This document shows positions 1 to 64,000 of a stretch of 64,000 nt of DNA, piece after piece. This stretch comes from Lasiodiplodia sp. COLG20 (Eukaryota; Ascomycota; Dothideomycetes; Botryosphaeriales; Botryosphaeriaceae). Positions within the stretch are counted from its first letter, which is position 1. Each line of letters opens with the position of its first letter. The translations under genes and the position numbers were made by a program. The stretch is taken from the NCBI GenBank assembly GCA_009801085.1, contig VNWV01000014.1:62001-126000 (forward strand), in the 5' to 3' direction. The notes below the pieces were generated by a model. It saw only the letters and a list, made by a program, of their open reading frames with translations. It searched no databases and was not told the DNA's origin.

Positions 1-988
1 CAGTCGACAACAGCAGTTGTTCCAGTTCCCCTTTAGACATTTTAGGACGCAGTTGAAAATAGCAGTTCACTCCGGTTCCCCTTTTAGACGTGTTCTATAT
101 CGCGTCGGTTAACAAAAATCCCGAGCGTCTAGTCTTACGTGGCGAGGACGAGTCGTGTTCCGAGAGACCAATCATATCATCAGTACGGAGAGATCCAACA
201 AAGGATTCTGAGCATTGGGCGGCTGTTTCGAAGCTTCAACCATAAGTTCTAATCACTCAAAGCTTGGAGCCTGGGGTAAATCGGTTGACCAAACACAACT
301 CCGCAGCATTGTAACTGCCGGCAGCCGTGTGCTATGAGTCATACGCCCAAATGCCTAACGATCGAAGGTGCCAGCGACTGCAGTGGAGTCGATTTTGCAA
401 CAGTGTGCGTTGTTGTTACTTTCACCGAACAGTATTATATAAGGAGGCCAGTAAAGACGGCTCATCTTGACAAACAGGCTGATTGAGATTCACGGAGAAA
501 CGATAACCTCACAACTAAAGTTTTGGTACAGCTGGAGAACCTTGCATGCAGGAGATGGCAGCCGAAATGACTGGTCGCAGATACGAAGTCCCTCAAGGGT
601 TGCCCGCAGGAGCCGGCGTACCTTCCCCCAAGGAGTAAATGATTCAGCCTCTCGGTCGGCTATTGTCAATGCGCATTAAGAGCGTGGAGCATCAGCCTTT
701 TAGATATTCAAACCCGATGCTTCTGACTAGCTGAAGGCTACCAAGCATAGGAAGTGGCTGCGCGATCGGAGGATATGCGCTCGGGAGCTCAAGTAATTGC
801 TTCTTCCTCTTCTTCTCCTTCCCCTATACTGTGGTTGTCTTACATCTATTTTTGAGTCCAAGCACACGGGAGCGACGCCGACGCGGAGTGGACGACGATC
901 AGCTTGTCGATTTACTCTGCCCATTTAAAAGTTAATTGACCTCTCTCTCGCAGCTTTTTGAAGAACCCAGGAACACTATTCACCAGCC
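1..988. other. Intergenic, left edge; short direct repeat
   Basis: No convincing gene is seen. An imperfect direct repeat of about 32 bp with a 50 bp period lies at about 11-45 and 61-96; both copies contain AGCAGTT followed by GTTCCCCTTT and AGAC. An AT-rich TATTATATAAGG box at about 433 is too far from the next start codon (989) to assign. Reading frames here have no recognisable protein features. Confidence 0.5.
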
Positions 989-2384
989 ATGGCCGACGCC
1001 GCAGTTATCGAGACATGGACTCTCTACAGCGTTGGAGTACTGATCATCCTCGCTCGAATATATTCTCGATGGCAGATGGTCGGCCCGGCAAACTTCAAAC
1101 CGGACGATTACATGATCTTTTTTACTTTGGTGAGTGCATCTCGCGAGGCTTTCAGGTTTCCAGCCTCAAACTACGCCGAAGGCAAACCAGGTTTCACGAA
1201 GACCTTTTCCTGTGCCCCCAAGTTGTCAGCTCTGACGTGCATCCGAACTTTCCATAGGCCATCTACACCGGCATGACCGTTGCGGCCGAAATCGTGGGCG
1301 AACACGGCGATTTGGGTGCCATTCCTACCGATCAGCGTTTAAGCCTGACGCAAGAGCAGGCTGATTCGCTCATCCTCGGAACCAAGTGGTTCATGGTAGG
1401 GTGGTATACATACGTTTCCCTCATCTGGTCTCTCAAGTTCAACATGCTGTTCCTATACCAACGGGTGGTCAGCGGGCTGTGGGTTGCCAAGTTCATCAAG
1501 CCGACCTTGGTGCTGGTTGTGGGCACATGGATAGGAATCCTCATTCTGGTCTCATTCGTATGCAGACCCTATGAGAGAATGTGGCAGGTGTGGCCGGACC
1601 CTGGAAGTCAGTATTACACACAGCCCTATGATGACTATTGCTGATCCAAGAGTAGGCTTCTGCAAGGCGCAAGGCGCAGCACTCCTGATACCAACTTTGA
1701 TCTGCAACCTGATCACGGATCTGTGCATTATGCTTATTCCCGCACCCGTTATCTTCCGGATCAGGACCACCATATGGCGTAGGATCGGACTGTACATCCT
1801 TTTTGGGGCTGGCGTATTCGTCATGGTAGCAGCGGTGCTACGCGTTGTCTTCGTGCTTGGAGTAAGACTCCTCCCTCTTCACTCCCAATATCTCTTTCAC
1901 GATAGCTGACTATCTGTAGCTCAAAAACGGCAAGACGGCCGCAATCTGGTCCTGTCGCGAGGATGTCGTGGCCATTTTCGTCGGACAATCAACCATGATC
2001 CGTCCCGTCTTCACCCGAAAGTTTTGGACTGGCGAGGACGACTCGACATCGAAAGGTGTCTCCAAGCGCAGTGCTAGCTCCAAAAATGGGCAGGTCTCAA
2101 TTGAACTGGCCAATCATACCATTGGGGGCGGTAGTAGGAAGCAGTCGGCATTCCGCAGCAAGAAAGATCCGTACGCCGTGACAGCGATGCTGGAGACAAT
2201 GCAGGAGAGCGATTCAACGGAGAAGATTATTGAGAGTGCAGGTGCAATCTCGGGAGGTTCAGGTGGCTCCATGGAGAGTGGTCGCCGTGGGGATGTCGAA
2301 AGTGGAGGACACCGGGGAGATTCCGAAGCGAGCAGGCACGGGGAATTCCTTCAGCCAGGTCATCAACATGCGGGAAGATTTTGA
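989..2384 (+). CDS. Rhodopsin-fold (PTH11-like) integral membrane protein
   Basis: Likely exons 989-1129, 1258-1606, 1656-1861, 1920-2384 (386 aa). All junctions are GT-AG and keep phase. The protein starts with a hydrophobic helix, has the loop motif KPDDY at about residues 37-41 that is typical of the fungal rhodopsin domain, then further hydrophobic segments separated by short loops. The last ~120 residues form a soluble, Ser/Gly-rich cytoplasmic tail. The family is abundant in filamentous ascomycetes as seven-helix membrane proteins, some proposed as receptors; no ligand can be inferred. The second exon junction yields ...DPGSFCK, which is slightly unusual, so that 49 nt intron is the least certain. 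It is convergent with the next gene, with 123 bp between stop codons. Confidence 0.85.
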
Positions 2385-2507
2385 GTCGTGGCTATGTCTA
2401 GCAGCAGGAAATCATATTAATTCTCCATGAACTGTTACGGTTCTACATACGCCAGCCTTAATTAAACAAATCGCATAGTAATTTTATTTCAGCTATCTAC
2501 CCGTCTT

Positions 2508-3407
2508 TTATAGACCTACTGCCTGATTGCTGGTTTGTTTGCCTGGGATCTGCTGGAAGTTTGCCTGCTGCTCAGCTTGATTTTCCGCTGCCTTCGCCGT
2601 CAACATACGACCACCGTCCCATCTGTGAAATGTATCCACGTGGATGCCTAGCGAATCCAGCATCCTTCCCACACTCTGATCCACGATATCCTGGATTGAC
2701 TTTGGCCTGGTGTAAAATGCCGGTACGGGCGGGAAGATGACTGCTCCGGCCCGTTGCAGAAACGCCATATTGTCTAGGTGCACCGCGCTGAGTGGTGTCT
2801 CCCTCACCGCCATTACAAGCTTGCGCCCCTCTTTTAGACACACGTCTGCTGACCGCGATATCAAGTCATCGCAATAGCCAGCTCGGACTGCTGCCAGCGT
2901 CTTCATCGAACAAGGCACGACGATCATGCCGTCGTGGAGAAAGCTGCCAGACGAGGGTGGCGCGGTCATGTCCCTGACCGCATATGCCCGTGTTGCCAGT
3001 GACTGGACGTATTCGATGGGGACGTCCGTCTCGTACCGCATTGTGGCGATGCTCCATTTGCTGAAGATGAGGTGGGTCTCGACGTCCAGGGCGCGGAGGA
3101 TCTCGAGCAGACGGATGAGAAGCAGAGCACCAGATGCTCCCGTTGCACCGACGATGAGTCGACGTTTGCGTTGGACGACATTCGGTAGCTTCGCCGCTTC
3201 CCCGGCGTTCTTCAGGTGGATGGCGCGCCGACGCGAGGCAGAAAGGACGCTCGAAGCCACAAAGTGATGGCCATCTCTTATGAAAATGGTAAAAGGAGGT
3301 GAATTTGTCAAAGAACGAGACACTGCTCGAAACCCAAATGGCATGTACATGTCGCCGACTTGGTAGTGGAATTCTTGATGTGGCTGTAGGCATCCATAGA
3401 CTTCCAT
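2508..3407 (-). CDS. UbiX/Pad1-type flavin prenyltransferase
   Basis: Single-exon 299 aa protein. The family makes prenylated FMN, the cofactor of UbiD/Fdc1-type decarboxylases; in yeasts and moulds Pad1 together with Fdc1 decarboxylates phenylacrylic (cinnamic) acids. The core begins at about residue 82 with the glycine-rich FMN motif GATGASG. Further on are PCSMKTLAAVRAG, a run RETPLS and VPAFYTRP, all hallmarks of the family. The ~80 residue N-terminal extension is rich in Ser and Arg and would fit a mitochondrial presequence; internal Met codons at 3350 and 3344 are alternative starts. No Fdc1/UbiD partner is visible in the window. The gene is divergent from the hydrolase at 4114 with about 700 bp between them. 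Confidence 0.88.
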   Translation of the reverse strand: MEVYGCLQPHQEFHYQVGDMYMPFGFRAVSRSLTNSPPFTIFIRDGHHFVASSVLSASRRRAIHLKNAGEAAKLPNVVQRKRRLIVGATGASGALLLIRLLEILRALDVETHLIFSKWSIATMRYETDVPIEYVQSLATRAYAVRDMTAPPSSGSFLHDGMIVVPCSMKTLAAVRAGYCDDLISRSADVCLKEGRKLVMAVRETPLSAVHLDNMAFLQRAGAVIFPPVPAFYTRPKSIQDIVDQSVGRMLDSLGIHVDTFHRWDGGRMLTAKAAENQAEQQANFQQIPGKQTSNQAVGL

Positions 3408-4113
3408 GTCCGCTCTCTATCTCTCTTATACTCAAGTCGTCTCTCTATACAACGCAACGAAACGCCCAAGACTCATGGATCCAACATCCCGGTTCCGGAC
3501 CTTTGTTTCGGGCAAATATGGTGGGTTTGTGGGGTAGAATGCGGTCTTTTCCTCCCAAGTAAAGCCGATGGAAGTCAAACTCGCGGAGAATTAATTCTGA
3601 TCGTCAGTGAGTCTACAAGGTCAATGCTTAACAGGTGCGTTTGCTTTCTTCACTGGTTTCTTCCCCTTTAAGAAAGCTCTAGTACTTCTGTCTCGCACAA
3701 AACTTGAAACACATCCCTACTATTATAACTACTTCATTCCATCTCTCTCTCATCTCTACCCGTTAGTCTTCTTTGCAAGTCGTAGAGAACTGTCTATTTT
3801 TAGGGGAAAGCTTCCTTTCGTCTGACAACACACAGGGGCTCTTGAACGTTCGATGCATGGGCCCTAACGACTCGAACATGCGGTGTGTTCTCTGAAGTCG
3901 GCAGCTTTGGTACCGAATACGAAGACCCGCGCGGGGCGCAATTGCTGCTGATAAGTCGTGTTAGTGCAGATCTCTTCGCGTAGTCCGTGCAAGGCCAATA
4001 CCAAAGCTTAATTGGCTGGACACCGCCCTGCTGCGAAAACCCCGCTACAGTAGATAACCGTGGGGGTGTTCCTTTCCGCAAGACTGCACGCCAGTTTCAA
4101 CGTTCCGCGCACC
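3408..4113. other. Divergent intergenic region
   Basis: This is the shared upstream region of the flavin prenyltransferase and the epoxide-hydrolase-like gene. It contains pyrimidine-rich stretches (about 3660-3760) but no coding signal or cluster-type TCGG-NNN-CCGA motif. Confidence 0.5.
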
Positions 4114-5109
4114 ATGGACAGTCTCACGCGCAAGAGCTTCACCTCCTCCCGCTCGCTTACCTACACCTACTTTGACTCTGGCGCCGCCGCTAATGACAAG
4201 CCGGCGCTACTCCTCTTGCACGGCTTTCCCGATGGCGCGAAGCTGTGGTTCAAGGTGATCCCGCACCTCCTCCCTCTCGGGCGGCGCATCATCGCTCCCG
4301 ACCTCCTCGGCTACGGTGGCTCCTCCAACCCCACCGATGCCGCGCTGTTCAACTCCAAAGCCATGACGACCGATCTCGCGGAGCTGCTTGCAGCAGAGAA
4401 AGTGGAAAAGGTCGTCGTGATCGGACACGATTGGGGCTCGGTGCTGGCGACGCGCATGTGGCTGTGGCAGCCGCAGCTCTGCGCGGGCGTGGCCATGCTC
4501 AACGTGCACTACATCCCACCGGGCCCCTTCGACCTCGCTGCCCTCAACGAGCTGTTCGAAACAGCAACCGGCCTGCCGCGGTACGCGTACTGGGACTTCT
4601 TCGCCAACCACGATGACGCGCCGAGCGTCATTGAGAAGAATCTCGAGACGTTCTGGACGGTGCTGCACGGCGAGAAGGACCACTTGATGGGCGAGCATTG
4701 GTGCCAGCATGGCGCTATGCGGCGTTTCGTTGAAGCCGACGAGCGTCTGCCATTACGCGAGTATGCGAGGGAAGAGAGCGAGGGGAAGGTGAAGGAGGAG
4801 TGGTTTGCGTTTGTGAAGGAGAAAGGCATCGCAAGCTCGCTGTGCTGGTACAAGGCGCTGGCGCATGGCCATCATTGGAACGTGGAAAAGGAACTGCCCC
4901 AGGAGCGGCTGCCTATCAAGGTGCCGAGCTTTTTCCTCGGGTGTACTGGCGATGATGTCTGCCTGCCAGCGCTTATTGACCAGAACAAGGAGGCGGGCTT
5001 GGTGCCGGACTTGACAGTGCAGGTCATCGATAGCGCGCATTGGTCTCCGTATGAGAAGCCGGCTGAGATTGGAAAAGGGCTGAACGAGTGGATATTGGCG
5101 AAGTGCTGA
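4114..5109 (+). CDS. Alpha/beta hydrolase, epoxide-hydrolase-like
   Basis: Intronless 331 aa protein. The start at 4114 is preferred over an in-frame ATG at 4060 because it has a CACC-ATG-G context and gives the usual family N-terminus. It has HGFPD (oxyanion hole region), GHDWGS with the nucleophilic Asp expected of epoxide hydrolases, a cap region with WYKA that may carry a ring-opening Tyr, GDDVC for the acid, and SAHW for the catalytic His near the C-terminus. The Asp nucleophile in place of Ser separates it from esterases; haloalkane dehalogenases share the feature, so the substrate is open. Third-position GC is high. Confidence 0.85.
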   Translation: MDSLTRKSFTSSRSLTYTYFDSGAAANDKPALLLLHGFPDGAKLWFKVIPHLLPLGRRIIAPDLLGYGGSSNPTDAALFNSKAMTTDLAELLAAEKVEKVVVIGHDWGSVLATRMWLWQPQLCAGVAMLNVHYIPPGPFDLAALNELFETATGLPRYAYWDFFANHDDAPSVIEKNLETFWTVLHGEKDHLMGEHWCQHGAMRRFVEADERLPLREYAREESEGKVKEEWFAFVKEKGIASSLCWYKALAHGHHWNVEKELPQERLPIKVPSFFLGCTGDDVCLPALIDQNKEAGLVPDLTVQVIDSAHWSPYEKPAEIGKGLNEWILAKC

Positions 5110-7507
5110 AGCACATATAATGTACGAAATGCTCTCTCACATCTATATAATAGTATCTATTCAGCGTTGCGAGAACAGATTCAGTGCGGTGCATGTCACG
5201 AGCGAAAGATTGTCGAATTTTCAGAGGTAAATACGCGGGGCGATGGATAGCAGGCTTATCGCGGGTTCTCTTTCCAAATCGCAGTTTCACATCGCAGAGA
5301 ATTCCATGGGCAGCAGATACGGTATATACTCCCGAAACTCGCCCACTTGGCGGCAGGGGCGGTACCGCCCAGGTAACCCCTGTCACCAAGTGAGCGAGTT
5401 TCGCGAGTGTATACGGTATACGGCCCCACTCAATTAACAACTATGGCAGCCGTTGAATGTCTTGGCGTGCCATGACTTGACTTCTCCCTCGTCATGCAAG
5501 TCGGTGTATCATTTGGCCACCACCTTGCCCCTGCTGCCAAACATGACTCCTCTACAACAAGCCACTTCCTTCGCGTGTTCCCACTAATTTCCACTCTCCA
5601 ATTCGCCGGCCCTGGGCTAAAACTCTGTGACAAGGTGTGGTGGGGGCGACCAGGTTGTAGACGCCGCGGCAAACTTCTTTGCTTCCAGTACCTTGGTACT
5701 GCGAGAAAACGGCGTTGCCAAGGTTCCTTGCGCCAGATCCGAATTTCTTCGGTAGGTGGTTTCCCATTCGCTTCTTTGCCGGACGGAGGACCTGGCCATC
5801 CTCTCGCTCGTTGTGCTTTTTTTTCGGCGCTTCCCTGCCCCTGAGATTGAGGTTGCGTCAGGCAAGCTGATTCATGTCCGCGGCTCCGGCTGTTGTGCCG
5901 CCGCCCGTTGCCAAGACTGCGTCCGGTAGAACCGGTGACATGCTATTGGGTGTCCGCGCTCGAGAATTCGGGGCGATCCGTAGATCCAACTGAGTTTGGA
6001 CCTCTTCTGAGTCGCTCAGGATTTACATATGCAGGGTCTTGCGGTCAGGTCAACGCACTTGATTCATTGTGTAGTGCAGTGTGTAGAAGAGGTTTGACGA
6101 GAGCTGGGACATAGACTCGGGATTGACAACATTAAAAGTAACAGCTCTTCTGCCCTGCGCCAGAATAACTGATATTCTCAACATATCACTAGAGATCCTT
6201 GCTGCGAGCTTAGTCTCGGAAGTAAAATGCAGAGGTGATAGCGGAGTGGTCTACCAGTAACTACATGCCGCGACCCTGGTCGATCTTATTGTCAATCGAT
6301 TACATCGCAATTAAATTTATCTGCATCCCACAGCACGAGAAATGCAGGACAATGCGACGCTTTTCAGGCTTATCAGACTCCAAGCAAAAGCACTATTGTC
6401 TGCGGCAGCGGAGTTTACAACGGTGCTCACGTCATCGAACGTACGGCATCCACCACGAATATACCCCCAGTCAAAGACGAAACACCGCAATTCAGGGAAA
6501 TTGACCCTCATCTCATATTATATCGTCTTAAATTGACGCTTTGCTGCATTGTTCTATGACAATTAAGCAGTACGATCCGCAGCAGCGTCTGAGTTCAGTG
6601 TTGTGCGAGCCCAGAAATATGCTCTGATTGCATGTTGGGACAGATGGGTGCAAGTCCGGGCTTAATGACAGCCCTCATAAATTCACCTCGGATGGCAGGG
6701 AACATACAAGCGTTAGACGCCGGCTATTCCCATAGACTTCGTGTTTTTTCAAGGAGGAACAAGCAAGAGTTAGTTGGTAACGTGGGTGGAGAACCTGCTG
6801 CGAGGCGTGCGAAAAGCTAGAGTTGCACACCCAGTTTCTTGCTGTACCATGTTGTCTCAGACATTCAAATGTAAGTTCATAAAACGCGACACAAACTGTG
6901 TATTGATGACTACGGAGCAAGCATCCTTTCCCTCTTGTAGACCGAATTTGGATCGGCTGTGAACATCCGCCACATGTGGGGCAGAGAAGGACAGTAACCA
7001 CCAAATGAATCAGCCAGAAATTGTCTAATTCATCCCGGCAAGTAGAAAGCCTCTCAAAAGAGATTCTCGAACTTGCAGACACGGTAGTTCAAACACCCAT
7101 TGAGGTCTTTAAATGAATTGATATACAGGATATGATAGAAATTGTACCTCAAAAGACGCACTTGTATTCTAGATCTTCCCTTGTTTCCACTTGGACCTGG
7201 TATCATCCATAGTATGTGGCACGAGGGCCGAAGAGCGCATCGGAATTCTAATAGTGATATGGTAGTATTCAGTGGGTTGCCTGGAGAGAAGGGTCTGGAA
7301 GGGCGACAGTCAATCCATCCACGCAGGAGAGAGGCAAAGTGACATTGCTCTGCGTATCCGCATCGTGGAATTACACAGTCCCCGAGCCGGCCCGAGACTC
7401 TCGTGTACGAAGATTAACATAGGAACCTCGGATTGGCTGGCAAATGTGTTTGTGCAAGGGTTTGAAGTGGCTGGACCGTTTGCGGAACGGATGCCGAGGT
7501 AGATGTT
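5110..7507. other. Intergenic region with foldback element
   Basis: About 2.4 kb without a gene that I can support. The clearest structure is the long imperfect inverted repeat at 5321-5415. Several short reading frames are present but none shows domain signal. Confidence 0.5.
5321..5415. repeat. Foldback (MITE-like) inverted repeat
   Basis: Arms 5321-5350 and 5386-5415 are inverted copies, matching at about 26 of 30 positions (both contain CGAAACTCG and CACTTGG or its complement). The centre holds the perfect palindrome GGGCGGTACCGCCC. GTATA-type sequence at both ends could be part of the element or a target duplication. Confidence 0.6.
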
Positions 7508-10500
7508 TTACACCCGCCGTTTCTTCTTCTGTGAGCCTGTATATTCGGACTTTTGTTCCAAGACCTCTCTGAGCTGGGGATCATCTTTCTTTTTGTCTAC
7601 ATGGTGTATGCGGACGTGTCTAAACTGTTAGTATATACATTTCAATATGTAATTGGGCACATGTACCTTTGGAGTGCGTCCGGTCTTGGATACTTGTGGT
7701 CTCTTTCCGGGCAGAAGGGACACGCGTAGTCGGGCGCAGTATCATCATGAATCCGATTGTGACGGAGCATCTCATTCTTTCTTTTAAACCCTCTTCCACC
7801 TTCTCCACGCGAGCAACCTGGAACGGGACAAAAGTGTGGCCTGGCCTGGCTGTGCACATTCTCATGGGATCTGAATTATACGTATTAATTGACAGATGTA
7901 TCAGTAAAAGTTGCAATTACCTACTTTAGAAGAAATTGCGTCTGGAACGGAGCTGCATTGCAACCTGGATAAAGGCATTTGAAGCCAGTAGAGCCGGCCC
8001 ATTGCTGCGACTTTATGAACTCCTGTACTTTTTTCCCCCGGAAAGTGGTAGATGTGTCGATGCCATTTCTCTCCGCATGGTACTTTTGACTGTGCTTTCG
8101 AAGCCCTGCAGCAGTGGAAAATGGAATTCTGCTGTAAGAACAAGAAGGATCGTCACAGAAGAAATGTTGAGAATGACTTAACTCGTGGGTTTCACAATCA
8201 GTGGCGGTGGGAAATCCATCGGTCGAGTGTATGCAGCCCTGAAAGCGGCATACAAAAGCATACTGACCGTAACAGTCTCGAAATTTCGCTAGTTGTCTGT
8301 CATCAAGTCCAGTGATGTGGCTCAATTTCAGGGCCTTGTGCAAAAGCCGACAATACTCTAAGAGAAGCTTCGAGAAAGATGTGGGGTCGGATTGCGGATC
8401 GAAATCTGATAAGACATTGTATCGATTAGAGAATTGTCATGGCTTAGCGTATTCGGAGATCATCACATAATTTACTTACCGGTAGAGGCACTGAGCTGTG
8501 CTTCGCGCTTCTTTTCTCGGAAGACAAGAATTTTGCCAACGAAATTGTGGATATCCGGGTGTGCACGTAGCCTCCACAATGGAGGAAGTCCATCTCCCTC
8601 TACGCCATCATAGAACGTGGGCTCTATTTCATCGTCTTCTGGGGGCGTGAAGGAATCATGGGTGTCACAAAGGGTGATGACCATACCCAGGACAGAATCA
8701 GATATGTCTGAGTCCAACGTCGGACAAAGGCCAATGTACGCCAGGAAATGTGACACCCAAAATTCGTTAGCATAAAGATGGAGGCTGTGGTGCTCCTGTG
8801 CAATTCTGAGAGTCTTTGCATCTTCTTGAACATTGGCATCGATGAGGGTGAAGCTCGAGCAAAGGTACGTTATCAGAGCCATCGAGATGCTTCTCTCAGC
8901 GCTGAGAGCGCTCATGAAAGGTCCACTTGCCGTGTCCAGCATGAATCTGGCCATTTTCCGTTAGCTTTATTTTTCAAACGCTGATGGAAAGTCGTACTCC
9001 TTAACGGTGAAGTGCGTAAATATTATGGTATCACGCGGTCCACGCTCTATCAAGGGCCTGCATAGATCCAACATCGCCTCTGATGCGATTGTGTCATTAG
9101 CAATCTTCATTGTCTGTTGACCTAACCCCACACCGGATCGAAATTCGTGAGGTTTCAGTGGTCGTTTCGCGAATGCGATCCATTCGAGTATCTGTTTGGC
9201 GATTATTCGCTGCCGGGGATGGAGGCGTTTGTCGATGGTTTCCAAAACTCTTCCATATCTGCCCAAATTTTAGGATGAGATATGATTGACCAGAGGCATA
9301 GAACCTACGCTCTTTCGAGACCGTCTGGAAGCGTCTTAGTAGTATTGAGAAGGTCCGAAACGTTGTAACATGCTTCCAGAGTCGATATAACAAGCCTCAC
9401 CCACAAAAACATTCCTTGAAGAGATTTAGCAATGCTCCTACATAATTATTGGCTGACGAGTATCTTACCATTTGATTTTTCGACCAGATGATTTTCGATA
9501 CTCTCTAAAACATCATCTCCCACTTCGATATCTGCTAAGGATTTCCGAAGATCGTCAAGTTGGGAGCGGACAAACGGTCGAACCGCACCCTTAAAGGCTT
9601 GAACTTCATCTGACATCGATAACACTGCTTTTTGAGATAGGAACTTTGAGATTGAGGGTATATCGCGGCTTGAAATAAGGAATTTGCAGACAGATCCAGC
9701 GCTGAGTGAGTTGGACACAAATGCGAGCAAGTCAGACAAAACTTCTCGTTGATCTTGTATCTCAATTTCGTCCAGTCCATCAATGACGATACGGACGCAG
9801 GAAAAGCCCTTGAGTAGCGTGGGTATGACCTTCCTCAACTGAGATGCTGTTGCTAGGTACCCGGGAGAGATGCATTCGTCCAAGATGTGAAGAACCAGGT
9901 CATGCCCATGCTTCGATTGTATCATCTGCGATACCAATGATCTGAGGATGTTGCCAGCTTCGTTTGACCCACTGTTGAAATGATTGCACAGGTAGAAAAG
10001 AGTAGTGCAGTGCTGATCCTTCTGTAGCTCCTGTATTGCCTTGGAGCATATGACACTTTTTCCCGCTCCAGGCTTTCCTTTGAGCCAAAGAATGGGCTGA
10101 TTGGTCGTGTTTTGCATCCAGGTCTTCATCTTCGGATCCTGCGTTACCCACTGCGTTGAACCAGGGTGACAATGACCGGCTATTCTATCCAGTTCGTCGT
10201 ATAGCGAAACCATGTTTGTATCGAGCCAAGCTTGAACGGCTTGCATTTGAGAGGCCTTCCGATGCTTTTCACTCTCCGATATCTCCTTTGCTGCCCTGGA
10301 TCTCATTTCTGCTCCTTGTGAGATGTTAAGAGCATTGGCCTCCCTGTCGACAAGATCACTGTGGAATACAAGGTCCTCAAGTATTCCGGAGAATCTGCGA
10401 TTGAACTGCGCCCAGGTTGACTTGAAGAAAAAGGACCATCCTGTTGCAGGATTGGTAAGATCGATATTCGTAGGCGGAAATTCAAAGTGCACTTACCTCG

Positions 10501-11085
10501 TCTACGAAAGAATTTGTATGAACGTCGATGGAATTCGAGAATGTCAGAATATACCATGGCGAGGACTTGCTGAAAGTCAGGGCTTGCTTTGAAGGTGTTG
10601 CTCAGTCGGTCGAAACGTGGTAGATTTTCAGCTATTCGAGAATACGCCCCAATGAGCTTGTCGAAACATGATAGAAAGTCTGAGGCGAGCTGTATATATT
10701 TAGCACACGATTGGGTATGATGCTTGCTACTACTTACCGTTAACATGAGCTTGATTGGTGCCTAACAGCTGGTTAGAATTTTGGTCTACTAAATACCTCA
10801 GGCTACACTCACCCACACAAAAGGCATGTACGGTGTTCCATTGCAAAGGACTTCGATGACTTTTGAGTATCGTTCAAGTCCCTCAAAAAGTGGCTGAAGC
10901 CGTCGCATGTTGCGGAGGCAGCCTCGGTTCCCCAGGTCTTGCTCAATCTGACGCGCGGCTTCCTTTACATCCTTCAAAGTCGTTGATTGAAACTCTCGTC
11001 TGTCTTCAAAGCTCACACTTTGTTCGAAGCGCTCAAAAGCCTTCTCAAAGACCAATCGCGCTTGAGGAGATGCATTCGATCCCAT
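7508..11085 (-). CDS. NLR-like STAND protein: DUF7708 - NACHT - C2H2 zinc fingers
   Basis: Ten phase-consistent exons: 11085-10813, 10761-10738, 10689-10497, 10440-9469, 9414-9309, 9258-8998, 8946-8480, 8405-7925, 7870-7667, 7619-7508 (1030 aa). Residues 1-165 match the DUF7708 pattern (PFVWAPIKLML, SRIAENLPRF). A NACHT-type NTPase follows, with Walker A GKPGAGKS near 286 and Walker B RIVIDGLDEIE; then a winged-helix region with HFTVKEF. The C-terminal ~230 residues carry several Cys2His2 fingers (CRFQGC, CLYPGC, CPVPGC, CPFC) and a basic tail KKKRR. Fungal NLRs are linked to non-self recognition and regulated cell death; the usual C-terminus is ankyrin, TPR or WD40, here replaced by zinc fingers. 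Exon 2 is a 24 nt microexon. The gene appears intact. Confidence 0.87.
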
Positions 11086-11383
11086 GACCCGTAAGAATAC
11101 CTTTGGCCTCTGGCGCGAGATGGAAGGTTAATGACTAGTAAGGTAGAAGGTCATATGTGTAGGGATAGAAGCACTCACTTGAAATCGCCTGTTATTGTGC
11201 AGAAGGTGATGCCAGGCAGACACGAGGCTGACGGCGAGGCTCCCGTGCGGGGTTAGCAGCCGACCAGTAAGACCTGCAGGCAGAACTTGTGACGTGTTGC
11301 CCCGGTCGGACCCACACACACATGAGGCTGTGCAAGGCACAAACTTTCAGCTCCCGCCGTCGCAAGAACCAACACACTTCGTG
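11086..11383. promoter_or_regulatory. Head-to-head promoter region, NLR and SNF2 genes
   Basis: 298 bp separate the start codons of the divergent NLR and SNF2-like genes, so both promoters must overlap here unless the SNF2 gene uses the upstream in-frame ATG at 11294. No specific site was recognised. Confidence 0.5.
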
Positions 11384-14300
11384 ATGTCGAGGAAGCGACA
11401 CTTTTTCGAGTATTCTATCATGGATTCTGAAAGTAATCGGGGGGTGGGGAGGGGCAATAAACTTCCGAAGATCCGACGAGTACTAGAAGCTGATCGCGGC
11501 GTTCCACCACTTGAAACCGGGCGAGTTAGTGTGCCTTTGACGCGGGGCTTCGATGCCGTCGGGGACGGAAGAACGCAGGCCAACAATGCGCAATATTTCC
11601 CAGATTTTCAGAGCGTTCCAGACGAATTTGTGCGTCCGGAATGGGAGCAACCACCATTTTTCGATGACTCCCAGATCTACGAAGACGAGCGGCACATGGA
11701 AGTTTCTATGACAGGTATAGGTCCTCTCGACAGTTTTATACGATAGGGAAACTTATCAGGAAAATATCGCAGATTTGTCTACGCAAAGCTCTACCCTCCT
11801 TGGTGTTTCAGACCTTGGGCTGATTGCAAATGAGGACGTGCCGCACCAATTCGAAACTGACCAGGTGGCAAATGAGCCTTCCATGACTCTTCACAGTGAT
11901 CCATTTCAAGTTTGCTTTGGCCAAGTAAGTCAAGTTGTCCAGCCTGATCGATCTGCCTGCTGGAATGTCTGATGAATGCTAGATTGAAAATATCCCAGTC
12001 AGACTGACGGGAACACGAACTTGCAACACTATCCGTGTCAGTCTGGGCAACAATCGTGTTATCTTGGACAACGATGGATCAAAGGTAGGCAACATTGATC
12101 AAGAAATGGCCGGCGTCCTTCGAGTACTCTCCTCAGAGCCGGAGGTCAGACTGCAACTTTCTTGCTTCTCACGCCATTCAAGGGCTACGCCAAAGAACGG
12201 ACGGTCTACAGATGGTGATCACCTCACGTGTATCATATATGGACCAATGACCGTATTTGAGGATATCGGCAATTTCCTCCAAGACAACGGCTTGTATCTG
12301 CAGGATCCGAAAGGCTGCGACCGAAACGTCAGATATCGGAACCCTCATCGTCTCTCAGGCTTGGATGATGATGCACCAATGACAATGGATCTCGAGAAGG
12401 AGCATAGATCTCCTGCGATTGATTCGCTCGCGGAGGAAATATTGCAGGCTCCGATAGATATTTTCTCTGACTTTGAGACCACTACTTCGTTGCCAGAAAC
12501 AGTGACCCCGGATTGCTTGGCCACGGAACTCTACGGGTTTGTCTACCCGCTTCCCTGAACGTAGATGTCTTCATACTGAACCTAAATCTAGGCATCAAAA
12601 ACAGGCCTTGACCTTTATGTTGAGTAGGGAGAAGGGTTGGGCACTTTCTGGTGCAACCCAGGATATCTGGCGCGAGTCACATGACGAAAAAGGACAAAAG
12701 TTCTACTTCACCCTGCATATCGAATATTACGCGTTTCTGACAAATTGTAGGTTCGTGAACAGCATCACTGGGGAGGCACAAAGGTCTCCCCCAGTGCAGT
12801 TCCGTGGAGGCATGCTTGCAGACCCCATGGGTCTCGGCAAAACGTTGAGCATCATAGCATTGATCTCGTGCGACCAGACTTCAATGCCCAAAATGAAAAT
12901 TACAAGAGAGTCATCATACAACACTCTCGCATCACAACGGAAAACTACTTTGCTGGTAGTTCCTTCAACCCGTAAGAGAAATGATCCGTATATTGCATTT
13001 GGCTTTGCCCCTTCCTTGAAACCTGACATATTATAGTCCTGAACATGTGGAACATGCAGCTTGCAAGGTACGAAAAAAAAAAAAAAAGGTCCCAGATTCG
13101 CCGTTCATCATTCTAATTAATGGTACTCAGACACTTGAAGCCGGGAGCTCTCCGGTGGATTACCCACCATGGCCAGAAACGCATTACGAATATCATGCAG
13201 ATAGACCAGTATGATATAGTGCTTACGAGTTATCAGACCATAACATCGGAGTGGAAGAAGCGTGAAAGCTCGGCCAGCCCGATTTTCCTATACAGCTGGC
13301 ACAGAATAGCTTTGGATGAAGGTGAACAGATAGGTCAAAAACACGATTTACCCGTCGTTAACAGGCTACCAGGGCACCAAATCCGCAACAGCAACACAGT
13401 TGCGGCAAAAGCCATCTGCTCACTTCAATCCTGGTCCAAGTGGGTAATAACAGGCACACCTATTCAAAATCGACTCTCCGACATCTCAAGTCTGCTTCTA
13501 TTCCTGCGTCCTCACCCCTACGACAAATTGGCCAAATTTGAAGCAGACGTGATTGAACCTTGGAAAAGGGGGAATGAAGAAGTTGCAATTCAAAGGTTGA
13601 AAACGCTCTTCACTGCTATTGCGCTTCGACGATCAAAATCAGTGGTCGAGCTACCTCCTCGAGTCGATATCAAGCGCAGGCTTGACTTTTCGACAGCAGA
13701 GCTTGCTCGATATCGTGAAGCCGAGGCCGCTGTTACCACCATGCTCGATGAAGCTATCAGTACCCAAACGTACACACCAAGTCTGTACGCAAACGCGCTT
13801 CAGCGAATCAATCGGCTGCGGATGATATGCAACCTTGGCGCCTTCGCCAAGCTTTCCAAGGAGGACATGGGCAACTTCAGTTCTATCGATCACTGGAATA
13901 CGAACATAGCTCAAGGACATTTCAATGACTTGGTTACCGTTGGATCAGCCAGATGCTGGGATTGTGGCGCTGATCTTGGGTCCGTAAGTCAGGATGAAGG
14001 TGACGAATCTGCAGCAAGAAGCGGTGCAGGGAGATTACTCAAATGCATGGCTCTCTTGTGCGGGACATGTTTCCAGAAGATAGGGAAACAGAGGGACTCT
14101 CGGTGTCACTCATGCGGCAGTCTACCACCATGTCCTAGCGCGGCCGTCTCAGCGAGTCGTTCATTCAGCGAAACGCTCCCATATGCGTGTGACACATCCG
14201 GCCATGTCGAGTTTCCAACGAAAGTGAAGACCGTTGTTGAAGATGTCAAAAGTCTCCCAAAGCAAACCAAGAGGTACGAACCAATTTTCGGCTTTCTGTT

Positions 14301-14927
14301 GGACTGTCCAGCAGGGATAAAATTGCTAATAAAGCAGTGTCATATTTTCTTTCTGGACATCAACATTAGACGTCACAGAACATGCTCTCGGAATGGCATC
14401 AATTTCGTATACGCGGGTGGATGGGAAGATGCAGGCGAAACGGCGAGTCGCTGCGTTTGAGCAATTCCGCGACGACAAAGGTGTCAGTGTTCTCCTACTC
14501 AGCCTCTCATGTGGCGCAGTAGGGTATGTGGGCCATCCAAGATTGGAAACATTGAACTGAACCCCGCTATGTTGCTGACACAATTTAGAATCGATTTGAC
14601 GTCCGCAAGTCGAGCATATCTTATGGAGCCGCATTGGAATCCACACGTGGAAGAGCAGGCGCTTGCTCGGATACATCGAATGGGTCAAGTGGAACAGGTC
14701 ACTACCATAAGATTTGTTATGAACAAATCCTTTGAGGATGTAAGCTTAGCTTTGCCCGATTAAAGATATTTCATTAACCCAGGTGCCGCTTCAAGCACAT
14801 GCTGAAGGTCCAAGACCGGAAGGCACATCTAGCAGGATTGTTATTGTCTCAAACGAAAGTATCGAAATCTGCGGTAAATATGAGCCGAATACATGTGCGA
14901 GTCACCGTAAATTATCACGTTTTATAA
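11384..14927 (+). CDS. SNF2-family DNA-dependent ATPase with inserted RING-like motif (RAD5/HLTF-like)
   Basis: Eleven exons, phase-checked: 11384-11714, 11773-11924, 11983-12536, 12592-12699, 12751-12971, 13037-13067, 13131-13321, 13373-14273, 14338-14523, 14589-14739, 14796-14927 (985 aa). Helicase lobe 1 carries ADPMGLGKTLS (near 405), the box DEGH created only after removal of a 51 nt intron (13322-13372), and TGTPIQN. Between the lobes are C-x2-C, LCGTC and C-x2-C clusters like a RING finger but lacking an obvious His ligand. Lobe 2 ends with RIHRMGQ. The family remodels or translocates on DNA in post-replication repair. Introns 12700-12750 and 13322-13372 are in-frame and were called from homology to the family core plus branch sites. 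Alternative starts are 11294 and 11420. Confidence 0.86.
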
Positions 14928-16656
14928 TTGACAGGATTATTAGCACTTACGGTCTCTACTCAGCTGAGCGGGCCGTTATTTTCGTAGATCCATGGCCTGC
15001 CAGTGTGCTGGAAGCACCCACAAGCTGCTACTATTGGACTTACGGAAGCAATAATGCGATATCTTTACAAAAGCACTGTCCGTGTAAATAAAGCATACTT
15101 TTGTTGGTTTCACTAGTAGCCGTGTTGAAAGAGGGCTGAAATCAGGCGACTCGACAGGCATTTGGGCTGTGGCAAAAAGGTCGCATTGACGTGTAGCTCT
15201 ACTGTGGTCTTGTCTCTTCTAGCGCCGTTTATCAATTATCGTTAATGATTGGTGCATTCCGTTCACTTTTGGCTACGGTGCGGGCCAACCCATAAGCGGC
15301 TCTGCTGGAGTTCTTATTCATGTACTCATGGATGTGGCTCTGCGCAAGTCCTCTCTCCTTCTGTGCCGTTGACAGATTCTCGTATGTGATTGGTTGCTGT
15401 CTTGCACTGTTGCCTGGGCTGATGGGATGGTGATGTGGCCTTGCCTCTAGCTTCTTTGCACTTAGCGCCGGCTAGTAGCTGACCTACACGATTGCTGTTG
15501 CCTAGAATCCCCACTTCCCAAATCCAAATCAGGATTATTCCCTGTTACCTCGCTTCCGCAATGCAGTAGTCTACTTTCGTAATCGACGCATCGGTGATTC
15601 TCTTGTCTGCTATATGGGACAACATTGGACGTTGAGCGGCCGGTCAGGAAATGTGGCTCTGCTCAAAACTTCGCCCCGTGTTGCGCCGTTAACAAGCTGC
15701 CATATGTGATTGGCACACAGGGGGTGTCGTAAGCCAAGACTGTGCAACAAGCCTTCTTACTTTCATTGGCATCGTAATGCGATCACTGGTGTCCACGACG
15801 TGTAGCCACTTAGATCGCCTCAATCTCTACCCATCCCCTCTCTCCGCAAAGACCACGTCGTCTACCAATCCACGGTTTATCAGTAAGCCATAAATTTAGT
15901 ATTGTTTGTTTTTCTACGAAGAGCGCCAGATAGGGCCGAATTCATATTTATTGCAACCGTATAAGAGGTACACGCCTATCTCCCGTGATGTACGCCTTAA
16001 CAAAACGGGTGGGATAGACATGCATGAGGGAGCTCTGAATTGCAAGAACATTTATTTGCTATTACGAATAGGAGAAGCCGGTAAAATGTACACCTAAAGT
16101 TTTCAAATCCGCTACCCTGCTCCCACGTGGGGTCTTCCGAGATGAACTACGGGGTTAACGTAAACTTGCCTTCAGGGCTTAATACTAGCGATAACTTTTA
16201 AATAAGAATATTGTCTCTCAGCACAGCGACTACGCAGCTTGCGGTGCCGGCGTGACGGGCCTTGTTACATCTAGGCATGATTCAAAGGTCGAAACCCGGA
16301 AGAGACGACCCGGCGATGGGTACTACCAATAAATACTATCGCTTGTTCATGGTAGCCTAGGCGTACGTGAAGGTCCAGGCTGGATCGACTCTGTGCAGGT
16401 TTATGGGGGGTTCGCGTATTTCAAAATCGACGCAGTAAGTGGAGGTATCTTTACATTCGTCTTGGAAAACTTAGTATTCAGTCTATTAAATGTTCGGATG
16501 CATGATTAAAATACAAGTAGGGCGAACTATGTAGGCACTGTGTATATATACACATGATTGGCTTGCGTGAATAATGATAAAGAGTTCTAAGTCGTGTATT
16601 TTCTCAAACAATAAGGGGACAGCTAGGGTGGCGTATAAGCTCTACATTCCGCTTAG
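14928..16656. other. Intergenic region, no gene seen
   Basis: About 1.7 kb between two 3' ends. A weak imperfect direct repeat, sharing ATGTGGCTCTG and, about 35 bp later, TATGTGATTGG, occurs near 15331-15395 and 15650-15712. The 16.4-16.6 kb part is AT-rich. No protein or RNA gene could be supported. Confidence 0.5.
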
Positions 16657-19050
16657 CTATATACTCATACTCCAAAGAGAGTCATCAACATCCATATTTA
16701 ACTTAAAGAAATCGGAACTCTTCTCCAGAACTGGGTCGGGTGGGACTTGAGTCTCAGGGAAGCCAGAACCCATAGCGAGGCCATCAGGACCAAACATGTC
16801 ATCAAAACCATGAACTTGATCTGATGTTTGTACTTTGTCCATCATATCATCAATCCCGAAGAAGGCACTGTCAGATGCAGTGTCGAGAGCAGCCAGGTTG
16901 AAATCATTCAAATTGCCAACGGATCCGCTCCTCGAGGGAAGCGCAGAACTCGCCACAGACCCTTTTCGCGATGCATGCGGCGGGCTGCAGACTGATGACC
17001 TGAAGATCTCAAGCAGGTCGACGCACCAGGTCATGCGTGCGTAAAGGAGGGCGCAGAAAACGCGGGGGAAGTTTGGGTTCACGAGATCTCCGACGGCCTG
17101 CACGGCTGAGGAGAGGAGGTTTACTTGCGATAATCGCTCTGGGGTGGGGTTGTAGAGAATGTTGTGGTAGACTTCGAGGAATGGTAAGGCGGGGTATTGT
17201 TGGAAAATTCTGCAGGATGTGTGAGATAACTGAGATCATGCACTATAGCAAGGGTGTGGCTTACCTCGCTAAGAAAGCAATGCTACCGGATCTGGGCTGG
17301 GCCTTGTGGATATTCGTGATCACTCTCAAAGCGGTCTGTGCTGACTCCAAACACTTCTGCCGGCTGGCGACAGAATCGATGCATCGGTGGATCAAAAGCG
17401 AGCTCATGGCGAAGCAGAAGCTCAGCTCCGCCCTGAAGAAGATATAAGACCCGTCGGACTCCGGCTTCTCCAACAGGTCGCTGTGTCTCCGGCACCAGCA
17501 CTTGAGAGCTGACCGCAACTCCCAAACCTGCTGATTCACGTCCCGTCGTCTTCGTTTCTTGACTTGCGGAGAATACAAGAGCAGGTAGATCTTCTCCCAG
17601 ACGACCATGAGACTGTTCATGGCAAACAGGTAGCGGGATTCCGGGGTATCTATTTCCGAGTTCGTCATGGGTATGTCGGTATCGAAACTGTAAAGGTCGC
17701 AGGGCTGCCCCTTGAGGAAGCATCGTTGCTTATCCAGCCGATAAAGCGTCCAGTATAGCATCCTCCGCTCCTCGGAAGAAGCCCCGACTATGCTTTTGTG
17801 GGCCTGGGCCCTGTGGAGCCCGGTGGATCGTAGGATTTGAAACACCCTGGGCAGCATCTGGGAGAAAAAGCAACCTTCGAAGCAATCCCGACCAACCAGG
17901 GCCTGGTCATGCGAGTCAGTTTCGTTATGTCCGAGCTATAACGGTAATAAGACTCACGAGTGTGGCAAGGGCCTGGATATTGACAAATCGAGGACTGGAA
18001 AGGCGTTCGAGGCTGTAGAACGCTCTGCAAGTGTTTCTTAGAAATGACTGAAGCAAGTCATGCTCGATTCCCTGAAAATCTCCCAAAGCGTTGTGAGTGA
18101 GTCGGGCGCTGTGGCACATGGCCAAAAGAATTATGTTGTTGAACGAAAGACTCCAGGCTTCTCGATCGGGGTCTGGGTCCAGTGGGGGCATCGAATATCT
18201 TAGTTCCACGGCCTCTCGTAGGCTAGACTCTTCAAAAATTGGGTTGTAAACGTTGATCTCTGACAGAAAGATGTCGAGGGCTGAGAGAAGGAAACTCTTC
18301 GGGGGTAGTGCGATCGGCCTGCCGTTCGTTCCGTTCATGGCTATCATGGTGGAAAAGGGCCTGTGGCATTCTTCCACGGTGGGAAAGGCTTCATACGCGC
18401 ATTGGAGATCAGGCAGCAAGGCAGGCCGCTCGCTGACAAATCGCAGCAGAGGATATGTCCCGCCGTCTTGGTTGTCGGCCCGCAGCAGCTGTTCCACGCG
18501 CTCCCTGGCGGATTTGAACTGGGAATGTGCAGAGGTTTCCCCAAAAAACTGTTCGCACCCGCAGCATGCATTTCCCTGATGGATGAACTCTGCAGAGTCA
18601 TCGCCGATGGGTTCGGCTTCCTCCATCTGACACTCCTCCAGAAAATTGCGAAGCGTCTCTCTGCCCGACACGGAGGAGGAGCGAGAGCCGCTTCTCGACG
18701 AGCGCGAGCTCGAGCCGGGCTGGCTGATGGTCACCAGCTGGTGCGAGAGATTTCCGATGGCGGTTTCGATGGACTCCAGCCGTGACGTAACTGACGAGAA
18801 GTCGCTGAGCCTGGTAATCCTTCCATTAGCACCAGCCCCACGGACGTGCGTTACCCACTACCCACAGCTGCTTGATATGATTGACCCGTTTCGACTGGTT
18901 GGTGAAGCCGCAGCACACGCCAGATTTGCTGCAGTTGGAGCACTCGGGTCGTCGTCGATCGCAACGCACTTTCCTGGCCCTGCATTGGTCACAGGCAGGG
19001 TTGGCTGAGGGCTCAGAAGGCCGGTCGGTTCGCTCCTCGGTGTCGGACAT
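16657..19050 (-). CDS. Zn2Cys6 transcription factor
   Basis: Exons 19050-18866, 18810-17958, 17902-17265, 17209-16657 (742 aa). The N-terminus has a Gal4-type binuclear zinc cluster, CDQCRARKVRCD followed by CSNCSKSGVCC, at about residues 19-46, then a coiled stretch (RLESIETAIGNLSHQL) and a Ser/Arg-rich linker. The middle region has the fungal-specific regulatory domain look (FEGCFFSQMLPRVFQIL, then RRMLYWTLYRLDKQRC with PMTNSEID). The C-terminus is acidic, with FGIDDMMD and a final DDSLWSM that could be an activation segment. The start at 19050 gives a normal short leader before the zinc cluster. It neighbours the TauD gene but lies outside the motif-linked set, so it may act elsewhere. Confidence 0.88.
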
Positions 19051-20772
19051 GTTTGGTGGGTGTGGGTGTTCACTCCTTCTGGCAGGAAGACTCCGCCGCC
19101 TTTTGCTGTTTAAGAACGGACGCCCGCCTACCTGCCCTCCCGCGACGTTGCATGTGCTACTCCATGGCAACTACGAGTCCAGAGATGGCGGTCGAAGCTG
19201 AGGAGCCAGTCCTATTGGCCACAGACCCGTTTCGGCACCGCGCTTGCCTCTATCCTCGGCGCACAGTTTCAAGGCAGTCGGTCGCGTTGGCTGAATGGGA
19301 GGCCGGAAGGCTGCCGGCCGGGCTTGTGAGTCAGGCTCTGCTTCTGTGTCCAGTGGCTGCCCACTTCGCAATGAGTCGCGCTACCTCTCCTCCCCCAATT
19401 GTCACTTGTGTGCGTGTGTCTAGGCCCCCCAGCGCCACGAATACGGAGCGCTTTCCGCTGGTCCGACCGATAGCTGTGGAGATTCTGGTGGCGAAGTGGG
19501 GCTGAAGATACGCGTCGTATCGTGGAGTTTAGACCCTTGGTTGCCCGAAACGGTAGTGATCGCGAATATCCGGGTGGGTGTTCATCCACGAAACGAGAAA
19601 TTCGGGAGCTGTCAGGGCCACTTTACGGCCACGGTGAGGGGAAGCATGTGGTATGCTTCCACCGCCCTCACGAGTAATGATAGATTGAGATCGGTTGTGG
19701 TGCTACACAGCTATCAGATCAACCAGAACTGCGCGGTCGGAGTTGCAGGCCGCCGACTTGTTATCGCCGACATGCTATCTCGATCTCCGTGTGCGCGGGG
19801 TGCAATGAGGGATCGAGGGATGAAGATTCAATAACGGGCGGACAATTGACCGGCCCACTATTGGATTGGAAACAGTATGTAGTTGCGAAAAAACATTACG
19901 CAAAACGGCACGGCTATCGGGTATTGCTCCCGAAGCCGTTGCAATTGCTTGTACCGCACAAGCTTTGGCGCCGCTAGTCGCTTATCCTGACTTCATGGTA
20001 CGCCTGAGTATATGAATCCAGTTCATCGCACCTCCAAATGCTGCAAGACGGTATGAAAATCCCTTCGAAAGCTATCCTATTGGAACGATTTAGTCTGTTG
20101 ATAAGCAGCTCCCCTGGTAGAGGGGTGGCAAGATGGTGGACCAATGGCGTGCTCCGTATTCGATACGTATAATAAGCGGCAAGCGTGGCTGCCGGGCCGT
20201 TCCGAGCCGCAGAAGCTTTCTTCAACCTTGGTCAGACGCTGATGCGTGCAGCTTCGCGTATCTTCGCAATGACACGGTCATTGTTTGGTTTTAAAACCGC
20301 CGCATCCGACCGTGTATTCGAGACCGAACCCGAGCCCAAAGATAAGCCGCATGGCTTTTCTGAGACACTTGCAGCGGGGCAAAGGGGTTCGGCATGAACC
20401 CCCACCTCTGAAAGGGCAAAATCGAGGCCGAAGAATTGCCGATCTCGATTATCGACGGCACACGAATCGCGCTGCGGCAGAGGATTGGCGCTCAAAGGCT
20501 CAAATAGGCAAATGTGACGCCACTGAAGTCATGCTATCTTTCTTCAAATGAAGACCTCCACTATGCACCACAGATCTGGCCACATGGGCGATATCTATTG
20601 AACATCGGCTCTTTGTTCTGCCTCACTTTAATTGAACTAGACAGAACAGGAGATTGCACGCAGGAACAATTGTTTGCTGATCTAAAACGAAGGACCAAGG
20701 CGCGTCCAGAGCCAACGGAACAGCTACAAACGCACCACCCCGCTCCAACACGCCATCAGACAGATCGTCACT
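19051..20772. other. Intergenic region with one hairpin
   Basis: No gene supported. A hairpin lies at about 19634-19671, with arms GTGAGGG and CCCTCAC enclosing GAAGCAT and ATGCTTC. Reading frames here look like chance open frames. Confidence 0.45.
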
Positions 20773-22039
20773 TCACTGAGCTGCAGCCAGCGCCTGTTTG
20801 CGGGACACACTTGCCGGATCGAAATACGGCTTCTCGCCGATCGAAGTCGCACGCCAGCCAATGCGATCTCCTTGTCCATGGTGGTCCTGAGTAGCCGCGT
20901 GCAGGACAGAGCGGTTGTCCCATATCACTGCATGAAGAAAACGCGTCAGCAGTGCCAATGAATGAAGCAGTGAGTCATGTAAAACAGCTCGAAGATAGCG
21001 CCCCGAAGAAACAGAAAGAAACACCAAGGAAAAAAGGGCAAGGCTTACCAACGTCTCCAGGGTTCTCCCATCGGACGCGTATCTGGAGATCGTGGTTCTC
21101 CGTAATCAGACGCTGGATCTTCTCGAGCAGCTGCCTGCTCTCAATCTCGGTTACGCCCTCGATGCGCTCAGCGAAAAGGACACCGGAATACAGCGCCTTC
21201 CAGCCGGTAACGGGGTTCGTGCGCACAAGAGGCTGGGTCACGGATGCCGGTTAGCAAGCGTACCGAGCACGCGAGAGCCTGAAGAAGGACAACGTACATG
21301 CGAGTTCTCAAACTCATAGCCCACATTTCCGGGCGCGCCGCGGGGGTGCGGATACGGCTTGCCCGACGCCTTGACGGCCTTGGACAGGCTGGCGCTGTGG
21401 TAGTGGATCTTGAGGCCCTCGAACATCTTCTGGAACGGGGGCGACAGCCGGTCGTACAGCTCGTAGCTGGAGGCGAACATGGTGTCGCCGCCGGTGGGCG
21501 GGATGGATGTCATGCGCAGCGTCGTGTAGTCGGGCGGGTTCGTCTCGAAGCACGCGTCGACGTGCCACTCGTCGGCCGCCGTCTGCCGCGGCATGCCCTC
21601 CTGGAACGTCCAGTGCGTCGACTGCTGCACCTTCGCGTCCAGCTTGGCGCAGTCCGGGTCGTCGCCGCGCGCCAGCGACATCGGGTGCTTCCACAGATCG
21701 CACTCGGCGGGTTTGCCCGAGAGCAGGCCTAGCCGGCGGGCCAGCTGCTTCTGCAGTTCTGGGTCCATGTCCGTTTGAGCTCGGAACGCTACAACCCCTC
21801 GCTGACTAACTGTGCGTCAGTTTGTCAGCCTCCGTCGATCACAATGCAGTGGTGGGTGTGAGCGATTTACTGAAGATGGCTAGATCCCGGAGTTTGGCAT
21901 CGGAGTCTGGCCCGGTGATCCACTCCTTGAGGTTTTCGTCCAGGATCTCAGTTCCCAACAGGGGCGTTACATGCCTCATCTTAACACCATCCAGGGTGCC
22001 AGACGACTTCAGCGGCTCCTTGATGTAGGTAGAGTGCAT
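20773..22039 (-). CDS. TauD/TfdA-family Fe(II)/2-oxoglutarate dioxygenase
   Basis: Exons 22039-21871, 21809-21298, 21232-21049, 20927-20773 (339 aa). Iron ligands are visible: WHVD gives His139 and Asp141, and RSVLH gives the distal His near 298; GWR about 16 residues later supplies the Arg expected to bind 2-oxoglutarate. PLVRTNPVTGWKALY and SQRGVVAFR are typical of the family. Such enzymes hydroxylate, desaturate or cleave small acids using O2 and 2-oxoglutarate. Two TCG-N5-CGA sites lie 136 and 212 bp upstream, linking it to the alkyl-itaconate-type gene set, where oxidation of a carboxylic-acid intermediate would fit. The exact substrate cannot be read from sequence. Confidence 0.88.
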
Positions 22040-22174
22040 GATTGCTGAATGAGGATGATGGTGTGAATGATATTCAAAGACTGTATTGATGGATGCCTGT
22101 AGTCAGTGTAAAGTGAGAGTTTTCCATTCTTTTATGCTAGTGAAAAGAGTAGATTTCCAAGGCTTGAACGCCCT

Positions 22175-22185
22175 TCGGCGCCCGA
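22175..22185. promoter_or_regulatory. TCG-N5-CGA site (1 of 2) upstream of dioxygenase
   Basis: TCGGCGCCCGA lies 136 bp upstream of the TauD start codon. It is the exact reverse complement of the second site at 22251-22261 and fits the half-site spacing of AflR-type zinc cluster proteins. Confidence 0.6.
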
Positions 22186-22250
22186 TGGTGAAGCCGTGAA
22201 AGAAGCTTCCTCCAGACATGTCAGGTTACAGACATCTGACCCGTCGGTTC

Positions 22251-22261
22251 TCGGGCGCCGA
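22251..22261. promoter_or_regulatory. TCG-N5-CGA site (2 of 2) upstream of dioxygenase
   Basis: TCGGGCGCCGA lies 212 bp upstream of the TauD start. Together with 22175-22185 it forms a mirrored pair. Confidence 0.6.
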
Positions 22262-23043
22262 TACCCGTAACATCCCCTCTTTCTCTATAAGCCGAAATCG
22301 GGCAGTGAGAGAACATGCGGGGATTCGAATCGCCGTTGTTTATGGAGGGAGGCATTTTCTGCAGCGAATACGGAAGCGAGGTTGCTTTGACGATGGGAGT
22401 ACCTGGTTCTTTCATTTCCCTACCATTTCGCAGCAGAATGCAAGATAGCAAACTCAAGATTCCAGAACTCACACTTCTAAAGCAATACAAGGTATCTACT
22501 GACTTGCAGGTGACAACAAGAGTTTCAAAGGATTTCAGTCTATAGCTCGCGGCTGCTCGCACTATATATACACCATTTCGACTACACATATCTACTCTCA
22601 GATCTGAAAGTGTGTAGGATTTTAATTGCAAGATACGCGTTGTAGTATCGAAGCGTACATCTGAAATCCTACGCAGCTTGAGTTTTTCTTTGGTTGATTA
22701 GAGCACTCTCAAATTGTCTGTACTCCGGAAAGGCAGCATATATCTTATTGAAAATGCCTAACAGTATCTGAATACCAATCTCAATTTTTGCATCCGTGCC
22801 ATGAAATTTTCCAACTGACCCATTCTGAACTTACTCTACAATGGCGCCTCCTTTCTCAGCAGATCGACGTGATCCTTGATACTGACTCAATAACTACGAT
22901 AATCTGCGGTTCCAGGATCAGCACATTTCACCCTGAAAGCACGAGGTGAGCCCTGACAACCCAGCCATCCCAGCCAACTCGCAACCAGCAAAACAACCCA
23001 CAAGCCCTGCATCGAACCACTCCTTCAACCCGCCCATCACAAC
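22262..23043. other. Intergenic region, no gene seen
   Basis: The remainder of the gap between the dioxygenase promoter and the 3' end of the MFS gene. It is AT-rich in the middle (22.5-22.9 kb). Nothing further recognised. Confidence 0.45.
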
Positions 23044-24748
23044 TCACAACCCCACCTCCCCCGACGCATACGGACTCCTCTCCCTCAACCCGGGCCCCCA
23101 AACCCACAGCACCACCGGCGCCGCCACCCCGACCACCCCCGCCACGCCCGCAATCAGCGTGCTGGCCCAGCCGTACCCCAGCGCGCGATACAGCGCGGGC
23201 GCGACTTCGGGAAACACGAAGCCGCCAGCGGACCGCAGCAGGGTCAGCGAGCCCATGGCGGACGCGGCGTAGACGGGGTAGCAGTCGATGACGTACGCCT
23301 GGATGCACTGGTAGCCGACGATGATGCCGGTGCTGAAGAGTGTGACGCCGAGGTCGGGGAGAAGCCAGTGGAGGTGAAATTGGGCGGACCAGCCGTAGAG
23401 GAGTTGGCCGGTTGGCAGGAGGAGGGCGACGGCGAGCATGAGGGGGGCGCGGAATTCGGGGCGGCCGGTGTTGGAGTTGAGGCGTTTGTAGTGGGCGTAG
23501 ATCTGTGCGGGGGTATGGGTGGTTAGTTTATGGGGGTAGAGAAGAGGCGGAGGGAATGGAGTTGTGGGGGAAGTTTGGGGGCGGATGGTGGTGATGGGGG
23601 ATGCCGGGGATGGGGACGGGTGGTGTATCTCTCACCTTGTCGTTTATGCGCCCGCCCACCTGCGACCCGAACGTCAAGCCGGCGGCGATGAAGGCGTAGT
23701 TCAGCGACGCCTTGCGCGGCGGCATGCCGTAGCGCTCCTCCCACAGCGTCTCGAAGGTGGCGATGGTCAGCTGGTTCAGGCCGAACAGGAAGCCCATCAG
23801 CAGCGCCACCGTCTGGATGATGGGCTGCGTGCCGAGCATGAAGAAGGGCCGCTTGAGCTCGCTCTTGAGCGACAGCAGCGTCTTGCCCTTGGCTTCGTCG
23901 ACCTCATCGTCTTCGCTAATGAGGAAGCCCTTCGCGCGCATGTGCTGCTTCTTCCAGCGCAGCAGCACGGGCGGGAAGGTCTCGAGCAGCAAGAAGTAGC
24001 CCAGGACCAGCATTATGAACGCGAAGGTGGAGGCGCTGAAGAAGATCCACCGCCATGATAGCTTTTCGACGATGTAGCCTGCGGCGATGGGGCCGATGGC
24101 GGGCCCGGCGAGGGGGCCGAGAGCGTAGATTGACAGGGAGAGTCCTCGCTCTTCTTTGTGCCAGAGATCGCTTAGCACGCCGGCGCCGATCTGAAATGCA
24201 ACATGTTAGTTGGAAGCTGGAGCAAGCGTTGACGAAAACCACGTACAGACATTGGGCCACTACCACAGAGCCCAGAGATAAAGCGCAAGAGCATGAAGTG
24301 TGACTTGTTTGACACACAACCACAGAGAGTGTTTGTGATCAGGAAGAGAGTGTGTCCAGTGTTGAGCAGCAGTCGCCTGCCGTACACCTCGGAGAGCGGG
24401 GCAACGAGGATAGGCCCAATGCCCCATCCTAGCAAGAAGACGGACATTACCAATTGCACTTCGCCGTCACCGCTGATATTGAGGTCGCGAGAGATCTGCG
24501 TGAATGCCGGCACCACCATTGCTGCGGTGGCCGGGATGATGAGGCCGTAGCAAGACACAACTATGGCCACGGCCCACTTCTTCTCGGTATGCCATGCTTT
24601 CGGATCTTCCTTGCCCACCAGCGTGAGAGGATCTGTCTGAGCGGTTGTCAGTGATCTATCTCAGTGATTGATGCGTACAGGCGTTTCTTACCACGTAGCT
24701 CTGGCTCTCAAGGAGCCTCGTGCGTTCATCGGGAGTTGCGGCCGTCAT
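23044..24748 (-). CDS. MFS transporter (DHA1 drug/H+ antiporter type), 1 of 2
   Basis: Exons 24748-24692, 24636-24247, 24190-23636, 23502-23044 (486 aa). Twelve hydrophobic segments fit the two six-helix halves. A motif-A-like loop LSEVYGRR follows the second helix, GSGPMSIGAGVLSDLW marks the start of helix 5, and PLAGPAIGP is a typical antiporter motif C-like stretch. The central loop is charged (EDDEVDEAKGK). The family exports drugs and small acids by proton antiport at the plasma membrane. A variant of the shared promoter motif lies 130 bp upstream, so export of the cluster product is the simplest role. Confidence 0.9.
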
Positions 24749-25193
24749 TATCAGGAAGTGTTTCAATTCTTGGCTAAGGGACAGAGACGTTCCACAGAAG
24801 GAGCATATGTGCTGCCGTTTAAAGCAGCTTTGTCAACGGATTGGAAAATGAAACGTCGAAGTTGCCCAATTCGGCACTCGGCGTCCGGGAGGCGACGGCG
24901 AGTCATGGTCGCGGTGCCTGGTGGCCGGACGGGCCTCGGTCGCCTTCGCCCAACAGATTGCAGCTCCTTCCAATGAGAGACTTGTCCATTTGCAATGCCA
25001 TGGAGGTAATTGGTGGTGCAGCTCGATCAGATAAGCTGATTCTGAGGTTTTCAGCTATTCAGACTGTAGTCAACGACAAATTCATGTGGACATGGAAAGC
25101 ATTGCGGCAGGCGAGTTTTCAGTTCAATGGGGATTAATTGCACAATATCGTGCATGTATCACATTGTACATAAATCATCCTACACATCCCATG
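24749..25193. other. Intergenic region upstream of MFS gene
   Basis: Contains the variant motif at 24878-24888 and otherwise nothing recognised. The 3' end of the SMP-30 gene borders it at 25194. Confidence 0.5.
24878..24888. promoter_or_regulatory. Variant TCG-N5-CGG site upstream of MFS gene 1
   Basis: TCGGCGTCCGG lies 130 bp upstream of the first MFS start codon. With two preceding bases (ACTCGGCGTCCGG) it matches the divergent CAD/SMP-30 promoter site at 11 of 13 positions. Confidence 0.5.
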
Positions 25194-26510
25194 CTAATAC
25201 AGCGCCGGCCCCCTCAACCCCAGCCTAATCCTCGCCACACCCCCCTTCCCAACCGCCCACAACTCATCCAACCCCGGCCCCGCCCACGCGATATTAATCA
25301 CCGTAAAATTCGTCTGCACCAGCACCACCGGTTCTCCCTCCGGCGACAACACAATCACCCCGCCCCCCGTCCCCGCAACAACATACCCATCCTCGGACAC
25401 TTTAATCCCATCCGGCACCATCTGCATGCTCTGGTAGAACGGCCGCTTGTTGCGCAGCACCTTCCGCACGGGATCGACGTCGTACGCGTAGACGGACCGC
25501 TTGCCCGTGCTGTTGTACTGGATGGGCGGCGCGGGCGAGACGGCCGCGTCGATGACCGTCGAGCCGGCGCCCGTATCCGTCAGGTACAGCGTGCGGCCGT
25601 CGGGCGAGAACTGCGCGCCGTTCGGCTCGCGCAGTGTGTCTTCGACGACCGTCACCAGGCCGCTGGACGGGTCGAAGCGGTAGGTGGCCGGGTTGAGCTG
25701 CGGGGCGGCGGCGTTGAGGCGGACGGCGCGGCCGTAGTCTGTGTGGCGGATTGTTAATGGGGGGTAATGGTATGTCTTTTGGGAAAGCTGCGCACCGTTG
25801 TCGGTAAACCAGATGTGGCCGTCGGCGTCGATGTCGAAGTCGTCGGCGCCGTTGAAATAGTAGCCGTAGTAGTTGTTGAGCAGGGCACGGGATTCGCCTG
25901 AGGTGGCGTTGAGGGTGTAGATGCCCGGGCGGTAGCTGCGGCCGCCGAAGTCGTCGCCGCCGAGGGTGGAGAAGTAGATGAGGCCGTTGCGGTAGCGGGC
26001 CCCCGTGGCGCCGTAGATGGGCGGGTTCGCCGTCTTCTCGCGCAGCACGGGCGGGTCGGCATTCAGGTCGACGGCCAACTGCGCGAAGAAGCGATGCTCC
26101 AGCCGGGCGAAGTACAGCTCGTTCGTCTCGGGGGAGTAGACGGGGGCTTCGTGCGAGAGCATGCCTTTGGTCGTGAAGATGAAGTCGACGGCCGGCGCGG
26201 GCCCGAGCACGTGGCTGCCACGGCTTTCGTCCCAGACGACGAAGTCGGCATCCTGCACGTGGCGGAAGCTCGGCTCGTGCGGCATGTTGGTGGAGCGGAA
26301 GGTGTCGGCGTGAGCGAGGTCGTTGGTGACGGGCCGCTCCCAGTCGCCTCGGATCACGGCCCCTCGATTGCGGATGCAGACGATTGCGGGGAACGAGTAG
26401 CCGCCGCTGCATGGCGCCGCGAGCGGGCTCTCATCGAGCTCGAGGGGAACCTGCTGCGATGCTGCCAGAAGCGCAGCAGAAGCGAGCAGTGGAACAGTCA
26501 GGGGACGCAT
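25194..26510 (-). CDS. SMP-30/gluconolactonase-family lactonase, predicted secreted
   Basis: Exons 26510-25796 and 25738-25194 (419 aa). A 57 nt in-frame intron (25795-25739; branch TTAAC, acceptor CACAG) is inferred because removing it restores the family motif IWFTDNDYG. The start at 26510 gives a short Arg-containing leader and a hydrophobic stretch ending in Ala-Ser, a good signal peptide. Beta-propeller signatures are REPNGAQFSPDGRTLYLTDT and PDGIKVSEDGYV. The family opens or forms lactones with a bound divalent metal. It is divergent from the CAD-like gene across 200 bp holding the shared motif, so it probably acts on a lactone or hydroxy acid made by that pathway, perhaps after secretion. 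Confidence 0.88.
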   Translation of the reverse strand: MRPLTVPLLASAALLAASQQVPLELDESPLAAPCSGGYSFPAIVCIRNRGAVIRGDWERPVTNDLAHADTFRSTNMPHEPSFRHVQDADFVVWDESRGSHVLGPAPAVDFIFTTKGMLSHEAPVYSPETNELYFARLEHRFFAQLAVDLNADPPVLREKTANPPIYGATGARYRNGLIYFSTLGGDDFGGRSYRPGIYTLNATSGESRALLNNYYGYYFNGADDFDIDADGHIWFTDNGAQLSQKTYHYPPLTIRHTDYGRAVRLNAAAPQLNPATYRFDPSSGLVTVVEDTLREPNGAQFSPDGRTLYLTDTGAGSTVIDAAVSPAPPIQYNSTGKRSVYAYDVDPVRKVLRNKRPFYQSMQMVPDGIKVSEDGYVVAGTGGGVIVLSPEGEPVVLVQTNFTVINIAWAGPGLDELWAVGKGGVARIRLGLRGPALY

Positions 26511-26609
26511 GGTTAACGGCAACAACAACGGAAATGAGACGGGCGGCGGACAAGGCCGCGGTAGCAGAAAGGCGGCGCCAGCATCTTTGAGAAAGTTGTT
26601 GTCGCGACT

Positions 26610-26620
26610 CGGCGGCCGAC
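26610..26620. promoter_or_regulatory. TCGG-CGG-CCGA site central to SMP-30/CAD divergent promoter
   Basis: TCGGCGGCCGA lies 100 bp from the SMP-30 start and 91 bp from the CAD-like start. The 13-mer ACTCGGCGGCCGA, in inverted orientation, recurs in the FAS beta/PrpD divergent promoter. Confidence 0.7.
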
Positions 26621-26710
26621 ACGCGAGAGGGCGACACTTAAGAGCGGTGACAAAGGAGGACAGGGGGCCAGGCCGGAACAGAAGCCAGAGAGACGCGCAA
26701 ACAAGGCAAG

Positions 26711-28386
26711 ATGAAGCACCAGCTGGAGACCGAGGTCGAGGGTGATGGCACGACGGAGCAGCTGGCGCGCTGGATCGCGGGGCTGAAGGCTGATGACGTG
26801 CCACCGCGGGTGCTGGACCGGGCCAAGCACCTGATCCTCGACGGCATCGGCTGCGGTCTGGTCGGTGCGCGCGTGCCGTGGTCGGACAAGATGCTGCATG
26901 CCGTGAGCGCCTACGAACCTGACGGGCCGTGCAGCGTCATCGGCACCACCAAGGTACTCCCTTTTTCTCACCACTTCTACTCCTGCTGACATGCCACGTG
27001 CAGCGCTTTGGCCCTCTCGCCGCCGCAATCCTCAATGGCTCGTTCGTCCAGGCCACCGAGCTCGACGACTACCACAGCGGCGCGCCCCTGCACTCGGCCA
27101 GCATCGTGGTCCCTGCGCTGCTGGCCGGCGCCGAGTCGATCAACGCTGCCGGCGCCCGTGTCACCGGCCGAGATCTGCTCTTGGCTGCTGTCGCCGGCTT
27201 CGAGACCGGCCCGCGCGCCGGCCTGGCCCTTTACGGCCCGGACATGCTGACCCGCGGATGGCACTCCGGGCCAATCTTCGGTAGGAGATGCCGAGATCTG
27301 TGCGTGACGATAATGCTGACTGCGCATAGGCTGTCCCGCTGCTGCTGCGGCTTGTTCCCGTCTGTTTGATCTCGGTGTGCGCGAGACGGAGAGTGCGTTG
27401 GGTATTGCTTGCACCCAAGCTGGTGCTCTGATGAGTGCACAGTATGAGGGCATGATCAAGCGCGCTCAGCATGCATTCGCCGCTCGTAATGGCCTGTTCG
27501 GCGCTTTATTGGCTCGCGGTGGCTACGAGGGCATGCGCAAGGTCTTCGAACGACCCTACGGTGGCTTCCTGGCCATGTTCAGTGCTGGCAACGAACGCAA
27601 TCCACCATGGAAAATCCACGAGGTACGTCTTCGCTGAATGATGAAAGTTCCAGCAAGTGAAGCTGAATCATCAGGTTGTCGCTGGCCTCGGGGAGATCTG
27701 GCACACCGAGCTGATTCGGATCAAACTATACGCATGCGTTGGCGGCAGTCACGGCCAAATCGAGGTTCTCGAAAAACTACAGAACCAATACCCAGACCGC
27801 TTCACGCTGGATAAGCTGCACAGCATCAAGAAGATTGACACCTACCTCAGCCATGCCATTTACGCCCATGATGGCTGGGTTCCTGAATCCCGTCCTCTCA
27901 CTGAGACCGGCGGTCAAATGAATGCCGCTGTACGTAAACATCTGCATTTTCACTGATGCAACACAAGCTGACATTACACAACAGTACATCGGCGCCGTCC
28001 AGCTCACCGACCGCCAAGTCCTCCTCGAGCAGTTCAGCGCGGCAAAGCTTGACGATGACCTGGTCTGGGAACTGATTGGCAAGACCGAGTGCTTCCACGA
28101 TCCCGAATTCGACAAGCCCAACCAAGTGGCTGGCTGCCGTGTCAGGATTACCTTTGACGATGGCTTCACCGTTGAGGAGTCGACGCCCTGGCCCAAGGGC
28201 TACGACCCTCCCATCTCCAACGAGGATATCCGCACCAAGTGGCGCAAGTTGGCCTCCTCCGTCACTGATTCTGACCGCATGCAGAAGATTGAGGACCTAA
28301 TTCTCGGCTTGGATACTGCGGATGACACTGCTATTTCTAAGCTCGGCGAGTTGTTGTCTCTGCCGGTCAAGAACTCGATGGCATGA
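26711..28386 (+). CDS. Cis-aconitate-decarboxylase-like enzyme (MmgE/PrpD family)
   Basis: Exons 26711-26953, 27004-27280, 27330-27622, 27675-27929, 27985-28386 (489 aa, the length known for the Aspergillus terreus CAD). The sequence follows that enzyme closely in pattern: LILDGIGC, GARVPWS, ATELDDYHS with APLHSASIV (active-site Asp and His region), ALGIACTQA, KRAQHAFAARNG, GGYEGM, and IKLYAC followed by a His. CAD converts cis-aconitate to itaconate. Beside a PrpD-like dehydratase and FAS beta, an alkyl-aconitate to alkyl-itaconate step is the best guess, but plain itaconate production is possible. No mitochondrial presequence is evident, so it is probably cytosolic. Confidence 0.92.
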
Positions 28387-29012
28387 TCACAACCAGTCCA
28401 TTGTTGCATTTTGCTTGAAGCCCGCTGATTTTACCTCTTGTTTCAAATTTCCTCTTAGAATAGATATACACTTTCCGTACAGTGTGGTAGAGTAGGACGG
28501 ATGGTTTGGAACCAGCAGCAGTGAATCAATCCTGTAGATACCATGCATAGAAGAATAGATTTCTGCACTCTTACCATCAAATTGCTGAAGCCCAGTCTAC
28601 GTATCCAAGCATCACTGTTGGATTTCGTTATATAGTAGCATTCTGCACTCGTCTCACCGAGCAATTATTTTGTTGTGTTTCCTTTCGTCACAATATGCCG
28701 TTGATGATACTGAGAATACACAAACCCTGACAGGCGTTCAGTGTACAGATTACATTACTTGGGGAAAACTGGGAACCATTCGTCAAATTAAGATTCATAC
28801 TACAACCTCTATACTAAGTTCTTGAATTTTCTTAATCTCTCTCTTTTTTGTTCGACGCGCCAGCAACCTCTTCGTCACTGTTTTCTATCTACTGAGAGTG
28901 TCATCACACAAAGTACCATAATACCTCATGCCAACCCCCAAGCACTCCAAGGCACTCCCAAGGAGCACCACTACTCCGTTTCCAATTCCCACCTTTTACG
29001 TTTCCAACCCAT
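28387..29012. other. Convergent intergenic region
   Basis: 3' flanks of the CAD-like gene and the second MFS gene. AT-rich, with probable polyadenylation sequence; no gene seen. Confidence 0.5.
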
Positions 29013-30702
29013 TCAGTTCTTATTCTCCGCCGTCTTGGACTTCAAGCGGATCTGATGACCAAACTTGTAGAACAGCACAGGAATAGGAATCATAGCAATC
29101 GCCAGGAACGCCAGCAAACTGCTCGCCCAATCGACCCCAAGCCGGTGATACATAGCCGGTCCAAACAGCGGGAACCCCGCGCCAAAAAACGACCGCACAA
29201 ACGTATTCGCCCCGATCGCGCTATTCGCCGTGCTCATATACGTATCGATGATGTAGTTGAAGCACTGCACAAACACCATATACATCCCCATAGCCACGGG
29301 GACGCTCCCGACAATCTGCCCCGCCCAGTGGATATCCGGCCGCGACGTCCAGCCGAAGATGAACAGGCCCACGGGAATCAGACACCCGCCGGCGAACATC
29401 AGCGTCAGGCGGTTCTCGGGCACAACGACGCCGCCGGCCGCGCGCACCTTGGCGACGAAGCGCGTGCGCGTGTGGGCGATGACGACGGCGGCGCCGAGCA
29501 GCACGCCGACCGACATGCCTAGGTAGGCCAGCCCGCTGACGCCGAGCGCCCAGTGCCGCACCTCGCGGAAGGCGATGGGGTAGGAGACGAAGATTAGGTA
29601 GAGGATGCCGTAGACGAAGGCTTGGTAGGTAGTGATGAGGAGGAGGATTGGCTCGGTGATGAGCATTCCTGTGCGCTTGGTCAGTTTCGCGGTCACAGGG
29701 CATGGTTGGTGATGGTGGTGTTGTGCCACACGACGTACTGAACGACCGCATCAGGTAAATCTGCACAATGGCCTTCGGCCCCACGGCCTGCCCGTCGTAC
29801 TGCGAATGCGCCTTCACATTCCCCGTCTCCCTCCGCACCCTCTCCGCCTTCCGCCTCAGCAGCGTCGGCGCGTGCGTCTCGGGCAACCCCACCGCGCACA
29901 GCACCGTCACCGCGCCCCCAAAAATACACATCAACCAGTGATTCCACCTCCACCCGAGATAGCTCGCAGCGACAAAGTTCCCCATGACGGGCGCGACGAT
30001 GGGGCTGCCGAAGATGGTCCCGATGCACGCCGCCATGGCCACGCCGCGCTGCACCGGGTTCCAGATGTCGACCAGCCCGCCGCCGACGATGGAGAGCGGC
30101 GCGGCGCCGAAGACGCCGGAGAGGAAGCGCCCGATCAGCGCCGTTTGGATGTTTTGCGCCAAAGCGACGGGGATGCAGAAGATGGTGAAGAGCAGCATGC
30201 CGAAGGTCGTGGGCCATTTGCGGCCGACGCGCTCTGAGATGGGGCCCCAGACGGGGGGGCCGATGGTGTAGCCCTGGGATGGAGACGCGTTGGTGAGATG
30301 GTGGGTTCGGCATTGGCAGTGGGTGTGGCTGGAGGGGATTGGTGGGTCTCAAGGGGAAGGGTTGCTATTGCTCACCACAAGGAAGAGGCTGATGCCAAGC
30401 GTGATGACGATGGTGCTGGCGCCGAACTCCTCGGCCATCAGCGTCGAGCCGCTGCTGTAGATGCTGCTCGCGATGCACGTCGCCAGGTTGCCGGCCACCC
30501 AGATGAAGGTGATGAACAGCTTCCGCGCGAACGAGAAGTTCTGCGGGTTGTGCGGGTCGCTTTCCCCATCCCACGTCACCAGCGGTCCATCGTCGAGCGC
30601 CGCCTCCTCCGTCTTGGAGTAGTCGGTGGACGGCGCAGGGGTTGCGGCCGCGCTTGACTCCAGGTCCTTGCTGGCTGACGTTGGACTCTGTTCTGACGAC
30701 AT
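29013..30702 (-). CDS. MFS transporter (DHA1 type), 2 of 2
   Basis: Exons 30702-30376, 30273-29739, 29668-29013 (505 aa). It has a hydrophilic Ser/Ala-rich N-terminus, then WDGESDPHNPQNFS, a conserved pre-helix motif in fungal polyamine/drug antiporters, and the loop ISERVGRK. GGGLVDIW and GTIFGSPIVAPVMG mark helices 4-5. The second half has RMLITEPILLL and FNYIIDTYM. It is only distantly similar to the first MFS gene. A shared-type site lies 355 bp upstream, so both exporters seem to belong to the same regulon, perhaps for product and precursor or for self-protection. Confidence 0.9.
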
Positions 30703-31288
30703 TGCTCAGGAGTGGGATTGTGCGGATTCACTCGAAACACAAAAGGATATTTCAACAAGGGATTGGACGAAGCATCGAGGATCCGGAGCTTGGTTTCCCT
30801 TGGCTCTTTTTCTTTTCGGGCGGAGCACTGTCGCTTTAGGAAATGCAGCCTACGTTCGCTGATAAATCACGGCGCCAGGGCAGGCCCTTACCTGGCGGCT
30901 GCCATGTCACTTTGAGCGGCGGGATGGGCGCGACGCCCCTTGGCCGTGCAGTGAAACGCATCCAATCATGGCCGAAACGCGGCCTAGGGTGCTATCGGCT
31001 GTCGCTCCACTTGATAACCGGCGTGCGGCGGCGCAGTAGTGTTCCTGCTGCGGCGTTCGGCTGCCGATGCCCGACCACGACACGAAAACCCGATGATCGA
31101 CGCAGCGAACCGTCGAATTGGAGATCTCTGCTTCCAGTGTCTTCGACAAATCCATTCGACCGGAATATTGACTACTGAACGCTCAAATCGTGGTACTGCT
31201 GTTTCCCTACAGGTGTGACGAAATGCAATTAATCCCATAAAAAAAATAAGAAGAGCAAAAATAGGCAGTCGTTGCGAAATGAAAGACC
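30703..31288. other. Intergenic region upstream of MFS gene 2
   Basis: Between the MFS 2 start and the 3' end of the AflR-like gene. It contains the site at 31057-31067; no gene seen. Confidence 0.5.
31057..31067. promoter_or_regulatory. TCGG-CTG-CCGA site upstream of MFS gene 2
   Basis: TCGGCTGCCGA, 355 bp upstream of the second MFS start, differs only in the three-base spacer from the other sites. Confidence 0.6.
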
Positions 31289-32383
31289 TCATCCCCCTAA
31301 TAACCGTATATGTTTCGTGACACGATCCACCTCATTCCTCGCAAAGCGGTGTAAGAACTGACACTGTCGTCTGCAACGACTGCCCGTCCTCCCCACAGCA
31401 CCACCAGTCTGCCCCAGCTGATCCTCCCCCCGTTGCCGCGCTTTGGCCTGCAACCGGTCCAGCAGCGCCGTTATCTTCCTGACGTCGATCAGGATCATCT
31501 GACACTTCAACGCCAGCTGGTCCTCCACGTTGACGACGTACGATCCGAACTGCACCGACGACTGGCACGGCATGTACAAGGCTTCGTGGTACGTGGTGAT
31601 GAGCTTGTTGAGGCAGAAGTAGACGGTGAAGTCGAACGACGGGTGGTGCACCGCGTCGCATTCGATCACCGTCCGCACCACGTTCAGCAGCGCCCGGTTG
31701 AGCCGGAGGACGTGGTCCAGCGTTTTTCCCTCGACGGGGCTTTGCTGCAGATCGCGCAGCGTCCGGTTGAGCACGTCCAGACAGCTGGAAGAGGACTGAA
31801 ACGACGAGCATCCGTGTTTGGTGTTATGGCCCTCTCCTCCACGCGCTCGTGGCATTTCCAGGACTGGGGCTGGCGCCAGTACGCTGGCTGGTAGCTCTTG
31901 TGCTGGGGTGTCGGGATGCAGCTGTGGGACGGCCGGTCCAAAGAAGCCAATGTCCACCGGAGAGAAGGAGGGCTCGAAGTCAGTGAACTGGGAGAAGTCG
32001 AACACGGAGATTTCAGATGGCACGCGCTCGTCTGGACTGCTCGCCAGAGTGCTGGCGTCCGTCGCAGAGGTGCGCGGTGTGTGAACATCGTGGATTGTTG
32101 ACGATTGAGGTGTTTGGAACTGCTCTGGCGGAGTTGGGTACGGCTCGATCTGCGGCGGCGGCGGCTGCTTGGGAGTCCGCTTCCTCGGCATTGATAGGCT
32201 CCGCTGGCAGGTGAAGCTGCGCGCTGTGCACCGGACGCAGTTCTGGTGGTCCTCCTCGTAGACGCACCGCGTTTTGGCGTGGTGACACCGATCACAGGAT
32301 GCTCTCAATCGCCGAGTGCCCTTCTTTCCCCCCTTGACCATGCTGTGTGAAGGTTCGATCAGCTTCCAGACTAGAGTCGCCAT
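31289..32383 (-). CDS. AflR-like Zn2Cys6 regulator, candidate cluster-specific activator
   Basis: Intronless, 364 aa from 32383 or 350 aa from the second in-frame ATG at 32341. The zinc cluster is CDRCHHAKTRC followed by CVRCTARSFTC. A Pro/Thr-rich linker is followed by a region resembling the aflatoxin-regulator domain: CLDVLNRTLRDL, LDHVLRLNRALLNVV and DFTVYFCLNKLITTYHEAL, then VNVEDQLALKCQMIL. AflR itself binds TCG-N5-CGA sites. Such a site lies 217 bp upstream of this gene (auto-control) and upstream of the dioxygenase, both MFS genes, and both divergent enzyme pairs. I infer it is the pathway activator. The last ~40 residues are Arg-rich and less typical. Confidence 0.82.
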   Translation of the reverse strand: MATLVWKLIEPSHSMVKGGKKGTRRLRASCDRCHHAKTRCVYEEDHQNCVRCTARSFTCQRSLSMPRKRTPKQPPPPQIEPYPTPPEQFQTPQSSTIHDVHTPRTSATDASTLASSPDERVPSEISVFDFSQFTDFEPSFSPVDIGFFGPAVPQLHPDTPAQELPASVLAPAPVLEMPRARGGEGHNTKHGCSSFQSSSSCLDVLNRTLRDLQQSPVEGKTLDHVLRLNRALLNVVRTVIECDAVHHPSFDFTVYFCLNKLITTYHEALYMPCQSSVQFGSYVVNVEDQLALKCQMILIDVRKITALLDRLQAKARQRGEDQLGQTGGAVGRTGSRCRRQCQFLHRFARNEVDRVTKHIRLLGG

Positions 32384-32599
32384 GGTGAGAGTTCGAATAG
32401 TACCCTTTCTTCGGCCTGAGGATTCGTGATGCGGGGGGCCTCGCTTAGGTGTGGACTATCAAGAGCTTGGGTGGGCCCAATTGCAGCAGCGTGCAAGGGG
32501 TCTGAGAAAGCTGCTGGAATATGTGAACCAGTGAAGAGCCTCTGTCGTGCCTGATGGCGTCGGATCACGCTGCCCGAGATCATTTGTTAGGCGAAGATC

Positions 32600-32610
32600 T
32601 CGGCGGCCGA
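32600..32610. promoter_or_regulatory. TCGG-CGG-CCGA site upstream of AflR-like gene
   Basis: TCGGCGGCCGA is identical to the site in the SMP-30/CAD promoter and lies 217 bp upstream of the regulator's first ATG, suggesting autoregulation. Confidence 0.65.
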
Positions 32611-33087
32611 GACCCGAAGCGGCATTGAGCGGATGGATGATTTCCAGGAAGATGGTGTCGGCACCTTGAGTCGAGTGTAGTGAAACATGTCAACACTTCT
32701 TTCCTATTTTCCTCTTCGGAGTTGATAAAATGTAGTTCTAATCAGTGGATGTTTGACTCAGTACTAAAGAGAGATTCTTGTGCATTGACTCTTGACTCTA
32801 CAATATCAATTTTCATCAATCCTGTATTTTCGCTGGTGAGGAGTTCTTGATTTCTCTAGAGTTGGTGTTTGAGAAGTGACTTCAATAGCACTTTTTCCCC
32901 CCGAGACTGTATGGATCTAGTCTGGGATGGTCCAACACTAAAAATAGTGCCAGTCGCTGCTGAATCTTGAAAGATGACCTTTCCGTCTTGATATATTTTC
33001 GAGCAAGTTATAAGCAGCGAGAGACAGGTTGCATTGTTTATACTTTCAATGACCTTCTCTACCAGAGAGTATTCCTCGAAGAAGATA
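32611..33087. other. Intergenic, AT-rich
   Basis: No gene seen; an AT-rich stretch leading into the decayed AMP-binding sequence. Confidence 0.45.
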
Positions 33088-33870
33088 TAGAAATAAAATT
33101 AGTGTTTTCGAAAAGTATCACCAGACTGGCGAATTCAGACTGACTATTTTAGAGAGCGTTATCGACGGTGCCGAGGTAACGATTGTAGACGATAATAGCA
33201 AGGATATTGACGACCTAGACCGGGAGGGTAAGCTTCTGATTTCGGGTCATTGGCGTGACGAGTGCCGGGCGAAGGAGAAACTTAGCATACGCAACGGCGG
33301 GCGCACGTACTAGACGAGCGATGGTGCAAGGTGGACTATTGTAGGGAGGGCCGGAAGGTCATTGACGTCTGCGGACGGCGAGATATAACGATTAAGATAC
33401 GAGATTTTCTTGTCAACCTTGACTTCGATGTCGATGGAGCGTCGCGTGCAGTTCATCTTTTCAGTCGACACTGTGCAAAAGCTCTGCGCCGCCGCATCAT
33501 GACCTGAAGTGCCGGACGTCATCCTGGGCGTGGACGCGCTTCCGACGACGGCAAACGGCAAGATTTGCGGGAGTGCACGTTGGCCGCAGTGCCCATGTTG
33601 CGCACCCACCTCGGCATGGGCACTCTCACCCAGCGCGTGGCCGACAAAGCGCCCTTCCGGTGGAGCGAGTGCATGAGCTTCGTGGTGCTCCACTGCCCCG
33701 ACGACGAGAGCATCGTGGTCTGGTCGACGCATCTCGCCGAGCACGCGATGGAGACGGCCGTCTACTACGCCGCGTGGACGCTCCCGCTGGCCAGCTACGC
33801 GAGCCCGGTGGTGTCAGGGGAGGAGAGAACCAGGATCAAAACTTTCGCTTCGGAGCATGCATCACCCTAG
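33088..33870 (+). pseudogene. Relic of an AMP-binding (adenylate-forming) enzyme, C-terminal part
   Basis: A decayed reading frame shows the order of motifs expected near the end of an ANL-type adenylation domain: DGAEVTIVDD, EGKLLISG, WRDECRAKEKLSIRNG, then Y-stop-TSDGARW where YxTGDxxRW is expected, TIVGRAGRS, and after frame changes DALPTTANGKI, which fits the hinge/NGK lysine motif. At least three in-frame stops occur (TAG near 33312, TAA near 33387, TGA near 33500). A further open stretch to 33870 is not recognised. No intact N-terminal half is present, so it cannot be functional. Confidence 0.5.
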
Positions 33871-34354
33871 CATGTGAGGGTTGTATATGTTCGTAGTCAG
33901 TAGGTTTGAATCTTCACGATGGAATGGAGGGCGGAGCGAGATGGCCAATCATGAGACGGAGGGACCGTACTTGCTCCGAGTGCCGTAGAGGGGGCCGTAG
34001 GAAATAGATGACGCGAAAGCAGCCGTGCAGCGCAGGATATATATATATAGAGACAGAGAGAGGGAGAGAAAGAGAGAGAAGAGTCATCAGATGTCCTATA
34101 ACAAGGATCAATCGATGAATCGATGAGCGCGCAAAGTTCGTGGGGCATCGCTAAACCCGGGAAAACTGCCAGAAAACGTTCGCCTTCCTGCTCACCAATA
34201 TTTTGTCCGCCACAGTTGATTTGTTAGCCTGTCATTTCTCTCCCTCCCAGCACTGAAGAGCTAGAGATTCATTATTCCTGTATTATTCGGCTGATGGCCT
34301 GGCTGAGGCAGTATTTTTCTGCGGCTATTCTGTGCCAGGCTTGTGGACACGCAA

Positions 34355-34429
34355 GTTCGGACACCCGCTGGCAACGAAATCCTCGCTTAAGGCGAGGCAC
34401 AAGATCTCGTTGCCGGCGACTGTCCGGAC
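34355..34429. repeat. Long imperfect hairpin
   Basis: Arms 34355-34386 and 34392-34429 are inverted copies (GGCAACGA with TCGTTGCC; CCTCGC with GCGAGG; CGGAC with GTCCGG) around a TTAAG loop. The right arm carries a 5 nt extra segment. It could be a small foldback element or an RNA hairpin. Confidence 0.55.
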
Positions 34430-34907
34430 ATCATGTACGGCTTCGGGCGAATTTCGGATAAGCTCAAGAAAAGAGGCAGAACCGCCGTAGTTTTCCGAAA
34501 GTAACCGAGCTATCCCGGGCCATTGCCCAGCGTTATGAAGGAGCAGATGGAAGTCCTCAGACCCCTAAGAAGATGGTATCCGAGCCCCTAGTCATCTGTA
34601 TAGTTCGGCCTCGGCCTCGGCCTCGATCTCGGCTGGAGATCCACTTTGACACACCTACGACTCAAGGCGATTATAGTGACCCGGGCATAATTAGCCGTAG
34701 AAGCTTTGAAATCAACATGTCCCTGGGCCATTGTTGCTATCTTCGGATGATTGGATTCCCGGCGGTCCGCTGCATCTGCTACATCCGATGACTCCTCTCC
34801 CATGCAGCTACTATCGTATTGTGACCCTATAGAGGCCGGGACTACCATCGATTATAGATATTGGTGAAGTCCAAAATCAGGGCGGGATGAGCTGTAATGA
34901 TCGGTGG

Positions 34908-34924
34908 TCGGATGAACCATCCGA
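34908..34924. promoter_or_regulatory. Palindrome CGG-N11-CCG upstream of P450 gene
   Basis: TCGGATGAACCATCCGA is a perfect 17 bp inverted repeat with a 3 nt centre, 280 bp upstream of the P450 start. CGG/CCG half sites are typical of Zn2Cys6 proteins, and the spacing differs from the cluster motif. Confidence 0.4.
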
Positions 34925-35203
34925 GCGAGCGAAGGTAAGTCTGCAGCGTCTGTCTGATTAGGCAAAAAAAGCCCTTTAGAAATTGGATTGCTGTAGCCAA
35001 GCGATTAGTACGGAGCATCTGACCCGGTAGCTCCGCATTTCGTAATATCCTCATCGACTGTTGGTTGGCCACCTAAATTGGACTGAAACAAGCCGAATAC
35101 CGTTCCGGTGCAGGTTGCACCAAAACACGTACTTATATAGGTCAGCAGCACTTCCTATGTTTGATGCGATATATTCACCACTTCATCCTGCACTCTAGTC
35201 ACC

Positions 35204-36988
35204 ATGGCGACCTCTTATACAGCGGCTGTTGTTATCGGAACACTCTTAGCTTATGCTGTTTGGCGCCTGCTCTGGATTGGAAGCCGTCCAGCGGGGATGC
35301 CTCCAGGGCCGCCAACCATACCAATTTACGGAAATTACCACCAGGCGCGTCAGCACCTTACCAATAATGCAGAAAGGCGATAGTACTAACGATATTTAGT
35401 ATCCCCCATGGCACCTCCACCTGAAGTTCGACGAGTGGGCCAAGAAATACGGGCCTCTCGTTACGGTAATGCGCGGTAACCAACCTACCGTTATCGTTAG
35501 CGACGCGCAGGCCGCCCGCGATTTGTTCGACAAGATGGGCACCCATACATCGAGTCGTCCGGATGAGTACCTTACAGCGGAGATAGCGTCAAACGGCTAT
35601 AGTATTGGCTTCCAGCAGTCTGGCCCGCGCTGGCGTCAGGGCCGAAAGCTCTACCACGCCATCCTCAATGTCGGAGCCACCCGCAGGTACCTCCCCTACC
35701 AGGAGCTTGAGACGACAAAGCTTGTCCACGACATCCTCCAGAACCCAGTCAGCTGGCGACACCATGTATTCCGCTACAGCAACTCGATCGGCTTGCTACT
35801 AACCACCGGCCGCCGCGTGCCAAACGCCGACGACCCCAACATCCAGGAGATCCGCGATAACTTCCACGAGTTCGCTATGATCCAGATTAATGGTGGTTTG
35901 CTTGACTACTTTCCTATACTCAGGAAACTGCCGGATTGGCTCTTCCCGTCGGCGCGGCATGCGCGGCAACATTGTGTCAAGGATGCAAAGATTGCGCTGA
36001 AGCATTACCTCCCCGCCAAAGACTCTTCCAACCTAAGGAGCATCCTACCATCTTTCAATAAGGCCTTGGCGGAAAAACAAGAGAAAGAAGGGTTTCCTGA
36101 CATTCAGGGGGCCAGATGGGGCTTGGACCTCCTCACAGTGAGACATGCTTTCCTCCTAAACCTTTCTCCATGCTAATTTGATCAAGGCTGCCACTGACAC
36201 GACGTCCAACACTCTTGTAAACCTGTTTGCGGTCATGGCCCTCTTCCCTGAAGTCCAACGCAAAGCTCACGAAGGTAACCCCCAAAAACCAACACCTCCA
36301 TTTTTCCTTGCTGACATCGCCACTTCAAAAAGAGCTCGACCGTGTCATTGGTCCAGATAGGATCCCCACGCACGCCGATTCCACCAGCCTCACCTACATC
36401 CGGCAGGTTGTCCAGGAGCTCCACCGCTGGTCCAGCGTCACGCCCTTCTGCCTTCCGCACGCGACGACTCGCGATCTAACCTACGCTTCCTACACCATCC
36501 CGGCCAACACGACCCTAATCATCAACGCCTGGCACATGCACAACGACCCGGCCGTCTACCCTTCCCCGCGCGACTTCAAGCCCGAGCGCTGGGAGGGCCG
36601 GCTTGCGAACCACAGCCTGGACGAAGAGAGCGTCGGCGCGCGCAACGAGCTCTTCGTGTTTGGTGCCGGTCGCCGCATCTGCCCCGGTCAGCACCTCGCC
36701 GAGAAGAACCTGTTCCTCACCGTTTCGAAGATCCTGTGGGCTTGCGAGATCAGTCAGAAAAAGGATGAACGAGGAGTCGACGTCCCGATCGATGCAGACA
36801 ACTTCGCCCCGGGGGGCGTTATCTCGCTGGCAGAGTATGCGGTTGATATCAAGCCTCGCAGCGAGGGGAGAAACGCCGTCATCAAGGCCGAGTGGGAGGC
36901 TGGTCGTGCGGGGTTTCTCGATGAGGAAGAGCAGTGGAAGAAAGTGCCTGAGGGAGTGGAGGAGCTTATGGTCAAGGTGAAGCATTAA
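35204..36988 (+). CDS. Cytochrome P450 monooxygenase, 1 of 2
   Basis: Exons 35204-35344, 35400-36137, 36187-36274, 36333-36988 (540 aa). N-terminal membrane anchor (AAVVIGTLLAYAVW) is followed by the proline hinge PPGPP. The I-helix region reads AATDTTSNTL, the ExxR motif is ELHR, and the heme loop is FGAGRRICPG with the Cys near residue 440. The enzyme would be ER-anchored and need a P450 reductase. The first intron starts with GCGCGT rather than GT; its branch site (TACTAAC) and acceptor (TTTAG) are perfect, so it is either a GC-AG intron or a damaged donor. No TCGG-NNN-CCGA site was found upstream, so it is probably not in the alkyl-itaconate regulon. Confidence 0.87.
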
Positions 36989-37933
36989 AGGGCTAGGAAG
37001 AGTTGCGCTAATCCTGAGTACTATTTGAGCGTGGATCGTCAATTGTTGTTCTGTACTGTTCACATTCGGCTTCCCTCTATACTCAGTCTCTGTTCACGTC
37101 ATCCCTGGCTCTCAAGATGATGAAAACAGAACAATAGTAAAGATCAAATATGCTTTATCGTGTTTCTATTCGAGTCAAAATTTTTATCACGTAGACCAGC
37201 ATTTCTGTTTTTCCGAGCCGGCTTCCTGCTCCCGCGGCTCTCTTGCCCTTAGAGCCACTAGGCCCTTGCGGCTCTTGGTTCCGTGCGGGCCTTCTACCCA
37301 CGCTTCTTCAAGAAGCTGCAGCAGCTTTCCCGTAAACCTACTTATAGTGTAAGGTCTTTCCAACCAGAGGCTCGTAACATACAACGGGATTTAAACATCT
37401 GAGTATTTCTAATTGTAACTAAAATTTATCTAGAGGTGCTTAAATAATAAAGTATAGCTCGGTACCATTATTGGGTTCCGTGAGTTTCGGACTTACGGAA
37501 TTTAGAAGTGAAAGACTAGTCTACTTCCAGTCGGTCATTCTACATAAAACACCCGAGGCAATGATGTAAAAATTCTAAGAAGGCTGGGAAAAAGCTAAAA
37601 GATATTTCGTATAATAAAACCAAAGAAACAAAACTTAGAACCTCCGATAGCTGTAATACCTCCTTTAAATAAGGGATATTATCCTCTTAACTCCGTAGCG
37701 CACGTGCTCGAACTCCTTTTCTTAATGTAATTCTCGTAAAAGCTCGGTAAATCGTGGGTGTATATTAATGACTCAGGCAATTAAGCTCATAGGGCTTACG
37801 ATAAACTTTCAACGAATACGAGACTGTAAAGAGTACCCAGCGTCCGGTTAAAAAGGTATGTCGTCCGCAAATTCTTTGAAAGCTTTACACTGCTCATTCG
37901 ACTTGTTACCGATGTTAAGAAGTTCTTTGCAAA
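36989..37933. other. AT-rich intergenic region, possibly decayed repeat
   Basis: About 950 bp. From about 37390 on it is strongly AT-rich with no open frames, as in RIP-degraded repeats. The 37187-37384 part has a short open frame on the minus strand that I do not recognise. Confidence 0.4.
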
Positions 37934-39137
37934 ATGAGATCAACCTCTATCAAGCCCGTTCCAAAACGAATCTCAGCAGAGGATGTGCTTAGAGTTATCG
38001 CCTTGATTTCTCTTTTACCTCTCCATCTCGCATTTTTTCTACTACACCGTGTGCTTTATCCGAGCCGGCATTGTCAACAACTCCGAGTTGATTTAATCCG
38101 CTGGGCAATCCGATAGTAGGTCTGCAAGATGTGTAACTGGTCTCCCTAAGCTAAGTCTACAACAAAGTGCAACAAAATTGCCACTATCTGTGGCACGGAG
38201 GCTTCTTCAAAAGGATCCTGACGAGCTACTGAATAGTACTCGCTTCGCTCGGTTTCAACACAACATATGGCAACCCGTCCAGCAAAAGAGCTTTTCTGGA
38301 GTCTGGGTGTGCAACGGACCACCCAGCCAGTCCTTGGAACCTTGCTCCTCAGACCTTACGATTTTGTTCTTTCATGGCGGCGGCTATGTCCTAGGCTCTC
38401 CAGCAGCATCCGCACCTACCCTCTTACGCATCTCCGAGCTCGCTGCCGAGTCGCAACCAAAATTGAACATTTCTGCGTTCGCCCTTCAGTATTCTCTTGC
38501 TCCGGAACACCGTTTTCCCACGCAACTAAATGAAGCCGTTGCTGCCTACCACTACCTTATTCACGATGTTGGAATTCAACCGAGGAAATTGGTCGTGCTG
38601 GGCACGTCAGCGGGCGGACATCTCGCTTTATGCTTTGTCAGGAAACTACAGGAATTGGGGCTTCCACAGATTGGAGGTCTCTTCTTATTGAGTCCATGGG
38701 TGAGTTTAACGCATTCGAGTAAATCTTTTCAGCTGAATGAGCACAAAGACACCGTTGCTCGGAGGTTTCTTGAAAAAGCTCGCGATAGATTCGTTGGAGT
38801 TGAAAGAACCAACAAGGAAGCCGAAGTGGTGCTTGACTTTTCGAAGGATGGGATTGGCGGGGTGAAGTGGGGGGATGTTCTACCGCAGAAGACATTCGTA
38901 TCTGTAGGAGGAGAAGAAGTTCTGCTGGATGATATCCTCGAGTTTGTTTCGGCAGCGAGAAGAGACGGCAGTTGCATTCATCTGGATATTGCCGAGCGAA
39001 AGCAACATTCTTGGGAGTTCAATGACGATACCGCAGCTGCACAGCGATATTACCAGACGAGCCTGGAGCAGAGCTTAGAGCCCCCACTTCTCGGGGCATC
39101 ACGCATCTTGAATGCTATACGTACCGTGATGTTTTAG
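37934..39137 (+). CDS. Alpha/beta hydrolase, HSL-like esterase/lipase family
   Basis: Exons 37934-38115 and 38168-39137 (383 aa) joined by a 52 nt intron; a nearer acceptor would also keep frame and add four residues. The N-terminus has one hydrophobic helix (VIALISLLPLHLAFFLL), suggesting a membrane anchor. HGGGY forms the oxyanion hole, GTSAGG holds the nucleophilic Ser, and a His near the C-terminus (RKQHSWEF) completes the triad with an Asp upstream (GEEVLLDD region). Family members hydrolyse short acyl esters and lactones. It lies between the two parts of the motif-linked gene set but has no such motif in its promoter. Confidence 0.85.
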
Positions 39138-39730
39138 TAGAATTTAAAACATTTAGTGCAATGTTCGCTTCCATTGGATTCTCCGTCTATACGCGTTTTT
39201 GTCAGGACCGCGTGTTGCTTAATTTCCAACACGGCCACTGCACTGGTCGGTTGCCTAGCCGACATCTAGTCGGCAGGCAAAAGGCAAACTGATGCTAGTT
39301 TGCCACCAAGCATACAAATGCAACCGGCTGACCGCGTCGCATCGCTGCGCCGGCTGCCGCCACTAGCTACTGCCGGTAGCCACCACTAGCCACATACGTG
39401 ATAGGATCGTGACATTCTTGTAGTACTGAGCTAAGATTCTACAGCGCAGTTCCTCATACAAAGCTTCGCTGCGCCCAAACTCTGCTGCAATCAGGCATAG
39501 ATTAGTCAACAATTGGGCTCATGTTCCATCACCTTCTAAGTTAACTAGTATTCCAATGGACTAGCGGTAAGTAAAGCACTGGACTAGTCCAAATGTGGCT
39601 GCCAAGATGTAAGCGGCGATCATGAGGCGTCCAGGCCGACCACGCCACCCCGCCATTCCGTAAACTCGCCGATGGACGCCTCTCGAACCACATCCCACCA
39701 AAGCTCAGTCCTACTGCACACCACGTCCCT
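39138..39730. other. Intergenic region with several hairpins
   Basis: Three short inverted repeats occur within about 140 bp (39251-39280, 39283-39304, 39366-39380). No gene seen. Confidence 0.5.
39245..39380. repeat. Cluster of nested inverted repeats
   Basis: Hairpins: TTGCC...GCCGAC/GTCGGC...GGCAA (39251-39280), GGCAAACT/AGTTTGCC (39283-39304), GCTAC/GTAGC (39366-39380). GGTC..GGTTGC at 39245 pairs imperfectly with GCAACC..GACC at 39320, enclosing the first two. The pattern suggests the end of a foldback or decayed mobile element. Confidence 0.5.
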
Positions 39731-41513
39731 ATGGAGCGACCTACCGAGCCCTGTCACACATGCCGTCGTTATCGAGTAAAGTGTGATCGATCAGTGCCGT
39801 TCTGCCAGAAGTGCCTGCACACCGGTCGAGAATGTCTCGGCTACCAGAAGAAGCTTATTCGATGGAACCAGGGGATTGCCAGCCGAGGGAAGTTGATGGG
39901 CAGAACATCACCTTCCCAACTATATCCAACGTCTAGGCCGTGCAAAGTCAATTCGCTGCTGTTCAACTTCTCTTTCGCCCCTTCTTTCCACGTGGCACCC
40001 TTGTCGGTCCAATCTCTGCCCCCAACGGACGCTCAAAGCTTATATGGCGTACGTTCGAATACCATACCCGCTTGGCCGAAGATCCCAGCCGAGCATGTAT
40101 ATTCAAGGATGTCACCCACCAGTCTCATTCCAACGGACGCGCATTTTCAGGGCTTAGATCGCGCAAGCCAATACTACCTACACTACTGTATGCATCAAAC
40201 AACAGCCTAACTGACCAATTTACCTGCTGACCTTTCTCTAGTCAGCCACAACGTGTGCGCCAATTTTGTTCTGTACAATATCCCAAGTGCCAACTTCTTT
40301 CAAAACATGATCCATCTGGCCTCAGAGTCTGAACTCCTCCGCCAACTCCTCGTCGCTAGCTCCGCACTATTCATCTACCGAATGTTTCAAGCACCTAATG
40401 TCAAAGCTTCTCATGCCAATACCCTGATGCACGCCGCTGGAGAAGCTGGAATGCAGGATGCGTGGAAACGCCCTCTCTGGCATCCCTTTGGAGATCCCTA
40501 CCGCGATGCTCTTGTGGCTAAACAGAGGGCCCTGCGTCTTCTTTACAAGGCCATTGAGGACCAAGATACTCCTGCTGATATCTTATTCAAGTGTACCATC
40601 CTCTTTATCAATTTTGAGCTGATGCATTCTGGCGCAAACGAGAGCCATGTGCACCTCCGAGGAGCTCGAAAGATGTTGGAATTCTGCCGAGTTTCTGCAG
40701 ATGCCAAAACATATGCCTTGAAAGGATTTCGAAACGGGGTAGTATTCGATTACTTAATGTAAGTGAATCCACATTCGACTAAATAGCATTCCGACTCATG
40801 ACATCGCCAACAGATTTGATATGATGGGCCTATCTCTTACTCCGTCACGATCCTGGGACCAGTCTCTCAGTGCTTCGCTGTTTCCTTTTCTTGAGAGCCT
40901 TGAAGTGAGCCAGCATTTGCCATGTCCATTGGAATTTTTGAATGTAGCGGTTCAATTGTGCAAGCTGCTGGGAGAAGACGACCTGCACGACGGCGTTGCG
41001 ACTGAAGACGTTGTCTCATTTCAAGGAGCTCTGGAGTCATTCGACGTGCGCGCATGGGCATATTCTTTCAAGCATTCCCCTGCATGCGAGTCTTGCCCCA
41101 TCGACCATGAGTCTCGGATTCATATCGGCGAGGCGCACAGATCTGCGTTCTTCATATTCGCTGTCAGAGCAACCTCGAAAGCCACGTCAAGCACAGGCCG
41201 ACTCGCCCATCATCTATCCCGTCTCGTTGAACACCTCTCGTTCATATCAGATACAGAAGTCCTTTTCAAAGCCACTTCATGGCCTACATTCATCGCGGCC
41301 CTTGAGACACGAGAAGGGAGCGTGTTTTCATGGTCTCTCTCCCGCCTCAGAAAGATCTGCAGACATCTTCCGTGGGGCTACATTGGGCGGGTGATCCAAG
41401 TTCTCGAGAGGACAAAGCAAATGTCCATGTCTCTGCAAGATAGGACGTCTTCTGGAACCAACTGGATACACGCTTTGAAATCAGTTATTGCACAATACCC
41501 AGTTGTGCAGTAA
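39731..41513 (+). CDS. Zn2Cys6 transcription factor
   Basis: Exons 39731-40187, 40242-40758, 40814-41513 (557 aa). The zinc cluster is CHTCRRYRVKCD then CQKCLHTGREC at the extreme N-terminus (residues 8-35), followed by IRWNQGIASRGKLMG, a conserved stretch seen after the cluster in a large group of filamentous-fungal regulators. The regulatory domain has FQGLDRASQYYLHYFSHNVC, LASESELLRQLLVASSALF and AKQRALRLLYKAI. It lies between the esterase and NmrA genes. Its targets are unknown; its own upstream region lacks the TCGG-NNN-CCGA motif. Confidence 0.86.
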
Positions 41514-41734
41514 GAACTGGTCAAGTCATTGTTTCGGCGCTCTGGTTATATCATGGACTTTAATTTCAAACCAAGCTTGCTCTGGTGCTGCTGAGTGCGT
41601 CAGTAGACTCTTTCAAAGACAAAAACCTTTGTTTCTGACACTTGCGAAAAGGTATTCGAAAAGGTTGGAGGTCTTAAACTGGTACGATTAACGTCCGTGT
41701 ATGTACCAAGCTATAGTCTTGCTACACTGAACCT

Positions 41735-42826
41735 TCAGAAAGCCCCACTCTTGCTGATGAACTCTTTCCAAGTCGTCAGCTTATCTTCGAGGATATCCTG
41801 GCTCTCCTTCAAGCTCTCGCCGTTGTAATACCCCGGGTTCTCGATGAAGAGATGGTTCTCGAGCATCTCCTGCGCCATGAATTCCGGAAAGAAGCTCTTG
41901 TACTGCTCAGCCGGGACCTGCACGAACCGCGTCTTCTTACCCGTCACTTCCTCCAGCTCGGCTAAGATGCGCTTTGGGGTGTAGTAGTCAACCGCACCGT
42001 ATACGCGCTTGCCAAGCAGGTTGTCCCGATTCTTGATGATAGCCTTAACGAATTTGCCTAGTAGCACCAGATGTTAGCATTAGCTATCTCGATGAATAAA
42101 CGAAAGGGAAGGAGAAAAAAAAAAAAACGGGAGATTGGAGTGTGCTCTAAGAAGAAATAAGCCACACTTACCGGTATCCTCCGCAATATCTACTAGCGGA
42201 AACTTCGCCTCCTCTCCCACAGGATACGCCAGCGTCAACACGCCATCATCACCCTTCTGCAACATCTCCGCGAAGTTGCTCATAAAGTACCCCGGTAGGT
42301 AGAACGTCGCCGACAACCCGCTCTTCAGCGCGTACGCCTCGATCTCGGCCTTGCCGTCGAAGTGCGGCACGTGCGCCAGCCGCCCGCCGGTCGCCTGTGT
42401 CACGGACAGCAGGGACGAGAAGATCAAGTGCTGCACGCCGGCGGCCTTGGCCGCGTCGACGACGTTCTTGCCTTGCGTGACCTCGACGGCATGGTCCGCC
42501 GTCTCCCAGTAGTTGGTCACGAGGAAGACGGTGTGCGAGCCCTGGACGGCCTGCGTGAGGGAAGGGCTGGAGTTGAGGTCGGCCTGGGGGGGAGGTTAGT
42601 TTTGCGGAAAGGAGGAGTCGGGATTGCGTTGCTGATGCGGAGGGGCACGTACGGTTTTCACCTCGACGCCCTTTGCGGCAAGGGCTTGCGCGGCTGGCTT
42701 GGATGTGTCCCGCGTGATACCTCGGATTCGGAAGGCCTTGGAAAGCGCGGAGTCGGCGAGGACATGCTTGATGACGGAGCCGCCCTGATTGCCAGTGGCA
42801 CCGAAGACAGTGAGGAGCTTCGACAT
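41735..42826 (-). CDS. NmrA-like family protein (NAD(P)-binding Rossmann fold)
   Basis: Exons 42826-42653, 42583-42172, 42057-41735 (302 aa). The N-terminus has the dinucleotide motif GATGNQGGSV, then RGITRDTSKPAAQ, VFLVTNYWE and HLIFSSLLSV. The Tyr-Lys pair of catalytic SDRs is not evident, as expected for atypical members that sense redox state or bind partner regulators (NmrA, HSCARG). Some family members are enzymes, so function is open. The second intron contains a run of about 14 A residues. Promoter not linked to the cluster motif. Confidence 0.86.
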
Positions 42827-43558
42827 GGTGTGGTGTAGCAGATGAGAATGTGGTGTGCTTAGTGGAAGGACTGAGGAGGTTGAATGCGCTGTAGATTGCA
42901 CTTGTAGTACTTAGGAAGAGAGCAGCCTCCTCTTAAATAGACATCGCTCTTTGGTGGCGCCGGACTCAAGTTGACATGTCAATGATCCTATTCAAGGCTT
43001 ATACATCAATTTCAAAGCGATCACCGACCAATAGTGATAAAACATCTTGGGTGTCCACAATGTTTGAGACGCACGGACCGACACTTACATCTTGGCTGCC
43101 ATAATCGGTTAGTCTCTTATTCCTCATCTAATTGGAGTCGTCCTTGTCGCGGCGTTTAAATTTCTCTCATCCAACATTCACACGTCATACGATGTCATTG
43201 ACGTTTCGAAAAGTGGTTGTGTCATTTTCAAACCGCAGTTAAGACTGCTACACTGCAATGTGCATGCCATGAAAGTTATAAAACACACAAGCTTAAATAG
43301 CTAAACAAAAGCATACTCGATATACATGGTTTAGCACGACAATGGTGCATGCTCAGACGATCTGAGATAGTTTACTTCGGCCGCACTCGGCTCGGTTCGG
43401 ACCGGAGGATTGGTCATCTCGGGCTTCGCGCTTGGGCGCCTCCGACACACTATCAATCACCGGTGGCAAGCAATCCAGTAGTCCATACCAAAACGTCCGT
43501 AGCATCTTACGTATGCGATAGGCGAGTGACCCACCCAAGCGAGTTGCCAAGAGAACGC
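42827..43558. other. Intergenic region, no gene seen
   Basis: AT-rich upstream region of the NmrA gene and flank of the GTPase relic. Nothing else recognised. Confidence 0.45.
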
Positions 43559-43756
43559 GTCACGCCTGGCTTCAATAATACTACCAAAACTAACCCTAAA
43601 GTGCTCGGAGAAGATGCAGCTTTTCAAGAAAGATCATTTCGAGAGAGTATCAGACTCGGCGGTATCATTTACCTGCAGAGGATTTCCAATACCCGCATGA
43701 AGGGGTCCACTTTAGCCAGCCTGCGGATGTTCAAAAAGCTCATAGGGAACGATGCA
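43559..43756 (+). pseudogene. Relic of a fungal AIG1-like P-loop GTPase
   Basis: A 66-codon stretch matches the middle of fungal AIG1/GIMAP-like GTPases: TPGFNNT (normally TPGFDDT, the G3/Walker B region), then about 25 residues later LGGIIYLQRISNTRMKGS and LRMFKKLIGNDA. No P-loop upstream and no C-terminal half is visible in the flanks, so only a fragment remains. These GTPase genes are often found singly in accessory regions of ascomycete genomes. Confidence 0.5.
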
Positions 43757-44259
43757 TCATGCATGCCAGAATGTTCTTATCGCGACTACTATGTTGGAGT
43801 CAATCAGCAAAGATAAAGAGAGATGATAAGCAGTATTGCTTAGCAATCTTAACTTTTGGGGCGGTATATGGGTGTTATAAAGAAGACGTGTTGCTGCGCG
43901 TCACGATTATTAATTTCGTTTCGAATATTTGACGAAGTGAAGTTGAGTTTGCACGCAAAGCAATGCGTTTCATTAGCTCTCACGTCTTTACACAGCCTCA
44001 CGAAATCAAATAGAGGCATACGGAGAAAGCTACAAAAAAGAGAACCACAAGAGCAGGCGTACTAGTCTTACTCTATCCCACTCTTAGTAGCACTGTGTGA
44101 GGAAGAGAGGATCAGCGTTTTGCGGGCGTTTATATTGAAATTCGTAGATCTAGAACAACTCGAAAGAGAAAGATACAGAACAAAAAAAGAGGTATACACA
44201 TAAACGCCACCCCCAGTCCAATCCCCACATCTAGCAACATTCTTTAAATACACTGACTG
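43757..44259. other. Intergenic region, no gene seen
   Basis: 3' flank of the FAS beta gene; AT-rich, no gene. Confidence 0.45.
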
Positions 44260-47200
44260 TTAAGCAGCAACAACCTCCGCACTCCTCCCCACCAACCTCC
44301 CCAAAACCGGACTCCCCGTCACACGCCCCACCAACCTCACATACTCCTCATCCAACGCAAACGGCTTCGCCGTCACATTCGGCACGTACCTGCCCACAAG
44401 CTTGCCCGGATCGACATCGTCAGCCGCGATGCTGCGCCGCAGGAAGTTGCGGTACGGCTGCACGCCGTGCAGCAGGTGCGACGAGTGGAAGGGGACGTCG
44501 ATGCCTTTGAGCGGAATCGTCGCGACGCCGCGCTCGAGGTCGATGGGGCGGGGGAGCGTGGACGCGGACTGCACGTGTTGGGTGATGAGGGATTGGAGGG
44601 CGGGGCGGGCGGTGGGGGTGAGGAGGAGCGAGGCATCTTTGGCGTGGGAGAGGTGGGTGAGGAGGGTGGTGAGGGCGTGGAGGTTTTCGAGCTGTGTGGG
44701 GGGAGGTGGCGTGTTAGTTTCGTGGATGGGCTGGTGGTGGGGAGGGGGGGGAAGGGGGGCTTACCTTGCCAGCGCAGACGTACTGCTCACCTTCGACGTT
44801 GAGGTTGACGATCTCGAGCAGCGAGCCCGACGTCTCGGCGATCAAGCCGACGACTTCCTTCAGCATTTCCTCGTTGAACCCTGGTAGCAGCAGCATCCAC
44901 GCGTTAGCCTGTCTTCTCCCCACCACCAATACGCAAAGCAAAAGCAAGGAGCACTTACACCTCCCCACCCTCCCCGGATTCGCCGCCGCCATCCCGTACT
45001 CCGTCCGCCCAAACTCATCCCTCTCCATCGCAACCTGCATCGTCAAGCCGCGGTAAAAAATGACCCTGACCAGCGTCTCGACGGGCAGGAAGTCCGCCAT
45101 CGCCGCGAGGGCGCCGTACTCTCCCAGCGAGTGACCCGCGAACGGGGCGCCCTCCTGCACGAGGCCGCGGGCGCGCATGTCGAGGAAGGTGGCCATCTCC
45201 TGCAGCAGGATGGCGGGCTGGGCGAACTGGGTCGAGAACAGCAGGCCGCGGGGCTCGTAGAAGGTGTAGGACTCGGAGTCGGGGGTGAGGTCTTTCAGCA
45301 TGGGCTCGGTGACGGTGGTGCGGCCGTGGGGCAGGACTTTTTCGATGGTCATGGCGAGGTAGTTGTCGCGGATGCGGTGGCCCTTGGGCCCGCCGAAGGA
45401 GATGGTGAGGGACTTCGGGTTCGTGCGGACGATGTCGAGGATGGACCAGCCTGCGGGCAGCGTGTCAGCCAGACAACCAAACAACCAGCCTCCAACGAGA
45501 AAAAAAAAAAAAGAAAAACGATAGGGGAAGAACTCACCATACATCTCCCTCAACGCACGATCCACATCATCCCACACTTTCCTCGCCACCTCGCTCTCAG
45601 CATACAACCCCATCCCCATCCCCACCCCCTGACTCCCCTGCCCCGTAAACACATACGCCGTCCTCACCTGCTCGACTTCCGCCACGCCCTCCAACACCGC
45701 CTCCCCGCTCTCCGCATTCACCACCGTCACACTCACCACCATCCTCCCCGCCGCCATGGCCGTATGCGCGAACCGCACCCTCAACCGATCCCCCGGCAAC
45801 ACCATCCCCACAAACCGCGCCTCCCAGCTGTGGAACCGCGCAGCCGCGTCTTCCTCGACGGCCAGATGCTGCAGCACGGCGCGCACGACGGCCGACGTGT
45901 ACATGCCGTGCGTGATGGTGCCGGGCAGGCCGGCGTACGCGGCGAAGACGGGCGCGACGTGGATGGGATTGGTGTCGGCGGAGAGGCGGGCGTAGCGGTC
46001 GTTCGTGAGCGGCACGCGGAACTCCTTTTCGCTCTCGTCAACCCAGCCTGGCTCCGTGAGCGGAACCGCGGCGCCGACGGGCGTGGCGGCTTTGCGGGTG
46101 AGGTAGTCGAGGACGGGGTCGCCGAGGCAGTCACGGGCGGCGCAGGAGACGGTGCCGATGCGGATGGAGTCGGCGGAGATGGTGCCGGTGGTGGAGAGGG
46201 TGGCGAGGTTGGTGCGGTCTTTCCAGGTGGTTTCGGACGACAGGTCGAAGGTGAGGCTGCGGTTGGCGAGTGTTACTGCCGGATCGTCCAGCTTCAACCA
46301 CGGCTGGGCTTTCAGGACGGCCTCGTCGATGGCGGTGGCGAGGCGCAGCTGGAAGGGCGGGTGCGCGGTGCGCTTGAAGGTGTTCTCAAAGTCGGAGAAG
46401 GACCCCTTGAACAAAAAGTCGGACGCGACGGCGACCAGCGGGACGCCGTCCCTTGCAATCACGGCGCGCACGACGACGGATCGGCCCGACTTCTCGATGG
46501 CGACGGCCTGCACTGTCGAGCTGGCTGTGACAACATCTCCCACCTTCAATCTGGCGGACGAGAGGTGCTCGAACTTGTTGGAGCGGTGCACTAGGCGTAG
46601 GATGTCGCCTTGGACCTCGGGCAGCATCAGCGGCGCGACCAGCGGCTCCCATGCCAGCACGATGCACAAGTCCAACGGGACGTCGCCTGATGAGGGGATG
46701 GTGAGCTCGAGGTCGGGCAGGGCGGCGTGCACGCAGTAGGCCAGGTCGCGGACGGCCTGCTCGTCGACGACGCGCTCAGGGCCGGTGAAGGTCGAATGCA
46801 CCGTCTTGCCCGCAATGTCGGTGTTCGGCAGCCACAGGCGGCGGTAGAAGTCCTTCACGGTGGCATCGTGGGCCTCCGAGTCGGAAAACAGGCTGCAGTG
46901 CTTGCTGCTGGGCATGTAGACGTACTCGAGCGAGTAGTCGACGTCGTCGCCGGTAGCAGAGGGCGCCCACATGGTGGCGCGCACGCGCGGGCCGTAGACG
47001 AGGGAGACGCTGCAGAGCGGGCGGCCCGTTGTGGCCGAGGTGATGGAGATGGCTTCGTTGGCCTGGTCCAGCGCCAGCTTCTCGCCGGGTCGCAGCTGAA
47101 GGATGCGGTGGAAGGGGTTGGCTGTTCTGACGTGGTCCTGGACGACGTAGCCGTCGGCGAAGAGCCGGCGGATCCAGCCGCTGGTGCGCTCTGCCATGAA

Positions 47201-50200
47201 GCTGAGCCATTCGTCTGAGGCCGGTGGCTGGCCGCTAGTCAGCTGGAAGATCTGCTTCCCGGCCTCTGTGGTGAACTGCACGCCCGGCAGCACCTCTTCA
47301 ACTGCGGACGAGGAATTCTGTTCTTTCGTTTCTGCCAGCGGAATGTCAGCATCATTGGGATAGAAGGCCTTCTTCACCATCTCCACCAGGCCTCCAGTGA
47401 TGCCATCTAGAATCTCCTTGGCACTCTCATCAGCACGCTGCGAGTAGCGCACCGACACGGGACTCTGCAAGATGCACACCCGGCCAGCGTCCTGGCCAAC
47501 AACGGCATCGACGTTCTCCGACTGCCACAGCGAGTCCTTCTTGAAGAAGTACTCAAAGTCCTCGTCGAGGGCCGGGATGAAGTTGACAGGCTTCATGGTG
47601 CGCGACTTGCAGCGGCGGACGAACCACCGCGCATCCTCGGGATGCAGCTTTCGCGTCTCCGCCCCGGGACACCACGCAGCAACGGCACCGGCATCCCGCG
47701 TCGCCGCCACGAGCGCCTCGGTATCGCTGCTGGCCGGCAGCTTGGCCGTCTTTGCCTCTGGATCCAGCAGCCTGTCCCGCGCGCGCTGCGCCACATCCCG
47801 CAGCAGCACCGCGTACGACGGATCGACAAAAGCCTTCCGGTGCGGGAGGTACGTCAACTCGACCAACCTGCCCAGCACCCTCGCGTACGTCATATCCGCA
47901 ACCTCCGCCGCCGGTCCTCCCGCCTCATCGACGGCGAACCACGGCTTCGCGAAATCCGCATTGAGCCGCGGGATCAGCGTATCCCGCATCCTCACCAGCG
48001 CCGCCGCCCTCTGCGCACGGGGGAGACTGAACACCGTCTTGTCCAGCTCAGCCCAGAGCTTCACGCCGCGCGTGGCCAGCTTGTGAATCGGCTGCCCCAT
48101 CTCCGACTGCACCGTCAGCACGCCGCCGGCGGGCCTCTCGTACGACCTGTCCCAGTCGTCCTCCCTCTCCAACCCCGGGGCAGCGACGATCAACTCGCGG
48201 CTCTCGGGGGACGTGTGCGCCTCGCGCGCCACCATCATGCGGCTGCCGAGCAGCACGCCGTCGAACGGCATGGCGGCCGCTCTACCATACGGCTCCCGCG
48301 TCGCCCACTCGCCGCTGAGGTACGGGAATGCGCCTTCGGCATCCCCGAACCCGCTGCCCGCGACGAGCACGACGTTGCTGCGCTTGCGGATTTCGGCGTA
48401 CAGGTCGAGCACGGGCTCGTGGAAGTCCTCGTACGAGTGGTGCCCGCCGCCGCGGCCGCCCGTCCACTGCAGGACGACGGGGAAGCGCGGGTGCGCGTCG
48501 GCGATGGCGAGGACGTCGCGGATGGCGGCGGTCGAGCCGGGCTTGAAGCCGATGTGCTTGATTCCGAGGGTCGTGATGTACGTGGATGCGATGTCCGGCG
48601 AGGGCACGCCGGCGCCGATGGTGAGGCCGTCGATGGGGGCGGTGCCGCGGCGCTGTAGGTCGGCGAGGAGCGTGATCTGCCAGCGCATGGCTTCGGGCGA
48701 GGCGTAGATGAGGTTGACGGTGATGCCGCGGCCGCCGGGGACGGAGGCGGCGGCCTTTTCGATGGCGGCGCTCATGCTGGACGGCTCGAAGTAGCCGCCG
48801 CCCGCCATTTCGATGTGGTACCCGGCGTTCATCACCGCCGCGACGAAGTCCCAGTGCACCGTCGTCGGCGTCATGCCCGCCGTGAAGACGGGCGGCGCGC
48901 CGAGCACGCGGCTGAGTCTGGTGTCGAGCTGGACGGCGCCCGTCGTCGCGTCCCGGACCAGCCGCGGGCGGAACTGCTCGCTCCACGACGCGGCGTGCAG
49001 CTTGTGCGCCGGCAGCTGCGCGGCGAAGAGGTCGACCTTTGTGGATTGGGTGTCGTCCGGCACGGCCAGCGTGGCGGCGTTGACGACGATGACGCCCTGG
49101 CCCTGCTTGACCATGTCGACGACGTCGCCGAGCCGCCCGCTGGCCAGCATGACGACGTGCGTGGCGCCGGGCAGCTGCAGCGCCGCTGGCCAGTCGACCG
49201 GCTCCAGGGCGATGGCGTCGATGAGCGTGTCGGTGGCGGAGCGCTCCGTGATGCTGCGCAGGTCGCGGCCGTCCTTGCTGTGGTGCACCGGCAGGCCCAT
49301 CTTCGCCGCCACCAAGCCGCAACCACCCTCCCTCATCCTTTCTTTGACCTTGACCGCGGCGTCGGCCAAGTACGGGCTGTGGAACGGCGCGCTGATAGGC
49401 AAAAACGACGCGCGCACAACCTTCTTGCGCTTCCGGAACGGCACGCGCGCCTGGTCGACGCCGTCCTCGGCCGCGATCGTCCTGACGCGCAAACACACGC
49501 CGCGCAGCGCCCGTGCCGGGCCCGACAGCGTAAAGTTCTCCGCCGTGTTCCGCAGCGCGACGTAAACCTTCCCATCCTCAGGCAAGTCCTCGTTGCACCG
49601 CGCCACGAGCTCCTCCACCTCCTTGCGCCGCAGCCCGCGCACGCTGAGCATCATGCCCGGCCGCCCCTCGCCGGCGTCCACGCTGTCCTGCACGTCCGCC
49701 GCCGCCAGCGCCGAGCGCGGCGCCGCCGTGTGGCTCTCGAAGCCGAGCCAGAACAGCAGGCGCACCGCGTCGCGCGCCGCCGCGTAGAACTCGTCCCACG
49801 TGCTGCATTGGGCCACGGCCGCCGCGATGACTAGCCCTTGCGAGTGGCCCGTCACGCCGCGCAGCAGGGCGCGCAGCTCGCCGGGCGTTTTGGCGAGGAC
49901 GCGGCAGGTGACGGCGTAGTGCGCCAGCCCGACGAGGCCGATGAGGGGGAAGCTGACGGCCGCGCTGGCGAGGAAGGATGGGTCGGGGACGGCGGATTCG
50001 TCGGTGAGCCAGGTGGGCAGGTCGATTTCGCGGCCCGCGTAGAAGCCGTAAGTCGAGGGGTCGCGGGAGAGGGAGGAGAGTTCGGCGGAGGCGGCGGAGA
50101 GGAGCGGGGTGAGGAGCGGCGAGTAGGTGGAGATGAGGCTGCGCAGCTCGGTGAAGCAGGCTGGGTTCGCCGCGCCTTGGCCGCCGAAGATGAGGTGCAG

Positions 50201-50614
50201 TTGCTTGGAGCCGGTGGCGGCGGCTGAAAGGAGGGCGCTCGGCGTGGGAGCGGGTTGCTTGGAGCAGCGGGACAGCGCGTCGTAGTAGCTGCGGAGCAGA
50301 TCGCGCCCTGCCTGCACGCCGCTTGGTGATGAGAGGGCGAGGGTGTGGATGTCGGTGGTGGAGAGGAATTGGGATTCGAAGGCGCTCAAGGCGGCAGTGA
50401 GGACCGAGGGAGGTGTTGAGGACGACTCCAGATACGCAACGAAGCGTAATGCCAGCTCACCTGATGATGAGGGCGGCGTGTCGTCGCTGGGCGGACTGGC
50501 TTGGAAGGCATCGCGATGGCCGATCAGAGAAGCCAGCTGCGTCGAGTCGACTTCGAGGGCGCACTTGATGCTCCCAGAGGTGAGATGCAGGGGAGAAGTC
50601 GTGGTAGCCGCCAT
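44260..50614 (-). CDS. Fatty acid synthase beta subunit
   Basis: Exons 50614-45538, 45450-44959, 44880-44765, 44691-44260 (2038 aa, normal for fungal FAS beta). Domains in order: acetyltransferase with HLIFGGQG (about 145) and GHSQG (about 258); enoyl reductase with AGMTPTTVHWDF (about 578) and GGHHSYEDFH (about 725); dehydratase with THGMYTSA (about 1566); malonyl/palmitoyl transferase with FTGQGSQG and GHSLGEYGALA (about 1800). All catalytic signatures are present, so it looks active. The start at 50614 has an ACC-ATG-G context; upstream in-frame ATGs at 50653, 50668 and 50695 also exist. A partner alpha subunit (KS, KR, ACP) is not in the window. It is divergent from a PrpD-like gene, which suggests a dedicated secondary-metabolite FAS supplying an acyl starter; a housekeeping role cannot be excluded. 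Confidence 0.95.
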
Positions 50615-50938
50615 GGTGTTGTCTGTTGTGGCACAGCCGAGATCCAGACTCATGCAGGCACTAGACATTATCAGTATTTTGCTACCAGTACACATACCTT
50701 ATCCAGGACGGCGGCGATGCAAAGCCGTGGAGGCGGAGGAGTGCTGCCGAGCTCGCCCACAACTTCCGCCGCGCTCGGCCGCCGAGTCCCGAATGCGTAG
50801 CCGCCGCCCGCCAACTACACTGACCACGCCGACCGTTCGAACTTTTGTTAAACAAGCCCCAATCATGCTGCTGCGGTGAGCAACAAACCACCTATCAATT
50901 CCACATTTTCCCTGCCACTGCCACCATTCCTCCCCGCC
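50615..50938. promoter_or_regulatory. FAS beta / PrpD-like divergent promoter
   Basis: 324 bp between the two start codons. It holds the shared site at 50775-50785 almost exactly mid-way (161 and 154 bp from the starts) and several GCCG/CGGC runs around it. Confidence 0.65.
50775..50785. promoter_or_regulatory. TCGG-CCG-CCGA site in FAS beta/PrpD promoter
   Basis: TCGGCCGCCGA is the reverse complement of the sites at 26610-26620 and 32600-32610; identity with the CAD/SMP-30 promoter extends to 13 bp. Confidence 0.7.
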
Positions 50939-52456
50939 ATGGCACCCTCCGGCGACGACAACTCGGCCAAGCCGTACGACGCCGTCATCGCCTCCATAGT
51001 CGACTACGCCTACGACTTCGTGCCCGACCGCCCCGAGGCCTGGGCCCGCGCCAAAGCCACGCTGATCGACGCCCTGGGCTGCGCCTGCGAGGGGCTGGCG
51101 ACGAGTGCCGAGCTGGTCCGGCTGGTCGGCCCGCACGTCGGCAGTCCCGCGCAGGTCCCCGGCGGCTTCAAGCTGCCCGGCACCTCGTTCCAGCTCGACG
51201 TCTACAAGGGCGCCTTCGACATGGGCGCGTCGATCCGGTACCTCGACCACAACGACGCGTTTCCCGGCGCCGAGTGGGGGCATCCGTCCGGTACACATCC
51301 CCATCCACCTTTTTCTCTCTCTCTTTCCCAACAACCAACTGATTAACGACCGACAGACAACCTCGGCGCCATCCTCAGCGCCGCCTCCATCTTCGCCCGC
51401 GCCGAAGGCCTGCCCCTAACCATGCACTCCATCCTCACCGCCCTCATCAAAGCCTACGAAATCCAAGGCGTCTTCCAAATCCGCAACGCCTTCAACAAAG
51501 TCGGCCTAGACCACGTCATCCTCGTCAAAGTCGCCTCGACCGCCGTCGTCTGCCACCTCCTCAACCTCCCCCGCTCGCAAGCCCTCGCCGCCGTCTCGCA
51601 CGCCTGGGTCGACGGCCACCCTTTGCGCGCCTACCGCCAAGCCCCCAACACGGGTCCCCGCAAGGGCTGGGCCGCCGGCGACGCGTGCATGCGCGCCGTG
51701 CACCTGGCGCTGCTGGCGCGCGCGGGGCAGCCGGGGCTGAAGACGGCGCTGAGCGCGCCGCGCTGGGGGTTTTACGACGTGCTGTTTGGCGGAAGGGAGT
51801 TTGAGTTCTTCCAGCCGTTTCGCAGCTGGGTGGTTGAGACGGTGCTGTTCAAGGTCAACACGGCCGAGGGCCACGGCATGACGGCCGTCGAGGCGGCGTT
51901 GAAGATTGCCAACGAGATGCGCGCCAAGGGGCTGCGGGCCGAGGATATTGGCAGCGTAAGGGTCCGCACGCAGGAGGCGGGGATGATTATTATTAACAAG
52001 AGCGGCCCGCTGCATAATCCGGCTGATCGCGATCACTGCCTCAAGTACATGGTCGCGGTCGTGCTGCTCAAGGGCGCGCAGATCGAGACGGAGGACTACC
52101 AGGATGCGTCGCCGTGGGCGAAGGATCCGCGCGTCGAGGAGTTGAGGGCTAAGACGACGATGGTGGAGGATGAGCAGTTTACCAGGGACTACCATAACAC
52201 CGAGATCAGGAGCTTGACGAATGCGGTGCAGGTCACGATGAAGGATGGGACGGCGTTGGATGATGTTGTTGTCGAGTTTCCGCTCGGCCACTTCCGTCGT
52301 CCGGAGTCGGTGCCGCTGGTGTATGAGAAGGCCAGGAGGAATCTTGGGTTGAAGTTGGCGCCCGAGAAGGTGGATGCCGTGCTGAAGCTGGCCGAGGATG
52401 ATGAGAAGTTCCTTGCTACGCCGGTTAACGATTTTCTTGATATGTTTGTTGTTTAG
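50939..52456 (+). CDS. 2-methylcitrate-dehydratase-like enzyme (PrpD, MmgE/PrpD family)
   Basis: Exons 50939-51290 and 51357-52456 (483 aa). Signatures of true PrpD: DHNDAFPGAEWGHPSDNLG, LIKAYEIQGVFQ, GLDHVILVKVAST, SHAWVDGHPLRAYRQAP and GRKGWAAGDA-like GPRKGWAAGD, then PRWGFYDVLFGG. PrpD dehydrates 2-methylcitrate in mitochondria; here there is no clear presequence from 50939 (an upstream ATG at 50876 would add 21 residues). Pairing with FAS beta suggests an alkyl-citrate substrate, giving an alkyl-aconitate for the CAD-like enzyme at 26.7 kb. Its sequence type differs clearly from that CAD-like paralogue, so the two probably do consecutive, different steps. Confidence 0.91.
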
Positions 52457-53461
52457 TCCTGTTCACTGCAAATTTTTCATCAGTATCGTTAGAAAATAGA
52501 AAAAGGCCACTTTGCAGTTCGAGAGTAATCTCGCATTTTTCTTCTGTGAGACTACACTGTTGCGTGTTTGAATAAGACCGAGGCCGGTACATGCACGACG
52601 CGTCGTGAGAGAAACTCCACCGGACTCTGGTGATGGCTATTCCGGGTCGAATTCGGGACTGAGGCGAACTTCAGACCAGTAGCGACGGCAATTTTCATCC
52701 GCACTCAAGCAGCAATGATGGCTAACAATTGGTGGTCTGGATATTAATGGCGGAATGTCGCGGTCAGCGGGGAGAAGGCGGGCGCCGAGCAAGCGACCGG
52801 GCCACCTTTCTTCCGGGGACGCTAGTCCATTCCAGGAGTAGCCGAGAATGAACGGTAGGGTCGGCGCGAGACGATCCGGTCACCTTTAATCCTGCCGCGT
52901 CGCTTTGTCCTGGGTGGTAACAATCTTGGTCGTCTTCCATGGCCTGCAGTTACGTCGACACTGTTTTCGAGGGATTTAAGACATATCATAGTCAATTTAG
53001 ATTTCGAAAGTTCTGATATTGAGCGCCAGGTTGCTGAAGTCATGTCACGTGATTCGAGCGTTACTGCTGTCTATATATTTAACTCGTATCCTGTATGTTA
53101 GTATAGTCAAGCAACCCACCATTTCTGCACTCCTTCGCTTGAGATTCATCCTCAGCACAGAGTACTTCAACACAACATTGATGTGCCAGTATGAAGGGAG
53201 AGATCTCGGTATATCCCGGCTCGATTCGGATGAGATGTGATTCAACCCCGCTGGAATGGTGGAACTCTATTAGCCAGCTTGATTCATCAGCATTTTCGGG
53301 CTTCGCGTTTTGAAGATTCCGAGCCAGAGCTTGGCTCTCTTAAAGGTCATATATTTAATGTTCTCTTCATACCGGCACTTAGACCTAAGAGAGTTCACAC
53401 AGACCAGCAACATCTCAAGCGGCGACGAAGAAACAAAACATTTCTACTCTCTTTAATCACC
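52457..53461. other. Intergenic region, no gene seen
   Basis: About 1 kb. A TATATATTTAA stretch near 53075 is far from the next start. Nothing recognised. Confidence 0.45.
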
Positions 53462-53935
53462 ATGTCTCCCAACCCATATTTTATCATCGCGGCTCTGCCT
53501 GCCGACGACATGACCTTGGCCGACTACGAGGTCAAGAAAGTCTTCAACATGGACCCCGAGTACACCCGCACCGAGATAGAGAAGATGAAACAGTCCATGG
53601 TGGATGCAAGATTCGACTTCGACTGTATGTCAATCTTCTACAAGGAGCACAAGAAATTGAGCTATCCCGGCTGACCTTTCTGGGTGTGTCCAGTGGTCCT
53701 CTGTTCGCTGGAGCGGGGCACGCAGCCCGTGATTGACGCTCTGGACAAATGCGAAAATTGCAAAGCCGTCATCATTGGCTTCGGCTTGCGTGGCCATCCC
53801 AGTCCCAAGGTTGCTGTGCTGTTGGAGGAGCTTATTGAGCGGCTGAGGTATCATCCCAAAAATGTGACGATTAAGCTCAATTGGAATATCCCTTCGAGCT
53901 TGAATGCTGCTAAGAGAGCACTTGGACAAGAGTAG
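53462..53935 (+). CDS. Hypothetical 134 aa protein
   Basis: Exons 53462-53624 and 53694-53935, joined by a 69 nt GT-AG intron that keeps phase. The protein is soluble, without signal peptide. It contains YFIIAALPADDMTLADYEVKK, an acidic/basic helix, and after the intron LVLCSLERGTQPVIDALDKCENCKAVIIGFGLRG, a beta-alpha-beta-like run with GFGLRG, then a helix VAVLLEELIERLRYHP. I do not recognise the family; the pattern resembles small uncharacterised proteins scattered in ascomycete accessory regions. Start chosen for its CACC-ATG-T context after a pyrimidine-rich leader. Confidence 0.7.
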
Positions 53936-54057
53936 ACCATCTCCCACGAAATATATTGTCACAAATGTAGAAAAAAAAAACGGAGGTGATTGATTCCATG
54001 ACATTCCATCAGTTAAGACGTGAGAGATCGTCATCTTGTCCCACGGCACCGAACCCC

Positions 54058-55820
54058 TTAAACATACAGCTCAAGCTGCCACCATTCACATCTCTCCGCC
54101 ATCCCTTCACTAGTAACCCCCGGGACAATCCCATCGTTGGTAATATTCAGCACCGTCCCATTTTCTGCATAACTAGGGAAGTACGGTAATCCGTCAACCA
54201 GACTATCCGGAATGCCGTGGACTACGAGACTGATGATATAGTCTTGCATAGCATACGCAATTGTTTCGTTGACCGCCGAGCTGCTGGGATCGTAGTGCAC
54301 GTACGAGCCATCCTGTCCGTGTAAGCCTGGCGGCACGCCGAAAAGATACCCATGCGACCGGTTTCCGTAAGCACGATCCAGAGCGACAGCGTTGCATGTA
54401 AAGAGGTATTCAGTAACGGTGAGCGCGGCTCGGGCGATAGGGTCGCGGTACGGCATGGTGCCGTCGTACACAGCTGGATATAAGCTGTCGGCGATGTAAT
54501 CGATGACCGAGTCGACTGCGCTGGGGAAAGTGAACCGCAGGAAGTCACGATATTCGTCATCGTTTACAGCGGGCGGACAGAAGCCAAGACCTTCGTTAGT
54601 ATTCCGCCCCACTAGGACGTTTATGGATGGGTCGTAGCGGCCATGCTTGAGCAGCCATTTCGGATCCTGTGTAACGAACGTCCCGTCGATGGCCGGCGTG
54701 AAGGTGAACAGGCCGTACGGGGAACGCGCGACTTGCAAAGCATTGGCGTGGATGAGTTGCGAGGAGGAAAGTGCGCGCGCTTCGGAGAGGCTGCTAACAC
54801 CGGCAGCGGTGAGGAATGACTGGAAAGTCTCTTCCTGCGTGTGCATAGACGGGACGCTGAATACGCCGGAAGACTGGAATATTGCTTGCTTGAATGGCGC
54901 TAGAGAACTGCCTCCAAATGCGGTGACTTGCTGTAAGAGAGAGCCGGCGCCAGCTGACGTCCCGACTACCGTTACCCGGTTTTTGTCTCCGCCGAAGAGT
55001 TGGATATTTTCTTGAACCCATTCGAGAGCCTTTCTTTGGTCGTAGAGTCCTGCGTTCCCCAACCCACTTTCTTGGAACGTAGGACCAGAAAGGAAGCCGA
55101 AGGCACCTAAGCGATAATTCAGTGAGACATAGATCATGCCGTCGACAGACTCATTCAGACTCCGGGAGATCAAGCTGACAGGGCTACCATCCAGCTTAGA
55201 TCCTGCGGTATAGCCTCCGCCTGCATGTCATGTAAGCTCATATCCCCGGCGGAAGGCTTGCATGCTTACCATGGATATTCACAAGAACAGGAGCCCCGTA
55301 CCCCTTTCCAACACGCTCAAATGCGGTGCGAGGGACAATAACGTCCAGGAAAGGGCAGTCTTCGCTTTCCAGAGGATCCCGAACCGTTGGAACAGAGCTA
55401 TTGGACAAGTCTATCGTTGAAAGCGAGTTGTTCGGCATTGCTCCAGAAGCGATGTACGGAGTCGTCCATTCGTAGCTAGTGAGGAGTCAGGAAGGGCTCG
55501 CTTGCGGACAAATGTGGCCATCGAGTCCGTCGCGGATCAAAGACCGGTTTACGACAGGTGGCTGAGGGGCCCTGAAACGGAGTTCGCCCAGAGGCGGGGC
55601 AGCATATCTGATATTTGAGAAGTTGTAATAGTTTCCGGCTAGCTGCGTATTGGTAAGCTTTCACGCTCAGTCGTGATGTATTTAGCCAAGTTCTCACATT
55701 ATACTCCGAGGCACGGTATAGCTCGTAGCCCAGATCCACCACGGGGAGTGAGCCGTTCGCATCATGTGCGTACGTGATGCCAAGCGAGAGCAAGGCAAGA
55801 CTCAACATCTTGGAAACCAT
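54058..55820 (-). pseudogene. Secreted type-B carboxylesterase with premature stop
   Basis: Exons 55820-55698 (an ATG at 55835 adds five residues), 55642-55270, 55220-54058; about 550 codons. A signal peptide (MLSLALLSLGITYA) precedes the esterase fold: NFSNIRYAAPPLGELRFRAP, CPQASPS, EDCPFLDV, NIHGGGYTAGSK, YVSLNYRLGAFGFLS, LYDQRKALEWVQ, and the nucleophile elbow GTSAGAGS. The codon after CPQASPS is TGA (55489-55487) where the family has Trp, and the frame is otherwise collinear on both sides, so a single TGG-to-TGA change has broken the gene. The elbow has Thr in place of the usual Glu (GESAGG). Because TGA sits in CTGAC-TCCTCACTAG, an unrecognised intron is a less likely alternative. Confidence 0.72.
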
Positions 55821-55835
55821 GATATGACTGTGCAT

Positions 55836-57162
55836 CCTTTCTGATTGAAGATGTGGAAAAAGGGTGATGAGAAATGTCAGTTGGCTATTGTACGGAGCAG
55901 TGGAGACTCTTAAATACAGCCGTCCGCTCGTAAATCATCTCGTGTAGAATATGCCTAATTCGGGCCTTTCAGTTGCCCGGCTGCGTCATAATTGCGGCCT
56001 TTGTAAGAGATAGGGCAGCCTCTTCGCCACAGCAATGAAGGATGCCGGATCGTACTGTGCACAACCCGAGATGATATCTTACCATGTATGCAAGAAAGTC
56101 GGGGGAATCCCATATACCCCTGCCGACGGCGCTCAGCTCGTCTAAGCACCGCCGTCAGAGACGGGATCCTGTGGACAGCCCCAGTGATCATCGCGCTAAG
56201 CGCGAAGAACTAGCCCAAGACTGTATGAAGCTAAATAAGCAGGATACACGAGGCATGCTATTGGCGCTCTGAATTTAAGTAGGGAAAGGGTTAGCGTTGA
56301 GCCGATGTATTGACCGCAAAGTAAATACATAGTAAGTGTTTCTGCATTTTCGTATTCGTACGAAGCCATCCTAAGTTCCCTTATCAAAGGTGGTCTGATT
56401 TAAACGATAGATATTTATAAACGTATCGATAATCGAGTCACACCGCTATTTACTGTTGACCAGATACGTATTATTGGAATTTACGTATTCGTACAAAATC
56501 ATCCCAAATTTCTCTATAGCAAGTAATCAATCCCGAAAATTCCTCGTCTCAAGCATCTATGTGCCTGTGAAAACATCCATTAATCTTCGGCTGAGATTAA
56601 AAAAGGTAAGTCCCTCAACGAGATTCGCATAGAGAAGCCAGGATTATCCCATGCACTAGCTATGGATGAAGGCAGTGGCCGGAACCTTGGAGTGACTGCG
56701 GAATTTGCTTACAAATTATATGCTCGGGACTACTTGTAGCGGAGTCTGTCACTTCTGATTAGCTGTCCAAACACAGCACATGAAGCAGCCGCATCCAGCA
56801 GCCAACCGTTGAATTGAGGTTCGATTGTCTCTTTTCTGATAACGTACATTAAATCCTTTCGCCTATGCCACCATTAATCCATCTTAAACGAACTCGTACA
56901 TGAAAAAGATCTTTAACATTAGAATCCTAATGCCGAAGAATGGTAACGCTAAGAAGACACAGTTAACTCGAGCTTACAGCTTGAAGGAATCCATTTTATT
57001 GTTATTGGTGGTATTTATTCTGCTAAGAATCAACCCGGGCTATACCTAATCTTATAGCTAAAGACTTGATAAGAGGTATTGGCCTGTATTGACGGAATCG
57101 CTGCCCCAGGTTAATCTACACATGCTGACGCGAAGGCTTCCTGGGACGTAGACGCTTCACAT
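55836..57162. other. Intergenic, partly AT-rich with diverged repeat
   Basis: About 1.3 kb without a gene. A direct repeat at 56349-56390 and 56481-56523 has diverged largely by transitions. The part from 56.3 kb to 57.1 kb is AT-rich. Confidence 0.45.
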
Positions 57163-58383
57163 CTACGAGGTGGTAAAGACAGCATCAGGCTTCGAACCAT
57201 CATTAACATACGACCCATTCTTGAGTTCTTCCGCGACCTGCCTGAACCCCTTGGCCATCTTCTCGTTCCCATCCTCGTCGAAACGCGCCTGCAAGCTGTC
57301 CCACGTCACCTGCTGAAAGGTCTTGGCCCGGGGGAACATGTCCTTCTCGAACTGCTCGGCGGCGGCGTCGACCATGTCGTGCGGGTGAGCCAGAATGCTC
57401 CTCGCCAGCAACAAAGCGTCATGCATGGCGACGTTGACGCCCTCGCCGGCGAACGGGGTCATGAGGTGGGCGGCGTCGCCGATGAGCGTCAAGCCCGCCT
57501 TGTGCTGCCACCTGGTGCCAACATGCAGCATGTACAGCGAGCGCGGGATGACGGGGCCGTCGGCAGCCTCAATGGCGCGTCGGAACTGCGGCGCCCAGTC
57601 GGCATACTCGCGCAGGAGCAGGGCCTTCACCTGGGCGGGGTCGGACGAGTCCACACCAGATTCGGCGTGCCACCGCTCGTTCTTGCGCATGAAGGCGTAC
57701 ATCTGGATGCTCCGGTCCGTCTGCCGCTGCAGGCTGAGCATCCGCTCGTCGCGGCCGACGGCCCAGTGCGAGCCGTCGCCCGTGAGCGCCGAGACGTCCG
57801 GGCATGTGTTGTCCGGGTCGACGAACCACAGCTCGTAGCCGCACAGGCCGGCGTAGAAGGGCGGCACCGAGCACAGCCGCTCGCGCACCTTGGACCACGC
57901 GCCGTCGGCGCCGACGACGAGGTCGAAGCCGCGCTCGACGAGGCCGCCTTCAAAATGCATCGTCGGCGTCTTCCTGGCCGCCGTGGCCTCCTCGACCCGG
58001 GCGAGCTTGTGGTTCCAGCGCACCGTGTCGGGCTGCAGCGAGTCCAGCAGCATGCGCCGCAGGTGCGGGCGGTCGATCTCCGGCCGGCCGAGGTCGAGGC
58101 CGCGCATGTTGAGCTGCTGCTGGCCGGTCTCGTCGCTGATGATGTAGGCCTGGCCCGAGTAGCGCGCGTATTTCTGGTACGAGTCCCATAGGCCGGCTTC
58201 CTTGACCGCTTCCTGTCCTGACCCGGGGTGCAGGTCGAGACAGCCGCCGTTGGTGGCGCGATGAGCAGGCGTGGGGTCCTTTTCGAAAACGGTGCAGGGG
58301 ATGTTGTGGACTTGCAAGAGGCGGGCGAGGGTTAGTCCGGCGGGACCGGCGCCGATGATGGCGATGTTGGGTGGAGGGGCCAT
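57163..58383 (-). CDS. FAD-dependent monooxygenase (TetX / aromatic hydroxylase-like)
   Basis: Intronless, 406 aa from the ATG at 58383, which places the Rossmann motif GAGPAGLTLARLL at the N-terminus as usual (an upstream in-frame ATG at 58455 adds 24 residues). Later come the DG motif (VVGADGAWSKVRERL) and the GD motif (LIGDAAHLMTPFAGEGVNVAMHDALLLA), which binds the ribityl chain. Closest in style to fungal TetX-like single-component hydroxylases that use NAD(P)H and O2. Such enzymes are common tailoring enzymes in fungal pathways. It is divergent from the SDR at 59003 across about 620 bp. Confidence 0.9.
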   Translation of the reverse strand: MAPPPNIAIIGAGPAGLTLARLLQVHNIPCTVFEKDPTPAHRATNGGCLDLHPGSGQEAVKEAGLWDSYQKYARYSGQAYIISDETGQQQLNMRGLDLGRPEIDRPHLRRMLLDSLQPDTVRWNHKLARVEEATAARKTPTMHFEGGLVERGFDLVVGADGAWSKVRERLCSVPPFYAGLCGYELWFVDPDNTCPDVSALTGDGSHWAVGRDERMLSLQRQTDRSIQMYAFMRKNERWHAESGVDSSDPAQVKALLLREYADWAPQFRRAIEAADGPVIPRSLYMLHVGTRWQHKAGLTLIGDAAHLMTPFAGEGVNVAMHDALLLARSILAHPHDMVDAAAEQFEKDMFPRAKTFQQVTWDSLQARFDEDGNEKMAKGFRQVAEELKNGSYVNDGSKPDAVFTTS

Positions 58384-59002
58384 TGTTGATGGGAAGATTG
58401 AGTTAGATGTGTCTTGAGTTTTGAAGTCACGATGATGTTTTACTCGAGAAACCAACAGTCGAGGTGTGCTATATATTTATTTATTTACTCCTACGGCTTC
58501 GTCCGGAACATGTCCGTCTTCTACTCGGAAGGCTCGACAACATGCCTCTCGATTAGGAAGCTCGGTAGTCATGATCACTGCCCATTGTTGTCGAGACACA
58601 TACCGCGCGGACCAGTGAGAAGGCTTTCCTGATGGGTTTCGCGGGAATTAGCTCAGAAGCCACGCTACTCACACGCAATAAAGCGCAACACCGAGCGGAA
58701 ATGCCGAGACAAGACACTTTGTCGAGTCATTAGCTCGCGGACTACGGGCACTCAGCGCTCGGCCTTTGAGAACTTCCCCATCACTGCATCGGACTCGGCC
58801 TAAAAGCCCCGGAGATAAACGGCCACCCTATGTAACAAGAACGGATGCCGTCGGGATGATAGAAGACGGAATTCAATTGATCGTTAAAGGCCGAGTTCCG
58901 GATGACTATTAATATTCGACGTGTTCATGCTTTTGACGTTCAAGCAAATACTCCAGGGTCTCTTCTCCAAATCTACTTTCAATTTGCCTTACACAACAAA
59001 AC
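58384..59002. other. Divergent intergenic region
   Basis: Shared upstream region of the monooxygenase and SDR genes. No gene and no TCGG-NNN-CCGA motif seen. Confidence 0.5.
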
Positions 59003-59867
59003 ATGTCGAAGGTCTGTCTCATAACTGGGGGAACACAAGGCATCGGCCGCGCTACGGCTGAGCTGCTAGCATGTCAAGGATGGAGAGTTGTGGTCTCCGG
59101 TCGCAACTTCCAGAACGGCCAAAAGGTTCGAACCACAAAGAAACACATTTTGCCAACCATTTTGCTCACTTGTCTCGGATTAGGTGGTTGAAACCATCAA
59201 AAATGGAGGGGGAGAAGCAACCTTCGTTGAGGGTGACATGTGCAGCCGAGAGGACATCAGTGCTCTTCACAAACGTGTCATTGCTGTCTACGGACGTCTT
59301 GACGCTGCTGTGAACAACGCTGGAACAATGAACGACTTCAACCCTTTTACGAACCTGTCATCGGATAACTTCGAACGCATGTGGCAGGTCAACGTGCTTG
59401 GCCTGTTCTGGTGCATGCAGGAGCAGATCCGTCTCATGGCACCGCAAAAATCGGGCCACATCGTCAACATGTCATCTGCGGCGGGACTGCACGGGACGCC
59501 TGGCGGCGCCACGTATGCTGCCACGAAGCATGCTGTAAGTATCAGTCCATCCTTGTTAAGAGCACGAAATGAATAATTCAGCTTACTCTTGTTTTTCTAG
59601 GTCGTCGGATTGACTCGTAGCGCGGCGGCTGAGTACGCGCAGGCGGGACTCTATATCACTTCAATTGCGCCTGGTGTCATCAAAACAGACATCCTTGATG
59701 GGATGATCAAGGATGGGCCTATGACGGAGGAAAGCTTAAGTGAGATGATGCCAGTCAAGAAGATTGGCGACCCTGCTGAGATTGCAAGGGCCGTCTCATT
59801 CTTGCTGGGTTCGGAATTCACTACCGGATCTGTGCTGGAGGTAGACGGTGGAGTCGGAGCCACTTGA
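59003..59867 (+). CDS. Short-chain dehydrogenase/reductase (classical SDR)
   Basis: Exons 59003-59125, 59184-59534, 59601-59867 (246 aa, normal for the family). The cofactor motif is TGGTQGIG, NNAG follows in strand 4, the catalytic Ser is in MSSAAG, and YAATK supplies Tyr and Lys. APGVIKTDI and the final EVDGGVGAT are typical. It would oxidise or reduce a secondary alcohol/ketone with NAD(P)(H). The first intron has a weak donor (GTTCGA), although the flanking protein sequence supports it. Next to the FAD monooxygenase, esterase and P450 it may be part of a small oxidative gene group. Confidence 0.9.
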
Positions 59868-61520
59868 ATATTCATGTAAGTAACTGAATATCAAGGCCCT
59901 TCATTTCGGGCATCATGTCTACGGCATATCTAGCATAAAAATTGACATTCGTTCACTCCAAATTCTGGTCCATGTTGAAATGCATTGTAGGTCGTCCTGC
60001 TTTCGACCAAGTAGAGCAACAGCTGGCCGGACCCTCCTTAAATTTGGGGTTCTGAAGGTTGTCCTGATACCCTCGCTGCGAAGGGATGCGACGAAGATAA
60101 TAAAGAAAGAAGAACGGTAATATAGACCCTAACAGTATAGATTGCCTCGGCACTTACTAAACAAATATACAGACTTGAAGTCTATGCCGCACGTAAGGTT
60201 TGGGCTAGCAGTTTGCAAATGGCGTCCTAGGAGCTTGTCCATCTTGGTTCTGGAGCAGAGGATCCAGATATGAGCTAAATAACAGCGGAGAGAGGAGAGA
60301 CTGGGCGAGCAAGTCGATGAAAGTTTTCATGCAGCCGCGTGCGCCGATTCGATGGAATCGCGGGGCTTGATATCAGCTTTCCATACCGCGATCGCCGCCT
60401 ACCCTTGTCCGGATACGATTGGGCCCAGCTTTCATAAACTCAAGTCGCTAGCTACGTATGCAGTGCACGATGCAATGTGGCACGATCTGCCAAAGCAGAA
60501 TACCCGTTCTCGGAAACCCCGGAAAAGTGGCACTGCGGTTTTAATATTTGGCGTCGGAAGCTAGATGGAAATACAAGACCACAGTTGAATACCATCCTGT
60601 GCGAGTCTTCTTCAACTGAAATATTTTTGAATTGTATTAATGCATCGCTTGGCTCTTTTTGATCATGATTCAGTGGCGATATCAGCGTCGCTCTGCTTCA
60701 CGGCTACGCGGCATGACGTGGAAGGGCGGTCCTCTGCGATCAACTGATTCGATACGAGCAGTCTTCACATTTAACTTTTGAACGCGGAAGTTGTGGCTAG
60801 TCACCGGCTTCTAATTGCCAAAACTGTACTGTCAAAGGCATCATGGTCCGTGAGGGTGGCCAAAGGCCGACCCCGAGGCAAATTCCGAGGCCGAGCGGCA
60901 GAGCGAAGAAGCTCCGCATGACTAATGCGGGCATCTGTATTTTCATCTTCATGGATGCATAACTAAGATCAATTCAAAATTGGCAGACTCTCAATCCAAA
61001 TAATGAAAAAAAAGAGAGAAAAAAATAAGTCGAGACGTGTGTGCTGAGTCGCTTGTGCCTACTCGCGTTGTTGCTTTTTTCCTACTCCTTGTCTTGGCAA
61101 GCAGACTCCTGCGACGTAGGAGTTCCCCCATATTTTATGTTAGGTCGTTTATTCCGTGTCCACCAATCGCTCTCAGACAGCACCCAGAAAGCCGAGCCCT
61201 GCTTACCTAGCGATAAGCTAGGGACTCCCCCCAACAGAGCCCTCGACGTAATGTAATGCCTGCTATGCTTATCCTTGCTTTCAGCCTCGGCCTCGGGGTC
61301 GGTATCTGGTTTCAATGGCGGCTAACCTTATTTTCTCATCGGCTGTGCCGGCACGGATAGCTGGGGCCCCGGTAGTCCGTAACACATAAACCATACACTT
61401 AAAGCTCGATATAAAAATGCGTTCGGTCCGCCAGTTACCTTCAACAGGCTACCTGTTGAGTCTTAAATCCCTTTCTATTGGCATCTCAATTTTCCTGCGA
61501 AGACCTAAGAAGACTACAGG
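59868..61520. other. Intergenic region with inverted 12-mer
   Basis: About 1.65 kb without a supportable gene. CCGACCCCGAGG (60867-60878) and its exact inverse (61291-61302) bracket a 412 bp segment that could be a small non-autonomous element. A hairpin CCTAGC/GCTAGG lies near 61209. Confidence 0.45.
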
Positions 61521-63270
61521 ATGGGTATCTTTACCATTCTCCTCTATATCGCTTCGGCGTGGGTTCTACGGGCAAGTGATAATATGTTTCCTTTGCCTTT
61601 GATATAGTCTTACTGTATTACAACGTTTGCAACCTCTCTTGTGATCCGCTTGCCGATACTTTTAGTCTATAATGAATCTGACACAGGCCCGCTAACTTAT
61701 ATCTAGTTTCTATTCAATGGGCTCGTCAACCCCCTTCAACACGTACCTGGCCCTTATTACACCTTGTTTTCCAACCTGCTGCTGAAATTCTACACCCTTA
61801 CGGCCCGCCGAATCTATTACATTAACGAGCTGCACGAAAAATACGGTGATATTGTCCGCATCGCACCGCGCGAGGTGTCCTGTCGAGACCCTTCGATGTT
61901 CAGAGAGATCCACCGCGTCGGGGGCGGATTCACAAAGACAGAGTGGTACCCTAAGTTCATCGGGATCAGGAAGGCGGAGGAGCATAGCATCTTCAGCCTC
62001 GGCGACCCTAAACAACATGGAGCTAGGCGCAAGCTTTTGGCACGACCGTTTAGCAAGTCTGAATTGAGGAGGGTTTGGGGAGAGGAGGTCAGGGCGAAGG
62101 TACTCTACGCTGTTAGCAGGATGAAAGATAGCGCGGATGCGCAAGGAGGAGAAGTGGATGTCCTTCATTGGTGGATATTGATGGCTGCAGATGTTGCCTC
62201 GCGACTCGCCTTTGGGGAGTGTTTCAACATGCTCGAAACCGGAAAGGTAAGTTTCATCAAAATAGATGGGGCGCAAGACCTACTCGACTCCTTTCTCAAT
62301 TAAACTCTACTGTTCTGCCCTGATTAAAATACATAGGCTAACAAGATTCCAGAAACATCGATACATTGAGGCCGTTGAGAGAATTGGCCTTATCAGCAGC
62401 CTCCTCGCCGAGCTTCCATTCCTCAGGTTGTTGCAGTACGCTCCCAGTTCTGCCTGGAAAGAGGCGATTGTATCACAAGAAACAATTTTCAAGTGGGCGG
62501 AGCTGGCAGTTGCAAACAGCAAGAAGACCGGAAGCACTGCGAACATCTTCTCTGGGGTCATTGCCGAGGCTGAGAAAGACAACGGCATCAGCACGGATCA
62601 AAATGTAAGAACGGATGCTAGCACACTAATCATCGCGGGCTCAGATACCACGGCAATCACCATGACGTACATCGTTTGGAATGTTCTTTCACGACCTCAA
62701 CTGCACCAGCAGCTTGTAGCGGAAGTACAGCTGAACTTGGACGACAACCTCGATGATAGCCAGCTGGAGGCACTCCCTATCCTCAACGCGGTTATTCAGG
62801 AAACTCTAAGGTTATATGTTGCTGTACCTGATACCCTTCCGCGTCATCCGCCATCAGGTGGCATCTCTCTGGGGGGTTACTACATTCCCGAGAATGTTAC
62901 CGTAGGCACTCAGGCATGGTCTCTCCACCGCAACCCAAGGTTCTGGGCTAACCCCGATGAGTGCGTCCCCATTATTCTCCATTCGAGCATCTTATTGATC
63001 AAGTTCTATAGATTTGACATTAACCGCTGGTTACCTGACGAGCGAGCTTCGGAAGCTATCAAGAACTCTTTCCATCCATTTGGCGGAGGCTCTCGAGTGT
63101 GTCTGGGCCTCCATCTTGCCGAGATGGAACTCAGATATGCTACAGCCGCCTTCTTTCGCGCGTATCCGGCAGCAAAGCTCTCCTCAAGGACAACCGTTAA
63201 TAGCATGCAACCTATTAGCTTCTTCGTTGCTAGTCCAAAAGCACACCAGTGCTGGGTATCTCTTTCTTAG
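61521..63270 (+). CDS. Cytochrome P450 monooxygenase, 2 of 2 (5' end unresolved)
   Basis: Exons 61707-62246, 62353-62960 and 63012-63270 are phase-consistent and encode 468 aa of P450: NPLQHVPGP, KYGDIVRIAPREV, the I-helix AGSDTT, ExxR as ETLR, NPDEFDINRW and the heme loop FGGGSRVCLG. A good membrane-anchor start lies at 61521 (MGIFTILLYIASAWVLRA), but the only GT donor after it (61576) is one base out of phase with the acceptor at 61707. Either an extra small exon exists, another donor is used, or a one-base change damaged the gene. The family and ER location are clear; the substrate is not. Confidence 0.8.
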
Positions 63271-64000
63271 TTAGGCTTGATGTTGTCGAAGCTCTTTTCA
63301 TGCTTCGGGAGGGCCGGGAAAGTATTCGGCGAGGCATGGTAGGGTGATGTGTCTTGGTGTGCGTCAGCTCCTTCACAAAAGTAATATCTGGTTGATTTTG
63401 TAAATGCTTGAGAATTGAGTGGTGCATTATTTGACGATGAATATGCTAGTGCACCCGTGGTGACGTGTTCTCGATACCAATCGGTCATGTAGTCTATGTA
63501 GATCGAGCTATAGTCCACACGATAAACAATTCAGACGACTAGTTTTAATTTTGAGCAATTACCAAGAGCGACCCGTATTTACGTCGAAAACCCTAAATGC
63601 GACCTTTTCACCAAATCCGACCCCTTCTGATTTTCTTCGAGTAAACGAAATATCCATAACTCATGTAGCAGGGAGCTAGCGTCTTGTTACATGCTCATTC
63701 TCCCCGTCGATGGACAATTCTTGGCGCTTGGCATGTTGCAAACACCACTGTCCGCCAGTCTCCGCGAGGAATCGACTGAGGATAGATGTTAGGGCCAATC
63801 TAACCGTTAATTCCATCCTTCTATATGCATAAAAGCCAAAATATGAGTTACACAGCCCTCTGGAGACCCGGACATGTTTGATTCCAGGGAGCATGGAGAA
63901 TTCTGGGTGAGACCATTGCCTTCGAGAGAAGCAATCGTGGCGCTCAACCGTGAATGAACATTCCCCTCAGCCTGCCTGCGCCAAAGCTGAGACAGCTTTC
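63271..64000. other. Right edge, no gene seen
   Basis: 3' flank of the second P450 gene. Short open frames only. Confidence 0.45.

What the first reader, a model, noticed from the sequence alone, without database searches (positions are those of the whole stretch)
22175..50785. One 11-bp motif marks every gene of a presumed alkyl-itaconate pathway
Seen: TCGG-NNN-CCGA occurs at 22175, 22251, 26610, 31057, 32600 and 50775 (a variant at 24878), each in the upstream region of the TauD, MFS 1, SMP-30/CAD, MFS 2, AflR-like and FAS beta/PrpD genes. I found none upstream of the P450, esterase, Zn2Cys6, NmrA, SDR or FAD monooxygenase genes. Known: AflR-type zinc clusters bind TCG-N5-CGA. Inference: the AflR-like protein at 31.3-32.4 kb controls a regulon that outlines the pathway across an 11 kb gap.
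Basis: partly seen in the sequence, partly recalled or inferred. Interest (0 to 1): 0.9.

Follow-up and report, generated by a model that had tools for sequence, protein, structure and literature searches.

The report
Multi-half-site operator marks fungal alkylcitrate cluster
In a plant-associated fungus, one repeated DNA address tag sits in front of all ten genes that we assign to an oryzine/sporothriolide-like natural-product pathway, including two just outside the window, and the tag is longer than first read, with up to four copies of a known regulator's half-site in regular 7-base steps.

Summary
The motif is real and far above chance. The window has six exact TCGGNNNCCGA sites (26610 is really 26609), all in promoters. 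The genome holds 801; dinucleotide shuffles of the promoters average 0.05 and 0 of 2000 reach six. The 11-mer is the core of a longer element, CGG-N3-TCGG-N3-CCGA-N3-CCG. Exact copies occur twice in 43.5 Mb, both here; of 10 copies at up to one mismatch 4 are here; all 8 hits at up to two mismatches in 114 kb lie in the cluster's promoters. Alkylcitrate synthase and FAS alpha, missing from the window, lie 3-11 kb past its right end, and their shared promoter carries the element. A matrix trained on five window sites ranks the two unused promoters 6th and 7th in 114 kb. Ten genes, seven promoters. The gene set resembles oryzine/sporothriolide clusters more than a plain alkyl-itaconate route. 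The 11-mer is known as the proposed GliZ/SirZ site; one paper search for the longer form found none. That the AflR-like protein binds it is inferred.

The parts
20776..22039 (-). TauD-type Fe/2-oxoglutarate dioxygenase gene (at least two exons)
   Evidence: PF02668 E 8e-22 on exon 21241-21816; ATG at 22039; C-terminal exon 20776-21105 assigned by eye, 3' limit approximate
22175..22185 (.). exact TCGGNNNCCGA without flanking half-sites (TauD promoter, second site)
   Evidence: 4 mismatches to the four-half-site pattern
22244..22268 (.). four-half-site element, TauD promoter
   Evidence: exact match to CGGN3TCGGN3CCGAN3CCG
23044..24748 (-). MFS transporter 1
   Evidence: PF07690 E 2e-22 on frame 23531-24205; ATG; 3' limit approximate
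24871..24895 (.). four-half-site element, MFS1 promoter, 2 mismatches
   Evidence: rank 6 with a matrix not trained on it
25194..26510 (-). SMP-30/gluconolactonase-like lactonase; N-terminus looks like a signal peptide (by eye)
   Evidence: PF08450 E 2e-22; ATG
26602..26626 (.). element in the divergent SMP-30/CAD promoter, 2 mismatches (outer half-sites TCGC/GCGA)
26711..28386 (+). cis-aconitate-decarboxylase-like gene (several exons)
   Evidence: PF03972; the two solved structures matched by the exon tested are IRG1; ATG; 3' limit approximate
29013..30702 (-). MFS transporter 2
   Evidence: PF07690 E 1e-23; ATG; 3' limit approximate
31050..31074 (.). four-half-site element, MFS2 promoter
   Evidence: exact match
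31289..32383 (-). AflR-like Zn2Cys6 regulator
   Evidence: AflR 23.6 bits and Zn_clus 18.5 bits, both just below cut-off; five relatives found; start at 32383 or 32341
32593..32617 (.). element in the regulator's own promoter, 2 mismatches (three of four half-sites)
44714..50614 (-). fatty acid synthase beta subunit (start codon uncertain)
   Evidence: nine FAS1-type and related families in one 1994-aa frame
50768..50792 (.). element in the divergent FAS beta/PrpD promoter, 1 mismatch
50939..52456 (+). 2-methylcitrate-dehydratase-like (alkylcitrate dehydratase) gene
   Evidence: PF03972 and PF19305; four PrpD-type structures E 4e-113 to 2e-95 ahead of four aconitate decarboxylases near E 4e-5; 59% identity to SpoL

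Best explanation
A cluster-restricted regulon. The AflR-like Zn2Cys6 protein (31.3-32.4 kb) most likely binds an operator built on TCGG-N3-CCGA with auxiliary CGG half-sites 7 bp to either side, and activates all ten genes of a fatty-acid-synthase-type alkylcitrate pathway, its own gene included, from seven promoters spread over about 53 kb and interrupted by two blocks of other genes. Proposed pathway: FAS alpha/beta acyl chain; alkylcitrate synthase; PrpD dehydratase; CAD decarboxylase to an alkyl-itaconate; TauD hydroxylation; SMP-30 lactonisation; MFS export. The product would be an oryzine/sporothriolide-like lactone. Shown: the element, its rarity, its placement and the domain families. 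Inferred: the binder, activation rather than repression, and the chemistry.
For: Motif counts and shuffles. Among exact palindromes the perfect +2 CCCGA extension is present in 3 of 6 cluster sites and 0 of 795 elsewhere, Fisher 2e-7 before correction for having chosen the extension from these sites. Four-half-site pattern: 2 exact in the genome, both here; 4 of 10 at <=1 mismatch; all 8 hits at <=2 mismatches in 114 kb lie in the seven promoters. Promoters not used in training rank 6 and 7 in 114 kb. Citrate synthase and FAS alpha found next to the window. Stretches of about 2 kb at the 5' side of five paralogues (3 of 4 other citrate synthase loci, 2 of 2 other FAS alpha loci; start codons not mapped) have no 18-mer match at <=2 mismatches. 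Gene set shared with ory and spo (passages of PMC6162547, PMC8403587, PMC10565555). Blocks with the element have 58-66% GC, gaps and flanks 50-52%. In Diplodia intermedia the citrate synthase and PrpD relatives (90% identical) carry consecutive locus tags, as expected if the second gap is not part of the cluster.
Against: No expression or binding data. The longer pattern was derived from these very sites, and the four-half-site form was recognised after the CS/FAS alpha site had been seen, so only the ranking of MFS1 and CS/FAS alpha with the five-site matrix is near to a blind test. The sixth exact palindrome (22175) was left out of training and is not in that matrix's top 22. The regulator's two domains score just under Pfam cut-offs. 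No DNA of relatives could be searched for conservation of the element. Only one SMP-30 gene lies in the cluster, against two lactonases listed for ory. High GC is also seen at the two other FAS alpha loci (0.60-0.61), so GC islands are weak evidence. Three of the five paralogue stretches hold an 18-mer match at 3 mismatches, and one of these a bare palindrome. One four-half-site match at 3 mismatches lies in gap 1 at 35813.
Confidence: 0.78

Rival explanations
1. The regulon is real but the binder is another zinc-cluster protein, for example the Zn_clus/Fungal_trans_2 gene at 39.6-41.5 kb in the gap or an unlinked regulator.
For: A second Zn2Cys6 gene lies between the blocks. Many fungal zinc-cluster proteins bind CGG triplets (recalled).
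Against: That gene sits with a P450 and an esterase, and no element at <=2 mismatches lies in the gap (one at 3 mismatches at 35813). The AflR-like gene is inside the marked block and carries its own element. Only two AflR-domain hits were found in the genome.
Confidence: 0.15
2. The functional site is only the 11-bp palindrome bound by one dimer; the outer half-sites are incidental.
For: The inner pair is the best conserved: exact in 5 of 7 promoters. The outer pair is complete in 3 of 7 (TauD, MFS2, CS/FAS alpha). The exact site at 22175 has no good outer half-sites. GliZ/SirZ motifs in the passages I read stop at 11 bp.
Against: Three of 6 cluster palindromes carry the perfect extension against 0 of 795 elsewhere; 5 of 6 against 16 of 795 at <=1 mismatch. 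The two promoters with one broken inner half-site keep outer ones: both in CS/FAS alpha, one of two in MFS1.
Confidence: 0.25
3. Chance in GC-rich promoters.
For: The blocks are GC-rich.
Against: Dinucleotide shuffles of the promoters themselves: 0.047 palindromes expected, 0 of 2000 reach six; 18-mer matches at <=2 mismatches 11 seen, shuffle mean 0.062, maximum 2 in 400.
Confidence: 0.01

Closest known systems
GliZ / SirZ-type site TCGGN3CCGA (gliotoxin, sirodesmin; also viriditoxin promoters)
   Same: Identical 11-bp core in nearly all promoters of one cluster that holds a Zn2Cys6 regulator gene
   Different: Here the core is flanked by further half-sites in 7-bp register, and the regulator's own promoter carries it (the A. 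fumigatus gliZ promoter is reported to lack it, PMC4006717 passage)
AflR site TCGN5CGA (aflatoxin; passage of PMC3202775)
   Same: Regulator with a weak AflR-domain match; compatible half-sites
   Different: The loose AflR consensus is not enriched here
Oryzine (ory) and sporothriolide (spo) clusters
   Same: FAS alpha/beta, alkylcitrate synthase, dehydratase, aconitate decarboxylase, Fe/2OG dioxygenase, lactonase; ory also transporters and a regulator
   Different: One lactonase found instead of the two of ory; three blocks separated by other genes; no regulator site mentioned for ory or spo in the passages I read
akc cluster of Aspergillus niger
   Same: FAS, citrate synthase, dehydratase and Zn2Cys6 regulator akcR (passages of PMC7338620)
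   Different: The decarboxylase is unlinked there; the five conserved genes named include no TauD or SMP-30; akcR is described with PF00172 and PF04082

Membership tests
FAS-type alkylcitrate (oryzine/sporothriolide) cluster | dedicated FAS alpha and beta | tested here: met
   FAS beta in window; Fas_alpha_ACP at C6:131798-132336
FAS-type alkylcitrate (oryzine/sporothriolide) cluster | alkylcitrate synthase | tested here: met
   PF00285 at C6:129321-130556; relatives 90% Diplodia intermedia, 68% Hypomontagnella monticulosa; alkyl specificity not tested
FAS-type alkylcitrate (oryzine/sporothriolide) cluster | PrpD-type dehydratase and CAD-type decarboxylase | tested here: met
   dehydratase 59% identical to SpoL
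FAS-type alkylcitrate (oryzine/sporothriolide) cluster | Fe/2OG dioxygenase | tested here: met
   PF02668
FAS-type alkylcitrate (oryzine/sporothriolide) cluster | two lactonases, as listed for ory | tested here: not met
   one SGL gene in the cluster; the next match on the contig is at C6:240135
FAS-type alkylcitrate (oryzine/sporothriolide) cluster | acyl-CoA ligase, as listed for ory | not tested
   not searched for
FAS-type alkylcitrate (oryzine/sporothriolide) cluster | product is an alkylcitrate-derived lactone | not testable with these tools
   needs chemistry
GliZ/AflR-type regulon | shared TCGGN3CCGA-type site in promoters of one cluster | tested here: met
   exact core in 5 of 7 promoters, one mismatch in 2 of 7
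GliZ/AflR-type regulon | in-cluster Zn2Cys6 regulator with AflR domain | tested here: inconclusive
   23.6 bits vs cut-off 24 and 18.5 vs 21; 27.1 bits, over the cut-off, in the genome scan. Of five relatives P0001 and P0002 pass for AflR, P0003 and P0005 for Zn_clus, P0004 for neither; P0001, P0002 and P0004 as predicted lack the zinc-cluster part
GliZ/AflR-type regulon | regulator binds the site | not testable with these tools
   needs in vitro binding

The most novel reading that the evidence does not exclude
The operator is a nested array of up to four CGG half-sites, TCGG TCGG CCGA CCGA in 7-bp steps (outer triplets centred 20 bp apart, a little under two helical turns; half-sites 1-3 and 2-4 each spaced CGG-N10-CCG), bound by two interlocking regulator dimers: a higher-order, high-specificity variant of the GliZ/AflR site that gives a nearly unique address in a 43.5 Mb genome.
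Probability: 0.35. Interest if true: 0.7.

Novelty: new variant of a known kind. Interest (0 to 1): 0.52.

Why it matters
A promoter element this specific lets one draw the borders of a biosynthetic cluster from sequence alone: it leaves out the genes in the gaps and marks two core genes outside the window (which I found by family search, and the element then confirmed). It also links an alkylcitrate lactone pathway to a GliZ/AflR-type control scheme and raises a testable question about how zinc-cluster dimers could share a four-half-site operator.

Tried and rejected
Rejected: TCGN5CGA as the informative motif (not enriched); chance from GC richness; a genome-wide regulon (the reversed control patterns are commoner than the motif at every level tested: 1556 vs 801 palindromes, 92 vs 49 and 1661 vs 1037 for the 18-mer at <=1 and <=2 mismatches on both strands, 378 vs 190 for the four-half-site pattern at <=2). 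Six sites outside the cluster at <=1 mismatch to the four-half-site pattern were looked at only for open frames: 4 of 6 (L056-L059) lie inside a frame of at least 110 aa, 2 of 6 do not; no family search was made, and no pathway gene was recognised by eye.

Led nowhere: tRNA scan with a bacterial code; PDB search with the regulator (no credible match); paper PMC8162735 (sporothriolide pathway) is not held, so spo chemistry is taken from passages of other papers; a paper search for zinc-cluster tetramers listed nothing that I judged, from titles and abstracts, to bear on this arrangement; paper searches on Botryosphaeriaceae or Lasiodiplodia with alkyl citrates listed no report of this cluster by title or abstract.

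Full report
Setting. The window is C6:62001-126000 of a 43.5 Mb, 88-contig genome. Best protein matches are to Botryosphaeriaceae: dehydratase exon 96% to Lasiodiplodia theobromae and 90% to Diplodia intermedia, citrate synthase exon 90% to D. intermedia and 95% over 77% of the query to L. theobromae, so the host is probably a Lasiodiplodia or a near relative (inference; lineage).

Observation. Six exact TCGGNNNCCGA sites are present; 26610 should read 26609. Genome-wide there are 801, that is 0.53 expected in the 28.6 kb span, P(>=6) = 1.9e-5 without correction for choosing the span. I read start codons from six-frame translations and took seven promoters (3,134 bp), six in the window and one beyond it. 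All six sites fall in them; dinucleotide shuffles give mean 0.047 and none of 2000 reaches six. The loose AflR consensus TCGN5CGA is not enriched (18 vs 22.8).

The element is longer. Flanks of the sites showed a further CCGA three bases downstream. TCGGNNNCCGANNCCCGA has three perfect matches in the genome, all in this cluster, and 49 matches at <=1 mismatch, 7 of them here; at <=2 mismatches 1037 in the genome and 11 in 114 kb, all 11 in the seven promoters (8 places, some matching on both strands). Made symmetrical, CGG-N3-TCGG-N3-CCGA-N3-CCG has 2 exact matches in the genome (TauD, MFS2 promoters), 10 sites at <=1 mismatch of which 4 are here, and 190 at <=2; in 114 kb all 8 hits at <=2 mismatches lie in the seven promoters, two of them overlapping in the CS/FAS alpha promoter. 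Four further hits at 3 mismatches lie at 21572, 24936, 35813 and 46825. The symmetrical form was seen after the CS/FAS alpha promoter had been viewed, and all these patterns come from these sites, so their p-values overstate the case. The fairer test: a symmetrised matrix from five window palindromes (one per promoter; the sixth, 22175, left out) puts the two promoters not used in training, MFS1 and CS/FAS alpha, at ranks 6 and 7 of all positions in 114 kb, and a second, 7-bp-shifted register of CS/FAS alpha at rank 8; rank 9 is inside the FAS beta coding sequence. A half-sites-only version puts CS/FAS alpha at rank 5, MFS1 at 6 and the site 22175 at 14; with it, Markov models give 0.0004 or fewer expected sites of the CS/FAS alpha score in 503 bp. 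The reversed control patterns are commoner than the motif genome-wide, so the enrichment is confined to the cluster.

Genes. In the window: TauD, two MFS, SMP-30, AflR-like regulator, FAS beta and two MmgE/PrpD proteins, one matching only IRG1 decarboxylases among solved structures, the other nearest to PrpD dehydratases. Citrate synthase and FAS alpha lie divergently at C6:129.3-130.8 and 131.3-136.9 kb, 3-11 kb beyond the window; the element lies 182 and 322 bp from their start codons. Stretches of about 2 kb at the 5' side of 3 of 4 other citrate synthase loci and 2 of 2 other FAS alpha loci have no 18-mer match at <=2 mismatches; three of the five have one at 3 mismatches, and one of these (L053) is a bare palindrome (start codons there were not mapped). 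Genes in gap 1 (P450, esterase, Zn2Cys6 regulator) have no element at <=2 mismatches. Motif blocks have 0.578, 0.656 and 0.625 GC; gaps 0.509 and 0.509; flanks 0.50-0.52. In D. intermedia the citrate synthase and PrpD relatives are SLS58_010752 and SLS58_010753, so the second gap is probably a later separation or is absent there (inference from tags only). In D. corticola the regulator, citrate synthase and PrpD relatives are all listed with a contig of 332,885 bases, which suggests linkage.

Mechanism. The regulator has a CX2CX6CX8CX2CX6C cluster (by eye), weak Zn_clus and AflR hits and is one of two AflR-domain hits in the genome. I take it to activate all ten genes, its own included. TCGGN3CCGA is the proposed GliZ site, called unproven in 2014 and present for every gli gene but gliZ and gliA (passages of PMC4006717); a 2019 paper on DcGliZ cites it as the GliZ binding site (passages of PMC7022936); it is reported in eight sir promoters (passage of PMC8191991) and marked in vdt promoters (passages of PMC10512231). 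AflR's site is TCGN5CGA (passage of PMC3202775). One search for four spellings of CCGA-N3-CCGA and TCGG-N3-TCGG found no paper; its six hits were for TCGN5CGA alone.

Pathway. [quoted passage not shown] ory is described as sharing the set (passages of PMC6162547). The window set fits except that one SMP-30 gene is found instead of two; the acyl-CoA ligase listed for ory was not sought.

Verdict. Observation confirmed and sharpened; interpretation mostly right on control, incomplete on gene set and product. New variant of a known kind.

Noticed in passing
C6:129321-136920 (window coordinates 67321-74920, beyond the window): Divergent citrate synthase and FAS alpha genes complete the pathway; their promoter has five CGG-type half-sites in one 7-bp register.
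   Followed up: yes
33000-44500 and 52500-66800: Two interrupting blocks of about 51% GC between blocks of 58-66% GC; the first holds a P450, an esterase and a second Zn2Cys6 regulator, the second a carboxylesterase and a P450.
   Followed up: partly
32560-32577: A second, weaker match (2 mismatches to the 18-mer) 40 bp from the main element in the regulator's own promoter, with TCGG-N10-CCGA outer half-sites.
   Followed up: no
9449-10492: NACHT/NPHP3_N-domain frame, and an SNF2-domain frame at 13117-14457; I do not count either to the cluster.
   Followed up: no
C45:1916031-1916330: The only other AflR-domain hit of the genome, much stronger (107 bits); its surroundings were not examined.
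   Followed up: no
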